64,000 nucleotides of DNA from Catenulispora pinistramenti. Lineage in GTDB: Bacteria; Actinomycetota; Actinomycetes; Streptomycetales; Catenulisporaceae. Location: the NCBI RefSeq assembly GCF_018274385.1, contig NZ_JAAFYZ010000030.1, positions 1-64,000 of the forward strand. Direction: 5' to 3'. Below the pieces are notes generated by a model. The model made no database searches, had not been told where the DNA came from, and saw only the letters and a list, made by a program, of their open reading frames with translations. A program made the translations under genes and the position numbers. Below, piece by piece: positions 1 through 64,000 of the stretch; within the stretch, counting starts at the first letter, position 1, and every line of letters begins with the position of its first letter.

Positions 1-126
1 CTCCCAGGCGTTCCCCATCACGCCCCCTCCCGACGGAAACGGCGCAGGAAACACCGACGAAGCAGCGGGGAAACGTGGGTCGGGCATCGTGGGGGCATCG
101 CGTCGCCGATCGAAGGGGGAACCCCG
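1..126. other. upstream region of the first gene
   Basis: No convincing gene lies here. A purine-rich stretch (AAGGGGGAA) sits a few bases before the ATG at 127 and can serve as its ribosome binding site. The neighbouring upstream gene is outside the window. Confidence 0.4.
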
Positions 127-1239
127 ATGAGCAGGAAGATCGTCGTCGTCGGCTGGGGGCCGGCGGCCCACCGTCTGGTCACCGGCCTGCTCGGCACGGA
201 TGCCGAGGTGGACGTCACCGTCTACGCCGGTGAGGGCGCCGTCGCGCACGACCGCTCCGCGCTGCCGAGCACGTTGGCCAGGAGTCGCGCGGGCCACGAA
301 GGCCACGCCGCTCACGAAGGCCACGCCGCTCACGAAGCGCCCGGGGCTCGGGACCGCGGGGACGTCGCGTTCGACACGACCGCGGCCGCCCTGCCGACGC
401 CGAACGACCCGCGGCTGGACCTGCGCGCCGGGGTCCGGGCCGTGGCCGTGGACCGGCTGCACCGACTGGTCCATGGCTCTGACCAGTGGGTGCAGCCCTA
501 CGACACGCTGGTGCTGGCCACCGGCGCCAATCCGGTGCTGCCGCCGATCAGGGGGCTGCGAACCGCTGACGGCCGGGACCTGCTGCCCGGCGTGCACTCG
601 GCACACAACGCCGCCGACTTCCACCGGCTGGCCGAGGCGGCGGCCCGCGGGGTCCACGCGGTCGTCATCGGCGGCAGCAGCACCGGGCTCGCGGTGGCGG
701 CGGCCCTGCGGATCTCCCGCGGCGACGACCCGCTGCACGTCGAGCTCGTCGACCAGACCCCGGCCACCCCCGAGATAACGCCGACCGACGCTTATCTGAC
801 GCTTCGGCGCACGGGAGTGATCGCCTACCAGGACTGCCGGGTCCGGGCCCTGGAATCAGGGTCCGCCGATGCCCTGACGGCGGTCACCCTCGCCGACGGG
901 CACCGGCTCAGCTGCGACCTGGCGGTCATCGCCTGCGGCACGGCCCCGAACACGGCGCTGGCGTGGACCTCGGGGCTGGCGGTGGCGCGCGGGATCGTCG
1001 TCGACGACACGCTGCGCAGTGTCTCCGACCCGCACATCCACGCCCTCGGAGCCTGTGCCGAGCACCGGCGGAGCTTGTCCGGGCGGCACGAGACGCTGCT
1101 GGCGCAGGCCGATGTGCTCGCCGGACGGCTCTCGGGGCTCGACCCGCAGCGGACCTACCGGGGACCGGTGCAGCGCGCGGCGAACGCCACGAGTGTCGTG
1201 GCCGAAGCCGAGGCGCTGCTCAGGGCCGCCACGGCCTGA
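127..1239 (+). CDS. FAD-dependent NAD(P)H oxidoreductase (nitrite-reductase/ferredoxin-reductase type)
   Basis: A 370-residue pyridine-nucleotide-disulphide-type flavoprotein. The N-terminus has a dinucleotide-binding strand followed by GWGPAAHRLV, as in the FAD domain of NirB-like and rubredoxin-reductase-like enzymes. LATGANP around residue 135 and a second Rossmann motif VVIGGSSTGLAVAAAL near residue 180 mark the NAD(P)H domain. A CGTAPN motif follows near residue 260. The substrate partner is unknown because the upstream context is cut off. An odd feature is an in-frame tandem repeat of HEGHAA at residues 57-71, a His-rich loop not usual for the family. ATG start with a purine-rich RBS. 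Family call good, specific function open. Confidence 0.75.
   Translation: MSRKIVVVGWGPAAHRLVTGLLGTDAEVDVTVYAGEGAVAHDRSALPSTLARSRAGHEGHAAHEGHAAHEAPGARDRGDVAFDTTAAALPTPNDPRLDLRAGVRAVAVDRLHRLVHGSDQWVQPYDTLVLATGANPVLPPIRGLRTADGRDLLPGVHSAHNAADFHRLAEAAARGVHAVVIGGSSTGLAVAAALRISRGDDPLHVELVDQTPATPEITPTDAYLTLRRTGVIAYQDCRVRALESGSADALTAVTLADGHRLSCDLAVIACGTAPNTALAWTSGLAVARGIVVDDTLRSVSDPHIHALGACAEHRRSLSGRHETLLAQADVLAGRLSGLDPQRTYRGPVQRAANATSVVAEAEALLRAATA
295..337 (+). repeat. 18-bp tandem repeat, about 2.4 copies
   Basis: The unit CACGAAGGCCACGCCGCT runs at 295-312 and 313-330 with a partial third copy to 337. It encodes the hexapeptide HEGHAA twice inside the FAD oxidoreductase. The unit length is a multiple of three, so copy-number change keeps the frame. 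Confidence 0.9.
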
Positions 1240-1293
1240 CCCGCCCGCACCACCACCCATCCAAGCCAGGGCCGGCCAACGGCGCCCGACCCT

Positions 1294-1332
1294 CGGTGGC
1301 GGTACCGGTGCACCTTGCCGGTACCGCCACCG
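1294..1332. terminator. hairpin after the oxidoreductase gene
   Basis: A perfect 15-bp stem: CGGTGGCGGTACCGG at 1294-1308 pairs with 1318-1332 across a 9-nt loop. It is followed by a short T-rich run (CTTTATT). It lies 55 bp after the stop at 1239 and is a good intrinsic terminator candidate. Confidence 0.7.
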
Positions 1333-1545
1333 CTTTATTGCCTGACGGCTCGTCGCCACAGCTCATTGGCGCAGCTCGTCGCCACCGCCACTTCAGCAGG
1401 ACGAAATCTCCGTGCCCTCACGAGGCCGAGTCGGCAGACTGTCCGGGTGGGAGATCAAGAATCGAATCCGGACGCCGGCGCGACACAGGATGCTGTCACG
1501 GCCGGGCAGGCGAGATCGGCGGACGCCACGCGCGAAGCCCGCCGC

Positions 1546-2319
1546 ATGTCGTTCAACTCCGATGCGCTGACCTACCGGCGCGGCCGACCGCCGTACCCGG
1601 ACGCGGTCTTCGATCTGCTGGCCGAGCGGTGCGGGCTGGGCCCCGGCACGCGGGTGCTGGAGATCGGCGCCGGAACCGGCCTGGCCACCGGGCCGTTGCT
1701 GGCGGCCGGCGCGCGGGTCCTCGCGGTCGAGCCCGGCGAGAGCCTGGCCGCGGTGCTCGCCGCGGAGCACGCCGGTGATCGGCTGGAGATCTCGGTGAGC
1801 GACTTCGAGACCGCGGACCTGCCGGGCGGATTCGACCTCGCGGCGGCGGCGACCGCGCTGCACTGGCTGGACCCGGCCACGTCGACGGCGAAGATCGGCG
1901 CCCAGGTGCGTCCGGGCGGCTGGCTGGCCGCGTGGTGGAACGAGTTCGGCGACGCCAAGCGGCCGACGCTGTTCCGCGACCGGCTCGACGAGGTCTACCA
2001 CGACCTGCTTCCGGGCGAGACCGGCTACCGGAACAGCCGCTCGCACGTGCTGGACACCGACCGGTGGCGCGGGCAGTTGACCGCCGGCGGCTACTTCGGT
2101 TCCGTCGAGGTCGAGATCATCGAGTGGCAGCAGATCCTGACCGCGCAGTCCGCGCGGGATCAGTGGTCCACGTTCCCGAACATCAAAGAACTCGATCCGC
2201 CGAGCCGTGAGGAGTTCCTGACCCGGCTCGGTTCGCTCGTCGACGAGCTCGGCGGGCAGGTCGCGGATCCGCGGCTGACTGTCGTCTACACCGCTCAGCG
2301 CGTCGAAGGCGCGCCGTGA
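1546..2319 (+). CDS. class I SAM-dependent methyltransferase
   Basis: A 257-residue methyltransferase of the Methyltransf_11/25 type. I start it at ATG 1546 because the family's N-terminal pattern (F-D-x-L-T-Y-x-x-G-R-P-x-Y-P) begins immediately; upstream in-frame codons look non-coding. Motif I is VLEIGAGTGLATGPL near residue 38 and the acidic end of strand 2 is AVEPGE. A mid-domain ATALHWLDP motif and a Trp-rich C-terminal half are typical of the small-molecule methyltransferases of actinomycetes. Its stop is four bases from the convergent acyl-CoA ligase. The substrate cannot be read from the sequence. Confidence 0.8.
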   Translation: MSFNSDALTYRRGRPPYPDAVFDLLAERCGLGPGTRVLEIGAGTGLATGPLLAAGARVLAVEPGESLAAVLAAEHAGDRLEISVSDFETADLPGGFDLAAAATALHWLDPATSTAKIGAQVRPGGWLAAWWNEFGDAKRPTLFRDRLDEVYHDLLPGETGYRNSRSHVLDTDRWRGQLTAGGYFGSVEVEIIEWQQILTAQSARDQWSTFPNIKELDPPSREEFLTRLGSLVDELGGQVADPRLTVVYTAQRVEGAP

Positions 2320-2323
2320 CCGC

Positions 2324-3862
2324 TCAGCTCCGGAACCGCGCCACCAAATCCCGCTTGATCACCTTCCCGGTCGGATTCCGCGGCAGCCCTTCGACCACTT
2401 CCAGTTGCTCCGGCAGCTTGTGCGTGGTCAGCCCCGCGCCCTTGAGGAACGCGACCATCTCCGCGAACTCCAACGCCTGCGCGCCGTCCGCGCCGACCAC
2501 GACGGCGCACACCCGCTCCCCGCGGTCGGCGTCCGGCAGGCCGACCACCGCGACGTCGGCCACCCTCGGGTGGGTGAACAGCAGGTCTTCGATCTCCTTC
2601 GCGGAGATGTTCTCGCCCTTGCGGATGATGATGTCCTTCAGCCGTCCGGTGATCCGCACGAAACCCTCGGCGTCGACCGTGCCGAGGTCGCCGGTCCGGA
2701 AGTAGCCGTCGGCATCGAACGCGTCGGCGTCCAGGGCCGCATCGACATAGCCGAGCATCAGCTGCGGCGCCTTGGCCCGCAACTCGCCTTCCTCACCCGG
2801 CTCGGCGGCCTTGCCTTCCAGCGTCACCACCCGCAGTTCGACGCCGGACATCGGGCGGCCCTCGGAGTCCTCGAGCGCCGACTGCGGATCGTGGACGGTC
2901 GACATGGTCAGGATCGGCGCCTCGGTCAGGCCCCAGCCGGCTATCACGCCCAGACCGCCGACCTCGTCGCGGATCTGGGCGTGCAGGGTGGCCGGTCGCG
3001 GTGCGCCGCCGCCGTTGCAGAGCCGGAAGGAGGGGAAGGCCCGCCGGCCCGGGTGTGTTTTCACGAACTCGCGCTGGGCCTTCAGGTACGCCAGGTGGAA
3101 CGGTGTCCCCGAGCCGCCGAGCGTCACCTTCTCCCGACCGAACAGGTCGACGGCCGCCGCCGGGTCGAAGCGGTCCAGCAGGACGTTCGACAGGCCGGCC
3201 ATCAAGGAGGAGGCCAGCCAGATGGGGCCCGCGACGTGGGTCAGCGGGAACGCCATGCCGTTGATGTCCTCGCCGGTCAGCGCCAGGCACTCGTGCATCC
3301 CGCGCGCCGCCGCGAGGATCGCCGTGTCGGTGTGGCGGGCGCCTTTGGGGTCGGCGGTGGTGCCCGAGCTGTAGAAGTACCAGCGGAGCTCGCGTTCACC
3401 AGGGGCCTGATACGGGGGCAGGACCGCCGGATCGCCTTCCGGGAGCGATCGATCGGCTGCGATGTGCCGGGTCCCGGTTCCCTCGGTGAGCCGCGCGATC
3501 ATCGCCGCGAAGTCGAAGCCGCCGAATTCCGAGGGTGTGATCACCACTTCCGGGGCGATCTGCCGGACGATGAACCCCACCTCGCGGTCGCGGTAGATCG
3601 GGATGATCGGGTTCTGGATCGCGCCCAGCCGGCTCAGCGCGGCCATCAGGACGTAGCCGACGTTCCAGGTCGGGAGTTGCCAGGACACGACGGTGCCGGT
3701 GCGCACTCCATGGTCGTGCAGTCCGGCGGCCGTGCGCAGGGCGGCGTCGCGGAACTCGCCGTTCGTCATCCGCGACCCGCCGGAGTCCACCAACAGCTCG
3801 CGCCCGGGATCGGATTCGGCACGCCGCTCGATCAGCTCCCACAGACTCCCGGCGTCCAGCAT
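2324..3862 (-). CDS. acyl-CoA synthetase (AMP-forming, class I adenylate-forming)
   Basis: A 512-residue ANL-superfamily ligase that activates a carboxylic acid to its CoA thioester through an acyl-adenylate. Visible motifs are the P-loop SSGTTADPKG (residues 165-174), GWGLTEAP, YFRTGDLG, the hinge GRLKDIIIRKGENIS and the C-terminal catalytic-lysine region NPTGKVIKRDL. GGAGG lies seven bases before the ATG. A perfect CTGAC-N5-GTCAG site (3884-3898) lies 21 bp upstream of the start. It is divergent from the LLM monooxygenase at 4061, which has its own copy of the site. The acid substrate is unknown; I infer the entry step of the TetR-controlled catabolic regulon. Confidence 0.85.
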   Translation of the reverse strand: MLDAGSLWELIERRAESDPGRELLVDSGGSRMTNGEFRDAALRTAAGLHDHGVRTGTVVSWQLPTWNVGYVLMAALSRLGAIQNPIIPIYRDREVGFIVRQIAPEVVITPSEFGGFDFAAMIARLTEGTGTRHIAADRSLPEGDPAVLPPYQAPGERELRWYFYSSGTTADPKGARHTDTAILAAARGMHECLALTGEDINGMAFPLTHVAGPIWLASSLMAGLSNVLLDRFDPAAAVDLFGREKVTLGGSGTPFHLAYLKAQREFVKTHPGRRAFPSFRLCNGGGAPRPATLHAQIRDEVGGLGVIAGWGLTEAPILTMSTVHDPQSALEDSEGRPMSGVELRVVTLEGKAAEPGEEGELRAKAPQLMLGYVDAALDADAFDADGYFRTGDLGTVDAEGFVRITGRLKDIIIRKGENISAKEIEDLLFTHPRVADVAVVGLPDADRGERVCAVVVGADGAQALEFAEMVAFLKGAGLTTHKLPEQLEVVEGLPRNPTGKVIKRDLVARFRS

Positions 3863-3883
3863 CCCGCGGCCTCCAGATCGGAT

Positions 3884-3898
3884 CTGACGGTGGGTCAG
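3884..3898. promoter_or_regulatory. CTGAC-N5-GTCAG operator, acyl-CoA ligase side
   Basis: Perfect palindrome with spacer GGTGG, 21 bp upstream of the ligase start (3862, minus strand). Flanks extend the symmetry (ATCTGAC..GTCAGTT). Member of the family described under the findings. Confidence 0.8.
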
Positions 3899-3978
3899 TT
3901 CTACGCTGTTCTACTGCACGCCGCGATCAGGGGGAAGAGCCGTGCCCCTTGCGGCCGCAATGCCGATCAGTACGATAT

Positions 3979-3993
3979 CTGACGGTGCGTCAG
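3979..3993. promoter_or_regulatory. CTGAC-N5-GTCAG operator, LLM oxidoreductase side
   Basis: Perfect palindrome with spacer GGTGC and extended flanks (TATCTGAC..GTCAGATC), 67 bp upstream of the GTG start at 4061. The 198-bp divergent intergenic region thus holds two sites, one per gene. Confidence 0.8.
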
Positions 3994-4060
3994 ATCGCGG
4001 CTCTGCTCTTGCCCGCGCCCTCCCGCGCTCAATGAACCGACGACGAGCAAGGAGCCCACC

Positions 4061-5179
4061 GTGGAGTTCGGCCTCTTCAACAGCCTCTACGTACCGAAGA
4101 ACCACCCCGGGATAACGGAAGCCTCGCGGCTCCGCGACGAGATCGAGCTGGTCAAGGCCGCCGACCGGGCCGGCTTCAAGTACACCTGGGCCACCGAGCA
4201 CCACTTCCTCGACGAGTACTCGCACCTGTCCGCCAACGAGGCCTTCCTGGGTTACCTGGCCGCCGCCACCGAGCGGATCCACGTCGGCTCCGGCATCTTC
4301 AACATCACCCCGCCGGTCAGCCACCCGGCCCGGGTCGCCGAGAAGGTCGCGGTGCTGGACCACCTGTCCGGCGGCCGGTTCGAGTTCGGCGTCGGGCGCG
4401 GCTCCTCGACCACCGAGACCAAGGGCTTCGGCATCGAGGACTCCGACCTGACCCGGGAGATGGTCGACGAGACGCTGCCGCAGATCGTGCGGATGTGGAA
4501 GGAGACCGACTACTCCTACGACGGCCGCTTCTTCTCGATGCCGCGGCGCAACGTCCTCCCCAAGCCGCTGACCGACCCGCACCCGCCGCTGTGGGTCGCG
4601 GCCGGCTCGCCGGGCACCTTCAAGAAGGCGGCCGAGATGGGCATCGGCGTGCTCTGTTTCGCCCAGGCCTCGATGGACGACCTGGGCAAGCTGATCGCCA
4701 TCTACAAGGAGGAGATCGAGCGCTGCGAGAACCCGGTCGGCGGCTACATCAACAACAACGTCATGGTCACCTCGCAGCTGATGTGCCTGGAGGACGGCCA
4801 GCGGGCGCGCGAGGTGGCAGCGACGATGGGCTCCGGCTACCACCAGAGCCTGCTGTGGAAGTACCTGGACACCTTCCCCCGCCCGCAGTGGGTCAACGAC
4901 CTCGGCGGCACGATCCCGGAGATGGACCGGGCGACCATCGACGCGGTGATCGAGGCCAAGGCGATGTGCATCGGCACCCCGGACGAGGTCTGCGAAGCGG
5001 TCGCGGCGGTCCAGGCGATCGGCGCCGACCAGCTGGTCTTCGGGATGCTGTCGACGGCGATGCCGATCGAGGCGGCGATCGAGTCGGTCCAGACCTTCGG
5101 GCGCGAGGTGCTGCCCCGGTTCGACACCGATCCGGTGCACTCCACGACGCGGCAGCGCGAGGCGCAGTTGGGGAGCTGA
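4061..5179 (+). CDS. LLM-class flavin/F420-dependent oxidoreductase
   Basis: A 372-residue bacterial-luciferase-like (LLM) TIM-barrel protein that would use FMN or F420. The N-terminal half has the family pattern [19 protein letters not shown], a TERIHVGSGI strand and the GGRFEFGVGRG loop. The GTG start is supported by AAGGAG seven bases upstream. It is a close paralogue of the gene at 38985-40112, sharing [11 protein letters not shown] and the [16 protein letters not shown] region, so the pair arose by duplication. It is controlled by the operator at 3979. The stop is 12 bp from the convergent cysteine hydrolase. The exact cofactor and substrate cannot be read; hydroxylation or oxidation of the regulon's substrate is inferred. 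Confidence 0.85.
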   Translation: MEFGLFNSLYVPKNHPGITEASRLRDEIELVKAADRAGFKYTWATEHHFLDEYSHLSANEAFLGYLAAATERIHVGSGIFNITPPVSHPARVAEKVAVLDHLSGGRFEFGVGRGSSTTETKGFGIEDSDLTREMVDETLPQIVRMWKETDYSYDGRFFSMPRRNVLPKPLTDPHPPLWVAAGSPGTFKKAAEMGIGVLCFAQASMDDLGKLIAIYKEEIERCENPVGGYINNNVMVTSQLMCLEDGQRAREVAATMGSGYHQSLLWKYLDTFPRPQWVNDLGGTIPEMDRATIDAVIEAKAMCIGTPDEVCEAVAAVQAIGADQLVFGMLSTAMPIEAAIESVQTFGREVLPRFDTDPVHSTTRQREAQLGS

Positions 5180-5191
5180 GGAGCTGAGATC

Positions 5192-5824
5192 TCACCTGCT
5201 CCAGGCCGCGGCGAGATCGGTGCTGGTCGTCAGCACGGCCAGCACCCTGAGGGTGTTCTCGATCACCGACTCGGCGTAGGCGGCCGGCACCCCGGCCACC
5301 GCGTCGCGCGGCAGGACCACGTCGAAGCCGGCGTTGACCGCGTCCATCACCAGGTTGGTGATGGCGACGTTGACCGAGACGCCGACCGGGATCACCGTGC
5401 GGGTGCCCAGATTGCGCAGGACGGCGGCCAGGCCGGAGTCGTACATGGGACCCAGGCCGTGGTAGCGCGGCAGTTCGAGGTCTGTGTCCAGCAGGCCGAT
5501 CTCGTCGATGACCGCGGCGGCCTTCGAACCGGGCAGCAGGTCTTGGACGTCTTCGCGCCGGGCCGAGCGCAGCGCCGCGGCGAACAGGCCCGCGTTGGTG
5601 TTCGCGCCGCGGGTGTCCGCTCGGCGGTAGACGGTGGCGTGGATCACCGGGACGCCGGCCGCACGGGCGGCGTCCACGACCCGGGCCATAGCCGGGATGT
5701 GCGGACGGGCCACGTCGGCGAGTTGGGGGAACAGCGCGGACGGGCCCAGGACGCCGTTCTGCAGCTCGGAGGTGACCACGGCGCAGCGGGACGGCTCAAG
5801 CATCGCGAACACATCGACCGGCAT
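5192..5824 (-). CDS. isochorismatase-like cysteine hydrolase
   Basis: A 210-residue isochorismatase/nicotinamidase-fold hydrolase. I start at ATG 5824; an upstream extension would run through two operator sites and into the divergent gene. The fold's first strand (CAVVTSELQNGVLG) carries the position of the catalytic acid, but with Glu rather than the usual Asp. The usual catalytic Cys is not evident in VIPVGVSVNVAITNLVMDAVNAGF, where a Ser-Val-Asn replaces the common GVxTxxCV. It may therefore be a non-canonical or inactive member. An operator at 5839 lies 15 bp upstream. Family call is good, activity uncertain. Confidence 0.75.
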   Translation of the reverse strand: MPVDVFAMLEPSRCAVVTSELQNGVLGPSALFPQLADVARPHIPAMARVVDAARAAGVPVIHATVYRRADTRGANTNAGLFAAALRSARREDVQDLLPGSKAAAVIDEIGLLDTDLELPRYHGLGPMYDSGLAAVLRNLGTRTVIPVGVSVNVAITNLVMDAVNAGFDVVLPRDAVAGVPAAYAESVIENTLRVLAVLTTSTDLAAAWSR

Positions 5825-5838
5825 GCCGCGCACAGTAA

Positions 5839-5853
5839 CTGACACGGAGTCAG
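5839..5853. promoter_or_regulatory. CTGAC-N5-GTCAG operator, cysteine hydrolase side
   Basis: Perfect palindrome with spacer ACGGA, 15 bp upstream of the start at 5824 (minus strand), where a bound repressor would block transcription or initiation. Confidence 0.75.
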
Positions 5854-5899
5854 AACGGGAGTGGGCCTTGTGGCCCGCGATCCGCGGCAATACGCTCAC

Positions 5900-5914
5900 C
5901 TGACGGACCGTCAG
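5900..5914. promoter_or_regulatory. CTGAC-N5-GTCAG operator, acyl-CoA dehydrogenase side
   Basis: Perfect palindrome with spacer GGACC, 42 bp upstream of the TTG start at 5956. Second site of the divergent 5825-5955 region; centres are 61 bp apart. Confidence 0.8.
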
Positions 5915-5955
5915 ATTACTACGGAAGCCCGCCCGGAGCCCGACAGGAGCCCGCC

Positions 5956-7185
5956 TTGCAGCTGCGTGACACACCGGCCCAACAGCGGTTCCGCGAAGAG
6001 CTGCGGGCCTGGCTGCGCGCGGTCCTGCCGACCCTGGACCCGCAGCCGTCGCAGGACGACTGGCCGGCGCGCAGGTCTTACGACTCGCACTGGCAGGCGC
6101 TGCTGCACCAGGCCGGGTACGCCGGGCTGAACTGGCCGGCCGAGTACGGCGGGCGCGGCGCGACCCCGACCGAGCACCTGATCTTCCTGGAGGAGTCCGA
6201 GCTGGCCGGCGCGCCCTACGTCGGGGTGAACTTCGTCGGCCTGCTGCACGCCGGCCCGACGCTGATCGCCGAGGCCGGTCCGGAGCAACGCGAGCGGCAC
6301 ATCCCGGCGATCCTGCGCGGTGATGAGATCTGGTGCCAGGGCTTCTCCGAACCGGACGCCGGCTCGGACCTGGCCGCGCTGCGGACCCGGGCGGTGCTCG
6401 ACGGCGGCGGTGACGACTACGTCGTCAACGGCCGCAAGATCTGGACCTCGCACGCCGAGGTCGCGGACTTCTGCGAACTGCTGGTGCGCACCGGCCCGCC
6501 GGACGGCCCGAAACACCAGGGCATCACCTGGCTGATCATGCCGATGGACGCCCCCGGCCTCACCCTGCGCCCGCTGATGACCGCCGGCGGCTCGACCGAG
6601 TTCTCCGAGATGATCCTGGAGGACGTGCGGATCCCGGTGGCGAACCGGGTCGGCGAAGAAGGCGACGGCTGGCGGATCGCGATGGTGACCTTCGCCTTCG
6701 AACGCGGCACCGGGTTCGTCGCCGAAGTGGTCTGGGCCCGGCGGCGGCTGCTGGAGATCGCCGCGCTGGCCCGGGAGAACGCGACCTGGGAGGACTCTGA
6801 GATCCGCCGCCGGATCGCCCGGCTGGCGGCCGAGTTCGACGCCCTGTGGGCCCTGGTGAAGCGGAACGTCTCAGAGGCCGAGCATTCAGCCGATGGCATC
6901 CCCGGCCCTGGTTCCTCAGTTTTCAAGTTGAGGTTTTCCGAAGCCCGGCAACACCTGGACGATCTGCACGCCGAAGTCCGCGGCCGGGACTCCCTGGCCT
7001 TCGACGACGACCTGTGCACCTACGACGGCGAGCCCGGCTACGAACGTCTCAGGTCCCTGGCATACACCATCGCCGCGGGGACGTCGCAGGTCCAGCGCAA
7101 CATCATCGGCGAGCGGATCCTCGGCCTGCCCAAGGAGCCCAGGGAGCCCTCGGCGTCCGGCGCGGCGAAGGGGGGCGGGCGGTAA
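5956..7185 (+). CDS. acyl-CoA dehydrogenase, first subunit of a tandem pair
   Basis: A 409-residue acyl-CoA dehydrogenase. The TTG start is chosen because AGGAG lies at the right distance (5945-5949) and the family N-terminus begins there. Visible are WPAEYGGRG, the FAD-binding block WCQGFSEPDAGSDLAALRT, the GRKIWTSHA strand and the C-terminal AAGTSQVQRNIIGERILGLP. The residue before GTS is Ala where classical enzymes carry the catalytic Glu (EGT). This Ala is common in long actinobacterial FadE proteins of the sterol type that work as heterotetramers. The next dehydrogenase overlaps by one base (TAATG), so the two are surely co-translated. Oxidation of a bulky acyl-CoA is inferred. Confidence 0.87.
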   Translation: MQLRDTPAQQRFREELRAWLRAVLPTLDPQPSQDDWPARRSYDSHWQALLHQAGYAGLNWPAEYGGRGATPTEHLIFLEESELAGAPYVGVNFVGLLHAGPTLIAEAGPEQRERHIPAILRGDEIWCQGFSEPDAGSDLAALRTRAVLDGGGDDYVVNGRKIWTSHAEVADFCELLVRTGPPDGPKHQGITWLIMPMDAPGLTLRPLMTAGGSTEFSEMILEDVRIPVANRVGEEGDGWRIAMVTFAFERGTGFVAEVVWARRRLLEIAALARENATWEDSEIRRRIARLAAEFDALWALVKRNVSEAEHSADGIPGPGSSVFKLRFSEARQHLDDLHAEVRGRDSLAFDDDLCTYDGEPGYERLRSLAYTIAAGTSQVQRNIIGERILGLPKEPREPSASGAAKGGGR

Positions 7186-8216
7186 TGGACTTCCGACCTA
7201 CACAGGACCAGCTGGCACTGGCCGGCGCGGTGCGCGACGTGCTGGGCAAGCACCCCGCGCCGGGTACTCCCGGCGAGGACGGGCCGGAGCCCGGCGTGGG
7301 CGGCGTGGACGGGGCGCTGTGGCGCGATCTGGCCGAGCTGGGGATCTTCGGCGTGCGGGTACCGGAGGCCGACGGCGGGCTGGGCCTGGGCCACCCCGAA
7401 TCAGTGCACGTTTTCGAGGAGCTGGGCCGCTCGCTGGCCACCGGCCCGTTCACCGCGACCGCGCTGGCCGCGACCCTGCTGCCGGAATACGCGGCCGGCC
7501 GGCACCGGGTCGGGCTGGGCGACCTGACCGGCGGCGCGCCGCAATTGCTGGAACACCTCGACGCCCTGGACGCGCTGCTGGTCGTCGAGATCGTGGACGG
7601 CGAGTCCCCGGGCGCCGCCGGGCGCAGCCAGGTGCTCCGGGTCGAACCGATCGAGCTGCGCGCCGACGCCGTTCCCCACCCTGTGGATCCCCGCGTCCCG
7701 CTGCACCGCCTGCGGCAGAAGCCGCTGCGCGGGGAGATCGTGGGCGATTCCGGGACCGCCGACACGCTGCTGCGCGAGGGCGCCCTGCTCACCGCGGCCT
7801 ACCAGGTCGGCATCGCGGCGGTGCTGACCGAGCGCGCCGTCGCCTACGCCAAGCAGCGCACCCAGTTCGGCCGGGCCATCGGCTCGTTCCAGGCGGTCAA
7901 GCACCTGTGCGCGGACATGTTCGCGCGCGCCGAGCTGGCCCGGGCCGCCGTGCACTCGGCCGCGGTGCTGCTGGCCGACGAGGCGGCCGGACACGACGGC
8001 GCGGACCTGCCGGCCGCGGCGGCCGCGGTGTCGGCGGCCAAGCTGCTCGCCGACGACGCCGCGGTGGCGAACGCGCGGGCGGCGATCCAGGTGCACGGCG
8101 GCATGGGATGCACCTGGGAGATGGGTCTGCACTTCTACCTCAAGCGAGCCTGGGCCCTGTCTCTGGCCTACGGCCGGGCCGCGGACCACGCGGACCTGAT
8201 TTCTGAATCCCTGTAA
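7185..8216 (+). CDS. acyl-CoA dehydrogenase, second subunit of a tandem pair
   Basis: A 343-residue shorter dehydrogenase starting at the ATG that overlaps the preceding stop. The N-terminal helical domain opens MDFRPTQDQLALAGAVRDVL, and ELGIFGVRVPEADGGLGLG follows. The C-terminal domain has AYAKQRTQFGRAIGSFQAVKH, with the FAD-contacting R-x3-F-x7-Q pattern, then IQVHGGMGCTWEMGLHFYLKRA. It is shorter in the middle than a stand-alone enzyme. A long-plus-short pair of neighbouring FadE genes is the arrangement of the alpha2-beta2 dehydrogenases of mycobacterial cholesterol breakdown, which is the basis for inferring a heterotetramer. Confidence 0.85.
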   Translation: MDFRPTQDQLALAGAVRDVLGKHPAPGTPGEDGPEPGVGGVDGALWRDLAELGIFGVRVPEADGGLGLGHPESVHVFEELGRSLATGPFTATALAATLLPEYAAGRHRVGLGDLTGGAPQLLEHLDALDALLVVEIVDGESPGAAGRSQVLRVEPIELRADAVPHPVDPRVPLHRLRQKPLRGEIVGDSGTADTLLREGALLTAAYQVGIAAVLTERAVAYAKQRTQFGRAIGSFQAVKHLCADMFARAELARAAVHSAAVLLADEAAGHDGADLPAAAAAVSAAKLLADDAAVANARAAIQVHGGMGCTWEMGLHFYLKRAWALSLAYGRAADHADLISESL

Positions 8217-8639
8217 GGGAAATCCCACGCGCACCGGGGGCGTCGCGGCGGCGCGCCAGCGGTCCGGGCGAGGACGTGTCATCTCCGCCACACTCAGGCG
8301 TTGATTGATGGCGAATATTGACACCCCGCAACGCTGCGCCTATACCTGGATCCCTAGCGTAATCATGGCGAACCCCCAGCTCAGCAGGTCGCCGACGGCC
8401 CGAAAGGGTACGATTCGAGCAGGTGAGAGCCTGCTCGGCGGCGGTGCCAGGGCCCTGCGACCGACCGTTGCCAACCCCCCGGGAATCCACAGGACTACAT
8501 CGGCCGCGACTGGTTACAACTGAATCAGAGTTCTCATTGCCACCATGGGAACGACCACACCGCCCGCCCAGAAGTATTAGTCCGCGCAATGCCACATAGC
8601 ACCACAGCGCTACCGAACAATCGGGAAAGAGCTCAGCCC
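8217..8639. other. intergenic region before the Tad-like genes
   Basis: About 420 bp with no credible gene; the short frames lack RBS and coding bias. It has patches lower in G+C than its surroundings (around 8300-8360 and 8510-8620) that probably hold the promoter of the downstream operon. I saw no clear hairpin and no CTGAC-N5-GTCAG site. Confidence 0.4.
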
Positions 8640-8783
8640 ATGCGTACCGCACCCGCCCCTCCGCCGGTCGGCGGCGGCGTCCGCCCGAGCGCGCCGTCCG
8701 CCCGACCGTTCGCGGCCGCCGCCGGCCGCCAGCCGGTCCGGCGTACGCGGGACGCCGCGCCCACAGGTGCGCCATGGCGATGA
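8640..8783 (+). CDS. possible small Pro/Ala/Arg-rich leader protein
   Basis: A 47-codon frame starting at ATG 8640 (upstream purines GGGAAAGAG). Its stop overlaps the first ten bases of the MinD-like ATPase gene. The peptide is rich in Ala, Pro and Arg with no recognisable domain. The overlap suggests translational coupling, but codon-level evidence is weak and it could be an untranslated leader. Tentative. Confidence 0.25.
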   Translation: MRTAPAPPPVGGGVRPSAPSARPFAAAAGRQPVRRTRDAAPTGAPWR

Positions 8784-9622
8784 TCTGCCTGGTCTCGGCG
8801 AAGAACTCGCCCGGGGTGACCACCACGGCGGTGGCGCTGGCCGAGTCCTGGCCGCGTCCGGTGCTGCTGGCCGAGTGCGATCCGCGCTACGGCGACATCG
8901 TGGCCGGCTACCAGCAGGGCGGCGGCGACGTGGCCAAGGGGCTGCTCGGGCTGGCGGCCATCCATCAGCACGCGGACATCCGCCAGGAGGTCTTCCGCTA
9001 CGTCCAGCCGCTGAGCCCGAACTCCACGGCCCGCTTCCTGGCCGGAGTCCAGGTCCCGGCCCAAGCCGCCGCTGTATCAGTACTCTGGGAACCGCTGTCC
9101 CGGGTGCTGCCGGCGCTGGTCGTGAAGCGCCGGCCGGTGGACGTGATCGTCGACTGCGGCCCGCTGCACGCCGCGCATGCCCCGCTGCCGCTGATCCAGC
9201 ACGCCGATCTGGTGCTGATGCTCACCGGCGACCACCTGGAGCAGATCCGCGCGGCGCACGACGCGGTCGGCAGCATCACCGGGCAGCTGGCCGCCGCCCG
9301 GCCGCACGCCGACCCGCGCTGGTGCCTGGCCGGCGTCGTGATCCCGCCGGGCGCCCGCCGCCACAACCCCCGCGAGGCGATCGAGCAGGCGCTGGAGATC
9401 GACGTGATCGCCGAGGTGCGGCACGATATCAAGGTCGGCGCGGAGCTGCTGGGCCGTCGGAACCTCCCGAGCGGCTATTCACGCTCGGGATACATGCGGG
9501 ACATCCGGGAGTTGCAGGCTGCGATCGACCGCCAGTTGAACCGCCCGGCACCGCCGGCGCGCACCGTCACCTCGAGCCGCCGGCTGACGGTGGTACCCGG
9601 GGAGGCCGCCCATGCCGGCTGA
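8774..9622 (+). CDS. MinD/ParA-like ATPase (CpaE/TadZ type)
   Basis: A 282-residue SIMIBI-class protein at the head of a Tad-like gene set. It opens MAMICLVSAKNSPGVTTTAVALA, the position of the deviant Walker A, but the conserved Lys-Thr of GKT is replaced by Val-Thr (GVTTT). Only the Lys before the loop (SAKNSPG) remains. LLAECDPRYGD matches the second conserved strand (normally D-x-D-P) and VIVDCGPL resembles Walker B. TadZ/CpaE proteins localise the pilus machine and are often degenerate like this. It overlaps the CpaF-like gene by 11 bp, so the two are coupled. Direct ATPase activity is doubtful. Confidence 0.7.
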   Translation: MAMICLVSAKNSPGVTTTAVALAESWPRPVLLAECDPRYGDIVAGYQQGGGDVAKGLLGLAAIHQHADIRQEVFRYVQPLSPNSTARFLAGVQVPAQAAAVSVLWEPLSRVLPALVVKRRPVDVIVDCGPLHAAHAPLPLIQHADLVLMLTGDHLEQIRAAHDAVGSITGQLAAARPHADPRWCLAGVVIPPGARRHNPREAIEQALEIDVIAEVRHDIKVGAELLGRRNLPSGYSRSGYMRDIRELQAAIDRQLNRPAPPARTVTSSRRLTVVPGEAAHAG

Positions 9623-11681
9623 CAAGAACGACCCTCGGCACGCCCAGGGCGGCAGTCCCCCAGGGCGGGCCCGCGGCGGCGGTAGCAGCAGATACGACCA
9701 GGTGTCAGAGCTGCGCGACGCGATCGCGTTCCTGAACCGGGAGAGCGTCGCGCTGCCCGAGCCCGGCACCCCGCCTTGGGAGGGCCGGCAACCGGCCGAT
9801 CCGCCGCCGTCCGCCGGCCCCGGACCGAAGCCGCCGCTGGCCCCGGTCCGCGAGCTCAGGCCGCCGCCCCAGGGACGGCCGCCGTCCCACGCTCTGCCGC
9901 CCGCACCGCCGCCGATCGTGGAGAACGCCTTGCAGTTCAAGGGTGCGCCGAGCGCCGGTCGGCGTCAGCTCCCGCCGCCCCCGCCACCGGCCGCGGCCCC
10001 GGCCCAGTCCCCGCTTCCACCGCCGCCGGCGTCGCCACCGTCCGATGACGACGACGATCGGACGAACCGCTCGCGCCACGAACTCGCGCTCCGGTTCGGC
10101 GGCGGCGCGGAGTACCCGCCGGATCCCAAGCCCGCGCAGGGGATCCACGCCTTCGCGGCCGTCGACTGGCCGGGCGTCGACGCCATCCGCAAGCAGGTGC
10201 GCGACCGGATCGCCGACCGGTTCCCGCCCCCGGACCCCGGTACCGAGGAACAGCGCCGGGCCTTCGGGATGGCGGTCATCGAGGAGTCGGTGAACTCCTG
10301 GTCGGCCCGGGCCTCGGCGCGCGGCCAGGCGGTCGACGACGCGCGCCAGGACGCCATGCGCCGGGCCGCGGGCGCCTCGGTCTTCGGCATGGGCGGCCTG
10401 GCCCCGATGCTGGACCACCCGGATGTGGAGACCATCGAGTACCGGGGCTGCGACGACGGCCACGTGGTCTACACCGACGGCCGGGTGGAGAAGGCGCCGC
10501 GGATCGCCTCCTCGGACGAGGCGCTGCTGGCCGACGTGCGGACCTGGGCGGCGCGGCGTCATCGGATCCTGACACCGGCCGAGCCGCTGCTCGACCTCAC
10601 CGTCGACGGCGGCGCGCGGCTGACGGCCACGATCGGCGTGTCCAAGCGGCCGACGCTGGTGGTGCGCCGGCACCGGGTCGTGAAGGTGACACTGGACGAT
10701 CTGGTGGTGCGCGGCATGGTCTCGCCGGCGATCGCGGCGTTCCTGCGCAGCGCGGTGCTGGCCGGGCAGACGATCGTGGTCACCGGGCCGCTCAACTCCG
10801 GCAAGACCACACTGCTGCGCGCGCTGGCCGCCGAGATACCGGTCATGGAGCGCTACGCGACGGTCGAGGCAGAGTTCGAACTCAACCTCGATGAGGTCGG
10901 GCGGCACCCGCGGATGGTCGCCTACCAGTCCTGGCCGGGGACCTCCGAGCGCGGACCGGACGGCCGGCGGGTCGGCGAGGTGACGCTGTCGGACGTGATC
11001 GAGGTCGCGCTGCGGATGAACGTGGCGCGGCTGGTGGTCGGCGAGGTGCGCGGAGCCGAGGCGGCCACGTTGCTGGAGGCCGTGTCCACCGGCGGCCGGG
11101 CGGCGCTGTGCGGGATCCACGCGAACTCGGCGCGGGAGGCGTTCAACAAGTTCGTCATGCTGTGCATGCGGACCACGATGAGCCGGGACTTCATAAGCCG
11201 GGACTCGGCGGTCCAGCTGGCCGCCGAGACCCTGCACTACATCGTCGACATCCGGCTGGACACCGATTCCCCGACGGACCCCCGGGATCCGCGCGAGCCG
11301 CGAGCCACCGGCCGCTACGTCGATCGCGTGGTGGAGGTGAACGGGCTCGGGGACCGGCTGGCGCCGATCGTCACCGAGGTGTTCGCCCCCGGTCCGGACG
11401 GCCGCGCGGTGTTCGCGCAGCGGCCGGAGCGGCTGGCGACGTTGCAGCGGGCCGGGTTCGACCCCAAGTGGTTCCTGTACGGGAACGACCAGTGGTACGT
11501 GGCCCCGACCCCGGCGGCCCAGAACGTCTCGCGGCCCGCTCCGCACCAGCAGCAGCAACAGCAGCGGGACGGCGGCCGCGGGTTCCAGAACATGACGCCG
11601 GTGCCGAAGCCCTCGCTGACCGAGCAGGACGTCTTCGACCGGCAGTACCTGCACGACCGGCGGCGCTTGGACCAGGAGTGA
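9612..11681 (+). CDS. CpaF/TadA-family secretion ATPase
   Basis: A 689-residue type II/IV secretion ATPase. About 150 N-terminal residues are a Pro-rich low-complexity linker, unusual for TadA. The conserved core follows, with Walker A GPLNSGKTTLL near residues 393-403, the Asp/Glu-box strand VEAEFELN, Walker B-like LVVGEVRGAEA and the His box CGIHANSA. In Tad systems this ATPase powers assembly of Flp pili with TadB/TadC membrane proteins; none of those, nor a pilin, is encoded nearby. The tail (about 60 residues) carries a Gln run. One base separates it from the LysM-BTAD gene. Confidence 0.85.
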   Translation: MPADKNDPRHAQGGSPPGRARGGGSSRYDQVSELRDAIAFLNRESVALPEPGTPPWEGRQPADPPPSAGPGPKPPLAPVRELRPPPQGRPPSHALPPAPPPIVENALQFKGAPSAGRRQLPPPPPPAAAPAQSPLPPPPASPPSDDDDDRTNRSRHELALRFGGGAEYPPDPKPAQGIHAFAAVDWPGVDAIRKQVRDRIADRFPPPDPGTEEQRRAFGMAVIEESVNSWSARASARGQAVDDARQDAMRRAAGASVFGMGGLAPMLDHPDVETIEYRGCDDGHVVYTDGRVEKAPRIASSDEALLADVRTWAARRHRILTPAEPLLDLTVDGGARLTATIGVSKRPTLVVRRHRVVKVTLDDLVVRGMVSPAIAAFLRSAVLAGQTIVVTGPLNSGKTTLLRALAAEIPVMERYATVEAEFELNLDEVGRHPRMVAYQSWPGTSERGPDGRRVGEVTLSDVIEVALRMNVARLVVGEVRGAEAATLLEAVSTGGRAALCGIHANSAREAFNKFVMLCMRTTMSRDFISRDSAVQLAAETLHYIVDIRLDTDSPTDPRDPREPRATGRYVDRVVEVNGLGDRLAPIVTEVFAPGPDGRAVFAQRPERLATLQRAGFDPKWFLYGNDQWYVAPTPAAQNVSRPAPHQQQQQQRDGGRGFQNMTPVPKPSLTEQDVFDRQYLHDRRRLDQE

Positions 11682-11682
11682 C

Positions 11683-14475
11683 ATGGCGGACGACGGGGGC
11701 GTCGCGGGGTCGCGGCCCGGCTCGAGTACGGCTTCGGGGCCGCAGGCTCCGGAGTATCAGACCTATGTCGTGCGCAAGGGCGACTCGCTGTGGCGGATCG
11801 CCGAGGAGCAGTTGGGGGACCCCCACCGGTTCGCCGACATCGCCGAGCTGAACGACGGCCGGCGGATGCCGGACGGGACGGTGTTCAGCTACGTCGAGTT
11901 CCTGCAGTCCGGCTGGGTGCTGATCATGCCGCCGGACATGGGACGGCACCGGCCGGAGCTGACGCCCGAACCCGTGCAGCTGGCGATCGGGTCCGGGATC
12001 GGCACCGCGGTCAGTGCCCTGGCCCGGCGCGAGTCCACCTTCGCCACCACCGGCAACGACTCCGGCAAGACCGTGGCGGCGACCGGCGGGCTGCTGGCCG
12101 CAGGGGTCCTGAGCGCGCTGGGCGACCGGCGGCTGCGCAAGCTCATGCGGCGGCGGCCCGGCGAGCGGATCTCGATGCGCCGCCCCGGGGACTGGGAGCT
12201 GGAGCTGAGCCGGATCGACAACCCGACCGGCCAGGTGCTGATCGACGCGGCGCTGAGGACCCTGAGCGCCAAGCTGACGAAGGCCGACCGGGGCCTGCCG
12301 GACATCAGCGCGACGGTGCTCAAGCGGCACGGCCTGGAGCTGCACCTGGCGCGTCCGCAGCCGCCGGTCGCGCCGTTCTACGCCGATCCGCGCCGGCCCG
12401 GCGTGTGGATCTGCCCGCTCGGCGCGCCGGTCGGTGCGCCCCCGGCCCCGGCCCCGTATCCGGCGCTGGTGTCGTTGGGCTTCGATGAGGACGACGACAC
12501 CGTCATGGTCGATCTGGAGGCCACCGGCGGGATCTCGCTGCTGGTGCCGGAGGCCGAGTCGGTGTCGGTGCTGCGGGCGATGGCCGTGGAGCTGGCGACC
12601 GGGATGGCGGCCGATCAGGTGGAGGTGACGCTCGTCGGGTTCGGCGAGGAACTGCCGCCGCTGTTCGCCCCGGGCCGGCTGACGTTCGGCGACGATCTGG
12701 TGCGCGCCGTGGAGGCGCTGGCGCGGTGGTCGGCCGGGGTCGAGGCGGTACTGGACCGGCGCGGCGTCACGGTGCGCAAGGCCCGGACCCACCCGGACGA
12801 CGAACTGGCGCCGATCACGAAGACCCACGTGCTGCTCTCGGCGGTACCGCCGGACATGCGGCTGACGCACCGGCTGCGGCACCTGCTCTCGGGGCGGCAG
12901 CGGACGTCGGTCGCGGTGGTGGCGGTGGCCGGGGACCGGGAGCAGGTGTTGTCGCCGTGGACGATCGGCGGGCCGATGTTCCACACGCCGCGCTCGCAGT
13001 CCGGCGGGCCGGGGATCCCGCTGCGGGTGCAGGCGCTGCGCGAAGACCGGTTCGAGGCGGTCGTGCGGGAGCTGTCGGCGGCGGATTCGGATCAGGAGAA
13101 GCCGGCGCCGCGCGAGGGGGCGTTCCACTTGCCGGCCTCAGCGCGGCCCGAGGGCCCGGGCGCGAAGACGCCGTTGCCGAAGCGGAAGCCTTCGCATCCT
13201 CGGCGGCATGTGGCGGGGAACGCGGAGGGTGCGGGGTCCGGCTCGCTTGAGGCGACGGCGGCGACGGCGGCTGGCGCGGCGCGTCCGCCGGCCCGCGCCG
13301 AGCTGATCCCGACGCCGGATCCGGTGCAGCCCAACCGGTTCCGGGTGCCGGTGGACGACCTGTTCCGGGTGGACGCACTGCTACCGACCGCGCTACCGAC
13401 GACCACGGCTCCGCTGCCGGGGCCCGGGGCCGCGAAGGCGGTGCGGCTGGCGCTGAAGCCGGCGAACCTGCCGCAGTTCGATCCGGTGGCCGACGGCGAT
13501 GAGGAGCCTCCGCCGCCCCGGGCTGAGGATCGATTGATGGGGATCGACGACGACCGACCCGATTCACCGACTCGGCGCGAGCAGTCCGCCTTGCCGAATC
13601 GAAGCGACCAACCCGCCTTGTCGGCTCGAAGCGGATATCCCGCGGCACGCGATCGGTCGGTCGCCCGCGAGACCGCGCCGCGTAAGCCGGGCCAATGGCA
13701 CGGCGCTTACTGGAGCCAGCGCAAGGCCGCCGTCGCGGGGATGGCGCAGCCGGGTGCTTCGAACCCCGGCGAGGCCGATGACCTCGCCCCGGCGCCGGCG
13801 TACACGATCGACGTGCTCGGCCCGATCGTGCTGGCCGGCACCGAAGGCTCGGCGGAGCTGGCGGAGGTCGCGGCGTACGTCATGCTGCACCCCGGCTGCT
13901 CGGTCCAGCAGCTGGCCGGGGAGCTGTGGCCGGCGCACGCGGGGGCGATGGCGATCATCGACGCGCAGCTGGTCCGGCTCCGCGAGGTCCTCGGCGCCGA
14001 CGAGCAGCTGCTCCGGGTCACACCGGAGAGCGTGACCCTGGCGCCGTCAGTGACCTGCGACTGGCTGGAGTTCCTGCAGCGCACCCAGACCGGCGAGCTG
14101 GTCGGCGCGCTCAGCCTGGTCCGCGGCCGGCCGTTCGAGGACGCCCCGCTGCGCCGCTACGGCTGGGCCGAAACACTCCGGCACGAGATCGCGGCGCTGG
14201 CGATCGACACGGCGCACTACGTCGCCGAGGCGTGCCTGCACGAGCAGAGCCCGCGCAACGCCCGCAAGGCGGCCCTCCGAGGCCTGGCGGCGGCGCCCGA
14301 ATCAGAGCTCTTGTACCGGGACCTGCTGACCGCGCTGGGCGCCCTGAGCGACCTGCCAGCCGCCCGCCGCCACGCCGACGCCCTCCTCGGCTACGCCGAG
14401 CGCGAAGGACTGCCGCTCCAGCCGGAGACGGCCGCGCTGCTGCGGGATGTGGCGCAGGCCGCCTCGCGCGGGTGA
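11683..14475 (+). CDS. LysM-domain protein with C-terminal BTAD-like domain
   Basis: A 930-residue multi-domain protein. LysM (YVVRKGDSLWRIAEEQLGD) covers about residues 26-85. A short Gly/Ala-rich, probably membrane-associated segment (TVAATGGLLAAGVLSALG) lies near residue 130. A conserved region around 140-450 is followed by a long low-complexity linker (about 460-700). The last 220 residues (YTIDVLGPIVL onward) resemble a winged-helix plus BTAD/TPR module like that of SARP and AfsR regulators. Such LysM-BTAD proteins accompany CpaF-like ATPases in actinobacteria. It may couple a cell-wall or secretion signal to an intracellular scaffold. DNA binding is not proven. Confidence 0.75.
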   Translation: MADDGGVAGSRPGSSTASGPQAPEYQTYVVRKGDSLWRIAEEQLGDPHRFADIAELNDGRRMPDGTVFSYVEFLQSGWVLIMPPDMGRHRPELTPEPVQLAIGSGIGTAVSALARRESTFATTGNDSGKTVAATGGLLAAGVLSALGDRRLRKLMRRRPGERISMRRPGDWELELSRIDNPTGQVLIDAALRTLSAKLTKADRGLPDISATVLKRHGLELHLARPQPPVAPFYADPRRPGVWICPLGAPVGAPPAPAPYPALVSLGFDEDDDTVMVDLEATGGISLLVPEAESVSVLRAMAVELATGMAADQVEVTLVGFGEELPPLFAPGRLTFGDDLVRAVEALARWSAGVEAVLDRRGVTVRKARTHPDDELAPITKTHVLLSAVPPDMRLTHRLRHLLSGRQRTSVAVVAVAGDREQVLSPWTIGGPMFHTPRSQSGGPGIPLRVQALREDRFEAVVRELSAADSDQEKPAPREGAFHLPASARPEGPGAKTPLPKRKPSHPRRHVAGNAEGAGSGSLEATAATAAGAARPPARAELIPTPDPVQPNRFRVPVDDLFRVDALLPTALPTTTAPLPGPGAAKAVRLALKPANLPQFDPVADGDEEPPPPRAEDRLMGIDDDRPDSPTRREQSALPNRSDQPALSARSGYPAARDRSVARETAPRKPGQWHGAYWSQRKAAVAGMAQPGASNPGEADDLAPAPAYTIDVLGPIVLAGTEGSAELAEVAAYVMLHPGCSVQQLAGELWPAHAGAMAIIDAQLVRLREVLGADEQLLRVTPESVTLAPSVTCDWLEFLQRTQTGELVGALSLVRGRPFEDAPLRRYGWAETLRHEIAALAIDTAHYVAEACLHEQSPRNARKAALRGLAAAPESELLYRDLLTALGALSDLPAARRHADALLGYAEREGLPLQPETAALLRDVAQAASRG

Positions 14476-14588
14476 GGGTGAGTGAGTGAGGGGAGCTAGG
14501 GCGGGGCGGATGCCTTCGGCTCACACGCCCTCAGCAAGCTGAGCCACCAACCCGCGCACGCTCCGGGTGTCGGGCGGACTCGGGGCCG

Positions 14589-15524
14589 CTACTTCACCGC
14601 CACCGGAATCACCGGCGCCCCCACCGCGCGCGTGAAGGGCTCCGGCGAAGCCGTCAAGAAGAACTCGTACACGCCATCCGCCGCGCAGTCCTCCGCCAGC
14701 GCCTCCAGGTCCCAGTTCTGCCCCTGCAACATCCCCATCTCCACCAGATGCAGCAGGTGGACCGGCAGCTGCGCGTCGTCGCGCTCGGGCGGGTAGACCT
14801 CGAAGGCCATGGTGTCCGTCGCCACCGCTGCCACGTCGTGGGCGTGGAACCAGGGCACGGTCTGCATCGACGGGCCCGAACACGGATAGTTGTATCCCGG
14901 CTTGTCCCCGGCCTTCAGGGTCGTCATCGCGCCGGTGCGGATCAGCACGATGTCCCCCGGCCGGATCTCCGCCTTCCCGAATTCAGCCGCCGCGTCCAGG
15001 TCCGCGGCCGTCAGCGCGTGCCCGCGCGTCGCGTCGCCCAGTCGCGGGACGCCCAGCGCCCGTGCCACGTCGAGCAGGACCCCGCGGCCGACGATCGGCC
15101 CCGCCTTGTCGATCCCGCAGTGCGCCGCGCCCGCCTCGGTGATCTCCGAGGCGTCGAAGCCGTTGTACAGCCGCCCCTGGTACGACACGTGCGCCAGCGC
15201 GTCCCAGTGCGTCCCGGCCTGGAGTCCCATCTCCACCCGGTCGTCCGAGGTGCGGAAGGCGTGCTCCGGGCCCATCACCTGCGCGTTCACCATGATCATG
15301 GTGCGCTTCGGGTTGTCCCGGCCCTCGATCATGCCGATCTGCGGACCGTCCTCGTCCAGCGGGAGGGCGAGGGTGAAGCGGCGGCCGGTGCGGACCAGGG
15401 ACGCCGCGTGGACCACGCGTTCGGGGGTGATCAGGTTCAGGGTGCCGCGTTCGTCCTCCGGGCCCCAGCGGCCCCAGTTGTTGACGCGGCGGGCGAGGCC
15501 GGTGAACTGCTCCGGTAGCGGCAT
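14589..15524 (-). CDS. cyclase-family (kynurenine-formamidase-like) metal hydrolase
   Basis: A 311-residue member of the Cyclase family (PF04199), metal-dependent hydrolases acting on amide, lactone or ring substrates. The metal-site motif is present as QAGTHWDALAHV, with GDIVLIRTGA and WFHAHDVAAVATDT further on. I start at ATG 15524 because GGGAG precedes it; a GTG nine codons upstream lies inside the operator at 15545. It is divergent from the SDR-ADH operon, each side having its own site. Ring opening or lactone hydrolysis in the catabolic regulon is a plausible inferred role. Confidence 0.8.
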   Translation of the reverse strand: MPLPEQFTGLARRVNNWGRWGPEDERGTLNLITPERVVHAASLVRTGRRFTLALPLDEDGPQIGMIEGRDNPKRTMIMVNAQVMGPEHAFRTSDDRVEMGLQAGTHWDALAHVSYQGRLYNGFDASEITEAGAAHCGIDKAGPIVGRGVLLDVARALGVPRLGDATRGHALTAADLDAAAEFGKAEIRPGDIVLIRTGAMTTLKAGDKPGYNYPCSGPSMQTVPWFHAHDVAAVATDTMAFEVYPPERDDAQLPVHLLHLVEMGMLQGQNWDLEALAEDCAADGVYEFFLTASPEPFTRAVGAPVIPVAVK

Positions 15525-15544
15525 CCTCAGGCTCCCAGTGATAT

Positions 15545-15559
15545 CTGACACAGCGTCAG
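15545..15559. promoter_or_regulatory. CTGAC-N5-GTCAG operator, cyclase side
   Basis: Perfect palindrome with spacer ACAGC and flanks ATATCTGAC..GTCAGTTG, 21 bp upstream of the cyclase ATG at 15524 (minus strand). Confidence 0.8.
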
Positions 15560-15588
15560 TTGATGCTGTCCACTGTCGCGAACCTTAG

Positions 15589-15603
15589 CTAACATGCCGT
15601 CAG
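15589..15603. promoter_or_regulatory. CTGAC-type operator with one mismatch, SDR side
   Basis: CTAAC-ATGCC-GTCAG, one change from the palindrome, 61 bp before the SDR GTG at 15664. The spacer ATGCC is identical to that of the site over the TetR start codon. Confidence 0.65.
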
Positions 15604-15663
15604 ATTCGAAGCTTGGCGACGACAGCGAGTACCCGGACAGCGAATACACGAGGAGCGAGCAAG

Positions 15664-16581
15664 GTGGCCGACTTCCTGGCAGGCAAGGTCATCGTGGTGA
15701 CCGGCGCGGGGCGGGGCATCGGGCGCGCCGTGGCCCTGGGCTGCGCCGCCGAGGGCGCCTCCGTGGTGGTCAACGACTACGGCGTCTCGGTCGACGGCAG
15801 CGCGCCGTCCAGCGAGGTCGCCGAGGCGGTGGCGCAGGAGATCCGGGACGCCGGCGGGCAGGCGGTGCCGTGCCCGGACTCCGTCACGACGTTGGCCGGC
15901 GGGCAGCGCATCGTGCAGACCGCCCTGGACACCTACGGCCGGGTGGACGGCGTGGTGTGCGTGGCCGGGATCCTGCGCGAGCGGATGCTGTTCAACATGG
16001 CCGAGGATGAGTGGGACCCGGTCATCGAGACGCATCTGAAGGGCACGTTCACCCTGTTCCGCGCGGCCAGCGCGGTGATGCGCAAGGCCGGCGGCGGCGC
16101 GCTGATCGGCTTCACCTCCGGCAACCACGCCGGCAGCGTCTCGCAGGCCAACTACAGCGCGGCCAAGGGCGGCATCGTGAGCCTGGTCCACAGCGCCGCG
16201 CTGGGCCTGGGCAAGTACGGCATCACCGCGAACGCCGTGGCCCCGGTCGCGCGCACCCGGATGAGCGCCAACGTCCCGTTCGACATGGCCGAGATGGGCG
16301 AGCCGGAGGACGTCGCACCGCTGGTCGCCTACCTGCTGTCGGAGGCCGCGCGGGACGTCACCGGCCAGATCTACACCGTGGCCGGCCGCCGGATCGCGGT
16401 GTGGAACCAGCCGCAGGAGATCCGCTCGATGTACGGCGAGGAGCCGTGGACCGCCGAGTCGATCGCGAAGCGGCTGCCGGAGGCGGTCGGCGTCGAGACC
16501 ATGCCGATGATCGCGAAGCTGGCCGCGTACGCGAAGGCGACCGAGGAACGGAAGACGCAGGAAGAGGGGCCGCGGTCATGA
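15664..16581 (+). CDS. short-chain dehydrogenase/reductase (SDR)
   Basis: A 305-residue classical SDR with a C-terminal extension of about 50 residues. The cofactor motif is TGAGRGIG (residues 13-20) and the catalytic Tyr-Lys lies in YSAAK near residue 164. I choose GTG 15664 (AGGAG about ten bases upstream) over a TTG 17 codons earlier, because the SDR fold begins right after it. ATGA overlap with the alcohol dehydrogenase shows one operon. Its length and extension resemble SDRs linked to fatty-acid or sterol breakdown (for example 3-hydroxyacyl-CoA dehydrogenation). The substrate is inferred only from context. Confidence 0.83.
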   Translation: MADFLAGKVIVVTGAGRGIGRAVALGCAAEGASVVVNDYGVSVDGSAPSSEVAEAVAQEIRDAGGQAVPCPDSVTTLAGGQRIVQTALDTYGRVDGVVCVAGILRERMLFNMAEDEWDPVIETHLKGTFTLFRAASAVMRKAGGGALIGFTSGNHAGSVSQANYSAAKGGIVSLVHSAALGLGKYGITANAVAPVARTRMSANVPFDMAEMGEPEDVAPLVAYLLSEAARDVTGQIYTVAGRRIAVWNQPQEIRSMYGEEPWTAESIAKRLPEAVGVETMPMIAKLAAYAKATEERKTQEEGPRS

Positions 16582-17657
16582 GGGCCGCGGTCTTCGAGGG
16601 CGGCAAGCTGGAAGTCGTCGACGGGATAGAGGTACGCGGCCCCCGCTCCGACGAGATCGTGGTCCGCATCGGCGCGGCCGGTCTGTGTCACTCCGACCTG
16701 AGCGTCGTCAACGGCACCATCCCGTTCCCGGGCCCGGCGGTGCTCGGCCACGAGGGCGCCGGCGTCGTGGAGGAGATCGGCGCGGCGGTGACCCGGGTCA
16801 AGGCCGGCGACCACGTCTGCCTGACCACGATCAACAACTGCGGCGTCTGCCCGGCGTGCAGCGCGGGCCGTCCGACGATGTGCCGCGGCACGTTCGGCAA
16901 GATCAGCAAGCCGTTCACCCGCGAGGCCGCCGACGGCTCGACCGAGAAGCTGTTCTCCTTCGCCAACACCTCGGTGTTCACCGAACGCGTGGTGATCAAG
17001 GAAGTACAGGCCGTGCCGATTCCGGAGGACGTGCCGATGGCCTCGGCCGCGCTGGTCGGCTGCGGCGTGCTGACCGGCGTCGGCGCGGTGCTGAACCGGG
17101 CGAAGGTGCGGATCGGCGAGACGGTCGTGGTGATCGGCGTCGGCGGCATCGGGCTGAACGCGATCCAGGGGGCGCGGATCGCCAGGGCCGGCCGGATCAT
17201 CGCCGTGGACACCAACCCGCGCAAGGAAGAGGCGGCCCGGCAGTTCGGCGCCACCGACTTCCTCGACCCGAGCGGCCAGGACCTGGTCCAACTGATCAAG
17301 GACCTGCTCCCGCACGGCGCCGACTACGTCTTCGAGTGCGTCGGCCACCCCGCGCTGATCCGGGCCGCGACCGACCTGCTGGCCTGGTCCGGGACCGCGG
17401 TACTGCTCGGCGTGCCGCGCAGCGACGCCGAGGGGACGTTCCTCGTTTCCGGAATGTATATGGACAAAACGATAATGGGCTGCCGGTACGGAACCTCGCA
17501 CCCGCAGTTCGACGTCGAAAGGTACGTGGACCTCTATCGGAAGGGCGAGCTACTCCTGGACGAACTGGTCACAAAGACCTACCCTCTGGAGCACATCCAC
17601 GAGGCGATCCACGACCTGGAAAGCGGGTCATTGGCAAGAGGAGTCCTCTTGCTCTGA
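16578..17657 (+). CDS. zinc-dependent alcohol dehydrogenase (MDR family)
   Basis: A 359-residue medium-chain dehydrogenase. Catalytic zinc ligands are Cys37 and the GHEGAG His58. The structural zinc lobe shows four cysteines at 88, 91, 94 and 102. The Rossmann motif VIGVGGIGLNAIQG follows near residue 190. The overall pattern matches actinobacterial NDMA-dependent (tightly bound NAD) alcohol dehydrogenases, though that cofactor habit cannot be proved here. It overlaps the SDR stop by four bases and shares its operator-controlled promoter. It probably interconverts an alcohol and an aldehyde or ketone in the same pathway. Confidence 0.85.
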   Translation: MRAAVFEGGKLEVVDGIEVRGPRSDEIVVRIGAAGLCHSDLSVVNGTIPFPGPAVLGHEGAGVVEEIGAAVTRVKAGDHVCLTTINNCGVCPACSAGRPTMCRGTFGKISKPFTREAADGSTEKLFSFANTSVFTERVVIKEVQAVPIPEDVPMASAALVGCGVLTGVGAVLNRAKVRIGETVVVIGVGGIGLNAIQGARIARAGRIIAVDTNPRKEEAARQFGATDFLDPSGQDLVQLIKDLLPHGADYVFECVGHPALIRAATDLLAWSGTAVLLGVPRSDAEGTFLVSGMYMDKTIMGCRYGTSHPQFDVERYVDLYRKGELLLDELVTKTYPLEHIHEAIHDLESGSLARGVLLL

Positions 17658-17681
17658 GACCTACGAGGGGAAGCTAAGGCC

Positions 17682-19754
17682 GTGACGGAGAGCCCGAGCG
17701 GGCAGGGCGCGCCGGAGCACGACAGCGAGGCAGCCGCACTGCTCACGGACGCATCCGCGACCACGGCTCCCTCGGTCCCGCACCAACCGAGGCGCGACGG
17801 CGCCGAGCGCACCACCGCGACGGAGGCCGTCGAGGACGTCTCCGCCCCCGGTCGGACCGACGACGACGAACTCCAGGCCGGGCTCGACACTGGCACCGAG
17901 GCCGAGGCCGAACTGGAAACCGAGGCCGAGGCCACCGGGACCGACCGATCCCCGGAGACCTCAGACGCCCCGAAGCACTTCCTCAACCGGGTGACGGCCC
18001 GGATCGCCGCGGAGTTCCTGCGCCCGAGCCCGGCACTGCTGCTCTCGCTGCTCTACATCGCGCTGGCCGTGTTCCTCACCTGGAAGCTGCTGTTCCACCC
18101 GATCGCGAGCGTCCTGGCCGGCAACCCCTACGACCAGTTCTACTTCGAGTGGCAGCTGACCGCGGTCGAGCACGCGGTCACGCACTTGCAGAACCCGCTG
18201 TTCACGCACGCGATGAACGCCCCCGACGGCATGAACCTGGCGGCGAACCCGCAGATCATCGGGCCGGCGATCGTGCTGACCCCGATCACCGCGCTGTTCG
18301 GCTCCGCGGTCTCGTTCGCGCTGCTGACCACCTTCAACCTGGCGGCCACCGCGATCACCTGGCGCTGGTTCCTGCGCCGGCACGTGGTGCGCACCGAGAC
18401 CGCGGCCTTCGTCGGCGGCCTGTTCCTGGGCTTCTCGCCCTCGATGATGTCGCACTCGCTGGCCCACCCGAACCTGGCCGGGCAGTGGCTGGTGCCGCTG
18501 ATCCTGGCCGGGGTGCTGCGGCTGCGCGAGCCGGAACGGCAGGTCCGCAACGGGATCGTCCTCGGCGTGCTGATCACGGCGCAGGTGTTCGTCGGGGAGG
18601 AGCTGCTGTTCCTGACCGCGATGGGCACCGGGCTGTTCCTGGTGGCGTACGCCGCGATGCGGCCGCGCCAGGCCCGGGACGAGGCGGTCACGTTCCTGCG
18701 CGGCGCCGGCTTCGCCATCGTCACCGCGGGCGTGCTGCTGGCGTATCCGTTGTCGTTCCAGTTCTTCGGGCCGATGTCGTTCAAGGGCATCCCGTTCGAC
18801 ATCGGCTACTACTCCGCGGATCTGAAGTCCTACGCGGTGTATCCGAACCTGGAGCTGTGGGGCGACCCGGCCAAGCTGGACCCGCTGGCCCCCGGCGGCA
18901 CCGAACAGGCCGCGCTGGTCGGCTGGGCGCTGCTGCTCGTGGTGGCGCTGCTGGCGATGTGGCTGATCCGGAAGGCCGCGGTGCGGGCGCTGCTGATCGC
19001 CGCGCTGATCCTGGTCGTGCTGTCGCTCGGACCGACCCCGGTGTACGACCACAAGACACTGGGCTTCTGGCCGATCGGCCCGGCCGGGGTGTGGACGCAC
19101 CTGGAACACCTGCCGCTGTTCTCCTCCAGCCTGCCGGTGCGCAGTGCGCTCGCGGTGAGCTGGATCATCGGGATCCTGCTGGCCCTGGGCCTGGACGAGG
19201 CGGTCCTGCACCGCTGGCAGGTGCTGCGCGGCGTGGGGATCGGCGCCGTGACCGCCGCGCTGATCCCGCTGATCCCGCGGGTGTTCGACACGGTCCCGCG
19301 CACCCCGATCCCGCAGTACTTCACGTCCGGTGCGTGGAAGGAATGCGTCTCGCCGGGACACCACACGATCGTCGGCGTCCCGCTGTCCGACGGCGGCGAC
19401 CGGACCAACGAGACCTGGTCCACGGCCGAGAACACCGACTTCGCGATCCCGCAGGGCCCGGTGATGGGGCCGAACTCGGCCACCGACAAGCAGGTGGTCT
19501 GGGCCAAGAGCAACGTGCTGTGGACCGCGCAGTGGCTGGCCTACATCTACAAGAACGGCGGCGGCTCCACCCCGGCGGTGGACTCGGCGATCCAGAACCG
19601 GGTGGCGCTGGACCTGGGCACGTGGCAGGCGAAGTGCGTGGTCGCCGCCGACGGGACGCAGAACCTCGCGGCCATCAAGAACTTCCTGGACCAGGCGATC
19701 GCCCCCGGAAAGCTGGAGGGCGACGTGGTGGTGTGGATGGAGCCCGGTCGCTGA
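17682..19754 (+). CDS. multi-spanning membrane protein, GT-C glycosyltransferase-like
   Basis: A 690-residue integral membrane protein with GTG start. Residues 1-110 are an acidic Ala/Glu/Thr-rich cytoplasmic tail. Then come about ten to twelve hydrophobic helices beginning near residue 115, and an extracytoplasmic C-terminal domain from about 545. The first external loop has acidic and aromatic residues (NPYDQFYFEWQ) and NAPDGMNLAANPQ, a pattern I associate with actinobacterial GT-C/PMT-like lipid-linked-sugar transferases. It follows the ADH by 24 bp on the same strand but has no metabolic link to the regulon. Function is not established. Confidence 0.6.
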   Translation: MTESPSGQGAPEHDSEAAALLTDASATTAPSVPHQPRRDGAERTTATEAVEDVSAPGRTDDDELQAGLDTGTEAEAELETEAEATGTDRSPETSDAPKHFLNRVTARIAAEFLRPSPALLLSLLYIALAVFLTWKLLFHPIASVLAGNPYDQFYFEWQLTAVEHAVTHLQNPLFTHAMNAPDGMNLAANPQIIGPAIVLTPITALFGSAVSFALLTTFNLAATAITWRWFLRRHVVRTETAAFVGGLFLGFSPSMMSHSLAHPNLAGQWLVPLILAGVLRLREPERQVRNGIVLGVLITAQVFVGEELLFLTAMGTGLFLVAYAAMRPRQARDEAVTFLRGAGFAIVTAGVLLAYPLSFQFFGPMSFKGIPFDIGYYSADLKSYAVYPNLELWGDPAKLDPLAPGGTEQAALVGWALLLVVALLAMWLIRKAAVRALLIAALILVVLSLGPTPVYDHKTLGFWPIGPAGVWTHLEHLPLFSSSLPVRSALAVSWIIGILLALGLDEAVLHRWQVLRGVGIGAVTAALIPLIPRVFDTVPRTPIPQYFTSGAWKECVSPGHHTIVGVPLSDGGDRTNETWSTAENTDFAIPQGPVMGPNSATDKQVVWAKSNVLWTAQWLAYIYKNGGGSTPAVDSAIQNRVALDLGTWQAKCVVAADGTQNLAAIKNFLDQAIAPGKLEGDVVVWMEPGR

Positions 19755-19824
19755 GCGGTTGATCGGCTGCCACGTTCGCGACTCCTTGCCGAATGAGCAG
19801 TCACTCGCCGCATAGGCGGTCGCA

Positions 19825-19850
19825 GGCAGTCAAGGCAGTCAAGGCAGTCA
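19825..19850. repeat. 9-bp tandem repeat, about 2.9 copies
   Basis: GGCAGTCAA at 19825-19833, 19834-19842 and eight of nine bases at 19843-19850. It lies between the convergent membrane-protein and flavin-reductase genes and is non-coding. Confidence 0.85.
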
Positions 19851-19862
19851 CAGGCATCGGCC

Positions 19863-20420
19863 TCAGCCGAACGCCCCCTTGTGGAAGATCAACGGGTTCG
19901 ACTCGCCGTCCGCGTCGAGCGCGTGCACCCGGCCGATCACGATCGTGTGGTCGCCGCCGGGATGGGTGGCCTCGATCGTGCAGTCCACCCAGCCGTGCGC
20001 ACCGGCCAGGATCGGCGAACCCAGCCCCGAGCGCTGCCAGTCGACGCCGGCGAACTTGTCGCCGCCGCTGACCGCGAAGGCGCGGCACAGCTCCGCGTGG
20101 TCGGCCGCCAGGAAGTTCACACAGAAGCGGCCCGTGGCCTCGATCCGCGGCCACGTGGTGGACGTGAGGCCGACCGAGAACAGCACCAGCGGTGGATCCA
20201 GGGACAGCGCGGAGAACGCCTGGCAGGCGAAGCCCACGGGCCCGTCAGCGTCCTCGGACGCGACGACGGTCACGCCGGAGGGGAAATGGCCCAGGACGCG
20301 GCGGTAGTGCGCGGCGTCGATGGTCGCGCCGTCGGCGGCGTTCGCGGCGGGCCCGGCGGCGGTGCCGCCGTTCTCGGCGACGCGGCCGGCACGCTCGCGT
20401 GCGGTGGCCTGTGCAGGCAT
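19863..20420 (-). CDS. flavin reductase-like FMN-binding protein
   Basis: A 185-residue flavin reductase of the HpaC/HsaB type, which supplies reduced FMN/FAD to a two-component monooxygenase. The split-barrel pattern is clear: FPSGVTVVAS, FACQAFSALSLDPPLVLFSVG, RFCVNFLAADH and a C-terminal acidic-His region. The first 35 residues are a low-complexity tail. The one-mismatch operator at 20539 is about 120 bp upstream. It is the natural redox partner for a flavin-dependent LLM monooxygenase such as that at 4061 or 38985. This pairing is inferred. Confidence 0.82.
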   Translation of the reverse strand: MPAQATARERAGRVAENGGTAAGPAANAADGATIDAAHYRRVLGHFPSGVTVVASEDADGPVGFACQAFSALSLDPPLVLFSVGLTSTTWPRIEATGRFCVNFLAADHAELCRAFAVSGGDKFAGVDWQRSGLGSPILAGAHGWVDCTIEATHPGGDHTIVIGRVHALDADGESNPLIFHKGAFG

Positions 20421-20538
20421 GATCCCAGCCCCTAGGTGTCACGCTGGTCGCTGCTGCGCTCTTCGCGGCTCGTTCGCCATTCCAAATGCGCAGCTCGGCC
20501 CAGCATACGTGCACGGACAGGCTCAGTGTGGGTGGGAA

Positions 20539-20553
20539 CTGACGACCCGTCAA
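20539..20553. promoter_or_regulatory. CTGAC-type operator with one mismatch, flavin reductase
   Basis: CTGAC-GACCC-GTCAA, one mismatch, in the gap between the enoyl-CoA hydratase stop (20593) and the flavin reductase start (20420). Confidence 0.55.
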
Positions 20554-20592
20554 GAGAGCTTCCGTTCGCTATCGCGAACACCCCGGCCACGG

Positions 20593-21402
20593 TCAGCGCC
20601 CTGTGAATTCCGGCGCACGGCGTTCCACGAACGCCCGCACACCCTCCTGGCCGTCGTGGGTCGCCGTGTTCAGCTCCACGGCGTCAGCCTCCTCACGGAA
20701 GGCCGTCGCGCGGTCCACTTCCAGCGCGCGGTTCACGAGATTCTTGGCCAGCCCGAACGCCCGCGTCGGCCCCGCCGCCAGCCGGTCGGCCCACTCCCGC
20801 GCCGTCTTCTCCACCTCGGCGTCCGGCACCACCCGGTTCACCAACCCCAAGCTCAGCGCCTCGGCGGCCGGGACGTCGTCGGCGAAGAACATCAGCTCCT
20901 TGGCTTTGTGCACGCCGACCAGCCGGGTCAGCAGATACGCGCCGCCGCCGTCCGGCACCAGACCGCGCCGGGCGAAGACCTCGATGAACTTCGCGGACTC
21001 CGCGGCGATCACCAGATCGCAGGCCAGGGCCAGATGCGCGCCGATCCCGGCCGCGATGCCGTTCACCGCGCCGATGACCGGCTTCTCACAGTCCAGGACC
21101 GCGGCGATGAGTGCTTGGGCGCCTTCGCGGATGGTGCGGGCGACGTCCCCGGGCCCGGGCGCACCGGGTTCGGCGCCCGGCTGCGGACGCAGATCCGCCC
21201 CGGTGCAGAAGCCACGGCCGGTGGCGGTGAGGACGACGACCCGCGTCTGAGGATCAGCGGAGGCCTGACGCAGCAAGGCGATCAGCCGGTCGCGTTGGCC
21301 GGCGGTGACGGCGTTCAACGCCTCGGGGCGGTCCAAGGTGATCCACCGGACCCCGCCCGACGAATCCTGCCGGACGGTCTCTTCCACAGAGCGCTCGGAC
21401 AT
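20593..21402 (-). CDS. enoyl-CoA hydratase/isomerase family protein
   Basis: A 269-residue crotonase-fold enzyme. Start ATG 21402 is preferred over ATG 21414 because GGGAG then stands seven bases upstream. Oxyanion-hole segments are GFCTGADL and NGIAAGIGAHLALACDL. The catalytic region reads ARRGLVPDGGGAYLLTRLVG, with Asp-Gly-Gly where classical hydratases have a second Glu/Gly pattern. That suggests an isomerase or atypical hydratase. It lies 113 bp downstream of the ATP-grasp acyl-CoA ligase in the same direction and is probably co-transcribed from the site at 23213. Confidence 0.85.
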   Translation of the reverse strand: MSERSVEETVRQDSSGGVRWITLDRPEALNAVTAGQRDRLIALLRQASADPQTRVVVLTATGRGFCTGADLRPQPGAEPGAPGPGDVARTIREGAQALIAAVLDCEKPVIGAVNGIAAGIGAHLALACDLVIAAESAKFIEVFARRGLVPDGGGAYLLTRLVGVHKAKELMFFADDVPAAEALSLGLVNRVVPDAEVEKTAREWADRLAAGPTRAFGLAKNLVNRALEVDRATAFREEADAVELNTATHDGQEGVRAFVERRAPEFTGR

Positions 21403-21515
21403 GCGTGCTCCCATCGAAGTCAGAGAACGAAAACACCGGCGCCGGCCCACCCCCGCGCGACAGCACGACAGCGTTCCGGCACCGGAACTCAGTACACAAG
21501 CAGTCCTGGCGGCGA

Positions 21516-23177
21516 TCAGTGCGCGATCAAGCGCGCCGAGGCGTCCAGCGCCACCGTCCCGCCGCCGCGCCCGAGCACCCGCAGCGGGGCGATGTCGAAG
21601 CCCTCCAACACGTCTCCGAGATCCAGCGCCATCCGCTGCACCCGCAAGATGGTGTCGGCCAGCGCCTCCAGGTCCGCACCGGCATTGGTGAGCAGCGGCA
21701 GGCAGTGCAGCTCGTCGAGCATCCGGCGGGCCTGGTGCCCGTCGAACGGCGCGACCCGGATCGCCACGTCGCCCAGCGTCTCGGCGTAGGCACCGCCGAC
21801 CCCGACCACCACGGCCGGGCCGAACCGGTCGTCGCGCCGGATGCCGACCATCGTGTCCACGCCGCCGGTGATCTGCTGGCCGATCAGCACGCCGTCCAGC
21901 GTTCCGTAGCCTTGGCGGCCGGCCGAGTCCATCAGGTCCTTGAAGTTCTCCCGGACCTGCGACGCCGAGGTGATGGTGGTGCGGGTGAGCCCGGCCGCCG
22001 AAGCCGAGGGCAGCCCGGCCACCGAAGCCTTCATCACCACCGGATAGCCGATCGTGGCGGCGGCGCGCACGGCCCACGCGGCGCTGGTGACCAGTTGCTC
22101 GCGCGGTGTGCGGATGCCGTAGGCGCGCAGCAGTTGGTGCGTCTGCGACTCGGACAGGCCCTTGGACGGGTCGGTGTCGCGCTTGCGGACCGTACCCGGG
22201 CCTCCGCTGGAAGTCAGAATCTGCCGCGCCTTCACCCCGGCCATCGCGTTGTCCTCGACCAGGGACGGGATGCGGAAGCGGTGGTCGCAGTGGTCGTAGT
22301 AGGCCTTGGCGGCGGCGACCGCGTTGGTCAGCGTGCGGAAGGTCGCGATCTCGGGCGAGCGTTGCAGGATCAGGCGATAGCCGGTCTCGGTGCCGCCGGA
22401 GGAGCACCAGACCACGCCGATCGGGGTGGTGCTCTCGCGCGCCGCCTCGACCAGTGCGGCGGCCGTCCACTCGCCGGAGGACCCGGTCTCGGTGACCGCG
22501 TACAGGAGCATCCCGGCGCCGGGGCGCGCGGCGAGCTCGGCGATGTCCGAGGCGTCGCCGGCGTCCTCGGTCGCCAGGCCGGAGCGGCGGGCCAGGTCGG
22601 CCAGCAACGTGGCGGCGCCCGCGGAGTCCGCCGCGATCCGGACCGGGCCCGGAGGCTGGGTCGGGCGGGGGAAGCGGGCCAGGGTGGCAGCACAGTCCAG
22701 CAGTTGGTCGAAGCCCTCGACCCGGATCACCCCGGCCTGCCGCAGCACCGCGTCGATCACCCGGTCCGCGCCGGTGGCCAGCACGACCAGCGGGCGGCCG
22801 GCCCCGGCCGCGGACTCGGCGGCCCGCATCAGTGCTCTGCCGTCCAGGTCGGTGCCGATCGCGTCGACACAGGCCGCGATCGCCCCGACGCCGTCCGCCT
22901 GAGCGAACGCCTCGACCGTGTCCGCGAACGTCGGACCGTCGCCGTCCGGATCGGGGCCGCAATAGGTCCAGCCGGCCACCGGGACGCCCAGCTCGTCGGC
23001 CGTGACGAGGGGGCAGCCGGTGTGCGCGCCGGTGGTGATGAGCGCGATCGCCGGGGCCGGGGAAAGGGATTCCGGACTCCACGGTCGGGCCGGTACGTGG
23101 TGACGCCGGTCCTCGGGGGCGGGCCGGCGCCGGGTCACCGTGGTCTGTTCAGTGGTCATGACGCTGGTGGCAGGCAT
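21516..23177 (-). CDS. ATP-grasp acyl-CoA synthetase (ADP-forming type), lacking CoA-binding domain
   Basis: A 553-residue protein related to acetate-CoA ligase (ADP-forming)/succinyl-CoA-ligase-like enzymes. About residues 44-320 correspond to the flavodoxin-like ligase domains (IALITTGAHTG, AADSAGAATLLADL, VWCSSGGTE). Residues from about 340 on are the ATP-grasp part (LLRAYGIRTPREQLVTS, GYPVVMKASV, QQITGGVDTMVGIRRDDRFGPAVVVGVGG). The usual N-terminal CoA-binding Rossmann domain of the roughly 700-residue family is absent; the first 40 residues are basic and unstructured. Either it is supplied in trans or this is a specialised subgroup. Controlled by the site at 23213, 36 bp upstream. Confidence 0.78.
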   Translation of the reverse strand: MPATSVMTTEQTTVTRRRPAPEDRRHHVPARPWSPESLSPAPAIALITTGAHTGCPLVTADELGVPVAGWTYCGPDPDGDGPTFADTVEAFAQADGVGAIAACVDAIGTDLDGRALMRAAESAAGAGRPLVVLATGADRVIDAVLRQAGVIRVEGFDQLLDCAATLARFPRPTQPPGPVRIAADSAGAATLLADLARRSGLATEDAGDASDIAELAARPGAGMLLYAVTETGSSGEWTAAALVEAARESTTPIGVVWCSSGGTETGYRLILQRSPEIATFRTLTNAVAAAKAYYDHCDHRFRIPSLVEDNAMAGVKARQILTSSGGPGTVRKRDTDPSKGLSESQTHQLLRAYGIRTPREQLVTSAAWAVRAAATIGYPVVMKASVAGLPSASAAGLTRTTITSASQVRENFKDLMDSAGRQGYGTLDGVLIGQQITGGVDTMVGIRRDDRFGPAVVVGVGGAYAETLGDVAIRVAPFDGHQARRMLDELHCLPLLTNAGADLEALADTILRVQRMALDLGDVLEGFDIAPLRVLGRGGGTVALDASARLIAH

Positions 23178-23212
23178 CGCACCGCCCTCTCATGAGCAAA
23201 CTGACAAGTAAC

Positions 23213-23227
23213 CTGACGAGGTGTCAG
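23213..23227. promoter_or_regulatory. CTGAC-N5-GTCAG operator, ATP-grasp ligase operon
   Basis: Perfect palindrome with spacer GAGGT and flanks AACCTGAC..GTCAGTTTA, 36 bp upstream of the ATG at 23177. A further CTGAC half-site lies beside it at 23200-23204. Confidence 0.8.
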
Positions 23228-23297
23228 TTTAGGGCGCGGGTGCGAATTAGCACAGAGGTAACAGCCAAGAGATCTTGCGTTCACACGGATTTGTTCG

Positions 23298-24806
23298 TCA
23301 TGAGCCCACCCGCTTTCGCAATGCCGAACGATCCACCTTCCCTCCGGCGGTCAGCGGCAGGCTCGGCACCACCCGCACCTCCTCGGGGAGCTTGTGCTTG
23401 GCCAGCCGGGAGCCGGCGAACAGGCGCAACTGCTCCACGGTCGGCGGCGCGTCCGGGTCGCACGGCACCACGAACGCCACCCCGACCTGGCCCATCACCG
23501 CGTCCGAGCGCGGGACCACCGCCACTTCGCCGACCGCGGCGTGCTCCTGCAGGACGGCTTCCACTTCCTGGGGATGGACGTTGTAGCCGCCGCGGATGAA
23601 CATGTCGTCGCGGCGTCCGGCCAGCCGGAGGCAGTCGATGTCATCGAGCAGGCCCAGATCGCCGGTGCGCAGCCAGCCGTCCGGGGTGAGCGCCGCGCGG
23701 GTGGCGGCCGGATCGTGCCAGTACCCGGACATCACCGAGGCCGAGCGGATCCAGACCTCGCCGGTCTCGCCGGCCGGGATCTCCTTCCCCGTCTCGTCCC
23801 GCAACGAGATCTCGGTGCCGGCGCGGGGACGGCCGACGGTACTGAACAGTTCTTCGTCGGAGGCGTCGAAGGCGGTCAAGGTACCGAGGCCGCCGGATTC
23901 CGTGGAGGAGTACCGGATCGAGTAGGCCGCGCCGAACGCCTCGCGCGCCCGCCGGACCAGATCGGCCGGCGACGGACCGCCGCCGATGATCAGGGCCTTG
24001 ATGTCATCGGTCCGGTAGCCGCCGAGCCCGGGGACCCGGAGCAGCAGGGCGACCTGGGCCGCGACCCCGCCGATCACCGGCACCCCCTCGTCGCAGATCA
24101 GGTCCAGCGCCTCCCGGGCCCGCCAGCGCGGCAGGATGTGCAGCCGGTTGCCGGCCAGCAGGTGCCCGGCGAGCTTGGTCATGAAGCCGACGTGGTTCAG
24201 GCCGGTGGCCACCAGCAGCGGCATCGGCGCGGCCTGCGCGCGGTTGTCCGTCTCGGATATCGCGGCGATCTGCTTCGCGCCGAACAGCGCGCCTTTGGGC
24301 AGGCCCGAGGTGCCGGAGGTGAAGACGATGGTCTCGGGTTCGTCGTGCGAGCGGGCCCTGGGCACCGCGCGGGACCGCTCCCGGCCCAGCATCGGGAGCC
24401 CGGCGGCGAACTCGCGCCGGTCCTCGGCCTGCCGGACCGGGATGATCTGCGCGTCCGGCAGGCGTCCGGTGAGCAGTTCCTCGGTCCCGATGACCAGGTC
24501 CGGGCGCAGATGCGCGAGCATCGCCTGCCGCTCGGCCGGGGAGTAGTGCGCGCCGACTCCGGCGGTGACGGCGCCGATCTTCGCCAGCGCGCAGTAGGCG
24601 ACCACGTAGTCCAGACAGGCCGGCAGGAGCAACGCGGCGACCTGGCCCTGACCGATCCCGCGCGCCGCCAGACGCGCCGCGAGGGCTTCCGAGGCCGCGT
24701 TGAGCTGCTGGAAGGACAGGGAAAGCGGACCGCGGGCGGCCACCAGGGCGGTGGCCGGACCGTGGTCTCGGGCGGCTTTTCGGACGGCGAAGGAGAGGAA
24801 GGTCAT
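23298..24806 (-). CDS. acyl-CoA synthetase (AMP-forming)
   Basis: A 502-residue ANL-family ligase, distinct in sequence from the two others in the window. Motifs are the P-loop FTSGTSGLPKG, IRYSSTESGGLG at the acyl pocket, GWLRTGDLGLLDD, GRRDDMFIRGGYNVHP and the C-terminal lysine region LTAGGKVDRSALR. The operator at 24836 lies 30 bp upstream of its ATG. The gene is flanked by the TetR regulator and the ATP-grasp ligase. It activates an unidentified carboxylic acid with CoA; fatty, aromatic or terpenoid acids are all possible. Confidence 0.85.
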   Translation of the reverse strand: MTFLSFAVRKAARDHGPATALVAARGPLSLSFQQLNAASEALAARLAARGIGQGQVAALLLPACLDYVVAYCALAKIGAVTAGVGAHYSPAERQAMLAHLRPDLVIGTEELLTGRLPDAQIIPVRQAEDRREFAAGLPMLGRERSRAVPRARSHDEPETIVFTSGTSGLPKGALFGAKQIAAISETDNRAQAAPMPLLVATGLNHVGFMTKLAGHLLAGNRLHILPRWRAREALDLICDEGVPVIGGVAAQVALLLRVPGLGGYRTDDIKALIIGGGPSPADLVRRAREAFGAAYSIRYSSTESGGLGTLTAFDASDEELFSTVGRPRAGTEISLRDETGKEIPAGETGEVWIRSASVMSGYWHDPAATRAALTPDGWLRTGDLGLLDDIDCLRLAGRRDDMFIRGGYNVHPQEVEAVLQEHAAVGEVAVVPRSDAVMGQVGVAFVVPCDPDAPPTVEQLRLFAGSRLAKHKLPEEVRVVPSLPLTAGGKVDRSALRKRVGS

Positions 24807-24835
24807 CGGAGCTCCCGCCAGGGATGGGTACCGAT

Positions 24836-24850
24836 CTGACTTGGGGTCAG
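24836..24850. promoter_or_regulatory. CTGAC-N5-GTCAG operator, acyl-CoA synthetase
   Basis: Perfect palindrome with spacer TTGGG and flanks GATCTGAC..GTCAGAGTT, 30 bp upstream of the ATG at 24806 (minus strand). Confidence 0.8.
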
Positions 24851-24931
24851 AGTTTCCCCGTCTTCCGGGAGCTAATCCAGAGGTACGCGACGCCGACCCG
24901 ACACGGCGCCGAATCCCCGGCTACGCCACCG

Positions 24932-25585
24932 TCACGCCGCGACGGGCTTCTTCTGCGTGATCCCCATGTACACCAAGCCGATCATCGCCGCGCGCAGCTC
25001 GGCCAGCTTGATGCTCCAGGCCTCGAAGACCCGCTGGTGGGCGGAGATCGAGGCGAGCATCGCCACCAGAGCGCCGGCCGTCGCGGTCGGCGGCATCACC
25101 GCGTCGGCCTTGCCCGCGGCCTGCAGTTCGCTGATGGTGTCGGCCAGCGAGATGGTGACGTTGTTCAGGATCTTCATGCGGATCTTGTGGAAGCGCTTGT
25201 CGCCCTCGGCGGTGGCCAGGTCCACCACGCGCAGGATCGCCTCGTGCTCCGTCCAGAACTCCAGGAAGCCGTCGACCAGTGCCTCGGCGGCCTGCATACC
25301 GGCCCGGCCGGACCAGGTGCGGCCGTCGGCGAGTTCCTTGAGATGCGCGCCGTCCTTGGCCATGTCGTTGGCGATCTCGATGATCGCCGACTCGATGTCC
25401 GGGAAGTACTGGTAGAACGTGGCCGGGGAGGTGCCGGCCAGCCGGGCCACGTCGATCACGGTGATCGAGCGGTACGGCTGGGAGACGAGCATCTCGCCGA
25501 GGCACTCCAGCAGCCGGGCCCGGGTGGCCTGGCCGCGCTTGCCCGCGATCCGCCCGTCGACGGTGCGCACTTGCTGAGCTGTCAT
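24932..25585 (-). CDS. TetR/AcrR-family transcriptional regulator, proposed master of the regulon
   Basis: A 217-residue one-component regulator. The helix-turn-helix lies at about residues 38-62 (SITVIDVARLAGTSPATFYQYFPD), preceded by a basic GKRGQATRARLLECL helix. The C-terminal ligand and dimer domain (about 70-217) is all-helical with no known signature. It is the only TetR in the window and sits among operator-bearing genes. A one-mismatch copy of the operator covers its own start codon (25579-25593), the classical autoregulation layout. By analogy with KstR-type repressors the ligand would be an acyl-CoA pathway intermediate. Regulation of the remote sites is inferred, not shown. Confidence 0.85.
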   Translation of the reverse strand: MTAQQVRTVDGRIAGKRGQATRARLLECLGEMLVSQPYRSITVIDVARLAGTSPATFYQYFPDIESAIIEIANDMAKDGAHLKELADGRTWSGRAGMQAAEALVDGFLEFWTEHEAILRVVDLATAEGDKRFHKIRMKILNNVTISLADTISELQAAGKADAVMPPTATAGALVAMLASISAHQRVFEAWSIKLAELRAAMIGLVYMGITQKKPVAA

Positions 25586-25593
25586 GCCGTCAG
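25579..25593. promoter_or_regulatory. CTGAC-type operator over the TetR start codon
   Basis: CTGTC-ATGCC-GTCAG, one mismatch, spanning the ATG of the TetR gene (25583-25585 on the plus strand). The position suggests autorepression. Confidence 0.6.
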
Positions 25594-25667
25594 TTTATGC
25601 GGTCGGAACCCCTTACCCGGTGCGGACCTGGGTGATCGTCCATGATCGGGATTCGGTATCATGCTCG

Positions 25668-26438
25668 TCACTTCCCGGCGGTGGTGGGATCGGGGCCCGG
25701 CGCGCCGGACCCCCGGTTGAAGCGGGGCGCCTCGCCCCCGCCGTGCACCAGCAGTTCCGCGCCGGAAACCTGGCCGGCGTCGTCCGAGGCCAGATAGAGG
25801 CAGGCGCCCGCGACGTCGGCGGGCTGGGCCATCCGGCCCATCGGCAGGCCCTGGCCGACCAGCGCCGCGGCTTCCGGTCCGCCGTAGTACGCGGTCAGCG
25901 ATTCGGTCAGCACCGGCCCCGGGACGACGCAGTTCACCCGGACCCGCGGTGCCCACTCCAGGGCCAGGCTCTTGGTGAGCGAGGCCAGAGCGGCCTTGGC
26001 GGCGCCGTAGACGGCCGTTCCGGGGCTGGGCCGGGTGCCGGCCACCGAGCCGATGTTCACGATGGACGCGCCGCCGTGCTCGGGTGTCAGGGGGTACATG
26101 CACTGCGCGGCGTAGAGGACTCCCAGCACGTTGAGATCGAACGCGGCGCGGGCCGCGGCCTCGGGATAGTCCAGCGCCTGGCCCGGCCGCGCGCCCCCGG
26201 CGTTGTTGACGAGCACGTCGACCCGCCCGAACTCGTCCGCGATCGCCTCGAACGCGGCCTGGACCGCGCCGCGGTCGGCCAGATCGGCGGCGATGAAGCG
26301 GCCCACGGCCCGCGCCGGCTCCGTGCGCGCCAGGGTGACCACGGTCGCCCCGGCGGCCTCGAACCGCGCCGCGACCGCCTGCCCGATGCCCTTGGTCCCG
26401 CCGGTGACGACGGCGACCCTTCCGGTGAACGACGTCAC
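25668..26438 (-). CDS. short-chain dehydrogenase/reductase (SDR)
   Basis: A 256-residue classical SDR with GTG start. The cofactor motif is TGGTKGIG (residues 12-19), followed by NNAGG, and the catalytic motif is YGAAK. The C-terminus carries a non-conserved Gly/Pro-rich tail of about 15 residues. It lies 82 bp upstream of the TetR gene on the same strand and may be co-transcribed with it. Unlike most neighbours it has no clear CTGAC-N5-GTCAG site in its own upstream region, so membership in the regulon is uncertain. Substrate unknown. Confidence 0.8.
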   Translation of the reverse strand: MTSFTGRVAVVTGGTKGIGQAVAARFEAAGATVVTLARTEPARAVGRFIAADLADRGAVQAAFEAIADEFGRVDVLVNNAGGARPGQALDYPEAAARAAFDLNVLGVLYAAQCMYPLTPEHGGASIVNIGSVAGTRPSPGTAVYGAAKAALASLTKSLALEWAPRVRVNCVVPGPVLTESLTAYYGGPEAAALVGQGLPMGRMAQPADVAGACLYLASDDAGQVSGAELLVHGGGEAPRFNRGSGAPGPDPTTAGK

Positions 26439-26558
26439 ACCACCGTGTGTATCAGAGGCGGGTTTTAGTGGGAAGAGTTAGGGATTCACCCGTGTGGTCG
26501 ATTGACCGTAACCGAATGGGGTTGTCGACTCTTGCACAGTCCGGAGGAGATGACGACG

Positions 26559-27143
26559 ATGGGCGAATCCGCCGCAGTACCGCAGCTCGACCCCGCCGAT
26601 GGCGGGGACGACGAACCCTTCTTAGGCCTGGCGTGGGCCGAGGCCATCGAGGCCACGGAACTCTTGCGCTCGGCACTGGCCGCCCTGGGGCTGGCCGGAG
26701 AGATCCCGCGCCTGCGGGGTGACGTGAACGTGTACGGCCGGCCGATGGTGACGGTGGGCCGCATCAACCCGACGGCGGCCCGACGGCTGGCCGCGGCGCT
26801 GAGCCGGGCGGCACAGCACCAGCCGCGGATCTACGGACAGGCGCAGCCGGCGGCCGGCGAGACAGCCCCCGGGTGCGGACTGCCGGGACCGGGCGGGCCG
26901 GGCGGCGGTGCGAACGGGGCCGCCGCCGGAAACGGGCCGGCCGGGGAACCGCACCGGAGCCTGCGGCCGCCGCGCACCGCGACCCCGCTGAACCTGCCGG
27001 TGGCGGTCCCGATGGCGACGGTGCTGCCGATGGCCGTTCCCCCGCCGATGGCGACGCCCGGCGCGCCCCCGGCGGCCACGACGGCCACGGCGGCCACGGC
27101 GCCGGGATCCTCGCCGGCCGACTCCATCCGGCTCCCGGCTTGA
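26559..27143 (+). CDS. hypothetical protein with conserved N-terminal half
   Basis: A 194-residue protein of unknown function. I start at ATG 26559 because GGAGGAG lies nine bases upstream; ATG 26550 would directly abut that RBS. Residues 1-95 look folded: acidic start, the helix LAWAEAIEATELLRSALAALGL, and GDVNVYGRPMVTVGRINPTAARRLAAAL. The second half is Ala/Pro/Gly-rich low-complexity sequence. No membrane segment or motif is recognised. It is divergent from the SDR and followed by a strong hairpin. Not assigned to the regulon. Confidence 0.55.
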   Translation: MGESAAVPQLDPADGGDDEPFLGLAWAEAIEATELLRSALAALGLAGEIPRLRGDVNVYGRPMVTVGRINPTAARRLAAALSRAAQHQPRIYGQAQPAAGETAPGCGLPGPGGPGGGANGAAAGNGPAGEPHRSLRPPRTATPLNLPVAVPMATVLPMAVPPPMATPGAPPAATTATAATAPGSSPADSIRLPA

Positions 27144-27167
27144 CGCCTGGACCGGTGCTCCACCCCA

Positions 27168-27213
27168 CGGCGATGGCGGCCGGGTCGGCGGGATGACCCG
27201 GCCGCCATCGCCG
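27168..27213. terminator. strong hairpin after the hypothetical gene
   Basis: A perfect 19-bp stem (27168-27186 with 27195-27213) and an 8-nt loop, 25 bp after the stop at 27143. It is GC-rich with no T-tract, as is common for actinobacterial terminators. Confidence 0.75.
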
Positions 27214-27340
27214 TTCGGGGCGGGCCCGCTGTCTCGGGCGCGGCGCGTAGAAACGTAGCGCCCGCGGGCGAAGTTGACCATGGTTTGCGCTCTGTGCGGA
27301 ACAGTGCGACGCGCCGGTGGGCGGCTCAGAACGCGCAGAA

Positions 27341-27370
27341 GCGGCTGGAGCCCGACACGGCTCCAGCCGC
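27341..27370. terminator. hairpin I of a structured intergenic cluster
   Basis: GCGGCTGGAGCC at 27341-27352 pairs perfectly with 27359-27370 across the 6-nt loop CGACAC. It directly abuts hairpin II. Confidence 0.6.
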
Positions 27371-27371
27371 G

Positions 27372-27406
27372 ATCCCGGCTGACCCGGGGGGATCGTCAGC
27401 CGGGAT
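27372..27406. terminator. hairpin II of a structured intergenic cluster
   Basis: ATCCCGGCTGAC at 27372-27383 pairs perfectly with 27395-27406 across an 11-nt loop. One base separates it from hairpin I. Confidence 0.6.
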
Positions 27407-27477
27407 GTGGGTGCCGATCCCGCGGCCACCCACGCCCTTGACTGCGGAAAGCAGATTACGAGTCGGCGCTTCGGCCC

Positions 27478-27512
27478 GGCCAGCGTTTCGCCCCAGCGGC
27501 GAAAGGCTGGCC
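27478..27512. terminator. hairpin III, beside the enoyl-CoA hydratase stop
   Basis: A 15-bp stem with one mismatch (27478-27492 with 27498-27512) and a 5-nt loop. It ends six bases from the enoyl-CoA hydratase stop codon (minus strand) and is probably its terminator. Confidence 0.6.
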
Positions 27513-27518
27513 CGGTCC

Positions 27519-28328
27519 TCAGCGGGCCCGCCAGCCACCGCCCTTGGGCCGGGCCGCGAACAGTTCCGCCTGCCGCTCGGCGCTGATGTTGCCCAGCTGC
27601 ACCAGATGGGGGGCCAGGCCCAGCGCCTGGCCCTTCGCCAGCTCACGCGCCGCCCAGATCGCCCGCACCGTGCCCTCGATCGCCGAGGGTTGGCATTCGG
27701 CGATCGTCCGTGCGGCGTGTTCGGCCGCGGTCAGCAACGCCGCGTTGTCCGGGACGACCTCGCTGACGAAACCGATCTCGTACGCGCGGCGCGCCGTCAT
27801 CCGTTCGGCCGTGCCGAGCAGGGCCAACCGGGCCAGTTCGCCGTGCGGCATGCGCTGCGCGAGGTGCACGGCTTCGTAGGCCATCACCATGCCGTAGCTG
27901 ACGTGCGGGTCGAAGAAGGTCGCGTGCTCGGCCGCGATCAGGAACTCGCACTCGCCGAGCAGGTAGAACGCGCCGCCGCAGGCCATCCCGTTGACCGCGG
28001 CGATGACCGGCTTCCACAGGTCGGCGGTCTTCGGGCCGAGCGCGACGCCGGGGTCGTCCACCATGAACGGCGACGAGGGCTGCGGCACCTGCGCGTCCCG
28101 GTCGATACCGGTGCAGAACGCCTTGTCCCCGCTGCCGGTCAGCACGACACAGCGCACGGAATCGCGGTGCCGAAGCGTTGTCCACAGCCTGTGGAATTCC
28201 TCAGCCATCGTCAGGTCGAAGGCGTTGTGCCGCTCCGGGCGGTTCAGCGTCACCCAGGCGACGCCGTCCCGCTCCTCGTACAGGAGGGTACTGAACTCAA
28301 GGTCAACGTCTGACTTGGAATCAGGCAT
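27519..28328 (-). CDS. enoyl-CoA hydratase/isomerase family protein
   Basis: A 269-residue crotonase-fold enzyme. Visible are VAWVTLNRPERHNAFD, the oxyanion-hole strands KAFCTGIDRDAQ and NGMACGGAFYLLGECEF, and HVSYGMVMAYEAVHLAQRMP in the catalytic region. There is no clear Glu pair of a standard hydratase, so isomerase, hydrolase or lyase chemistry is possible. The start overlaps the DUF35 gene stop by eight bases, so thiolase, DUF35 and hydratase form one operon read from the operator at 29930. It probably hydrates or isomerises the acyl-CoA cleaved by the thiolase/DUF35 pair. Confidence 0.85.
   Translation of the reverse strand: MPDSKSDVDLEFSTLLYEERDGVAWVTLNRPERHNAFDLTMAEEFHRLWTTLRHRDSVRCVVLTGSGDKAFCTGIDRDAQVPQPSSPFMVDDPGVALGPKTADLWKPVIAAVNGMACGGAFYLLGECEFLIAAEHATFFDPHVSYGMVMAYEAVHLAQRMPHGELARLALLGTAERMTARRAYEIGFVSEVVPDNAALLTAAEHAARTIAECQPSAIEGTVRAIWAARELAKGQALGLAPHLVQLGNISAERQAELFAARPKGGGWRAR
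28310..28324. promoter_or_regulatory. degenerate CTGAC-type palindrome inside an operon
   Basis: CTGAC-TTGGA-ATCAG, one mismatch, overlapping the first codons of the enoyl-CoA hydratase and the end of the DUF35 gene. Its intragenic position makes chance likely; it could also be an internal control point. Confidence 0.3.
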
Positions 28329-28743
28329 CGGGGATCCAGGCGGCTACGAAAAACCCTTCGATCTCCCGGAACACCGCGCGCACCGGCTGCCCGATCTCGA
28401 TCGTCGCCGGATCGACCGAGTTGATGTCGGCTTCCTCAGCCGCGACAAGGTTCCCGACCACCCGCAGCCGCCGGTCCTCCTCCAGCTCCACCACGACCAC
28501 CGGATACGGGGCCAGCGCCGCGTAATCCGGCAGCAGCGGCGGATGCGGGACCGCGAACGACCACACGTGCCCGCGGCCGGACATCAGCTTCCATGCGAAC
28601 TCGATGCCCTGGCATCTGGGGCACATCGGCCGGGGCGGGAACAGCACCTCCCCGCAGTTCGCGCAGGTCTGCATGCGCAGTTCGCCCTTGGCGGCGTACT
28701 CGAAGTACGGCGCGCCGTCGTCGTCGACGAGCGGTTTGAGCAT
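28321..28743 (-). CDS. Zn-ribbon/OB-fold protein (DUF35 type), thiolase partner
   Basis: A 140-residue DUF35 protein: an N-terminal rubredoxin-like zinc ribbon with cysteines at 27, 30, 41 and 44, then an OB-fold (GRGHVWSFAVPH, PYPVVVVELEEDRRLRVVGNLV). Start ATG 28743 is chosen; a GTG 12 bases upstream is possible. Such proteins bind a neighbouring thiolase-like protein and form part of its active site. In steroid side-chain breakdown the DUF35 domain of ChsH2 with Ltp2 forms a retro-aldolase. Here it follows the thiolase by 16 bp, the same arrangement as separate genes. Confidence 0.85.
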   Translation of the reverse strand: MLKPLVDDDGAPYFEYAAKGELRMQTCANCGEVLFPPRPMCPRCQGIEFAWKLMSGRGHVWSFAVPHPPLLPDYAALAPYPVVVVELEEDRRLRVVGNLVAAEEADINSVDPATIEIGQPVRAVFREIEGFFVAAWIPDA

Positions 28744-28759
28744 CGTGGACCCCACTTCT

Positions 28760-29917
28760 TCAGTCGCGACGGAGCAGGACGGCCGACGTCGGTACAGCCT
28801 CGCCCGCGGTGACCAGGCATGTCGAGGCCCCGGCGACCTGGTTGGCGGAGGTGCCCCGCAGCTGCCGCACGCCTTCGGTGATCAGGTTGAAGCCGTGCAC
28901 GTAGGCCTCGGACAGGCCGCCGCCGGAGGTGTTGACCGGCAGCCGGCCGCCGAGTTCCAGCCCGCCGTCGTCGGCGAAGGCGCCGCCCTCGCCCTTGGCG
29001 CAGAAGCCGTAACCCTCCAGGGACAACGGAATCAGCGGGGTGAAGGCGTCGTAGATCTGCGCCACGTCCACATCGGCGGGGCCGAAGTCGGCGTGTTTCC
29101 ACAGCTGCCTGGCCGCGGTCCACGACGGCCCGGCCAGCGGGTCGTCGTTCCAGTAGTTGACCATGCCGTGGTGCTGGGCCGGCAGGCCCTGGCCGAAGGC
29201 GTGGACGTAGACCGGCTCCCGGCGGCAGTCCACGGCGCGCTCGGCCGAGACCATGACGACCGCCAGCGCCCCGTCGGTCTCCAGGCAGTTGTCGAACAGG
29301 CACAACGGATCGGAGATCATCCGGGCACTGAGATAGTCGTCCAGGGTCAGCGGCCGGTCGTACATGATCGCCGCCGGATTGGCGTTGGCCCGGTTGCGGC
29401 AGGCGAGCGCCACCGCGCCGAGCTGCTCGCGGGTCATGCCGTACTCGTGCATGTAGCGGCGGGTCAGGACGGCGATCTCGTCGACCGGCCGCAGCAGGCC
29501 GAAGGGCCGGGTCCACTGCGCCGGGGTGGCCAGCTGGTTCACGGTGTCGGTCCACGGCCGCGGCCCGCTGCCGCGCTTGCGGGAGCGCCAGGCGACCCCC
29601 ACGTCCGCCTGCCCGGTGGCGATCGCCATCGCCAGGTGGCCGACGGTGGCGCACGACCCGCCGCCGCCGAAGCCGACCCGGGAGAAGAAGGTGACGTCCC
29701 CGGCCCCGACCGCCTTGGCGATCTCGACCTCGTCGGTGGCCTCCATGGTGTAGGCGGCGAACGCGTCCACCTCGTGGGCGGCGATCCCGGCGTCGTCCAG
29801 CGCCATGGCTATCGCCCGACAGGCGAGCGCTTTCTCCGACGGCTCAAGGTGTTTGGCGAACTCGGTCTGGCCGATGCCGACGATCGCGGCCCGGTCCTTC
29901 AAAGGAGTGGGATTCAT
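28760..29917 (-). CDS. thiolase-fold protein (lipid-transfer/Ltp2-like)
   Basis: A 385-residue thiolase-superfamily protein. I start at ATG 29917 (GGGAAGG about eight bases upstream). It opens with DRAAIVGIGQTEFAK, the usual N-terminus of SCP-x/Ltp-type thiolases. GGGGSCATVGHLAMAIATGQADV covers the nucleophile region, and GGGLSEAYVHGFNLITEGVRQLRG the C-terminal His region. These proteins either cleave beta-ketoacyl-CoA or, with a DUF35 partner, act as retro-aldol lyases; the adjacent DUF35 gene favours the latter. A perfect operator lies 13 bp upstream of the start. Confidence 0.85.
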   Translation of the reverse strand: MNPTPLKDRAAIVGIGQTEFAKHLEPSEKALACRAIAMALDDAGIAAHEVDAFAAYTMEATDEVEIAKAVGAGDVTFFSRVGFGGGGSCATVGHLAMAIATGQADVGVAWRSRKRGSGPRPWTDTVNQLATPAQWTRPFGLLRPVDEIAVLTRRYMHEYGMTREQLGAVALACRNRANANPAAIMYDRPLTLDDYLSARMISDPLCLFDNCLETDGALAVVMVSAERAVDCRREPVYVHAFGQGLPAQHHGMVNYWNDDPLAGPSWTAARQLWKHADFGPADVDVAQIYDAFTPLIPLSLEGYGFCAKGEGGAFADDGGLELGGRLPVNTSGGGLSEAYVHGFNLITEGVRQLRGTSANQVAGASTCLVTAGEAVPTSAVLLRRD

Positions 29918-29929
29918 GCACCTTCCCAT

Positions 29930-29944
29930 CTGACGCGGCGTCAG
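29930..29944. promoter_or_regulatory. CTGAC-N5-GTCAG operator between thiolase operon and CoA ligase
   Basis: Perfect palindrome with spacer GCGGC and flanks CATCTGAC..GTCAGATATC. It lies 13 bp from the thiolase start and 71 bp from the ligase start, so one site probably serves both divergent units. Confidence 0.85.
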
Positions 29945-30014
29945 ATATCTCCCTATCATGGGCCCCGGCGCGGTGCCAGAGCCAACTTCCCCCAGGGCGA
30001 GAGGTCCGGCGAAG

Positions 30015-31553
30015 ATGACGGTGCAGCATGGCGAGACGACGATCCCGGACCTGGTGGCGCGCGCCGCCGCCGACCACGGCGACCGCGAGGCGGTGGTCGA
30101 CGGCGAACAACGGCTGACGTTCGCCGACCTCGCGTCCCGGGTGCGGCAGACGGGCCGGGCGATGATCGCCTGGGGCGTGGAGCCCGGCGACCGGGTGGCG
30201 ATCTGGGCCCCGAACTCGGCGGAGTGGATCGTCACGGCGCTCGGCGCGGTGTCGGTCGGCGCCGTCCTGGTGCCGTTGAACACCCGGCTGAAAGCGGCCG
30301 AGGCCGGCTACATCCTGCGCAAGTCGCGGACGAAGCTGGTCGCGGTGTCCGGCGAGTTCCTGGGCATCGATTATGTGGGGCGGCTCAAGGAGATCCGCGA
30401 GGAGCTGCCGGACCTGGAGACCATGACCGCCTTCACCGACGGCGGGCTGCCGCCGGTGGTGTCGCGCCGGCAGTTCCGGGCGCCGGGGATGAAGATCCCG
30501 GCGACGGTGTTCGACCAGGCGGCGGCGTCGCTGACCCCTGATTCGCCGAGTGATCTGTTCTTCACCTCCGGCACGACCGGCGCGCCGAAGGGCGTGCCGG
30601 CCACGCACGGGCAGACGACCCGCGCATTTGATCAGTGGTCGGAGATCGTCGGCCTGCGCGCCGGAGACCGCTACCTGATCGCGAACCCGTTCTCACACAC
30701 CTTCGGCTACAAGGCCGGGATCCTGGCCTGCCTGATGCGCGGGGCCACGATGGTCCCGCTGCCCTCATTCGACGCCGAGGCGCTGTTCGCGACGATCGAG
30801 CGGGAGCGGATCACGGTGTTCCCGGCGGCGCCGGCGGTGTACCAGATGATGCTGGCGCATCCGGACCTGCCGAAGCACGATCTCAGTTCGCTGCGAGCGG
30901 CGGCCACCGGCGCGGCCGTGATCCCGGTGGAGTTGATCGAGCGGATGCGCGACACCCTGGGCCTGTCGACGGTGATCACCGCCTACGGCCTCACCGAGGC
31001 CACCGGCGTGGTGACGATGTGCCGCGACGGCGACGCCCCCGAAGTCGTGGCGCGCACCTCGGGCCGCGCGATCGACGGGGTCGAGGTGCGGACCGCCGAG
31101 GACACCGGGGAGATCCTGGTGCGCGGCTACAACGTGATGCGGGGCTACTTCGAGGACGAGGCGGGCACCGCCGAGGCGATCGACCCTGACGGCTGGCTGC
31201 GCACCGGGGACGTCGGGGAGCTCGACGAGGCCGGGAACCTGCGGATCACCGACCGGATCAAGGACATGTTCATCTGCGGCGGCTTCAACGCCTATCCGGC
31301 CGAGATCGAGCAGGTGCTGCTGACGTTCCCCGGGGTGCGGGAGGCGGCCGTGGTCGGCGTGCCGGACCAGCGGCTCGGGGAGGTCGGGAAGGCGTTCGTG
31401 ATCACGGTACCGGGGCAGCGGGTCGAACCGGAGGCGCTGATCGCGTACGCGACGGAACGCCTCGCCAACTACAAAGTGCCGCGGCACGTTGAGTTGGTCG
31501 AGGCGTTCCCGCGCAGTTCGCTGGGCAAGGTGCTCAAGCGCGAACTGCGGTGA
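30015..31553 (+). CDS. acyl-CoA synthetase, FadD3-like (AMP-forming)
   Basis: A 512-residue ANL-family ligase. ATG 30015 is preferred (GAGAGG upstream; the conserved N-terminus TIPDLVARAAADHGDREAV begins just after) over ATG 29958. Motifs are the P-loop FTSGTTGAPKG, ITAYGLTEATG, DGWLRTGDVGELD, DRIKDMFICGGFNAYP and SSLGKVLKREL. Its overall look recalls FadD3, which activates the HIP acid of steroid catabolism in mycobacteria, but I cannot confirm orthology. It is divergent from the thiolase operon and shares its operator at 29930. Confidence 0.85.
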   Translation: MTVQHGETTIPDLVARAAADHGDREAVVDGEQRLTFADLASRVRQTGRAMIAWGVEPGDRVAIWAPNSAEWIVTALGAVSVGAVLVPLNTRLKAAEAGYILRKSRTKLVAVSGEFLGIDYVGRLKEIREELPDLETMTAFTDGGLPPVVSRRQFRAPGMKIPATVFDQAAASLTPDSPSDLFFTSGTTGAPKGVPATHGQTTRAFDQWSEIVGLRAGDRYLIANPFSHTFGYKAGILACLMRGATMVPLPSFDAEALFATIERERITVFPAAPAVYQMMLAHPDLPKHDLSSLRAAATGAAVIPVELIERMRDTLGLSTVITAYGLTEATGVVTMCRDGDAPEVVARTSGRAIDGVEVRTAEDTGEILVRGYNVMRGYFEDEAGTAEAIDPDGWLRTGDVGELDEAGNLRITDRIKDMFICGGFNAYPAEIEQVLLTFPGVREAAVVGVPDQRLGEVGKAFVITVPGQRVEPEALIAYATERLANYKVPRHVELVEAFPRSSLGKVLKRELR

Positions 31554-31562
31554 GGCGGAGGG

Positions 31563-32348
31563 TCAGTCGTTGACGATTCCGTTGGAGTCCGAGTACCTGG
31601 GCACGCATGTCGTCTGCCGACCGATCTTCAGCCCGAATTGGGTCCCCATCTGCTGGCCGTGGTCCTGGAACTGCATCATCGTCATGTAGTCCCCGGCCGG
31701 GATGGCTGCCTTGTCGATCACGAAGTCGTAGCCGTGGGCCGGACGGATCTTGAGGGCCGCCCCGCCGGTCGATCCGGCGTCGACCACCCCGGGGTCCGGC
31801 GTGCACTCGATGCCCTTGCTCATGTCCCACCCCCGCGGGACCTGCTGGACCAGGATGGCCGCGGGGACTCCGGCCTTCGTCAGCACGGACTGAAGCAGGG
31901 CCGGGTCGACGATCTGATTGACGGTCAGGTGGACCGTGCCGTCCGCCTTCTCGTCCATGGAGAACCCGGCCTCCTGGATGCTCAGGGTCTGGGCGGCGCC
32001 GGGCGTGGTCGCGGCCTTTTCGGTACCAGGGGTGGTGGCGGGCGTGGTGGCGGCCTTTTCCGTGCCGGGGATGACAGCCTTCTGCGGCGCCGCGTTCGGC
32101 ACGGTCGCGTTCCCAGGCCCAGTCCCAGTCCCCGCCGACGGCGCCAGCACCCCGATCGCCGCGACGAGCGCCGCCGCGCTCGTCCCGATCCCGGCCGCCA
32201 CAGCGCGGTTCCGGTTGCGGGTGCGGCGGCCCAGCGCCACCACGTCGGCGGCGCTGGTGGCCAGCGTCGCCCCGGCCACCGACCGGTGCAGGCCGTTGAG
32301 CAGTTCCTCGTCGCCTGGGGCCAGAGTGTCCATATCGTCTGTGCTCAT
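31563..32348 (-). CDS. membrane-anchored protein encoded with an ECF sigma factor (possible anti-sigma)
   Basis: A 261-residue protein with a short cytoplasmic N-terminus (about 48 residues), one transmembrane helix near residues 48-70 and an extracytoplasmic domain. The stalk includes an imperfect duplicated GTEKAATTPATTP segment. Cys residues in the outer domain (IECTPD, QTTCVPRY) could form a disulphide. Its ATG overlaps the sigma-factor stop (ATGA), so they are co-translated, and an anti-sigma or sensor role is likely, although no zinc-binding HxxxCxxC anti-sigma motif is visible. Outer-domain function unknown. Confidence 0.6.
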   Translation of the reverse strand: MSTDDMDTLAPGDEELLNGLHRSVAGATLATSAADVVALGRRTRNRNRAVAAGIGTSAAALVAAIGVLAPSAGTGTGPGNATVPNAAPQKAVIPGTEKAATTPATTPGTEKAATTPGAAQTLSIQEAGFSMDEKADGTVHLTVNQIVDPALLQSVLTKAGVPAAILVQQVPRGWDMSKGIECTPDPGVVDAGSTGGAALKIRPAHGYDFVIDKAAIPAGDYMTMMQFQDHGQQMGTQFGLKIGRQTTCVPRYSDSNGIVND

Positions 32349-32866
32349 CGCGTGATTTCCTCCCGCTCGTTGGTCTCTTCGAGCTCCGCCCGCAGCGCTT
32401 TGATCGCGCGGTGGAGGTGGGACTGGACGGTGCCGGGCGCGACGCCGAGGGCGGCGGCAGTGCTCCGGGTGTCCAGGTCGAGGAAGACCCGCAGCACCAC
32501 CACTTCGCGCTGCCGGGCCGGCAGTTTGCGCAGGGCCGCGCGCAGCGCGAGGTCGACGACTGTCGCATCGTCGTCGGCCGGTTCGCGCTGCCCGGCGCCC
32601 ACGGCCGCGGCGTCCCACGGCACCTCCCGGCGGCGCCTTCGCCACCAGGAGACGTGTGTGTTCAGCGCGGTACGCACCACCCACGCCGCCGGCGCCGGGT
32701 GCCCACGCACCTTGCGCCAGTGCCCCCAGGCCCGGGCGAAGGCCTCGGCCGTCAGCTCCTCGGCCAGGTGCCGGTCGGAGACGGTGGCCAAGACCGCCCG
32801 GAAACAGGGGTCGCGGTGGCGTTCGTAGAAGGCTTCGAAGTCTTCGGATCCTCGGTCCACGGTCAT
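32345..32866 (-). CDS. RNA polymerase ECF sigma factor (SigE-family-like)
   Basis: A 173-residue ECF sigma factor. Region 2 is visible as FEAFYERHRDPCFRAVLATVSDRHLAEELTAEAFARAWGHW. Region 4 shows LPARQREVVVLRVFLDLDTRSTAAALGVAPGTVQSHLHRAIKAL. I start at ATG 32866; the 27 residues upstream lack family similarity. The cognate regulator is probably the membrane protein overlapping its stop. A secreted His-rich protein is divergently encoded 101 bp away and could be its target. The ligand or stress signal is unknown. Confidence 0.8.
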   Translation of the reverse strand: MTVDRGSEDFEAFYERHRDPCFRAVLATVSDRHLAEELTAEAFARAWGHWRKVRGHPAPAAWVVRTALNTHVSWWRRRRREVPWDAAAVGAGQREPADDDATVVDLALRAALRKLPARQREVVVLRVFLDLDTRSTAAALGVAPGTVQSHLHRAIKALRAELEETNEREEITR

Positions 32867-32967
32867 TTCACGCTTTCGAGTGACGATGCGTTTACCTCGG
32901 CGGGGCAGTGAGTACGAATACTCTGATACACGGCATATCGGGCACAACTTGGAATGATCCTGATCTT

Positions 32968-33588
32968 ATGAGGCACCCCCGCTCTCCGCGCCGCCGGCTC
33001 GGCGCGCTCGGCACCCTGGCCGCGCTGTCCGCGCTGGCGCTGTTCACCGGCCTGTGCGGCGCCCCGGCTGCCGCCGCCGACAACCCGATCGTCGACGACC
33101 CGCCGGTGCTGGCCACCGCGGCGGTCCTGGACGGCAAACCGATCGACGGCATCCCCGCCGGACCGATGGTCGCCGGCGGCTACCACGTGCACTCGCACCT
33201 GACGCTGTATGTGGACGGCACGGAGCACTGGGTCCCGGCCGGCGTCGGCGTGACCCGCCCGATCGTCCTGGATCCCACCCGCCCGGACCCGGTGATCACC
33301 GCGGCCGAGGGCTTCTACTGGCTGCACACCCACGACGAGTCCGGCGTCATCCACGCCGAGGCCCCGACGCCGCACGACTTCACCCTCGGCGAGTTCTTCG
33401 ACCTGTGGGGCCAGCCGCTGACCCGGCACGCGGTCGGACCGGCGGACGGGGACGTGACGGTGTGGGTGGACGGCAAGGAGTACGACGGGGACCCGCGGGA
33501 CGTGGCGCTCAAGGAGCACACCGAGGTGCAGCTGAACGTCGGGCGGGACGTGCCGTTCCAGCCCTACGAGTTCCCGTCCAACTTCTGA
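32968..33588 (+). CDS. secreted His-rich protein
   Basis: A 206-residue exported protein with a classical signal peptide: RRRRLGALGTLAALSALALF then an APAAAA cleavage region near residue 38. I start at ATG 32968 rather than 20 codons upstream because the basic n-region follows directly. The mature part has two His clusters, HVHSHLTLYVDG and WLHTHDESGVIH, spaced like a metal or ligand site, then a FTLGEFFDLWGQPL segment. I recognise the domain pattern as recurrent among bacteria but of unknown function. The last 25 bp overlap the convergent sigma-factor gene. It may be controlled by the neighbouring ECF factor. Confidence 0.65.
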   Translation: MRHPRSPRRRLGALGTLAALSALALFTGLCGAPAAAADNPIVDDPPVLATAAVLDGKPIDGIPAGPMVAGGYHVHSHLTLYVDGTEHWVPAGVGVTRPIVLDPTRPDPVITAAEGFYWLHTHDESGVIHAEAPTPHDFTLGEFFDLWGQPLTRHAVGPADGDVTVWVDGKEYDGDPRDVALKEHTEVQLNVGRDVPFQPYEFPSNF

Positions 33589-35033
33589 AGCCGGCTCCGC
33601 AGGAAGTCGCCCTCCACGTCGTTGTCGGTGAACAGGAGCGCTTCCTCGTAGGCGGCGCGGGCCGCCGCGCGGCGGCCCAGGCGGCGGAGCATGTCGGCGC
33701 GGGCCACGGCAAGGTAGGCGTAGCCGGCGAGGCGGGGTTCCAGGGCCAGCCCGTCGAGGGCTTCCAGACCGCGCTCCGGGCCGTAGCCGTCGCCTTCGGC
33801 GAAACCGATGGCCACGGCCCGGTTGAGCGCGGCGACCGGCGAGGGCCGATACCGCAGCAGGAGGTCGTAGAGGCCGACGATCTCCGGCCAGTCGGTCGCC
33901 TCCCAGGTCGCGGCGTCGGCATGCACCGCGGCAATCGCGGCCATGAGCGCGTACCGGGTCGGCGGCCTCCGCCGGAGGGCTTCGCGCACCAACCGCCGGC
34001 CCTCGGCGATCGCGTCCCGGTCCCACAACGCACGGTCCTGATCCTCCAGCAGGACGAGGCGGCCCTGCGCATCGACGCGAGCGGCCCGCCGGGCATCGGT
34101 GAGCAGGATGAAGGCGAGCAGCCCCGCGACCCCGGCATCACCGGGCAGCAGCACCCTGAGCATCCGCGCCAGGTCCCGAGCCCGGTCCACGAGATCGGTC
34201 CGCACCAGCTCAGGCCCGGCGGGCGCGGTATGCCCGGTGGTGAAGACCAGATCGACGACGGCCAGCACGGCTTCTATCCGCTCGGGCAACTCCTCGGTGT
34301 CCGGCACCCGGTACGGAATCCGCGCAGCGGCGATCTTCTTCTTGGCGCGGGTGATCCGCGCGGCCATGGTCGCCTCGCTGACGAGGAACGCGCGCGCCAC
34401 CTCGCCGGTGGTGAGGCCGCAGAGCAGGCGCAGCGTCAGCGCCACCTGCGCTTCGAGGGCGAGCGCGGGATGGCAGCAGGTGAAGATCAGGCGCAGGCGC
34501 TCGTCAGGGATCTCCGCGACGGGATCGGGCAGCTCATCGAGCAGGAGCGGGAGGCGCTTGCGCAGCGCGACGTCGCGGCGCAGGACGTCCAGCGCGCGGT
34601 TGCGGGCAGCGGTGGTGAGCCACGCGGCGGGGCGCCGGGGGATGCCGCACTCGGCCCAGGCGGTGAGGGCCTTGGCATAGGCGTCCTGGACGCACTCCTC
34701 GGCGAGGTCGAGGTCGCCGGCCACGCGCGCTGTCGCGGCGAGGACGAGGGCCCACTCGCGGCGATGGGCTTCGGCCACGGCTTGGGCGACGGCGCGCGGG
34801 TCGGTGGCGGCAGCGTCTTCGCCAGGCGAGTCGGTGGCAGCCGCACGCGGATCGGTGGCGGCGGCGTCTTCGCGGGGCGAGTCGGCAGGCAAGACCGCAG
34901 AAGCCGCGGCGATCGCCCTCTGATCACCGCCCAGCCCCGCAAGCGAGCCCCGGGACGCCGCGGCAGCCCCGACCGCCCCGCCGGCCGCCGGGGCCGCCGG
35001 CACGTCCTGGGGCTCGCCCGCGGTGGTACTCAC
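33564..35033 (-). CDS. ECF42-like sigma factor with C-terminal TPR-type extension
   Basis: A 489-residue sigma-70 family protein. After a roughly 80-residue low-complexity N-terminus come region 2 (VAGDLDLAEECVQDAYAKAL), region 4 (ALTLRLLCGLTTGEVARAFLVSEATMAARITRAKKKI) and a long helical C-terminal domain (about 250-489) typical of the ECF42/YlaC-like group. It has no anti-sigma gene. The upstream DGPF/YCII protein at 35049 is the usual operon mate. The N-terminus contains an imperfect duplicate DSPREDAAATDPRAAAT / DSPGEDAAATDPRAVAQ. Its stop overlaps the convergent secreted-protein gene by 25 bp. Confidence 0.82.
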   Translation of the reverse strand: MSTTAGEPQDVPAAPAAGGAVGAAAASRGSLAGLGGDQRAIAAASAVLPADSPREDAAATDPRAAATDSPGEDAAATDPRAVAQAVAEAHRREWALVLAATARVAGDLDLAEECVQDAYAKALTAWAECGIPRRPAAWLTTAARNRALDVLRRDVALRKRLPLLLDELPDPVAEIPDERLRLIFTCCHPALALEAQVALTLRLLCGLTTGEVARAFLVSEATMAARITRAKKKIAAARIPYRVPDTEELPERIEAVLAVVDLVFTTGHTAPAGPELVRTDLVDRARDLARMLRVLLPGDAGVAGLLAFILLTDARRAARVDAQGRLVLLEDQDRALWDRDAIAEGRRLVREALRRRPPTRYALMAAIAAVHADAATWEATDWPEIVGLYDLLLRYRPSPVAALNRAVAIGFAEGDGYGPERGLEALDGLALEPRLAGYAYLAVARADMLRRLGRRAAARAAYEEALLFTDNDVEGDFLRSRLQKLDGNS

Positions 35034-35048
35034 GTCAGGGCAGCCATG

Positions 35049-35387
35049 TCAGGGCTGCTCGAAGACCATGACCGGCCGCACCTCGACACCGCCGAAGCGG
35101 GCCGGCACCTGCTTGGCGACGGCCAGGGCGGCGTCGATGTCGGGCGCCTCGATGAGGTAGTAGCCGCCCAGGGCCTCCTTGGTCTCGGCGAAGGCGCCGT
35201 CGGTGACCACGCCTTCGCGGATGCTGGTGGCGGTGGTGGTGGGCATCAGGGGCTCGCCGCTGAGGACCGCGTCCTTGTTGTCGGCGATGAAGGCCATGTG
35301 GTCGGCCAGGACTCCGTTGAGCGTCTCGGCGTCCGCGGTGGCGTAGGAGGCTTCGTCCTCGTAGATCAAGACCAGGTACTTGGACAT
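35049..35387 (-). CDS. YCII-related (DGPF-domain) protein
   Basis: A 112-residue small ferredoxin-like-fold protein (KYLVLIYEDE, LSGEPLMPTTTATSIR, GGYYLIEAPDIDAALAVAKQVP, VEVRPVMVF). DGPF/YCII proteins are the standard partners of ECF42 sigma factors and may sense an unknown signal. It is encoded 15 bp upstream of the sigma gene in the same direction. Start ATG 35387 with AAAGGCGA as RBS. Confidence 0.85.
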   Translation of the reverse strand: MSKYLVLIYEDEASYATADAETLNGVLADHMAFIADNKDAVLSGEPLMPTTTATSIREGVVTDGAFAETKEALGGYYLIEAPDIDAALAVAKQVPARFGGVEVRPVMVFEQP

Positions 35388-35482
35388 CGCTGTCGCCTTT
35401 CTCCGTTGGGCGGGCCCCGGGCGGGCCCACACCGAACCGACGAACGGCGCGGGCCCGGAATCGACAGCCCTTCCGGAGATTC

Positions 35483-38062
35483 TTACGCCAGCGGCAGCAT
35501 CGTGCGCAGCAGACCGCGCGAGTCGGCGGCGCGCGCCGCCTCGATGCGCTCGGCCGGTACCTGGCCGTACAGGGTGGTGCGCTGGCGGGTGGGGCGGCCG
35601 AGGGGGGCGCAGATCTCCTCGAGTTCGCTGATGCCCTTCGCCGAGCCGTACTCGGAGCCGGCCATGCGCGAGATGGTCTCCTCCATCAGCGTGCCGCCGA
35701 GGTCGTTGACGCCGCCGGTGAGCATCGCGCGCGAGCCCTCCACGCCGAGCTTGACCCACGAGGTCTGGATGTTGTTGATCCGCCCGTGCAGCATGACCCG
35801 CGCCATGGCGTGCACCGCGCGGTTGTCCCGCAGCGTGGGTCCGGGCCGCGCGAGGCCGGCCAGGTAGACCGGCGCGTTGGAGTGGATGAACGGCAGCGGC
35901 ACGAACTCGGTGAAGCCGCCGGTCTCGTCCTGGATCCGGGCCAGCACCCGCAGGTGCGCGACCCAGTGCGCGGGGTTGTCGACGTGCCCGTACATCATCG
36001 TGGACGTGGTCGGGATCCCCACCTGGTGCGCCGTGGTGATCACCTCGATCCACTGCGCGGCGGGCAGCTTGCCCTTGGTCAGCACCCAGCGGACGTCGTC
36101 GTCGAGGATCTCGGCGGCGGTACCGGGCAGCGAGTCGACGCCGGCCTCCTTGGCCGCGGTCAGGAAGTCGCGGATGGACATCCCGGTCCGGGAGACGCCG
36201 TTGATGATCTCCATCGGGGAGTAGGAGTGCAGGTGCAGCCCGGGCGCGCGCCGCTTGATCTCGGCCGCCAGGTCGAAGTACGCGGTGCCGGGCAGATCCG
36301 GGTGGATCCCGCCCTGCATGCAGATCTCCGTGGCCCCGACCTGCCACGCGGCCTCGGCGCGGTCGCCGACCTCGGACACCGACAGCGTGTAGGCGTCGGC
36401 ATCGGTACGCCGCTGCGCGAAGGCGCAGAACCGGCACCCGGTGTAGCAGACGTTGGTGAAGTTGATGTTCCGGTTGACGATGTACGTCACCTCGTCGCCG
36501 ACGGCATCGCGCCGCAGCCCGTCGGCCAGCGCGGTCAGCGCGTCCAGGGCGGGACCGTCGGCGTGGATCAGGGCCAGCGCGTCGTCGTCGGACAGGTTGC
36601 CCGGATCGCGCTCGGCGGCGGCCAGCGCCGTCTTCAACGCCGCGTCGATCCGCTCCGGAGCGCCGGCGCTGTGGTCCACCGAGGTCCGGGACGCGTGCTC
36701 CCGCAGCTCATCCCAGTCCCCGTACACCTCCGAGAAGTCCGAGCGGCGATCCTCGGTCCGGCCGTCGGTGTCGATCGACGCGTGCAGGTCGGTACGTCCC
36801 GAAGAGGTATCCCAGCCGCCATCAGGCTCCTGCCACCGGATACCGGTGGGGATCCGGCCCTCGACGGCCATCCCGGTCTCGGGATCGGCCAGAGCCCGGA
36901 CATGCGGCATGATCCGCGGGTCCAGCCACGGCTCCCCGCGCAGCACGTACTCGGGGTAGATCGTCAGCCGTTCCTTCAGGTCGAAGCCCGCGCCGGCCGA
37001 CTGAGCGGCCAGCTCGTCGATGGCCGGCCAGGGCCGTTCCGGATTGACGTGGTCGGCCGTGAGCGGCGAGACCCCGCCCCAGTCGTCGATCCCGGCCCGC
37101 AGCATCAACCCGTACTGCGCGTCCACCAGGTTCGGCGGCGCCTGGATCCGCACCGACGGCCCGAGGACGACCCGCGCCGTGGCGATCGTCGCCGCCAGCT
37201 CCTCCAGGTCCGCGTCCGGGGTGTGCATCATCGCGGTGGCCGGCTTGGCCCGGAAGTTCTGGATGATGATCTCCTGGATGCCCCGGTAGGTCCGGGCCAC
37301 CTTCCGCATCGCGAAGATCGAGTCAGCCCGCTCCTCCAGCGTCTCCCCGATGCCGATGAGGATCCCGGTGGTGAACGGGACCGAGGAACGTCCGGCGTCT
37401 TCCAGCACCCGCAACCGCACCGCGGGCTCCTTGTCGGGAGATCCGTAGTGCGGACCGCCCGGCTCGGACCACAACCGCGTCGCCGTGGTCTCCAGCATCA
37501 TGCCCATCGACGGGGCCACCGGCTTCATCCGCTGGAAGTCGGACCAGGAGAGCACACCGGGGTTCAGGTGCGGCAGCAGTCCGGTCTCCTCCAGCACCCG
37601 GATCGACATCGCCCGGACGTAGTCCAGCGTCGAGTCGTACCCGTGCGCGTCCAGCCACTCCTTCGCCTGCGGCCATCGGTCTTCCGGCCGGTCGCCGAGC
37701 GTGAAGAGGGCCTCCTTACAGCCCAACGCCGCGCCCTTGGCCGCGATGTCCAGAACCTCGTCGGGCGAGAGGTAGAGCGAGTCCAGGCGCCCGGGAACCG
37801 TCACGAAAGTGCAGTAATGACACCGATCCCGACACAATCGGGTAAGGGGGATGAAGACCTTCCGGGAGTAGGTCACCACCCCGGGCCGGCCGGCGGCCTC
37901 CAACCCCTGGTCACGTAAGCGCGAGGCGACAGCGCACAGCGCGTCCAGATCGGCTCCCCGCGCAGCGAGCAGAACCGCCGCCTCCTCGGTACTGAGCGCG
38001 ACTCCCTCACCCGCCCGGTGCAGGGCACGGCGCATGGCATTGGCGGTGGGATGCATCGTCAT
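35483..38062 (-). CDS. fbiC: FO synthase FbiC (fused CofG-CofH), coenzyme F420 biosynthesis
   Basis: An 859-residue bifunctional radical-SAM enzyme that makes FO (8-hydroxy-5-deazaflavin) from 5-amino-6-ribitylaminouracil and tyrosine, the deazaflavin core of F420. The CofG-like half has its CX3CX2C cluster at Cys77/81/84 (CRDRCHYC). The CofH-like half has CYTGCRFC near residue 540. Length matches known FbiC (about 850). I start at ATG 38062 (AGGAA upstream). It is last in a likely operon SDR, LLM, LLM, fbiC (40890 to 35483, gaps 25-56 bp or less) headed by the operator at 40924. Producing F420 along with F420-type oxidoreductases is the logical reason. Confidence 0.95.
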
Positions 38063-38091
38063 TCCAGTTCCTACGCGGCAGTGAACCGGGT

Positions 38092-38928
38092 CTATTCCCG
38101 CTCGACGTAACGAGCGTAGTCGTCCAGCACGGGCAAGATCTGCTCCGCGGGCGCCGATGGGACGTTGAACACAATCTCCTCGATGCCCAGCGACCGGTAG
38201 TGCTCCATCTTCCCCGGCGTCGGCTCGGTGCCGAACGGCACCACCCGCAGCGTGTCCGGATCCCGGCCGGCCTCCTGCGCCGCCGCCCGCAGCACCGGCA
38301 GCGCCTGCGTCAGCCCGCGGCCGCCGATCGGCATCCAGCCGTCCGCGTAGTCCAGCACCGCCCCGAACAGCTTCGGCCCGGCCGCGCCGCCGATCAGCAC
38401 CGGAACGCGCCCGGCCGCCGGCTTCGGCCAGGACCACGACGGGTCGAAGGCCACGTGTTCCCCGTGGTAGGAGGCGACCTCCTTGCCCCACAGCTCCCGC
38501 ATCGCCAGGACGGTCTCGCGGACGTGCTCCCGGCGGGTGCCGAAATCCACACCGTGGTCGGCCATCTCCTCCTTGTTCCAGCCGAAGCCCACGCCGAGGT
38601 CGAAGTTGCCGCCGCTGACCAGGTCCAGCGTCGCGGCGGTCTTGGCCAGCAGCAGCGGGTTGTGCTGGGCGGCCAGGCAGATGCCGGTGCCGACCCGGAT
38701 GCCCGGGGCGGCGGCCGCGACCGTGGCCAGCACGACGAAGGGGTCGAGCATCCGCGAGTAGTACTCCGGTAGCGGCTCCCCCAACGGCGCCGGAGTGGCC
38801 CGGCTGACCGGGATGTGGGTGTGTTCGGGGGCGTAGTACGACTGGAACCCGCGCTCGGCGAGCGCGCGCCCGAGCTCGGCCGGACCGATGGTCTGGTCGG
38901 TCAGGAAGACCGTGACGCCGATGCGCAA
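38092..38928 (-). CDS. F420-dependent LLM-class oxidoreductase
   Basis: A 278-residue LLM-fold protein. It starts TTG at 38928 with GGAG seven bases upstream. Motifs: [39 protein letters not shown], then [27 protein letters not shown], the signature set of the TIGR03619-like F420 oxidoreductases of mycobacteria and Streptomyces. It is 29 bp from fbiC and co-directional, so it is almost certainly co-expressed with FO synthesis. Hydride transfer from F420H2 is likely; the substrate is unknown. Confidence 0.85.
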
Positions 38929-38984
38929 GATGACTCCTTCTGCGAGCGGGTGCTGTCTCGATACCCGATGGGTTGTCTATGTAC

Positions 38985-40112
38985 TTACTTACCCAGCGCC
39001 GCCGCGGCGCTGCGGAACCGCGTGGTCCGGTGCACCGGATCCTTGTCCAGCTTGGGAATCACGTACCGGCCGATCAGCTCGATCGTCTCCAGCGTGTCGG
39101 CCAGGGAGAGCTGGATCGGCAGGCCGAACACCAGCTGGTCGATTCCCGTTGCCTCGTAGCGCTTGATCTGGGCCAGCACCTCGTCGGGGTCGCCGCAGAT
39201 CAGGTAGCCGTTGTGCAGCCGCCACTCGACCTCCTCGACGGTCGGCTCGGGCAGCACCCCGGGCCACTCCGGGACCCAGTCCGGGCGCGGGAACGTGTCG
39301 TGGTAGCGGAACACCAGGGACTGGAGCCGTCCCATCCCCATCGCCGCGGCGGCCTGCCGGGCCCGCTTGCCGTCGGCCAGGCACACCGCCGAGGACGTGA
39401 CCATGACGTTGTCATTGACATATGCCCCGACCGGCTCGGCCGAGGGCACCGCCTTCTTGTACGCCGCGACGGCGGCCTCGGCGTCGGCGGCCGAACCCAC
39501 CGAGAAGCCCAGCACGCCCAGGCCCATCCGCGCGGCCATCTCGTACGACGGCGGGTTCCCGGCCGCGTACCACATCGCCGGATGCGGCTTCTTCCACGGC
39601 TTGGGCAGCACGTTGCGCTCCGGCATCGAGAACCACTTGCCCTCGTGCGAATACGAGTCCTGCAACCACATCTTGGGGATCTCGCGCACCACCTCGGCCC
39701 AGATCTCCTTGGTGATCGCGGTGTCCGGCAGACCCAGGCCCAGGATCTCCCGCGAACCGGCGCCGCGGCCGGTCCCGAACTCGAACCGGCCGCCGGTCAA
39801 GTGGTCCAGGGTCGCGACCTTCTCGGCCACCTTCACCGGGTGGTTGGCCTGCGGCAGCGGGTTGAAGATGCCCGAGCCCAGGTGGATCCGCTCGGTCGCG
39901 GCGGCCAGATAGCCCAGGAAGACGTCGTTGCTGGCCAGGTGCGAGTACTCGTCGAGGAAGTGGTGCTCGGAAGCCCACAGGTACTTGAAGCCGGCCCGGT
40001 CGGCGGCCTTGGCGATCTCGATGTCGTTCATGAGCGAGGTGTGCTCGAAATCGGGGTCGGCGGCCAGCTTCGAGAGCGGTACGTGGCCCTGGACGAAGAT
40101 GCCGAACTCCAT
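38985..40112 (-). CDS. LLM-class flavin/F420-dependent oxidoreductase
   Basis: A 375-residue LLM protein and a clear paralogue of the gene at 4061-5179: both carry [34 protein letters not shown] and a similar C-terminal [21 protein letters not shown] stands in front of the ATG. It lies 56 bp upstream of the F420-dependent oxidoreductase and 25 bp downstream of the SDR stop, within the fbiC operon. Members of this branch can be FMN monooxygenases or F420 dehydrogenases; operon context with fbiC favours F420. Confidence 0.85.
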
Positions 40113-40120
40113 GGAGTCTC

Positions 40121-40154
40121 CTAGCCGAAGTGGATGCCTAGCCGAAGTGGATGC
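40121..40154. repeat. 17-bp perfect tandem duplication at the SDR stop
   Basis: CTAGCCGAAGTGGATGC occurs at 40121-40137 and again at 40138-40154. The second copy (minus strand) encodes the last residues and stop of the SDR. The first copy repeats them beyond the stop, just before the RBS of the LLM gene. A recent slippage duplication is likely. Confidence 0.9.
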
Positions 40155-40890
40155 CGGCCAGCGCCCCGCCGTCGAGGACGAAGTCGGCGCCGGTGCAGTA
40201 GGACGAGTCGTCGGAGGTCAGGAACAGCGCGGCTTTCGCGATCTCGAGCGGGGTACCGACGCGCTTGAGCGGAATGCCGGAGTAGCCGATGTCGGGGTCG
40301 GCGTCCTCGGGCATGAACTCGGTGACCATCGGGGTGTGGACGCCGCCGGGGCAGATGCAGTTCACCCGCACAGTCGGCCCGGCCTCCAGAGCCGCGACCC
40401 TCGTCAATCCCCTGACAGCGAACTTGGTGGACACATAAGACCCCAGATATGCCATCCCCGCGAAGCCGTCGACGCTCGCGGTGTTCACCACCGTCCCGCC
40501 GCCGGCCGCCCGGATCCGGGGCAGGCACACGTGCAGCCCCAGGAAGACGCCGACCTGGTTCACGGTCACCACCTGCATGTACTCCTCGAGCGAGGTCTTC
40601 TCGATCTTGTTGAAGCGCAGGATGCCGGCGTTGTTGATCAGGCCGTCGAGCTTGCCGAACTCGGCCGTGGCGAAGTCCGCGGCGGCGGTCCACTGCGCCT
40701 GGTCGGTGACGTCGAGCCGGACGAACCGCGCCGCGTCGCCGATCTCCTTGGCCACCGCCTGCCCAGCCTCCTCCAGCACATCGGCGAGCACCACCCGCGC
40801 CCCCTCCTCGGCGAACAGCCGCGCCTCCTCGGCACCCTGACCCCGCGCCGCGCCGGTGACCAGCACCACCCGCCCGTCCAACTTTCCCAT
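40138..40890 (-). CDS. short-chain dehydrogenase/reductase (SDR)
   Basis: A 250-residue classical SDR: TGAARGQG (residues 12-19), NNAGI, and YVSTK as Tyr-Lys motif. The GQG variant in place of GIG is common in 3-alpha/20-beta-hydroxysteroid-dehydrogenase-like SDRs, which is suggestive only. Start ATG 40890 (AGGGGACGG upstream) is preferred over long upstream extensions that cross the operator. It is the first gene of the likely SDR-LLM-LLM-fbiC operon. The operator at 40924 lies 34 bp upstream and is also shared with the divergent LLM at 40979. Confidence 0.85.
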   Translation of the reverse strand: MGKLDGRVVLVTGAARGQGAEEARLFAEEGARVVLADVLEEAGQAVAKEIGDAARFVRLDVTDQAQWTAAADFATAEFGKLDGLINNAGILRFNKIEKTSLEEYMQVVTVNQVGVFLGLHVCLPRIRAAGGGTVVNTASVDGFAGMAYLGSYVSTKFAVRGLTRVAALEAGPTVRVNCICPGGVHTPMVTEFMPEDADPDIGYSGIPLKRVGTPLEIAKAALFLTSDDSSYCTGADFVLDGGALAGIHFG

Positions 40891-40923
40891 CGGCCGTCCC
40901 CTGTCCTCACTCGCGCTTGACAT

Positions 40924-40938
40924 CTGACTAGGTGTCAG
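40924..40938. promoter_or_regulatory. CTGAC-N5-GTCAG operator at the head of the fbiC operon
   Basis: Perfect palindrome with spacer TAGGT and flanks CATCTGAC..GTCAGATTG. It lies 34 bp before the SDR start (minus) and 41 bp before the LLM start (plus), serving both divergent units. Confidence 0.85.
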
Positions 40939-40978
40939 ATTGATTCCTCCCAGGCGAAAAGTGAAGGGGAGACGGCCC

Positions 40979-41869
40979 ATGAAGTTCTGGCTCTCACCGG
41001 CGTTCTGCGACACCGCACACTTCACCGGCCTCGCGCGGGCCGCGGAAGAGCACGGGTTCGAAGGGATCGCCATCCCGGACCACCTGTTCCATCCGGTCGA
41101 ACTGTCCTCCCCCTACCCCTATACGCCAGACGGATCCCGCTACTGGACGAAAGACACCCACTGGCCCGAGCCCTGGGTGGCGATCGCGGCAATGGCAGCG
41201 GTAACGACCCGCCTGCACTTCACCACCAACATCTACGTGGCCCCGGCCCGCGACCTGCTGACGGTCGCCAACCAAGTAGCGACCGCCGCCTACATCTCAC
41301 AGGGCACACCAACCGGCCACCACCGGATCGCACTCGGCGTCGGCCCAGGCTGGAGCCGAGACGAATTCACCGCCACCGGCCAAGCCTGGCCCAAACGCGG
41401 AGCCCGCCTCGACGAGATGCTGCTGGCCCTGCGCCAACTGTGGACCGGGGACGTAGTCGAGGTGGCGGGCCCGAACTACACCCTCCCGGCCTGCTCGATC
41501 ACCCCGACGCCGAACGCCCCGATCCCGGTCTACGTCGGCGGCGTCTCCGACATAGCGCTCCGCCGCGCAGCCCGCAACGACGGCTGGATCGGGATCTACC
41601 ACACGGTCGACGAAACCCGGTCGATCATGGACCGGATCCGCGCGGCCCGCGAGGAGGCCGGCACCGTGGACCGGCCGTTCCGGGCGATGCTCGCGGTACT
41701 GGCGGAACCAACGCCAGAGCTATGTGCGCAGCTGGAGGAGTGGGGCGTCACAGACTTGCTGGGCGCACCGTGGATGTCGAACATCAAGGCCATGACGGCC
41801 CCGGGACCGTCACTGGACGAGATGGTCGAGGCGGTGGCCCGGTATGCCGAGCGCTATGTGAAGAACTAG
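40979..41869 (+). CDS. F420-dependent LLM-class oxidoreductase
   Basis: A 296-residue LLM protein. Start ATG 40979 follows GGGGAG and fits the family better than the upstream ATG 40940. Motifs: FEGIAIPDHLFHP, LHFTTNIYVAPARD, GHHRIALGVGPGWSRDEF and PVYVGGVSDIALRRAARNDGWIG, the typical pattern of F420-using subclass members. Divergent from the SDR/fbiC operon with a shared operator. No enzymatic substrate can be read. A strong hairpin follows its stop. Confidence 0.85.
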   Translation: MKFWLSPAFCDTAHFTGLARAAEEHGFEGIAIPDHLFHPVELSSPYPYTPDGSRYWTKDTHWPEPWVAIAAMAAVTTRLHFTTNIYVAPARDLLTVANQVATAAYISQGTPTGHHRIALGVGPGWSRDEFTATGQAWPKRGARLDEMLLALRQLWTGDVVEVAGPNYTLPACSITPTPNAPIPVYVGGVSDIALRRAARNDGWIGIYHTVDETRSIMDRIRAAREEAGTVDRPFRAMLAVLAEPTPELCAQLEEWGVTDLLGAPWMSNIKAMTAPGPSLDEMVEAVARYAERYVKN

Positions 41870-41900
41870 CGCCGCGAGCTGGAGCACGTCTGCGCCGAAA

Positions 41901-41942
41901 CGCCACGGGCGCCAGAAGCCGAAGCCTCTGGCGCCCGTGGCG
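41901..41942. terminator. hairpin between convergent LLM and LCP genes
   Basis: A perfect 16-bp stem (41901-41916 with 41927-41942, CGCCACGGGCGCCAGA arm) and a 10-nt loop. It lies 32 bp after the LLM stop and 28 bp from the LCP stop and could serve both strands. Confidence 0.75.
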
Positions 41943-41969
41943 CACTCACCAATTCAGTGACTCAGTCCC

Positions 41970-44027
41970 TCAGTACACGCAAGGGATCCCGTCCTGCGAT
42001 CCCGCGGCGCTCACCGCTCCGCCGGAGCTCAATCCGGAGGAGTCGGAGGAGCCGTCCGTGGGCACGCTGGTCGCACCGCCACTGGGCTGTCCCGAAGGCG
42101 GCGCCGTGCTCTTCGCCGGCGGCAGCTTGTAGTCGTACCCGAGGGTGACTGTGATGCTCCCCTTCGGCAGCGAGCTGCTGGACTCCGGTGCCAGCTTGGT
42201 GCCGAGCTTGGCCTGGATCTGCTTGGCCAGGGCCTCCTCGCCGGCGCCGTAGCGGATGGTCGTGTGCTGGACGCCGTTGCCGCCGTTGCCGGTCTTGCTG
42301 ACCGGGATGCCGTCGTCGAACAGGGCACCGCCGGCCTTCAGCGCCAGGCTGGTGGTGGTGGTGCCGTTCAGGACGGTGATGGTCGCCGGGGGCACCGGGG
42401 TCGTGGACGGGGCCGACGGCGGCGGCGTCGAGCTGGAAGCCGTGGTCGGCGGCGGCGCCACCGCGGCGTCGTTGTTGAACGCGGAGGTGACCTGGTTCTT
42501 GATCGCGTTCGGGTCGACCGTCAACGCCTCCTCGCCGTTGACCGTGACGGTCCCGGTGGTCGGCAGGGTTATGAACTGGGCGTTGCCGCCGGTCAGGTTG
42601 GAGGCCTGGGAGGCGAAGTCCAGCACGTCCCATTGGTTGTCGATCACGATGTCGTTCTTCACCACGTTGAACAGGCCCTGCATGGACCCGACATCGCTGA
42701 GCACGCCCTTCTTCTTCAGCGCCTGCATCACCGAGGTCAGGAACGCCTGCTGGCGGTGGGTGCGGTCCAGGTCGCCGTTGGGCAGGTGGAAGCGCTGGCG
42801 CACGAACTGCAGCGCGGTGGCCGCGTCGATGGTGGACACGCCGGCCGGCAGGTTGATCCCGGTACCCGCGCCGTCCTCGATCGGGTCGTAGGCCGGGGCC
42901 TTGAGGCAGACCTGGATGCTGCCGATCTGCTTGACGATGTCGTAGAAGCCGACCAGGTTGACCTCGGCGAGGTGGTCGACGCGCACGCCGGTCAGCTTCT
43001 GCACGGCCCGGATCGTGGCCTCGCGGCCGACCTCGCGGCTCTCGGACTCCTCGGTGGCCTTGTCCGGCTTCTTGCCGCTGGCGTTGATCTTCTGGTCGGC
43101 GAAGGCCTTGGCGTCGCCGTAGGCTTCCTTGATCTTGCCCATGCCCATGTCCGGCACCTGCACGGTGCCCACGCCTGGGATGGCCGCCGGGCCACCGGGC
43201 CGCTCGACGTCGCTGTCCCGCGGGATCGAGTACGCGGTGACCTGGCCGCCGTTGGCCGGGATGTGCATCAGGATCAGCACGTTGGTGTTGTAGCCGCCGA
43301 TATCGGAGGACCCGGCGTGCAGTTCGTCCTCGACCAGGGACGTCGGCAGGTCGTTGCCGTTCATGTCCTTGCGCGAGTCCAGACCGATCAGCAACAGGTT
43401 GACGTCCGTGCCGGCGTGCGGGGCCACATAGCCGTCCTGGCCGGGCTTGATCTGACTGATCGAGTCCGAGGTGTGCAGGCCGTCGGTGAGCGACTTGTGC
43501 GCGTACCAGACGAAGCCGGTCGCCAGGACCACGATCGCACTCATGGTGGCGGCGGTGATCCGGCCGGCCAGCACCCCGCGCTTGCGGGCCTTGCCGGGGC
43601 CCGGATCGACAGCACCGCGCCCGCCTCCGCGCCGACCGCCGCCGCCCGCGCCACCCCGGCGGCCGGACTCCAGGTGATCGTCGTCGTAGTCGTACTCGTC
43701 GGCGGCGTCGCCATAGCCGTCCGGGGCCTGCTGGCCCATGACGCTCGTCTGCTCGGCGGCGTGCCAGTCGCCGGGGCCGCCGTGGTGGGTCGGGTCGTCC
43801 GGACGTGCGCGCGGCGGCTGTTGCTGCCAGCCGCCGTTGTCCCGCTGCTGCTGCGGCGGTTCGGGCCGGCGCTGGGCCTGGGCCGCCCGCCACGGCTGCT
43901 CGGGTTCCTCACGGCGGCCTCCGCCACCGCCACGGTAGTCATCGCCACCGCGCCAACGCTCACCGCCGCCGCCACGGCGGCCGCCATCCCCGCGGTAGTC
44001 ACCGTCCTCCGGATACCAATCAGACAC
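41970..44027 (-). CDS. LytR-CpsA-Psr (LCP) family cell-wall ligase with LytR_C domain
   Basis: A 685-residue membrane protein. GTG 44027 is chosen because GGAGG stands eight bases upstream; the longer frame adds a low-complexity stretch. An acidic/Gly/Gln-rich cytoplasmic tail of about 160 residues precedes one transmembrane helix. The LCP domain (NLLLIGLDSRKD, SIPRDSDVE, VDHLAEVNLVGFYDIVKQIG, ATALQFVRQRFHLPNGDLDRTHRQQAFL) then spans roughly residues 200-480. A LytR_C domain follows (ATITVLNGTTTTSLALKAGGAL). LCP enzymes transfer glycopolymers from lipid carriers to peptidoglycan. Its start overlaps the next gene's stop by eight bases. Confidence 0.88.
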   Translation of the reverse strand: MSDWYPEDGDYRGDGGRRGGGGERWRGGDDYRGGGGGRREEPEQPWRAAQAQRRPEPPQQQRDNGGWQQQPPRARPDDPTHHGGPGDWHAAEQTSVMGQQAPDGYGDAADEYDYDDDHLESGRRGGAGGGGRRGGGRGAVDPGPGKARKRGVLAGRITAATMSAIVVLATGFVWYAHKSLTDGLHTSDSISQIKPGQDGYVAPHAGTDVNLLLIGLDSRKDMNGNDLPTSLVEDELHAGSSDIGGYNTNVLILMHIPANGGQVTAYSIPRDSDVERPGGPAAIPGVGTVQVPDMGMGKIKEAYGDAKAFADQKINASGKKPDKATEESESREVGREATIRAVQKLTGVRVDHLAEVNLVGFYDIVKQIGSIQVCLKAPAYDPIEDGAGTGINLPAGVSTIDAATALQFVRQRFHLPNGDLDRTHRQQAFLTSVMQALKKKGVLSDVGSMQGLFNVVKNDIVIDNQWDVLDFASQASNLTGGNAQFITLPTTGTVTVNGEEALTVDPNAIKNQVTSAFNNDAAVAPPPTTASSSTPPPSAPSTTPVPPATITVLNGTTTTSLALKAGGALFDDGIPVSKTGNGGNGVQHTTIRYGAGEEALAKQIQAKLGTKLAPESSSSLPKGSITVTLGYDYKLPPAKSTAPPSGQPSGGATSVPTDGSSDSSGLSSGGAVSAAGSQDGIPCVY

Positions 44028-44979
44028 GACGCGTGCCTCCCCCGCTCTGTCGCCCGCCGCTCTGTCGCCCGCTGCTCTGTCGCGTACCGTTCCGTCTGCC
44101 GCTGTCCTGCCGCCCGCTGCTCTGCCGGCCACTGCTGCTCTGCCGGCCACCACCGCTACCGCTCTGTCGGGCACGCACGACTGCGCCCCCTATAACCAGC
44201 CCCATAACCACCAGCGCGACCAGGATCACCGGGAAGACGTGGGTCGTCGCGTGCACCAGGCCGACCAGCTTCTGCTTGGTGCTCACATAACCCGGGTCGT
44301 GCCAGGCCAACTCGGCCACCGCCGCGACCAGCCAGGCCACCGGGGGCAGCGCGCTCATCACCCACCAGCGGCCGTTCGGGGTCGCCGCCGCGACGGCCAA
44401 GGCGGCGCACAGGACGGTGGGTACCGCGAATCCCGGGCCGTAGTAGTTGCCCAACAGCTTGCCCAGGATGACGGCCAGAATCGGCCCGCCCAGCACGGCC
44501 GCGGCCGGTAGCCAGTTCGGCGCCCCGGCCAGCAGTCGGTCGCCGCCACCGCCGGCGGCGGTGCCGGATCCGGACCGAGACGCGGCGCGACGGCGGTCGG
44601 TGCCCGAGGCACCGCGGTCGGCACGTCCGGCACGGTCAATGCGGCCGGCACGGTCAACGCGGCCGGCACCCGGAACGCCACGGTCATCACGGTCGGCGTA
44701 GTCATCACGGTCGGCATAGTCACCACGGTCTGCACCCGGATCCCCATAGCCGCCGCGCTCGACACCCGGAACGCCGTAGTCACCGCGCTCGCCGTCCGAA
44801 ACGCCCCGCTCGGGGTACGAACCATCGCGCCCAGACGGGCCCGGCCCACGGCCATAGCCCGCGTTCGGCGGCGGCGCAGACCGCCCCGACCCGGGCGGCA
44901 TCGATGACCCACGGTCCTGGCGGCCGTAGCCGTCCGGGCCCGGACGCCGCGCCGGCGACGTGCGTGCTGATGAGGACAT
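44020..44979 (-). CDS. four-helix membrane protein with low-complexity tails
   Basis: A 319-residue protein of unknown function. The first 145 residues are Gly/Arg/Asp-rich with small repeats (DRDDYADRDD; RVDRAGRIDRAGR). About four transmembrane helices follow (LPAAAVLGGPILAVILG, VPTVLCAALAVAAA, VMSALPPVAWLVAAVAEL, VFPVILVALVVMGLVIGG). A Gln/Ser/Arg-rich tail repeats RQSSGRQ. The helical part resembles a conserved actinobacterial family I cannot name with certainty. It overlaps the LCP gene by eight bp, suggesting a role in envelope assembly. ATG 44979 has GAGG upstream. Confidence 0.55.
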   Translation of the reverse strand: MSSSARTSPARRPGPDGYGRQDRGSSMPPGSGRSAPPPNAGYGRGPGPSGRDGSYPERGVSDGERGDYGVPGVERGGYGDPGADRGDYADRDDYADRDDRGVPGAGRVDRAGRIDRAGRADRGASGTDRRRAASRSGSGTAAGGGGDRLLAGAPNWLPAAAVLGGPILAVILGKLLGNYYGPGFAVPTVLCAALAVAAATPNGRWWVMSALPPVAWLVAAVAELAWHDPGYVSTKQKLVGLVHATTHVFPVILVALVVMGLVIGGAVVRARQSGSGGGRQSSSGRQSSGRQDSGRRNGTRQSSGRQSGGRQSGGGTRRV

Positions 44980-45056
44980 GACGGCGATCCTCACTCAGCC
45001 GTTCAACCGGGCCATCCCGCTTTCGTCACAACCGCGCTACAAGGGGGGATCTCCCA

Positions 45057-45842
45057 TCACCGCAAGTAGTCGCCGGCGTTGACCGCGAGTGACTGACCAG
45101 TGATTCCACCGGCATAGGGCGACACCATGTAAACGGCCGCATTCGCAACGTCACCGTCGCTGGCGATCTCCGGCAACGCCGTGCGAGCGGTGAGTGAGGA
45201 GATCACCTGCTCCTCCGGAATGCTTTGTGACGAAGCAGTCCACGCCACATACCCCTGCACCATCGGCCCCCACATCCACGACGGCACGACGGCGTTCACC
45301 CGGATCCGCCGCGGCCCCAGCTCCTTGGCCATGCCATAGGTCGCGGACAGGAGCGCGCCCTTGGAGGCGGCGTAGGCGGCCTGCATGACCTCCGTCGCCG
45401 GCACCCACATCGACTGCGACAGGATGTGGACGATGCCCGTGGCCACCCCGGACTCCCGCGCCAGATGCGGGATCGCGGCCTTGCTGAGCTGCAGGGTGCC
45501 GACGACGTTGACCTCGTAGACGGCGCGCCAGTCGGCGAAGTCGGCGTCGCTGACGCCCCCGAAGACCTGGTCCATCGCCGCGACGTTGACCAACCCGTCC
45601 AGCGCGCCGAAGCGTTCGACCGCGAGGTCGACCAACCGCCGGCAGGCGTCCTCGGAGGTGATGTCGGTCGGCGCGTAGGCGACCCGCGCGGCGTCGAAGT
45701 CGGCGGCCGCCTTGACCAGGTTCGCCTCGGTCCGCGCCCCCAGCACCACGTTCGCGCCCTGGCCGTACGCGGCCTGCGCGACCTCCCGGCCGAGGCCTTC
45801 GCCGACCCCTGACACGATCACCGTCTTGCCTTCGAGCAACAT
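45057..45842 (-). CDS. short-chain dehydrogenase/reductase (SDR)
   Basis: A 261-residue SDR. The cofactor motif is SGVGEGLG (Ser replaces the usual Thr) and the catalytic YAASK is intact. Its neighbours are envelope and GntR genes, but the one-mismatch CTGAC-type operator at 45899 lies 57 bp upstream, which ties it to the catabolic regulon. Substrate unknown. Confidence 0.82.
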   Translation of the reverse strand: MLLEGKTVIVSGVGEGLGREVAQAAYGQGANVVLGARTEANLVKAAADFDAARVAYAPTDITSEDACRRLVDLAVERFGALDGLVNVAAMDQVFGGVSDADFADWRAVYEVNVVGTLQLSKAAIPHLARESGVATGIVHILSQSMWVPATEVMQAAYAASKGALLSATYGMAKELGPRRIRVNAVVPSWMWGPMVQGYVAWTASSQSIPEEQVISSLTARTALPEIASDGDVANAAVYMVSPYAGGITGQSLAVNAGDYLR

Positions 45843-45898
45843 GAGCGGAGCCTTTCGTAGGCGGTGGCGGCACTGGCGGCCCGGGTGGCGCGCGGAGC

Positions 45899-45913
45899 CT
45901 GATGGTGCGTCAG
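45899..45913. promoter_or_regulatory. CTGAC-type operator with one mismatch, SDR at 45057
   Basis: CTGAT-GGTGC-GTCAG. The spacer GGTGC and right flank (GTCAGAT) are identical to the perfect site at 3979, supporting it as real. Confidence 0.65.
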
Positions 45914-45980
45914 ATTAGGCGGGGCGGGGTGAGATGGCCAGGGTCGGCGCGGCAGTCCTGACAGCTCCTCGCCGCACCCC

Positions 45981-46012
45981 TTGACGCGTGATTGTTCTAG
46001 CTGTTCTATATC
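45981..46012 (+). promoter_or_regulatory. AT-rich promoter region of the GntR gene
   Basis: A TTGACG -35-like hexamer at 45981 is followed by an unusually AT-rich stretch with GTTCTA repeated at 45994-45999 and 46003-46008 (9-bp period). The direct repeat overlaps the likely -10 region and may be an operator for the GntR protein itself. Confidence 0.4.
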
Positions 46013-46035
46013 AATAGCCAGAAGGAGGCAGACCT

Positions 46036-46422
46036 TTGCTCCTCACCGTGGAACCCGACGGCGACGTCCCGATCTACCAGCAACTGCGCGATCAGATCGT
46101 GCTGGCGGTGGCGGCCGGCGTGCTGGTACCGGGGGATTCGCTGCCGACGACGCGGCAGTTGGCCGCCGATCTCGAGATCAACATGCACACCGTGAACAAG
46201 GCGTACGACCTGTTACGGCGTGAGGGATTGGTGCGGTTGGGGCGCCGGACCGGCGCGGTGGTGGCGCGGGGGCCGGGGGCCGGACCCGCTTCGGCGCAGG
46301 AGGTCGGCGACTGGGAGCGGCGGGCGCGGACGCTGCTCGCCGAGGGCTTCGCGAAGGGGATGGCGCCGCCGGAGGTGCTGGCGCGGTGTCAGGCCCTGCT
46401 GGGCGAGTTCACAGAACACTGA
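46036..46422 (+). CDS. GntR-family regulator, YtrA type
   Basis: A 128-residue GntR regulator. TTG start with AAGGAGG eight bases upstream. The winged helix (PIYQQLRDQIVLAVAAGVLVPGDSLPTTRQLAADLEINMHTVNKAYDLLRREGLV) is followed by a short helical tail, the YtrA-subfamily layout. YtrA regulators usually control the membrane-protein gene immediately downstream; here that is the DUF1648 gene 18 bp away. The AT-rich promoter repeat upstream could be its operator. Confidence 0.85.
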   Translation: MLLTVEPDGDVPIYQQLRDQIVLAVAAGVLVPGDSLPTTRQLAADLEINMHTVNKAYDLLRREGLVRLGRRTGAVVARGPGAGPASAQEVGDWERRARTLLAEGFAKGMAPPEVLARCQALLGEFTEH

Positions 46423-46440
46423 TTTGGACGGAAGGCTCCG

Positions 46441-47577
46441 ATGCACACCTCTGCTCTCCCCGCGGTCCTCCCGGCCCTGCTGATCGGGTCCCTGTCCCTG
46501 CTCACCCCGGTGCTGACGCCGCCGAGCGTGCAGTTCGGGGTGCGGGTGCCGGCCGAGCGCGCCGGGGACCCGGTGGTGACGGCCGCCCGGCGGACGTACC
46601 GGATCGGCGTCGGCGCGGTGACGGTCGTCGCGGTGCTCGCCGGATGGTTCGCGGCGTCGTCGCAGGCTGCGATACCCACCGCCCTGCTGGTCGAGTTCGG
46701 CGGATCGCTGGCGGCATACCTGGTGGCGCGATCGCACGTCGCGGACGCGAAGCGCGACGGCCGCTGGTTCCAGGGCCGCACCCAGGTCACCGTCACCGAC
46801 ACCGCGCTGCGCACCCGGCCCGAACCGTTCCCCTGGCTGTGGGCGCTCCCGGCGGCGGTGATCACCGTGGGCACGGCGATCGTCGGCGCGGTCCGCTACC
46901 CGCGCATGCCAAACCGGCTCGTCTCGCACTACGACGGCGGCGGGCATCCGACCTCGTACACCGACAAGAACTTCGGCTCGGCGTTCGCCCTGGTTCTGGC
47001 GCAGATCGGGATCACGGCGCTGATCGTGGCCGTGTCTTGGGCCACCGCCCGCGGCAAGGCGCAGCTCGACGCACAGGACCCGCACGCCACGCGGCGGCAC
47101 CGCCGCTTCGTCACCGCGATGGCGCGCTGCCTGCTGGTCCTGGCGGCCGCCGTGGACCTGTCGATGCTCTTCGGCGCGCTGGCGATGTGGAAGCTGACCG
47201 GCAGCACGGGCGTCTTCGTGGTGCTGCTCCTGGCGCCGATCGTGCTGGCGACGGCCGGGCTGATCGTGGTGTCGGTCCGGTTCGGGCAGGGCGGTTCGCG
47301 GCTGCGGTTCGCCGAGGACACGCCGGGCGACGGCGGCTCGGGCGACGGCGGCTCAGGCAGCACCGCCTCACAGGCCGGCGGCACCGTCAACCGCGACGAC
47401 GACCGCTTCTGGAAACTGGGGATCTTCTACGCCAACCGCGAGGACCCGTCCGTCTTCGTCCAGAAGCGCTTCGGCGTGGGCTGGACCATCAACTTCGCAC
47501 GCCCCGCGGCGGCCGGCGTCTTCGTCGGCATCCTCGCCATCGGGCTGCTGTTCGGGACCCTCCTCGGCTCGCACTGA
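46441..47577 (+). CDS. membrane protein with DUF1648 and DUF5808-like domains
   Basis: A 378-residue integral membrane protein with about seven hydrophobic helices. A DUF1648 region (RYPRMPNRLVSHYDGGGHP) is central. A C-terminal DDDRFWKLGIFYANREDP segment matches the DUF5808 type. DUF1648 occurs in SdpI-like immunity proteins, but the function here is unknown. GGAAGG precedes the ATG. It is co-transcribed with the YtrA-type regulator. The convergent NB-ARC gene ends 17 bp after it. Confidence 0.75.
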   Translation: MHTSALPAVLPALLIGSLSLLTPVLTPPSVQFGVRVPAERAGDPVVTAARRTYRIGVGAVTVVAVLAGWFAASSQAAIPTALLVEFGGSLAAYLVARSHVADAKRDGRWFQGRTQVTVTDTALRTRPEPFPWLWALPAAVITVGTAIVGAVRYPRMPNRLVSHYDGGGHPTSYTDKNFGSAFALVLAQIGITALIVAVSWATARGKAQLDAQDPHATRRHRRFVTAMARCLLVLAAAVDLSMLFGALAMWKLTGSTGVFVVLLLAPIVLATAGLIVVSVRFGQGGSRLRFAEDTPGDGGSGDGGSGSTASQAGGTVNRDDDRFWKLGIFYANREDPSVFVQKRFGVGWTINFARPAAAGVFVGILAIGLLFGTLLGSH

Positions 47578-47593
47578 GCCGCGACAGCGGGCG

Positions 47594-49927
47594 CTACTGC
47601 GGATACCGCAGCGGTGACACGTCGAGTTGCCGTCGGTAGCGGGCGGCTTCGGCCGGGGGCAGGTCGTCGAAAACCGCCAGGGCCCGGCGGTGGGACTCCT
47701 GCGCCTCCGGGATGCGTCCCTCGGCGTGCCGAATTCGGGCGATGCCGTTGAGACTGTCGGCGTGCAGGTAGCGGTTGCCCAGGTCGCGTGCCATGGTCAC
47801 CGACTCTTCGAAGGCGGTGACGGCTTCGGCGTAGCGTTCCAGGACGGAGTAGGTGAAACCCAGGTTGTGCAGGCCCATCGCGACGTACATCGCGTCGTCC
47901 TCGGCGCGGGCCGCGTCGATGGAGGAGATGACGTGGGTCAGCGCCTCGGCCGGCCGACCCAGGTTGTGGAAACAGATGGCCACCGTGTTGAACACGTTGA
48001 AGCTGCGTTGGGCGAGGCGCACTTCGTCGCGGTCCCGTAGCGCCAGGGCCTGGAGGGCGACCTCCAAGCCTCGTTCGTGATCCCCGACCCCGGTGTACGC
48101 CATGGCCAGACAGTTCAGCACCTGTTGTCCGGTCACCAAGTCGTCGTACTCGCTGGTCAGGGCCAGGGCTTCTTCCAACGGGGCGATCGCCTCGTCGGAT
48201 CTGTTGTCCGACCAGAGGGTGAACCCCAACCGTTGCAGCACCTGTGCCTCGGCCCCGGGGACGCCGCACCGCCGGGCGTGGGGCAGGGCGGCGCGAAGCA
48301 GTCGCTCGGACTCCCGCCAGTTCCGGGCGACGTCCTCGATCCGGATCATGCCCAGCGTCAGCAGGACGACCACCCGGTCGTGGGCGGACGCCGCCGCCGC
48401 CGAGAGGATCCGCAGCAGGTTCGGCCGTTCCCGGTCGTACCAGGCGATCGCCTGTCTGCTGTCACGGAACCGCATGCCGTGGCCTCGCGGTTCGGCGGCG
48501 GGGAAGGGCAGCGGCTGGCTCAGGTTCACCGTCCGGCCCGCCGCCAACATGGCCGCCACGTACCAGGTGAAGACGGCGGTGACGGCCTCGGAGCGCTCCT
48601 GCTCGCTGAGCTCCGCCGCGGCCCGTTCGGCCGCGTAGACGCACAGCAGGTCGTGCAACTCGTAACGGTCCGGGACCTTCTGCTGGACCAGCCGCTCGTC
48701 CTGCAACGACTCCAGGATCCGCTCGGCCTCGCCGCGGTCCACCCCGGCCAGCGCGGTGACCGAGACCGCGGTGAAGTCCAGCGCGGGATGGACGCCGAGC
48801 AGCCGGAAGACCCGTTGCGCGGCCGCGGGCAGGCCCTGATACGACAGGTCGAAGACCCGGGCCAGCCCCCGGCTGCCCGCCGCGATCTCGTTCAGCCCCT
48901 TGCCCAGCCGGTCGGCCAGATAGCGCAGGGTCCACACCGGACGGGAGCGCAGCCGCGCCGCCACCAGCGAGACCGCCAGCGGCAGACCGCCGCACAGCTC
49001 CGCGAGCCGTTCGGCCGCCTCCGGTTCGGCGCCCACCCGCTCGCCGCCCACAACGCGGGCCAGCAACTCGACCGCCTCCCCCGGGTCGAGCACGTCGAGG
49101 ATCACCGAGCGCGCCCCCTCCAACGCGGCCAGGCTGCGGCGGCTGGTGATCAGCACCAGGCAGGTCGGGGACGCCGGCAGCAGCGGTCGGACCTGGTCGA
49201 CGTCCGCGGCGTTGTCGAGCAGGAGCAACGCCTGGCGGCCGTGGACGCGGTCGCGGAACATCGCGGCCCGCTCGTCCAGCCCGGCCGGGACGTGCGCGGC
49301 CGACACCTCCAGCTGACGCAGGAACGCGTCGAGGATGGCGGCCGGATCGGACGGTTCGTGGTCCGGGTCGAAGCCACGCAGGTTGGCGTAGAGCTGGACG
49401 TCGGCATACCGCCCGGCCTGCACGAGACTGTGCGCCGCGTGCAGGGCGAGCTGGGTCTTGCCGATACCGGCCATACCCTCGACCGCCGAGATCACGACGG
49501 TGTCCGAGTCCTGATCGGCGCCCGCGGTCAACGCGGCGAGCTCCTTCTCCCGCCCGATGAACGTGGCCAGGTCGACAGGCAGCTGCCGCAGCACCGCGGT
49601 CGGCCCCACGGCCTTGGAATCGCGGTGCACCCGCAGGTAAGCCGCACGCCAACGACGCACCGTCGCCTCGTCCGCGCCGAGCGCGCGCACGATGGCGATC
49701 ACCAGATCCAGATCAAGGCGCCGCCGCCGGGTCTGGAACACCTCGGCGACCGTGGTGTGCGAAACCGCACGCGGCGGCCGCAGCAACGGCCCCACCCGCT
49801 TGGCCAGACTCCGGACGGACGGCGAACCGGCCCACAGGCGCAACTGGTTCAGGTGCTCGATGTAACCGGCCAGGTCGACGGCCGCTTCCGGATCAGGCCT
49901 GCCGCCCGGGTCAGCGCTCCCCGACAT
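47594..49927 (-). CDS. NB-ARC (STAND) ATPase regulator with TPR repeats
   Basis: A 777-residue AfsR/SARP-like STAND protein without the SARP DNA-binding part. The N-terminal 110 residues are a helix-turn-helix-like region (SVRSLAKRVGPLLRPPRAVSHTTVAEVF). NB-ARC has Walker A GMAGIGKTQ (151-159), Walker B ALLLLDNAAD and GLPLA. TPR repeats fill the last 280 residues. Such proteins act as ATP-dependent signal switches, often regulating secondary metabolism; the target is not visible. No regulon site lies at its promoter. Confidence 0.8.
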   Translation of the reverse strand: MSGSADPGGRPDPEAAVDLAGYIEHLNQLRLWAGSPSVRSLAKRVGPLLRPPRAVSHTTVAEVFQTRRRRLDLDLVIAIVRALGADEATVRRWRAAYLRVHRDSKAVGPTAVLRQLPVDLATFIGREKELAALTAGADQDSDTVVISAVEGMAGIGKTQLALHAAHSLVQAGRYADVQLYANLRGFDPDHEPSDPAAILDAFLRQLEVSAAHVPAGLDERAAMFRDRVHGRQALLLLDNAADVDQVRPLLPASPTCLVLITSRRSLAALEGARSVILDVLDPGEAVELLARVVGGERVGAEPEAAERLAELCGGLPLAVSLVAARLRSRPVWTLRYLADRLGKGLNEIAAGSRGLARVFDLSYQGLPAAAQRVFRLLGVHPALDFTAVSVTALAGVDRGEAERILESLQDERLVQQKVPDRYELHDLLCVYAAERAAAELSEQERSEAVTAVFTWYVAAMLAAGRTVNLSQPLPFPAAEPRGHGMRFRDSRQAIAWYDRERPNLLRILSAAAASAHDRVVVLLTLGMIRIEDVARNWRESERLLRAALPHARRCGVPGAEAQVLQRLGFTLWSDNRSDEAIAPLEEALALTSEYDDLVTGQQVLNCLAMAYTGVGDHERGLEVALQALALRDRDEVRLAQRSFNVFNTVAICFHNLGRPAEALTHVISSIDAARAEDDAMYVAMGLHNLGFTYSVLERYAEAVTAFEESVTMARDLGNRYLHADSLNGIARIRHAEGRIPEAQESHRRALAVFDDLPPAEAARYRRQLDVSPLRYPQ

Positions 49928-50057
49928 CGCGCCCTCCCCCTCCGATTCCGGGCATGGAGTCTAACAAACGGGTGGTGAGCGGAGTCAGGGTTTATTGACG
50001 CACATGCTGGAGGGATCAGGCCGGTGACGCCGGCCGGGTATCCCCCCTTCGCGAAAT

Positions 50058-50072
50058 CTGACGTATCGTCAG
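50058..50072. promoter_or_regulatory. CTGAC-N5-GTCAG operator, EthD-like gene
   Basis: Perfect palindrome with spacer GTATC and left flank AAATCTGAC, 30 bp before the ATG at 50103. It is the most distal member of the family in the window. Confidence 0.8.
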
Positions 50073-50102
50073 CTCACCCGGAAGCCCAGACCTGGAGGCG
50101 CC

Positions 50103-50954
50103 ATGTCAGGAAAACAGGAGCACCCCGAGCGCGAGCCGCGCCCCTACAAGACGCTGGCCTCGGAAGGGCCGTACAGCCCCGGGATCGGCAGTGCCCTGAT
50201 CACCATGGTGGAGCCGCATCCGGGCCACGAGCTCAGCTACAACAGATGGTACGAAGACGATCATTTCATCTCTGGCGCGATGTCGATGCCGTGGATGTTC
50301 GCCGGGCGGCGGTGGGTGGCCACGCGGCCGTTGCAGTTGCTGCGGTATCCGGCTGATTCGGCGGTCGCGAGTCCGGTGACGGCCGGCGCTTACATCACCG
50401 TGTACTGGATCAATGAGGGCCGCTATCAGGATCACCTGGATTGGACCGTGGCCATCAATCGGCGGCTGCTGCCGGATGGTCGGGTGTACCAGGAACGGAC
50501 GCATGTGTTCACGTCGTTCCAGGACTACCTCGGCGTGGTCTATCGGGACGGCGACAAGGGGCCGCGGGATATCCATGCGCTGAGTTATCCGTATGCGGGG
50601 CTGGTCGTCGAGGTCTACGACGCGGGGGCGGACCAGGATCCGGCGGCGTTGTCGGCGTGGCTCAGGGAGAAGCACCTGCCCGGCAAGTTGGCGGGGTCGC
50701 CGGTGGCGATGGCCATGGTGTTCGAGCCGATGCCGTTGCCGGGGAAGACGCCGACGTACGTCAAGCCGGTCGAGGGGGTCGGCAAGCGGATCACAGTGCT
50801 CTACTTCACCGAGGCGGATCCGGCCGAGGACTGGGAGCGGTTCGCCGGGGACGGGGCCGCGGCTGAGGCGTCCGGGCTCGGGCGGCTGGAGTTCGCCGCG
50901 CCCTTCATTCCGACGCTGCCCGGGACGGACGAGTACGCGGACCGGCTTCGGTAA
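50103..50954 (+). CDS. dimeric alpha/beta-barrel (EthD-like) protein of the regulon
   Basis: A 283-residue protein with two halves that look like ferredoxin-fold alpha/beta-barrel units: GIGSALITMVEP with HELSYNRWYEDDHF in the first, ITVLYFTEADPAEDWERF in the second. EthD/DABB-like proteins bind aromatic or polycyclic ligands, but no active-site motif is visible and I cannot name its function. GGAGG precedes the ATG. The operator 30 bp upstream places it in the same regulon as the CoA and LLM genes, so it may process or carry the same substrate. Confidence 0.6.
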   Translation: MSGKQEHPEREPRPYKTLASEGPYSPGIGSALITMVEPHPGHELSYNRWYEDDHFISGAMSMPWMFAGRRWVATRPLQLLRYPADSAVASPVTAGAYITVYWINEGRYQDHLDWTVAINRRLLPDGRVYQERTHVFTSFQDYLGVVYRDGDKGPRDIHALSYPYAGLVVEVYDAGADQDPAALSAWLREKHLPGKLAGSPVAMAMVFEPMPLPGKTPTYVKPVEGVGKRITVLYFTEADPAEDWERFAGDGAAAEASGLGRLEFAAPFIPTLPGTDEYADRLR

Positions 50955-50972
50955 TCGATTCCTGGGAAACGA

Positions 50973-51002
50973 GAACGGCCACCGGGAAACCGGTGGCCGT
51001 TC
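50973..51002. terminator. GAAA-loop hairpin between convergent genes
   Basis: A perfect 13-bp stem (GAACGGCCACCGG at 50973-50985 with 50990-51002) closed by a GAAA tetraloop, 19 bp after the EthD-like stop. A good terminator for both strands. Confidence 0.8.
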
Positions 51003-51024
51003 GTCTCAGCGTCCTGTCACGGGG

Positions 51025-52401
51025 TCACAGGTTGCTGATCGCGATCGTCTGCTCGCCGAGCTTGGCGGCGAAGGCGTTCCAGTCCGCGACCGCCTTGTAC
51101 TTGGCCTTGCCCGCATCAGTGCCGGCGCTGTTGCCCTTGTTGAAGTTGTCGTTCGCGCCGGGCTTGCCGGTACAGGTCAGGTTGTCGTTGGCCCAGGCCG
51201 CGTAGTCCTTCTCGGACTCCGCCGACAGCTGCCAGGAGTCGATCAGGTCCTTCTGCAGCTGCGGGCCGCCGGGCAGCTTGTCGACGCTGAGCGGCTTCAT
51301 GCCGTCGGCCTGCGCCTGCCGCTTGGTCGCGACGTCGGTGAAGCTCGCCTTGTTGGCCGCGACGTTCTTGCACTGCTGTACGCCGGTGATCGCGTCGTTG
51401 GCCGTCTCCCGCAGGGCGTGGCTCTGCGAGATCAGGGCGAAGATCGCGTCGGCCTGCGCCTTGGCCGCCGGGTCCACCCCGGGCGGGGCGGAGACGCTGG
51501 TGCTCGGCGCCGGGGTGTCGACGTTCGTGGTCTTGCCCGCGTTGTTGGGCTTGGACTTGCCGCCCCCGCCGGAGAACGCCACCACGGCCACCACGATCAG
51601 CACCACGAACACACCGAGGGCGATCAGCAGCGTGCGGTTGGACTGGCGCCGGTCCGGGCCGGTGGCCAACAGCAGGTCCGGGTTGCCGTTGTTCATGCCG
51701 CCGTTGTTCATGCCGCCGTACATCGGCGGCTGCGCCGGCACTCTCGGTATGGACTGGGTGTGCGAGTCCGGGTCGACCGGGCCCTGGGCCTGCGCGGAGT
51801 AGCCGCCCGGATCGTAGGCGCGGCTGGGCAACTGCTGGCCGTAGCCGACCTGATCTTGAGTCGGGGGCTGGTAGACCGGAGCCTGGCGGCCGGCGGCATC
51901 GGCCGGCGGCAGCGCCTGGGTGGGCTGCGGGCCGATATTGGTATTGGTACCGGGACCCGGGCCGAAGTCCGCGCCGGAACCGGGACCCGGGCCGGCGGTG
52001 CTTGGCGCGCTCGTCGCAGGATTCTGCGAGTAACCCGATCGCGAATAGCCGGGGGCACCCGGCACCGAGACGCCTATCGTGCCCTGGTTGGGCATCAGCG
52101 AACGGCGGCCGTCGGCCGGGGCGTCACGGAACAGGTGGTCGAACTCGTTCGGGATACCGCCCTGTGCCTGCTGCACGGGCGCCGGCTGGCCCGGCAGTCG
52201 CCAGGAGAAGCCGGAGGATTCGGGGATCGGACCGCCCGGGAAACCGTCTTCCTCGGGCGGAACGGGGGAGACTGCCTGGGTAGGCGTCTCGACAGGGGCG
52301 AATTGCGCGGTATACGGCTTTTCCGCCTCGGCGGTCGCGACATCCTCCGGCGGCACCTGTCCGCCCCCGGCTGTCGACTCGCGTTCGTGCGTCTCGTCCA
52401 T
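51025..52401 (-). CDS. single-pass membrane protein with long proline-rich cytoplasmic region
   Basis: A 458-residue protein. Residues 1-240 are Pro/Gly/Gln-rich and disordered, with GGMNNGGMNNGN-type repeats. One transmembrane helix (TLLIALGVFVVLIVVAVVAF) follows near residue 255, then a Thr/Pro linker and a roughly 150-residue helical outer domain with two Cys (QQCKNV, LTCTGKP). I cannot name the domain. The architecture resembles actinobacterial membrane-anchored proteins of unknown function. ATG 52401 is selected; the RBS is weak. It is downstream of the NsdA-like gene on the same strand. Confidence 0.55.
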   Translation of the reverse strand: MDETHERESTAGGGQVPPEDVATAEAEKPYTAQFAPVETPTQAVSPVPPEEDGFPGGPIPESSGFSWRLPGQPAPVQQAQGGIPNEFDHLFRDAPADGRRSLMPNQGTIGVSVPGAPGYSRSGYSQNPATSAPSTAGPGPGSGADFGPGPGTNTNIGPQPTQALPPADAAGRQAPVYQPPTQDQVGYGQQLPSRAYDPGGYSAQAQGPVDPDSHTQSIPRVPAQPPMYGGMNNGGMNNGNPDLLLATGPDRRQSNRTLLIALGVFVVLIVVAVVAFSGGGGKSKPNNAGKTTNVDTPAPSTSVSAPPGVDPAAKAQADAIFALISQSHALRETANDAITGVQQCKNVAANKASFTDVATKRQAQADGMKPLSVDKLPGGPQLQKDLIDSWQLSAESEKDYAAWANDNLTCTGKPGANDNFNKGNSAGTDAGKAKYKAVADWNAFAAKLGEQTIAISNL

Positions 52402-52473
52402 AGGCGGGACCGAGCCTACCCGATCGGACTTTCGATACCTCACCACATCGTCGGAACGGGCCGGCCCGGACGT

Positions 52474-53883
52474 TCAGGCGTTGATCGGCTCCCCGGGCCG
52501 CCGCAAGGCGATCAAGCTGCGGAACTCCCGGGTCGCGGCGACGGTCGCGTACGGGTTCAGCCGCCGGTCGAAGTCGTGCAGTGCCTCCACCGCGCGCGCC
52601 GACCGGGCCCGGCCGGACAGCTTGACCGCCTCGGTCGCCGCCGCGCAGCCGGCCTCCACCTCGCCGCCCTGCACCCGGGCCGCGGCCAGGGTGAACAGGT
52701 TCAGCACCCGGCGCCGGGTCTTGTCCACGCCGAAGCCGGCCAACGCCGCGGCGGCCTGTTCGGCGGCCTGCCGCGGCTGGTCCAGGTCGCGGTGGCAGGC
52801 CGCCGCCGCGTCGGCCACGTAGTGCTGGTCGAAGTAGGAGGACCAGACCGGGGCGTCGCCACCGCCGCGTTCCAGTTCGTCACTGGCCCGCCCCAGCGCC
52901 TGCTCGGCCGCGCGCCGGTCGTGCATCGCGGCGTAGCCGCGGGCCTCGGCGCAGAAGAACTCGGCCCGCACATGCGGCGAGGCCATACCCCGCGCGCCCT
53001 CGTCGGCCGACCGCGCCAGCTGCACGGTCTCCCGCGGTGCGCCCAGGGAGTTGGCCAGGTGGCTCATCGCCGACAGGATGTGCCCGCCGTGGGCCCGGTC
53101 GCCGGCGGCCTGGGACAGTCTCAGGGCCTGGATGTAGTAGCGCTGGGCCAGACCGAGGCGGCCGGTGTCGCAGGCGAGGTAGCCGGCCAGTTCGGTGAGC
53201 GCCGCGGCGGCCCCGAACAGTTGGCGGCCGACCCGCTCCGGATAGGTGCCGCGCAACAGTTCGGCGACCACGCCGTCCAGGTAGCGCACGGCCAGCACCC
53301 GGACGTGGCCGCCGCCGAAGCGGTGGTCCAGCGTGCGGAAGGCGTCGGTGGTCGCGCGGACCGCGGCGACGTCGGACAGGCCGACGCGCAACGGGGCGTG
53401 CCCGTTCTTGGCCGCGGCCATCCCCCGGGCCACCACCGGGTCCTCGGCCATGATCAGCCAGTCCCGGCTCGGCCCGACCATCGCGGCCACCGCGAACGAC
53501 GCCGCGCGCAGCTGTTCGCGCCCGGCGGCGTCGGCCCGCCAGAGCCCGGCCGCGACCGCGATCGCCTCCTGGGTGTCGGCGGCCAGCCCGAGCGCGAGGG
53601 AGGAACTCCCGTCCCGCTCGTCGACCATGCCGATCTCCTCGACGGTGACCGGCCGGCCCAACTTGCGGCCCAGTGCCTCGGCGATCAACGCCGGCGTGGT
53701 GGCCCGCGGCTGCTGTCCGCGCAGCCAGCGCGCCACCGAAGTCTTGTCATAGCGCAGGTCCAGGCCGAGCTCCGCGCCCGCGAGGTTGACCCGCCGGGCC
53801 AGTCCCGCGTTCGAGCAGCCGGCCTCGACGATCAGCTCGGCGAGTCTGCGATTCGGCTCGCGCGGCCCCCGGTGCCCCTCCAT
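52474..53883 (-). CDS. nsdA: NsdA-like helix-turn-helix/TPR regulator
   Basis: A 469-residue regulator strongly resembling Streptomyces NsdA, a negative regulator of sporulation and antibiotic production. The N-terminus PREPNRRLAELIVEAGCSNAGLARRVN and the DKTSVARWLRGQQPRATTPALIAEAL helix-turn-helix are near-signature. A TPR-like helical region fills residues 130-440. I start at ATG 53883 (GAGGG upstream). The gene is divergent from a Prim-Pol protein, as I recall for the Streptomyces locus. Target genes cannot be identified here. Confidence 0.75.
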   Translation of the reverse strand: MEGHRGPREPNRRLAELIVEAGCSNAGLARRVNLAGAELGLDLRYDKTSVARWLRGQQPRATTPALIAEALGRKLGRPVTVEEIGMVDERDGSSSLALGLAADTQEAIAVAAGLWRADAAGREQLRAASFAVAAMVGPSRDWLIMAEDPVVARGMAAAKNGHAPLRVGLSDVAAVRATTDAFRTLDHRFGGGHVRVLAVRYLDGVVAELLRGTYPERVGRQLFGAAAALTELAGYLACDTGRLGLAQRYYIQALRLSQAAGDRAHGGHILSAMSHLANSLGAPRETVQLARSADEGARGMASPHVRAEFFCAEARGYAAMHDRRAAEQALGRASDELERGGGDAPVWSSYFDQHYVADAAAACHRDLDQPRQAAEQAAAALAGFGVDKTRRRVLNLFTLAAARVQGGEVEAGCAAATEAVKLSGRARSARAVEALHDFDRRLNPYATVAATREFRSLIALRRPGEPINA

Positions 53884-54035
53884 ACCCTCAGGTGTACCCG
53901 CCGGACAATCGGACGAACACGGGTCGAGGAATCTTATACAGATCAACTCGATGAAATATCAGACCTCTTGCACATTCGGGCAATCAGGTGACAAGCGACC
54001 CGTAACCAGACTCCAGTCACTCGCGTTATGGGCAC

Positions 54036-54707
54036 ATGACTGTGCTGTCACTCCCCGAGGGCGACCTGGCCGACCCCGGACCCGCCCCGTCGGACGCGGA
54101 CCCGCTGGGCCTCAAGGCCGCCGCGTTGAGCTACATCGAGGAACGACACTGGGACATCCTCCCGGGCGCGTCAGTAATCCGGGCGGACGGCGCCTGGCGC
54201 TGCTCCTGCGGCAACAACGCCTGCCCCGCCCTGGGCTCCCACCCCGCACACCGGGACTGGAACAAGCAGATCACCGCGCAGCCCTCGCGCGTGCACGGCT
54301 GGTGGGACGAGAACCCGGACGCCGCGATCCTGCTGCCCACCGGCCGCACCTTCGACGTCATCGACGTCCCCGAGCAGGCCGGCTGCCTGGCACTGGCGCG
54401 ACTGGAGCGCAGCGGGGCGGCGTTGGGCCCGGTCTCCGCGACCCCGACCCGGCGGCTGCACTTCTTCGTCCTGCCGGGCACGAAGAAGAAGATCCCTGAG
54501 ATGCTGATGCGCGCCGGCTGGGGCCGGGCCCAGCTGGATCTGGTCTGCCACGGCGAGAAGGACTTCGTGGTGGCGCCGCCCTCGCGCATGGGGACCGGCG
54601 GGCAGGTGCAGTGGGCACGGCCGCCGGGGGAGTCGAACCGGTGGCTGCCGGAGGCGGCGGAGCTGATCCCGACGCTGGCGTACGCGTGCGGGCGTGAGCG
54701 GTACTGA
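54036..54707 (+). CDS. Prim-Pol (DUF/AEP-type) domain protein, possibly catalytically altered
   Basis: A 223-residue bifunctional primase/polymerase-like protein. It has the N-terminal CSCGNNACPALGSHPAHRDW segment typical of AEP proteins. At the acidic active-site strand it reads FDVIDVPEQAG: the DxD motif is reduced to a single Asp (DVP). It may therefore be an inactive or repurposed domain. Near residue 190 it has FVVAPPSRMG. It is divergent from nsdA, a conserved pairing in streptomycetes. The product's role is unknown. Confidence 0.72.
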   Translation: MTVLSLPEGDLADPGPAPSDADPLGLKAAALSYIEERHWDILPGASVIRADGAWRCSCGNNACPALGSHPAHRDWNKQITAQPSRVHGWWDENPDAAILLPTGRTFDVIDVPEQAGCLALARLERSGAALGPVSATPTRRLHFFVLPGTKKKIPEMLMRAGWGRAQLDLVCHGEKDFVVAPPSRMGTGGQVQWARPPGESNRWLPEAAELIPTLAYACGRERY

Positions 54708-54771
54708 CTTCGCCAGAGCCTCTAAGGCCTCTGTGGAACAAGACCCCTGATGGAACAAGGCTTCTGACGGA

Positions 54772-54812
54772 ACCAAAGCGGCGATCACCGAGTCGGTGAC
54801 CGCCGCTTTGGT
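54772..54812. terminator. hairpin between convergent Prim-Pol and surface-protein genes
   Basis: A stem of about 18-20 bp with one mismatch (54772-54791 with 54793-54812) and a small loop, 65 bp after the Prim-Pol stop. It lies 20 bp from the surface-protein stop (54832) and is likely bidirectional. Confidence 0.7.
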
Positions 54813-54831
54813 GAGTCCTGTCAGCGAGTGC

Positions 54832-56028
54832 CTACTCCTTGGGCCGCAGCCCTGCCGCCTTCTTCCGCAAGAACACCACCAGGGCGGCCCCGCCGACCAC
54901 GAGAACGATCGCGATCACCGCCATCGGCAGCAGCGAGCCGCTGGCACCGGTGTGGGCCAGCGTGCCGCCGGTCTTCTCGGACAGCGCGAGGGGAGCGGCC
55001 ACGGCACTGCTCGTGGCCGTGACCGCCGCGGCCTTGGCGGTACTGGTCGCCGCGGCGCCCGAGGAGGTGGCGGCCGGGCCGGAGGACGACGCGCCCGTGG
55101 TCGGCGAGCCGACGCCGACACCCGCGGCCGGTACGCCGGGAGTGGTGCAGGAGGCGGAAGCCAAGGTGAGGCCACCGCTGACGTTCACCAGACCGACGCC
55201 GTCAACGGTGACCCGCGCTTCGACCGAGGCCGAGGCGCCGTCCTGGTCGGTGGTGGTGACCGGGGACAGGTGCACGTCGGCGTTCACGACACCGAGGTCC
55301 AGCGAGACGTCACCGCTCAGCGGCACCGGAATGTCCTGGCCCAGCAAGGTGATCGTCGCGGGCATCTTCGCCGACGCCACCGGTTTCTGTCCCGGCACGC
55401 AGGTCGCCTGCGCGGAGATCGCGTCCAGCTTCAGGATCCCGTTGTCGGCGCTGGCCCCGGGCAACGTCACCAGCGGCAGGAAGACCCGCAGGTTCGCGAC
55501 GGTCGCATAGGCCTGGGTATAGCCGCCCGTGCCCCGGATCACCCGCGCCGTCCCCGATGCCAGGTCCGCCTTGATCAGGTCGGCTTCCGGGCCGGGCAGG
55601 TGCAGGGTGTCGATCAGGTTGTCGTGCAGCCGGACCACCGAGTTGGTGAAGTTCGCGGAGTCGCCGTTGGCGTCCGGCGCGTCGGCCTCTCCCAGCGCGA
55701 GGTTCACCAGCGGCAGGTCCAGCCCGTTCGGGCCGGTCAGGTGCAGCCCGCCGAGGACCGCCGGGAGCAGTTGGACGTCCAGATCGACCTTCCCGGCCAC
55801 CGCCTTCGCGGTCCCGGGCGAGGAAGCGGACGAAGACGGCGATCCGCTCGCCGAGCCGGAAGGCGTGGCGGGGGACCCGGCGGCGGAAGCAGCCGCGGGC
55901 AGCGCCCCGAAGGCGGTCACGGTAAGTGCGGCGACGGACGCGAAGAGGAGGGAAACGCGGCGTCGACGCCCCAACGGGGAAGGCATCGAGCCGCGTAAGT
56001 CGGCATCCTGAGTGGATATCGAAGACAT
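54832..56028 (-). CDS. secreted, LAxTG-anchored surface protein
   Basis: A 398-residue exported protein with a basic n-region (LGRRRR), a hydrophobic core and an AAASA cleavage region. The mature part is two beta-rich domains (KVDLDVQLLPAVLGGLHL, PVPLSGDVSLDLGVVNADV) in Ser/Thr/Ala-rich linkers. The C-terminus is a sorting signal: LAHTG, a hydrophobic helix and a Lys/Arg tail (FLRKKAAGLRPKE). LAxTG is the target of class E sortases in actinobacteria. No sortase is encoded nearby, so it must be supplied from elsewhere. Start ATG 56028 is the most likely of several. Confidence 0.7.
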   Translation of the reverse strand: MSSISTQDADLRGSMPSPLGRRRRVSLLFASVAALTVTAFGALPAAASAAGSPATPSGSASGSPSSSASSPGTAKAVAGKVDLDVQLLPAVLGGLHLTGPNGLDLPLVNLALGEADAPDANGDSANFTNSVVRLHDNLIDTLHLPGPEADLIKADLASGTARVIRGTGGYTQAYATVANLRVFLPLVTLPGASADNGILKLDAISAQATCVPGQKPVASAKMPATITLLGQDIPVPLSGDVSLDLGVVNADVHLSPVTTTDQDGASASVEARVTVDGVGLVNVSGGLTLASASCTTPGVPAAGVGVGSPTTGASSSGPAATSSGAAATSTAKAAAVTATSSAVAAPLALSEKTGGTLAHTGASGSLLPMAVIAIVLVVGGAALVVFLRKKAAGLRPKE

Positions 56029-56225
56029 CGTGGCGAACCCCCAAGACTTTTGGACAGCCTCGCCATTCTTGCTCACCCTGGGCGGTCTGACTATCACAAA
56101 GCGTGGATTCACTCACACAGGCTATCCGACTCCGAATTTCCCGGGTAGACCTTTCGTGCGAACGGATCGACCGCCTGATTCGGGCCCGGCGCACCGGCTG
56201 ACGGCGCCCCGAAAACCCCGGCCCG

Positions 56226-56942
56226 TCAGGCCGCCCGCACCGTCACGAACACGTGCCCGGCCAGCTCCAGGTCCAGCTCGGCGGTCTCCCCCACCGACCC
56301 GAGCAGCACCCCGCCCGGCGACACCGAGGCCCGCACCGTCTGTCCGGGCTGCACCCCGGCCCGCCGCAGCCGCAGCATCAGTTCCGGGTCGTTCTGCAAC
56401 GGCTCGCCGAGCCGCCGGACCACCAGGTTCTGCACGCCGCCGTTGCGGGCGCCGCGCTCGACGACGTCCCGCAGGTTCGCCACGTCGCCGTCCAGGAACG
56501 CCTCCTGCTCGCCGACGGAGGCGTCCAGTTCGGACAGGCCCGGGATCGGGTTGCCGTAGGGGGACTGGGTCGGGTGGTCCAGCAGTTCCAGCAGCCGGCG
56601 CTCGACCGCCTCGCTGATGACGTGCTCCCAGCGGCAGGCCTCGACGTGGACGTCTTCCCACTCCAGCCCGATGACGTCGGTGAGCAGCCGCTCGGCCAGC
56701 CGGTGCTTGCGCATCACGCGGGTGGCCTGCTCCCGGCCGGCGTCGGTGAGCTCCAGGTGCCGGTCGCCTTCGACGGTCAGCAGGCCGTCGCGCTCCATGC
56801 GGGCCACGGTCTGGCTGACGGTCGGGCCGCTCTGGCCCAGCCGCTCGGCGATCCGGGCGCGCAGCGGGGTGATGCCCTCCTCCACGAGCTCGTAGATGGT
56901 CCGCAGGTACATCTCGGTGGTGTCGATGAGGTCGCTGCTCAC
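56226..56942 (-). CDS. DtxR/IdeR-family metal-dependent repressor
   Basis: A 238-residue iron- or manganese-dependent repressor. GTG 56942 is preferred because the family's LIDTTEMYLRTI begins there and GGAG precedes it. The winged helix (IAERLGQSGPTVSQTVARMERDGLL) is followed by the dimer domain. The metal ligands of DtxR are conserved as His80, Glu84, His99, Cys103, Glu106 and His107 (for example ACRWEHVISEAVE), and an SH3-like C-terminal domain is present. It controls iron uptake/storage genes in homologues; no target is visible here. Confidence 0.9.
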   Translation of the reverse strand: MSSDLIDTTEMYLRTIYELVEEGITPLRARIAERLGQSGPTVSQTVARMERDGLLTVEGDRHLELTDAGREQATRVMRKHRLAERLLTDVIGLEWEDVHVEACRWEHVISEAVERRLLELLDHPTQSPYGNPIPGLSELDASVGEQEAFLDGDVANLRDVVERGARNGGVQNLVVRRLGEPLQNDPELMLRLRRAGVQPGQTVRASVSPGGVLLGSVGETAELDLELAGHVFVTVRAA

Positions 56943-57208
56943 GTTCTCCAGTCCCTTCCCGCGGGCCACGCGGCCGCCGTCACATGGTGCCTAGCCGCCG
57001 GTCTCATGGCCGGTACGCGCAGCGGTCCTCCATTGTTGCGCATTCCACCGACAGCCACCGGCACCTCGGGCCGTTTTCTGGCCGGTCAGTGCCGATTCGC
57101 CCGATGAATGCCCTTCGGCGGCGACCGCCTGGTGAGACCTTCGAGCGCCGGTGAGACCGCCGGGAGGGACATCGCCGGCCCGGCACCGCCAGTCCCAACC
57201 TAAGCGCT

Positions 57209-58198
57209 TCAGCCCAACAAGGCTTCCGCGCGCTCGGTCCGAAGGTGCAGCACCGCCCGGCCGTCGCGCCGAGTGGCCACCAGCCCGGCCCCGCGCAGCA
57301 CCCCGAGATGCTGCGAGACCGCCCCGGAGGTCACCCCGAGCCGTCCGGCCAACTCCCCGGTGGTGCCCGGTTCGGCGAGCTGCACCAGCAGTTCGGCCCG
57401 GGTGCGGCCGAGCAGCGCCGACAGCGCGTCGGGCGCCGGCTGGCGCGTCTCCCAGACCGTCGCCACGGCCCGCGCCGGATAGTGCAGCAGGCCGGAGGTG
57501 ACCGGCTTGGTCGCCACACAGACATCCGGCCAGCCGAGCACCGTCGGCGACAGCACCAGCGACCGGCCGTCGAGGACCACTTCTTTAGCGGCGAACGGCC
57601 AAACGGCCTCGCTGATTCCCGGGCCGTGCAACCGCAGTTCGCCTTCCGACCAGCGGACATCGTGGTGCAGGTCGTGGAAGACCGCCTCCACGCCGTGGTC
57701 GGCCAGCACCCCGGCCCGGTAGGCGATATCGGCTTCCAGCACGCCGAGCATCCGCGGCCAGTACGGGGCGACGAGCACGTCGAACACCCGCCGCAGGACG
57801 TCGGCCAGGCGGGCCAGGCCGGCCGGCGGATCGTCGTAGAACTCCCGTTGGAAGCGGTCGCTCGGCGGCTCGTTGTTGTCGAAGAAGCGCCGGACCCGCG
57901 CCGGATCGGCGGTGCGGATGGTCTGGAGTTCCTCCTCGATCGTCGGCATGTGGACGTCGGGCGGCGGCACCAGCACACCGGGCCGCACTCCCCGGTCGGT
58001 GAACCCCGACAACAGCTCGATCCCGGGGACCTGGGGCAGCAGCGGCCGGGCCCAGCGCACCCACGGCAGGTGCACGGCGTGCTTGCCTGGCGCCTGGAGC
58101 ACGTCCACGGCCTGGAGCGCTTCGTACACCGGGGAGATGGCGAAGCGGACGCGGGCCATCTCGGTCCCGGCGATCGGTATTCGGATCGGCCTGGCCAT
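57209..58198 (-). CDS. ArsR-type winged-helix regulator with N-terminal ligand domain
   Basis: A 329-residue regulator. The C-terminal 75 residues are an ArsR-type winged helix (ALLGRTRAELLVQLAEPGTTGELAGRLGVTSGAVSQHLGVLRGAGLVATRRDGRAVLHLRT). The N-terminal 240 residues (DUF5937-like) have no cysteine metal site, so the signal is probably a small organic ligand. A palindromic operator lies between it and the divergent MFS transporter. It most likely represses that transporter. Confidence 0.82.
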   Translation of the reverse strand: MARPIRIPIAGTEMARVRFAISPVYEALQAVDVLQAPGKHAVHLPWVRWARPLLPQVPGIELLSGFTDRGVRPGVLVPPPDVHMPTIEEELQTIRTADPARVRRFFDNNEPPSDRFQREFYDDPPAGLARLADVLRRVFDVLVAPYWPRMLGVLEADIAYRAGVLADHGVEAVFHDLHHDVRWSEGELRLHGPGISEAVWPFAAKEVVLDGRSLVLSPTVLGWPDVCVATKPVTSGLLHYPARAVATVWETRQPAPDALSALLGRTRAELLVQLAEPGTTGELAGRLGVTSGAVSQHLGVLRGAGLVATRRDGRAVLHLRTERAEALLG

Positions 58199-58212
58199 CA
58201 GCGCACCCCCGG

Positions 58213-58234
58213 GGATTTAGCGTGCTCTAAATCC
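58213..58234. promoter_or_regulatory. GGATTTAG-N6-CTAAATCC operator
   Basis: A perfect 8-bp inverted repeat with spacer CGTGCT, AT-rich amid GC-rich DNA, midway in the 72-bp gap between the ArsR-type gene and the MFS transporter. It probably overlaps both promoters and is the regulator's binding site. Confidence 0.75.
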
Positions 58235-58270
58235 TAGCTCCGACCGGGCCGATCTTCGAATCTTTCAGAC

Positions 58271-59536
58271 ATGACCGCTGTCTCTGTCCGCTCAGACGTC
58301 TCTGCCCGCTCGGACTCCCCCATCCCGGCTCTCCCCCCGGAGCCGCGCCCCGCCAAGCTCGGCCGCGACTGGCACGTGCTGTTCACCGCGAGCGCGGTCT
58401 CCGTCCTCGGCGACGGCGCGTTCGTCGCCGCCCTGCCGCTGCTCGCCGCCGGATACACCCGGGATCCCCGGCTGATATCCGGGCTCACGGTCGCCGGGAC
58501 GTTGCCCTGGCTGGTGTTCTCGTTACAGGCCGGCGCCATCGCCGACCGCACGGAGAGCCGACGGCTGTCCATCCGGGCCCAGGGCTGGCAGCTGATCTGC
58601 GTGCTGGCCGTCGGACTGCTGGCGATGGACCGCGGCGCCGGCTGGGGCCTGGCCGCGCTCTACGTCCTGGCCTTCGCCCTGGGCATGGCGGCGGCACTGG
58701 CGAAGAGCGCCTCCCAGCCCTTGATGACGTCCGTGGTCCCGCGCGACCGCCTCATATCGGCGAACGGACAGTTGTACACCGCGCAGTCGGTGGCCAAGGA
58801 CTTCATCGGGCCGGCGCTCGGCGCGGCGTTGTTCGCCCTGACCCCGACCCTACCGTTCTGGGCCGACGCCGTGACGTTCGCGGCGTCGATGCTGCTGATC
58901 GCGCGCCTGCCACGGAACCGAACGCCGGCCGTCACGCCGGCGGCGGAACGCCAGTCACTCCGCGCCGACGTCAAGGAGGGCCTGACCTGGCTGGCGCACC
59001 ACCGCCTGCTGCGCACCACGACGATGCTCTCGGCGGCGGCGAACTTCGGCTCGACGATGGGCGCCGCGACTCTGGTGCTCTACGTCGGGACGCACCACTA
59101 CGGCGTGCTGCTGAGCATCGCGGCGATCGGCGGCGTCATCGGCGGGCTGATGAGCCGGGCCGCGGTGGCCCGGCTCGGCGGCCGGACGGTGGCGCGGGTG
59201 TGCTCCTCGGTGACGCCGGTGGCGGGCATCGGGATCGGGGTGTTCGGGCCGAACCTGTTCGTGGTGGCCGGATTGCTGGCGGTGGTGAGCATGAGCGCCT
59301 CACTGTGGAACGTGGCGGTGGTCTCGCAACGCCAGCGGCTGGTGCCGCCGCACCTGCTGGGCCGGGTATCGAGCGCCGGGATCATGGTGATGTGGGGGAT
59401 GCAGCCGCTCGGCGCGCTGGCCGGCGGACTGATCGCTTCGGGGTTCGGGCTGGCGGCGCCGTGGGTGGTCGGGGGCTCGCTGCGGATCGTCGCCTCGGTA
59501 CTGGCTATCCGGCCGCTGCGGGAGTGGCAGGACTGA
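58271..59536 (+). CDS. MFS transporter (exporter-like)
   Basis: A 421-residue major-facilitator protein with 12 predicted helices (for example LISGLTVAGTLPWLVFSLQAGAIADRTESRR with the D-R-x-x-R loop). The signature resembles actinobacterial efflux MFS of the MFS_3/EntS type. It is divergent from the ArsR-type regulator and their promoters share the operator at 58213. Export of the compound sensed by that regulator is inferred. A terminator hairpin follows. Confidence 0.82.
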   Translation: MTAVSVRSDVSARSDSPIPALPPEPRPAKLGRDWHVLFTASAVSVLGDGAFVAALPLLAAGYTRDPRLISGLTVAGTLPWLVFSLQAGAIADRTESRRLSIRAQGWQLICVLAVGLLAMDRGAGWGLAALYVLAFALGMAAALAKSASQPLMTSVVPRDRLISANGQLYTAQSVAKDFIGPALGAALFALTPTLPFWADAVTFAASMLLIARLPRNRTPAVTPAAERQSLRADVKEGLTWLAHHRLLRTTTMLSAAANFGSTMGAATLVLYVGTHHYGVLLSIAAIGGVIGGLMSRAAVARLGGRTVARVCSSVTPVAGIGIGVFGPNLFVVAGLLAVVSMSASLWNVAVVSQRQRLVPPHLLGRVSSAGIMVMWGMQPLGALAGGLIASGFGLAAPWVVGGSLRIVASVLAIRPLREWQD

Positions 59537-59564
59537 GGGGTTGTTGAAGGGCCCTGACAAACCG

Positions 59565-59597
59565 GCTGAAGGGGATCGGAGGGGGATCCCCTTCAGC
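59565..59597. terminator. hairpin between convergent MFS and M48 genes
   Basis: A perfect 13-bp stem (GCTGAAGGGGATC at 59565-59577 with 59585-59597) and a 7-nt loop, 28 bp after the MFS stop. The M48 stop at 59599 is immediately beyond. Confidence 0.75.
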
Positions 59598-59598
59598 T

Positions 59599-60897
59599 TC
59601 ATCGGCGCAGGAGAATGGCGCGGCCGGCTTCGGCGACGTAGGAAGCGAGTTCGAGGTCGACGCTCAGCCACTCGTCCTCGGTGACGGTCACCGTCCCGCC
59701 ACGGGGCGGTCTCCCCTTGAGTAGCCGAGCCCGGAGGTAGTCCGCGGGGTGTGAGGAGTCGATCTGCGTACCCCGGTATTCCGAGATACGAGCCGCTCGG
59801 ATGTACTCGTGTTCTGGGATGGTCTGGATGTAGTCCTCCAGGCCGATCCACATCTCCATGGCGTCCTCAAGGCTGGGCGCCTTGCGGAAGGTCGGGTGGG
59901 CCGTCCTTGCCCGGGCCATGTACACCTCGACCGAGGATCGGGTGTCGAGCTTGCGCACCAGAGCCAGCGCCGCGTTGGTGGACGCGGTCTGGGCGGCGAT
60001 GTCGTCGGCGAGGAATTCGGCGCGCAGCGAGACGTGGACTTGAAGCCAGCCGTAGAACCGCTGGAGACCGGTCATCAACAGATAGAAGGGGAACAGGACG
60101 ACGGGAAGGAGTAGCTGCCCGAAGCCCGCCGTGCCCCGGGACACCCGTCGGCCGTGGGTGCTCGGGTAGAACAGGACGCGCCATTCCCCCAGGCTGCGGT
60201 GCGCGCTGGCGACCAGCACGCTCTGTGTGGTGTCCCCGTTGACTTGGTGGCCGAGTTCGTGACCGAGCAACGCCAGCCGCTCATCGCCCGCCAGGACCTG
60301 CCACAGCGGGGCCCCGAGGGTCAGCACCGGCTCGTTGCGGACGCCCCGCCGCGCGGTCCCGGCGTTGAAACGGCCGTCGAAGGAGACGTACTTCGGGGTC
60401 GGGGCGCCGGTCGCCTCGCCGATCCGGTCCAGGATCGCGAACAGCTTCGGTGCCTTCCCGCGCTTGATCCAGCCCGAGCCGGGGCGCTTGCCGAACCGCG
60501 GCCGCACCACCCACGCGATGCCGAATCCGAGCAGCGCCACGATGTACAGCGGCCAGAGCCCGCTGAGCAGTGCCGCCACCGCGCCGATGAAAATGAGGAG
60601 GGTCAGGGTGTGGATCGCCAGTCCGAAGGACACCGCGGCCAACCGCGCGGCGCCACCGGGCCGGAGGTCGTCGGCCTGGAGTAGACGTTCCTGGAGCGCT
60701 TCACCTCTGCGCCGGGCAGTGTCCTGCCGGCGCCGTTCACGCTTCTTCAGAGTCGCTGACTTCTGTTGTTCATCCTTCGTGATCAGGTAGTGGTCCTGGG
60801 CCATGCACCATGGCGCGAACCTGGCGTCGAACTCCCCTGTCCATCCGCACTGCTGACAGGTGTATTCGACGGTTCGCGGCGTTTCTGTCAGTGCCAC
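59599..60897 (-). CDS. M48-family zinc metalloprotease, membrane
   Basis: A 432-residue membrane protease of the HtpX/Ste24 type. An N-terminal CQQCGW-type zinc-ribbon-like motif precedes a basic coiled region and two helices (IHTLTLLIFIGAVAALL, LYIVALLGFGIAWVV). The catalytic HELGH lies near residue 215 and the third zinc ligand in RAEFLADDIAAQTAS. GTG start, RBS unclear. Proteolytic quality control of membrane proteins is the known family role. It is divergent from udgX with 62 bp between. Confidence 0.85.
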   Translation of the reverse strand: MALTETPRTVEYTCQQCGWTGEFDARFAPWCMAQDHYLITKDEQQKSATLKKRERRRQDTARRRGEALQERLLQADDLRPGGAARLAAVSFGLAIHTLTLLIFIGAVAALLSGLWPLYIVALLGFGIAWVVRPRFGKRPGSGWIKRGKAPKLFAILDRIGEATGAPTPKYVSFDGRFNAGTARRGVRNEPVLTLGAPLWQVLAGDERLALLGHELGHQVNGDTTQSVLVASAHRSLGEWRVLFYPSTHGRRVSRGTAGFGQLLLPVVLFPFYLLMTGLQRFYGWLQVHVSLRAEFLADDIAAQTASTNAALALVRKLDTRSSVEVYMARARTAHPTFRKAPSLEDAMEMWIGLEDYIQTIPEHEYIRAARISEYRGTQIDSSHPADYLRARLLKGRPPRGGTVTVTEDEWLSVDLELASYVAEAGRAILLRR

Positions 60898-60959
60898 GGC
60901 GCAATAATGGTCGCCTGTTCAGCTGGGCAACACCCATCGGAAATCAAGGAACGATAACG

Positions 60960-61628
60960 ATGTCGCTGCCGATTCCACGCGGGGTCTCGATCGACGCGCT
61001 GCGCACCGCCGCCCTGGCCTGCCAGGGGTGCGAGCTCCACCAAGCCCAGCCCGGTTCGCTGAGCGGGCCGACGCAAACGGTGTTCTCCAAGGGGAACCCC
61101 ACCGCACGCGTCGTGTTCGTGGGCGAACAGCCGGGTGACATCGAGGATCGCGAGGGCCTGCCCTTCGTCGGGCCGGCCGGGCAACTGTTCGACCGGGCCA
61201 TGGCCGAGGCGGGCATCGACCCGCGGCAGGCCTACGTGACCAACAGCGTGAAGCACTTCCGGTTCATGCAGGAGCGCCCGGGAGGCCGCCGCATCCACAA
61301 GACCCCGGACACCGTCCACGTCGAGGCCTGCAAGCCCTGGCTGCGCGCGGAACTGTCGATCCTGGACCCCGAGGTGGTCGTGGCGCTGGGCGCCACCGCC
61401 GGCCGGGCCTTGATCGGCCCGCGGTTCCGGGTGACCCGGGAGCGCGGCAGGGTGTTCATGTGGCCGCCGTCCGGTGACGCCGGGTTCGGCTCGGAGCCCT
61501 CACGGCGGCGCGCGGTGTCGTTCGTCGCGACGTCGCATCCGTCGGCGGTGCTGCGTGCGGACAATCAGGAGACCGCTTATAAGGAGATGGTGTCGGACCT
61601 GCAATTGGTGGCCCGGTTGCTGGCTTGA
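60960..61628 (+). CDS. udgX: UdgX-type uracil-DNA glycosylase
   Basis: A 222-residue uracil-DNA glycosylase of the UdgX group, which excises uracil and forms a covalent His adduct at the abasic site. Motif A is GEQPGD (55-60), followed by LPFVGPAG. The diagnostic R-loop RRIHKTP is at 110-116, and His113 corresponds to the adduct-forming His of M. smegmatis UdgX. A distal HPS motif (SHPSAV) is present. Cys21, Cys24 and Cys124 are probable Fe-S ligands. ATG 60960 has AAGGA upstream. Confidence 0.92.
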   Translation: MSLPIPRGVSIDALRTAALACQGCELHQAQPGSLSGPTQTVFSKGNPTARVVFVGEQPGDIEDREGLPFVGPAGQLFDRAMAEAGIDPRQAYVTNSVKHFRFMQERPGGRRIHKTPDTVHVEACKPWLRAELSILDPEVVVALGATAGRALIGPRFRVTRERGRVFMWPPSGDAGFGSEPSRRRAVSFVATSHPSAVLRADNQETAYKEMVSDLQLVARLLA

Positions 61629-61641
61629 GAGTGTGGATCCC

Positions 61642-62376
61642 ATGCTGACGATCTCGCGACGCTTCAACGGTCCCCCGCATTCCGGCAACGGCGGTTACGT
61701 CTCCGGGATGCTCGCGCAGCTGGTCCTGGCCGAGTTGGGGGACACGCCCGGGGCCGAGGTCGAAGTCACGCTCCGCAAGCCGCCGCCGCTGGAAAAGCCG
61801 CTCACCGTGCGACAGCCGGAGGAGAGCGAGAGCCTGCGGTTGCTGGACGGCGGCACGGTGATCGCCGAAGCGGAGCTCGTGGAGGCCGCCGGGGAACTGA
61901 TCGAGCCGGTCTCCTATGACGAGGCGGTCACGGCGGCCAAGGGCTACGCCGGACTCAGCGGGCATCCGTTCCTGACCTGCTTCGTCTGCGGGCCGGACCA
62001 TCCCAGCGGGCTGCACGTCTACCCGGGACCGGTGCCGGGCCGCAAGGGCGTGGTGGCGGCTCCGTGGACGCCCGCGGAGGACACCGTGGGACCGGAGTTC
62101 GTGTGGGCCGCACTGGACTGTCCCGGGGGCTGGTCGGCCGGCGATCTCGCGGAACGGCCGATGGTGCTCGGCCGGATGAGCGTCGAGATGCTGTCGGACC
62201 AGCCGGTCCTTGTCGGGGAACGCTATGTGGTGCTCGGGAGGCACCTGCGCACCGAGGGACGCAAGACGTTCACCGTCTCGGCGCTCTACGGCCCTTCGGG
62301 GGAGCCGGTGGCGAGCGCCGAGGCCGTGTGGATCGCGGTCGATCCGGCCACGGTGCGGCCGGTGGTCACGGACTGA
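61642..62376 (+). CDS. hotdog-fold thioesterase-like protein
   Basis: A 244-residue tandem-hotdog protein: a first unit with GNGGYVSGMLAQLVL (the helix of the hotdog fold) and a second unit with FVWAALDCPGGWSAGD. Between them FLTCFVCGPDHPSGL is a Cys-x2-Cys-Gly element often seen in this family. Probably an acyl-CoA thioesterase or PaaI-like hydrolase. ATG 61642 (GAGAG upstream); 13 bp after udgX. Its last 11 bp overlap the convergent pdxH gene. Confidence 0.7.
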   Translation: MLTISRRFNGPPHSGNGGYVSGMLAQLVLAELGDTPGAEVEVTLRKPPPLEKPLTVRQPEESESLRLLDGGTVIAEAELVEAAGELIEPVSYDEAVTAAKGYAGLSGHPFLTCFVCGPDHPSGLHVYPGPVPGRKGVVAAPWTPAEDTVGPEFVWAALDCPGGWSAGDLAERPMVLGRMSVEMLSDQPVLVGERYVVLGRHLRTEGRKTFTVSALYGPSGEPVASAEAVWIAVDPATVRPVVTD

Positions 62377-63022
62377 GCCGCTCGATGCTCCAGCCTTCGG
62401 GATTCTGGTTGTCGCGCTTGTAGCGGAGCCGGTCGTGGAGGCGGTCGGGACGGCCCTGCCAGAACTCGACCGTCTCCGGACGGACCAGGAAGCCGCCCCA
62501 GAATTCCGGCAGCGGGACCGCGGTGCCCTCGGGCCACTGTTCGGCCAGTTCGGCGGCCCGCTTGTCCAGCCAGTCGCGGCCGGCGATCACCGTGGACTGC
62601 TCGCTGGCCCAGGCCCCGATCTGCGAGCCGTGCGGGCGGGTGGCGAAGTATTCCTCATCGGCGTCGCGGTCGAGTTTGGTGGCCGCGCCGATGACGATCA
62701 CCTGGCGGTGCAGCGTGTACCAGGGGAACAGCAGCGAGCAGCGGGGGTTCGCGGCCAGCTCCCTGCCCTTGCGGGAGCCGAGGTTGGTGTAGAAGATGAA
62801 TCCGGTTTCGTCGAACCCCTTCAACAGCACTGACCTGCTGGAGGGCTGGCCGTCCAGGTCAGTGGTAGAGACCACCATGGCGTTCGGCTCGGGCAGGGAA
62901 GCCCGGACGGCGTCGTCCAGCCACAGGGCGAATTGGAGGTGGGGTGCGCCGGCCGCGTCCTGTTCGCGCAGCGTTCCGATGCCGTATTCCCGGCGGAGCG
63001 CCGCCAGCGCTTCAGAGTCCAC
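62366..63022 (-). CDS. pdxH: pyridoxamine 5'-phosphate oxidase
   Basis: A 218-residue PNPOx that oxidises pyridoxine/pyridoxamine 5'-phosphate to pyridoxal 5'-phosphate with FMN. The family pattern is complete: EPNAMVVSTTDLDGQPSSRSVLLKGFDETGFIFYTN, SRKGRELAANPRCSLLFPW, RPHGSQIGAWASEQS, and the C-terminal EFWQGRPDRLHDRLRY. Start GTG 63022 gives the normal length; the longer frame has a Cys-rich stretch unlike the family. The gene lies beside citrate synthase as in streptomycetes. Confidence 0.93.
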   Translation of the reverse strand: MDSEALAALRREYGIGTLREQDAAGAPHLQFALWLDDAVRASLPEPNAMVVSTTDLDGQPSSRSVLLKGFDETGFIFYTNLGSRKGRELAANPRCSLLFPWYTLHRQVIVIGAATKLDRDADEEYFATRPHGSQIGAWASEQSTVIAGRDWLDKRAAELAEQWPEGTAVPLPEFWGGFLVRPETVEFWQGRPDRLHDRLRYKRDNQNPEGWSIERLSP

Positions 63023-63118
63023 GGGCCCACGGTAACGCGTGTGACATTCCAGACACAGCAGTGCCCCCGGTGCAGAGCACCCTGTGTGGCGAGTCACTAT
63101 AGGAGAGACGCACTAATC

Positions 63119-63136
63119 ACGACACCACAGTGTCGT
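63119..63136. promoter_or_regulatory. ACGACAC-N4-GTGTCGT palindrome upstream of citrate synthase
   Basis: Perfect 7-bp inverted repeat with spacer CACA, 96 bp before the citrate synthase ATG. A candidate operator for an unknown regulator; too short to be a terminator. Confidence 0.4.
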
Positions 63137-63231
63137 CACGATGGCGCCGGGTAAGGCGACACCGTGGCAAGCCAGCTGGCCGCATCGAGCCACAGCACGT
63201 AGAGCGGCACAAAGAAACAGAGGGAGTACAC

Positions 63232-64000
63232 ATGTCCGACTTCGTACCGGGCCTCGAGGGCGTCATCGCCTTCGAGTCCGAAATCGCCGAACCGGATAAG
63301 GAAGGCGGCGCTCTCCGGTACCGCGGAGTCGACATCGAAGACCTCGTCGGGCGCGTGACGTTCGGCAACGTGTGGGGCCTTCTGGTGGACGGCAAGTTCA
63401 ACCCGGGTCTGCCTCCGGCCGAGCCGTACCCGGTGCCGGTGCATTCCGGCGACGTTCGCGTCGACGTGCAGTCCGCGCTCGCCATGCTGGCCCCGGTCTG
63501 GGGTCTGCAGCCGCTGCTGGACACCTCGGAGGAGAAAGCCCGCGAAGACCTCGCGCGCGCCGCCGTCATGGCGCTGTCCTTCGTGGCCCAGTCCGCCCGC
63601 TCGATCGAGCACCCGGGCCAGGCCATGGTGCCGCAGAGCGAAGTCGACAAGGCCGAGACGATCGTCGAGCGCTTCATGATCCGCTGGCGCGGTGAGCCGG
63701 ACCCCAAGCACGTCCAGGCCATCGACGCTTACTGGACCTCGGCGGCCGAGCACGGCATGAACGCCTCGACCTTCACCGCCCGTGTCATCGCCTCCACCGG
63801 GGCCGACGCGGCGGCGGCGCTGTCCGGCGCGGTCGGCGCGATGTCCGGCCCGCTGCACGGCGGCGCCCCGGCGCGCGTGCTGCACATGGTCGAGGCGGTC
63901 GAGGAGATCGGCGACGCCCGCAAGTACGTCAAGAGCGTCCTGGACAAGGGCGACCGTCTGATGGGCTTCGGCCACCGCGTGTACCGCGCCCAGGACCCGC
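63232..64000 (+). CDS. citrate synthase, partial (cut by window end)
   Basis: The first 256 residues of a citrate synthase, which condenses acetyl-CoA and oxaloacetate. Evidence is the N-terminal GLEGVIAFESEIAEPDKEGGALRYRGVDIEDLV, the active-site region SGPLHGGAPARVL and GFGHRVYRAQDP at the cut. GAGGGAG precedes the ATG. The remainder, including the last catalytic Asp, is beyond 64000. An upstream palindrome may regulate it. I do not assign a specific paralogue. Confidence 0.92.
   Translation, partial: MSDFVPGLEGVIAFESEIAEPDKEGGALRYRGVDIEDLVGRVTFGNVWGLLVDGKFNPGLPPAEPYPVPVHSGDVRVDVQSALAMLAPVWGLQPLLDTSEEKAREDLARAAVMALSFVAQSARSIEHPGQAMVPQSEVDKAETIVERFMIRWRGEPDPKHVQAIDAYWTSAAEHGMNASTFTARVIASTGADAAAALSGAVGAMSGPLHGGAPARVLHMVEAVEEIGDARKYVKSVLDKGDRLMGFGHRVYRAQDP

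Follow-up and report, generated by a model that had tools for sequence, protein, structure and literature searches.

The ten perfect copies of the palindrome CTGAC-N5-GTCAG in the window, by which we mean the whole 64-kb stretch of Catenulispora DNA analysed here, very likely serve as docking sites for a repressor encoded close by, which would control a large set of breakdown genes. Genome comparison gives good support for tying this motif to the TetR-family product of 24932-25585, and the regulon, whose catabolic nature is suggested by its enzyme families, would be a TetR regulon of the KstR-like sort that uses a different operator. The gene set appears to be common to many Streptomyces-type bacteria and so far undescribed; in the open-licence PMC literature, the motif strings and half-sites gave nothing relevant among the matches listed, and the word DitZ was absent from the matches listed for it. 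The genes and sites of the window are as follows.

2324..3862, minus: AMP-forming acyl-CoA ligase, cyclohexanecarboxylate-CoA-ligase-like, under the curated cut-off
3884..3898: operator, nearest gene the ligase 2324-3862
3979..3993: operator, nearest gene the LLM 4061-5179
4061..5179, plus: luciferase-like monooxygenase (LLM)
5192..5833, minus: isochorismatase-family hydrolase
5839..5853: operator, nearest gene the isochorismatase-family hydrolase
5900..5914: operator, nearest gene the acyl-CoA dehydrogenase
5956..7185, plus: acyl-CoA dehydrogenase, pimeloyl-CoA-dehydrogenase-like, under cut-off
7185..8216, plus: second acyl-CoA-dehydrogenase-like protein, the best match here of L105:1973-3193 (Pfam acyl-CoA dehydrogenase)
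14589..15524, minus: cyclase-family hydrolase, PF04199
15545..15559: operator, nearest gene the cyclase-family hydrolase
15589..15603: one-mismatch operator, nearest gene the SDR; same-place one-mismatch site in G003, G042 and G014
15613..16581, plus: SDR oxidoreductase
16578..17657, plus: zinc alcohol dehydrogenase
19863..20420, minus: HsaB-like flavin reductase, 203.5 bits, cut-off 230
20539..20553: one-mismatch site, 5' of the flavin reductase
20593..21402, minus: enoyl-CoA hydratase/isomerase
21516..23177, minus: ATP-grasp/CoA-binding acyl-CoA ligase
23213..23227: operator, 5' of the ATP-grasp acyl-CoA ligase
23298..24806, minus: AMP-forming acyl-CoA ligase
24836..24850: operator, 5' of the AMP-forming ligase 23298-24806
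24932..25585, minus: TetR-family regulator, proposed repressor, 217 aa, PF19352 TetR_C_38
25579..25593: putative autoregulatory operator, one mismatch, spanning the TetR start codon
25668..26438, minus: SDR, PRK07856 family, over cut-off
27519..28328, minus: enoyl-CoA hydratase family
28321..28755, minus: DUF35/ChsH2-type zinc-ribbon/OB protein, likely aldolase partner
28760..29917, minus: Ltp2-like thiolase-fold protein, PRK07855 over cut-off; PDB 6ok1, E 5e-97
29930..29944: operator, between divergent genes for the Ltp2-like aldolase and the FadD3-family ligase
29958..31553, plus: FadD3-family acyl-CoA ligase, NF005801, 809 bits, cut-off 657
38985..40112, minus: LLM monooxygenase
40138..40890, minus: SDR oxidoreductase
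40924..40938: operator, between divergent genes for SDR and LLM
40940..41869, plus: F420-type LLM, TIGR03619 over cut-off
45057..45842, minus: SDR oxidoreductase, PRK07890 over cut-off
45899..45913: one-mismatch operator, 5' of the SDR 45057-45842; also in G003
50058..50072: operator, 5' of a 283-aa protein without Pfam match
50103..50954, plus: conserved protein

An earlier note on this DNA had listed the ten perfect copies as intergenic, and 10/10 are found where it placed them, all in intergenic DNA, though such DNA makes up 9.6% of the window. Divergent gene pairs enclose seven of them, and the other three precede a single gene in a tandem arrangement; none falls between convergent genes. 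Their closeness to gene starts is likewise real, the range from site centre to nearest start being 13-78 bp instead of 13-71 bp. The set is indeed far from chance, with an expectation not of 0.06 copies as proposed earlier but of 0.16 on average in dinucleotide-preserving shuffles (largest value 2), and CTGAC tops the 99 five-base arms that occur as 5-base-spacer palindromes in the window (10 copies; runner-up 6). With spacers of 0-12 bases tried, copies turned up at N5 (10) and N11 (1) only, which agrees with the fixed spacer length formerly described, and the spacer sequence does vary within the window. The AT flanks are also borne out, with A at -2 in 18/20 and T at -1 in 13/20 half-sites, and the fuller form of the operator is the 19-bp palindrome ATCTGAC-N5-GTCAGAT. 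At the first spacer position (and, as complement, at the last) G is found in 46/62 half-sites of the Streptomyces-type clusters and in 25/28 of family f16.

All five one-mismatch copies named before (15589, 20539, 25579, 28310, 45899) are present, and the total rises to seven with 31914 and 46378. Gene calls were made with a codon-usage caller trained on 24 window stretches, which gave wrong starts for the TetR and thiolase genes and a false in-gene call at C533, and which counted a site as outside a gene even when it reached as much as 60 bp into the gene's end; they put 15589, 20539 and 45899 in intergenic DNA and 28310, 31914 and 46378 within genes. Since 2.83 sites with 0-1 mismatch together are expected by chance in the window, part of the one-mismatch sites is noise. 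The flavin-reductase orthologue has a perfect site ahead of it in G042, G047 and G014, and no AT-flanked site within one mismatch is found for it among those listed in G003. In G139, the genes for a 58% homologue of the 50103..50954 protein and for an LLM point away from each other, and the DNA separating them holds a one-mismatch operator.

The whole Catenulispora genome holds 33 perfect cores, 10 of which are in the window; the expectation is about 28 if the window shuffle rate is scaled up, or 1 by a reversed-pattern control. Of the other 23, 10 are in genes (9 after correction of C533), 2 have convergent neighbours and 11 have tandem or divergent ones, some of these 11 being far from any start; from this placement the core alone is therefore mostly background. 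Eight places outside the window come within one mismatch of ATCTGAC-N5-GTCAGAT, and five of them stand ahead of genes for an enoyl-CoA hydratase, a P450, DUF35/thiolase, a KASIII-like protein and an acyl-CoA dehydrogenase; the remaining three lie ahead of an AfsR-like activator, ahead of a gene whose 126-aa product has no match in Pfam, and in a gene (C72). Thus the suggestion that genome-wide hits would stay at lipid/CoA-type genes holds for only 5/8 of the near-consensus sites. The site before the AfsR-type activator, C533 in the Catenulispora genome (G000) and 6174470 in G003, is a strict one about 40 bp ahead of the gene and is kept in two species.

Counting by core was dropped for the comparison of genomes, since every one of ten relatives has between 26 and 92 perfect cores. 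Because the core is so abundant, also in G012 of the window's own family, where the TetR is present and 92 perfect cores come with 0 strict sites, we used the AT-flanked form WWCTGACN5GTCAGWW, here called strict, for co-occurrence. Among 196 genomes of the class, at least 3 strict sites are present in 23/40 genomes with the TetR (17/40 have fewer than 3) and in 0/156 without it, counts that are not independent events because the genomes are related; when f2, the own genome and f15 are left out, the figures are 5/16 and 0/156. Within f16, genomes with the TetR carry 10, 10, 4, 10 and 6 strict sites against 0, 0 and 1 in those without. In a chosen set of 28 genomes (G000, 18 of f2, G003, G012, G042, G047, G049, G052 and the small genomes G034, G039 and G040), the number is 3-11 where an Ltp2 orthologue exists (18 genomes) and 0-2 where it does not (10 genomes). 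Moreover, G003 has a perfect counterpart at the orthologous gene for 10/10 window sites; 43/50 spacer bases and 218/320 outer flank bases are the same, the identity of the arms being given by construction as perfect sites were paired. The context of the sites is conserved in the Streptomyces-type genus, Actinomadura, Nocardia, Acidimicrobiales and f16.

The regulator itself matches PF00440 (9e-6, 25.8 bits, cut-off 24) and PF19352 (8e-63) in Pfam, has a single match in 59/60 genomes, own genome counted, and shares the invariant residues T-S-x-A-T-F-Y-Q-Y-F with its orthologues in an alignment of 14. On the minus strand, the site at 25579..25593 carries TAAACT, the last two bases of which are common to CTGACGGC-ATG-ACAG. 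Such a one-mismatch site lies over the TetR start codon at 30/30 close orthologue loci, and a site with one or two mismatches at 10/10 further loci, L058-L067, these alone being taken as additional because L053-L057 are the loci L024, L026, L030, L031 and L032. In fourteen more distant named relatives (L068-L081), no such site is present at the TetR start; L082 (38%, 68 residues) was left out of the survey. TA stands at -12/-11 of the TetR ATG in 40/40 loci, compared with 1.1% overall in the 30 close loci; the last T of TANNNT is fixed by the search pattern. The TetR promoter is thus probably leaderless, with the site across its -10 and start codon; a leaderless signature was seen at 0/94 site sides of perfect operators. 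The reading of the operator family as a TetR regulon, put forward in the earlier note, is supported by the conserved start-codon site, the co-occurrence across genomes and the conserved context. The conservation beyond the window, the probable SCO4421 identity and the connection to AfsR go further than that note.

It might be argued that another regulator, either a different TetR or the GntR of 46036-46422, reads the palindrome and that the TetR gene is one of its targets. The self-operator and the co-occurrence are indirect evidence, and the site kept before the TetR gene in 5/6 searched (of nine) cluster-less f2 genomes would suit any regulator of that gene; yet at least 3 strict sites occur only in genomes with this TetR, in f16 too (196 genomes, with this TetR alone compared), and the TetR gene is found among the sites or next to them in Actinomadura, Nocardia, f16 and the Streptomyces-type genus, so that we find this quite unlikely. 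It is highly improbable that the palindromes act as transcription terminators or form RNA hairpins, a reading that we reject for the window: in the window, G003, G042, G047, G014 and G052, 51/51 perfect sites precede one gene or more (33 divergent, 18 tandem, none convergent or deep in genes), and at the TetR start one arm is upstream of the inferred transcription start. What such a reading can draw on is G127 of f15, a genome with the TetR and 80 strict sites, many of them at gene ends; its 22 distinct sites that were classified are 8 tandem, 6 convergent, 5 in genes and 3 divergent.

A KstR- or KstR2-type steroid regulon is suggested by the FadD3-family ligase, the PRK07856-family SDR, the HsaB-like reductase and the Ltp2/DUF35 pair, the latter recognised by sequence families as a PRK07855 thiolase-like protein adjoining a zf/OB ChsH2-type protein. 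KstR is described in the relevant parts of PMC1995591 as a TetR repressor of lipid/cholesterol genes in mycobacteria, and the two systems are alike in an autoregulating TetR (predicted here), one palindrome ahead of many lipid/CoA genes, a motif over the regulator's own -10 and conservation across genera. However, the operator given there for KstR is TnnAACnnGTTnnA, unlike CTGAC-N5-GTCAG and its fuller form here, and the gene set differs; HsaA, the one steroid-ring marker searched genome-wide, gave nothing over its curated cut-off (7 matches, best 310.5 bits, cut-off 450). KstR2, whose effector is HIP-CoA according to the pertinent part of PMC5380842, is approached by the FadD3-family ligase with its operator (29930), the PRK07856-group SDR and a probable acyl-CoA ligand, but a CoA transferase (IpdAB) was not found among 50 window ORFs searched with Pfam, some of which are not genes, and the TetR is not recognisably KstR2: among its 23 PDB sequence matches, led by EthR (3e-6), none is named KstR or KstR2. 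In addition, 55/57 Streptomyces genomes are without known steroid pathways in the corresponding section of PMC4810484, while 16/25 genomes of the Streptomyces-type genus have the Ltp2 orthologue. A steroid regulon is therefore rather unlikely.

We consider it highly probable that the operators of TetR 24932-25585 govern repressed catabolic operons of a peripheral pathway, with autorepression and release by a pathway intermediate. From the computed motif, placement, conservation and co-occurrence we infer binding, repression, inducer and substrate as follows. A TetR dimer would read the 19-bp ATCTGAC-N5-GTCAGAT, which lies no more than about 80 bp from the start codons of the catabolic operons that it would thereby repress; we propose one operator per promoter, hence the site pairs in wider divergent regions. 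The protein would also repress its own gene through the operator spanning -10 and start codon, and it may be released by a pathway intermediate, most likely an acyl-CoA from a regulated ligase. The regulated genes would make up a peripheral pathway whose substrate is a lipophilic cyclic acid, at a guess a cyclic terpenoid or alicyclic acid, proceeding by CoA ligation, acyl-CoA dehydrogenation, hydration and Ltp2/DUF35 aldol cleavage, with LLM/flavin reductase, cyclase and amidohydrolases oxygenating or opening the ring.

The cluster and its operators recur in genus g4 of family f2, which by sequence is presumably Streptomyces, and there they surround genes related to those of the antibiotic regulators AfsK and AfsR. 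This makes it probable that the regulator is of the SCO4421 type, a placement made from gene order and not from the SCO4421 sequence. Among plasmids, Streptomyces accounts for 16 of the 18 records nearest in DNA to L104 and for 93/100 records matched by the AfsR-like protein; the window TetR matches 27 records, all below 60% identity, and the one region read had no catabolic genes annotated nearby. The TetR is present in 45/45 Streptomyces-type genomes examined, and a PQQ-propeller kinase and a SARP/NB-ARC/TPR protein are near it in G014 (by Pfam), in G042 and G047 (by position and similarity) and in Streptomyces sp. ST2-7A (L063; by similarity). SCO4421 of S. coelicolor, named in one paper of the open-licence PMC literature, is in the passages of PMC3878966 that concern it a TetR gene close to afsK, expressed in sporulation, of unclear function and without a mutant phenotype, and no operator, regulon or substrate is named for it there; the TetR orthologues here adjoin the PQQ-propeller kinase near the SARP/NB-ARC/TPR protein.

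The analysis marks out a catabolic cluster, about 50 kb long, with AfsK- and AfsR-like regulators inside it, and provides a testable operator and target list for a regulator probably known only as SCO4421. In S. coelicolor, to judge from gene numbers, the target cluster may be missing, and such an absence could explain the lack of an SCO4421 phenotype. We raise, as a possible though doubtful idea, that one catabolite-sensing TetR ties the breakdown of cyclic lipid-like compounds to AfsK/AfsR and sporulation. If this is true, the TetR of Catenulispora would directly control an AfsR-type activator, and the Streptomyces regulon would surround the afsK/afsR region, where TetR and self-operator would be kept even without the catabolic cluster.

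The palindrome CTGAC-N5-GTCAG, which the earlier note had reported as ten perfect copies in the window, is present at all ten positions against a mean of 0.16 in shuffled windows, and so the set is far from chance as had been asserted; copies with one mismatch also exist, but they number seven rather than the five counted before, the chance expectation for sites with zero or one mismatch in the window being 2.83. The fixed spacer is borne out, the five-base length alone being enriched, and the AT flanks extend the palindrome to ATCTGAC-N5-GTCAGAT. All ten perfect copies are intergenic, as had been stated, though intergenic DNA makes up 9.6% of the window, and they lie between divergent genes in seven cases, in tandem upstream of a gene in three and between convergent genes in none.

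According to Pfam and NCBIfam, the genes at or behind the sites encode AMP-forming ligases, one exceeding the FadD3 cut-off of NCBIfam, acyl-CoA dehydrogenases, cyclase-family and isochorismatase-family hydrolases, SDRs and LLM monooxygenases, a CoA ligase of the ATP-grasp type and a DUF35/Ltp2-like pair. The cluster also contains operator-free genes (8774-14475) seemingly unconnected with catabolism, including a type II/IV secretion ATPase (T2SSE, 9612-11681). A radical-SAM/CofH protein (FbiC-like, 35483-38062) adjoins an F420-type LLM gene (38092-38928), and in the compared genome G052 homologues of both are close to the cluster.

Genome-wide (11.46 Mb, 671 contigs) there are 33 perfect cores, ten of them within the window. 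The gene caller places the 23 others in genes (10), between convergent genes (2), in tandem (9) or between divergent genes (2), and one of the ten called in-gene, on contig C533, is upstream of a gene once a longer stretch is viewed. Outside the window, eight places in all match the 14 fixed bases of ATCTGAC-N5-GTCAGAT with no more than one mismatch; they are as follows.

Near-consensus sites outside the window, by contig
C657: 21 bp before an enoyl-CoA hydratase gene
C196: 32 bp before a P450 gene
C37: at DUF35 and thiolase genes
C333: at a KASIII-like gene
C650: about 100 bp from an acyl-CoA dehydrogenase gene, a MobA-like gene on the opposite side
C647: 25 bp from the gene of a 126-aa protein with no Pfam match
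C533: at an AfsR-like gene
C72: within a gene

The expected association with lipid/CoA-type genes is seen for the first five of the eight. A perfect core with weaker flanks on C335 precedes the gene of a branched-chain-type binding protein.

The proposed repressor, a TetR-family protein encoded at 24932-25585 on the minus strand, is assigned to TetR_C_38 by Pfam and is identical to the TetR of Catenulispora pinisilvae NH11; of 60 genomes, its own counted, 59 contain a single match to it. T-S-x-A-T-F-Y-Q-Y-F, invariant in 14 orthologues, is taken for its putative DNA-reading helix. An operator, CTGAC-NNN-ATG-ACAG, overlaps the start codon in 30/30 fetched loci; among 29 named loci (L053-L081) it occurs with one mismatch in 12, five of which duplicate loci of the set of 30, and with two in three, and is absent from the 14 more distant ones. 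TA is found at -12/-11 of the ATG in 40/40 related loci with this operator (the 30 and L058-L067), giving TANNNT, of which TA alone is the independent fact because the search pattern includes the last T; its overall frequency in the 30 close loci is 1.1%. We take this to be where a leaderless transcript would have its -10 element, and a repressor bound at the start operator would cover about -8 to +7. More distant relatives of the TetR from Streptomyces (L076-L081) have a different sequence in common, GTGATTGAACGTCGG or a close variant, some 100 bp upstream of the match.

Among 196 genomes of the class, at least three strict sites (WWCTGACN5GTCAGWW) are found in 23 of 40 with the TetR versus 0 of 156 without it, a co-occurrence whose p-values are overstated by kinship among these genomes; with families f15 and f2 and the own genome left out, the counts are 5/16 versus 0/156. 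The contrast within family f16 is a cleaner test: genomes with the TetR have 10, 10, 4, 10 and 6 strict sites, and those without have 0, 0 and 1. Across 28 chosen genomes, strict sites number 3-11 in the 18 with an orthologue of the cluster's Ltp2-like aldolase and 0-2 in the 10 without. In cluster-less f2 genomes CTGACNNNATGACAG is kept in five of the six searched, always at the TetR start. For G127 (f15), an actinomycete of 5.1 Mb, 22 distinct sites are tandem (8), convergent (6), in genes (5) or divergent (3); many of its 80 strict copies (L128-L158) stand at ends of genes, and the palindrome may serve there as a terminator or in a terminator-like way, or be present as a repeat. G012, of the same family as the window's genome, has 92 perfect cores, none AT-flanked, and no Ltp2 orthologue.

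In relatives G014, G042 and G047 the TetR sits inside a run of window-gene orthologues preceded by perfect sites (10 in 55 kb, 10 in 60 kb and 7 in 40 kb, respectively), and the stretches fetched from G052 and G049 hold the cluster in part. An Ltp2-like paralogue (48-50%) marks a second locus, preceded by a strict site in G014 and G042; in the window's genome the site there has one mismatch. Genus g4 of f2 we infer to be Streptomyces; for its cluster, 16 of 18 plasmid records nearest in DNA are from Streptomyces, and in named Streptomyces loci (L063-L067) an orthologue of the TetR has this start operator too. Behind the TetR of Actinomadura (L059) come the ATP-grasp ligase and an amidohydrolase, with sites of one mismatch. 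Perfect sites stand before an acyl-CoA-dehydrogenase-like gene in Acidimicrobiales (L069) and, by about 300 bp, before a Nocardia amidohydrolase (L072) 65% identical to one of the G014 cluster. Large catabolic clusters in f16 have nine perfect sites in G090, eight upstream of genes, and five in G146, all upstream, the latter including genes of a P450, a nitronate monooxygenase and a branched-chain-type transporter.

A kinase with a PQQ propeller adjoins the TetR in G014, and a SARP/NB-ARC/TPR protein of 1005 aa lies farther along; we take these to be the architectures of AfsK and AfsR. The C533 site (L165, G000:C533:43816-43834), a strict one, is about 40 bp before the gene of a 1093-aa BTAD/NB-ARC/TPR protein with 41% identity to that of G014, and in G003, which holds counterparts of all ten window sites, a strict site (G003:C1:6174468-6174486) is likewise upstream of an AfsR-like relative. 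Judged from sequence, both are candidate operators. By eye, a hexamer TAAGCT lies 6 bases before the GTG start of the AfsR-like gene at L165. Within the window, an NB-ARC/TPR protein (47594-49927) with no SARP domain match adjoins the operator at 50058 and is related to AfsR-like proteins (30-31% to that of the cluster).

The KstR regulon, according to PMC1995591, comprises an autoregulated TetR, a single palindrome and many lipid-type genes, and the same arrangement is proposed here from sequence; identity with that regulon is rejected because the operator differs. A literature search covering open-licence papers gave, among the matches listed, no report of an ATCTGAC-N5-GTCAGAT-type operator. 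The closest PDB entries to the G014 amidohydrolase that the Nocardia one resembles are DitZ and PtmU3, names from diterpenoid work, and on this likeness we would guess, tentatively, that the substrate of the regulated pathway may be a terpenoid.
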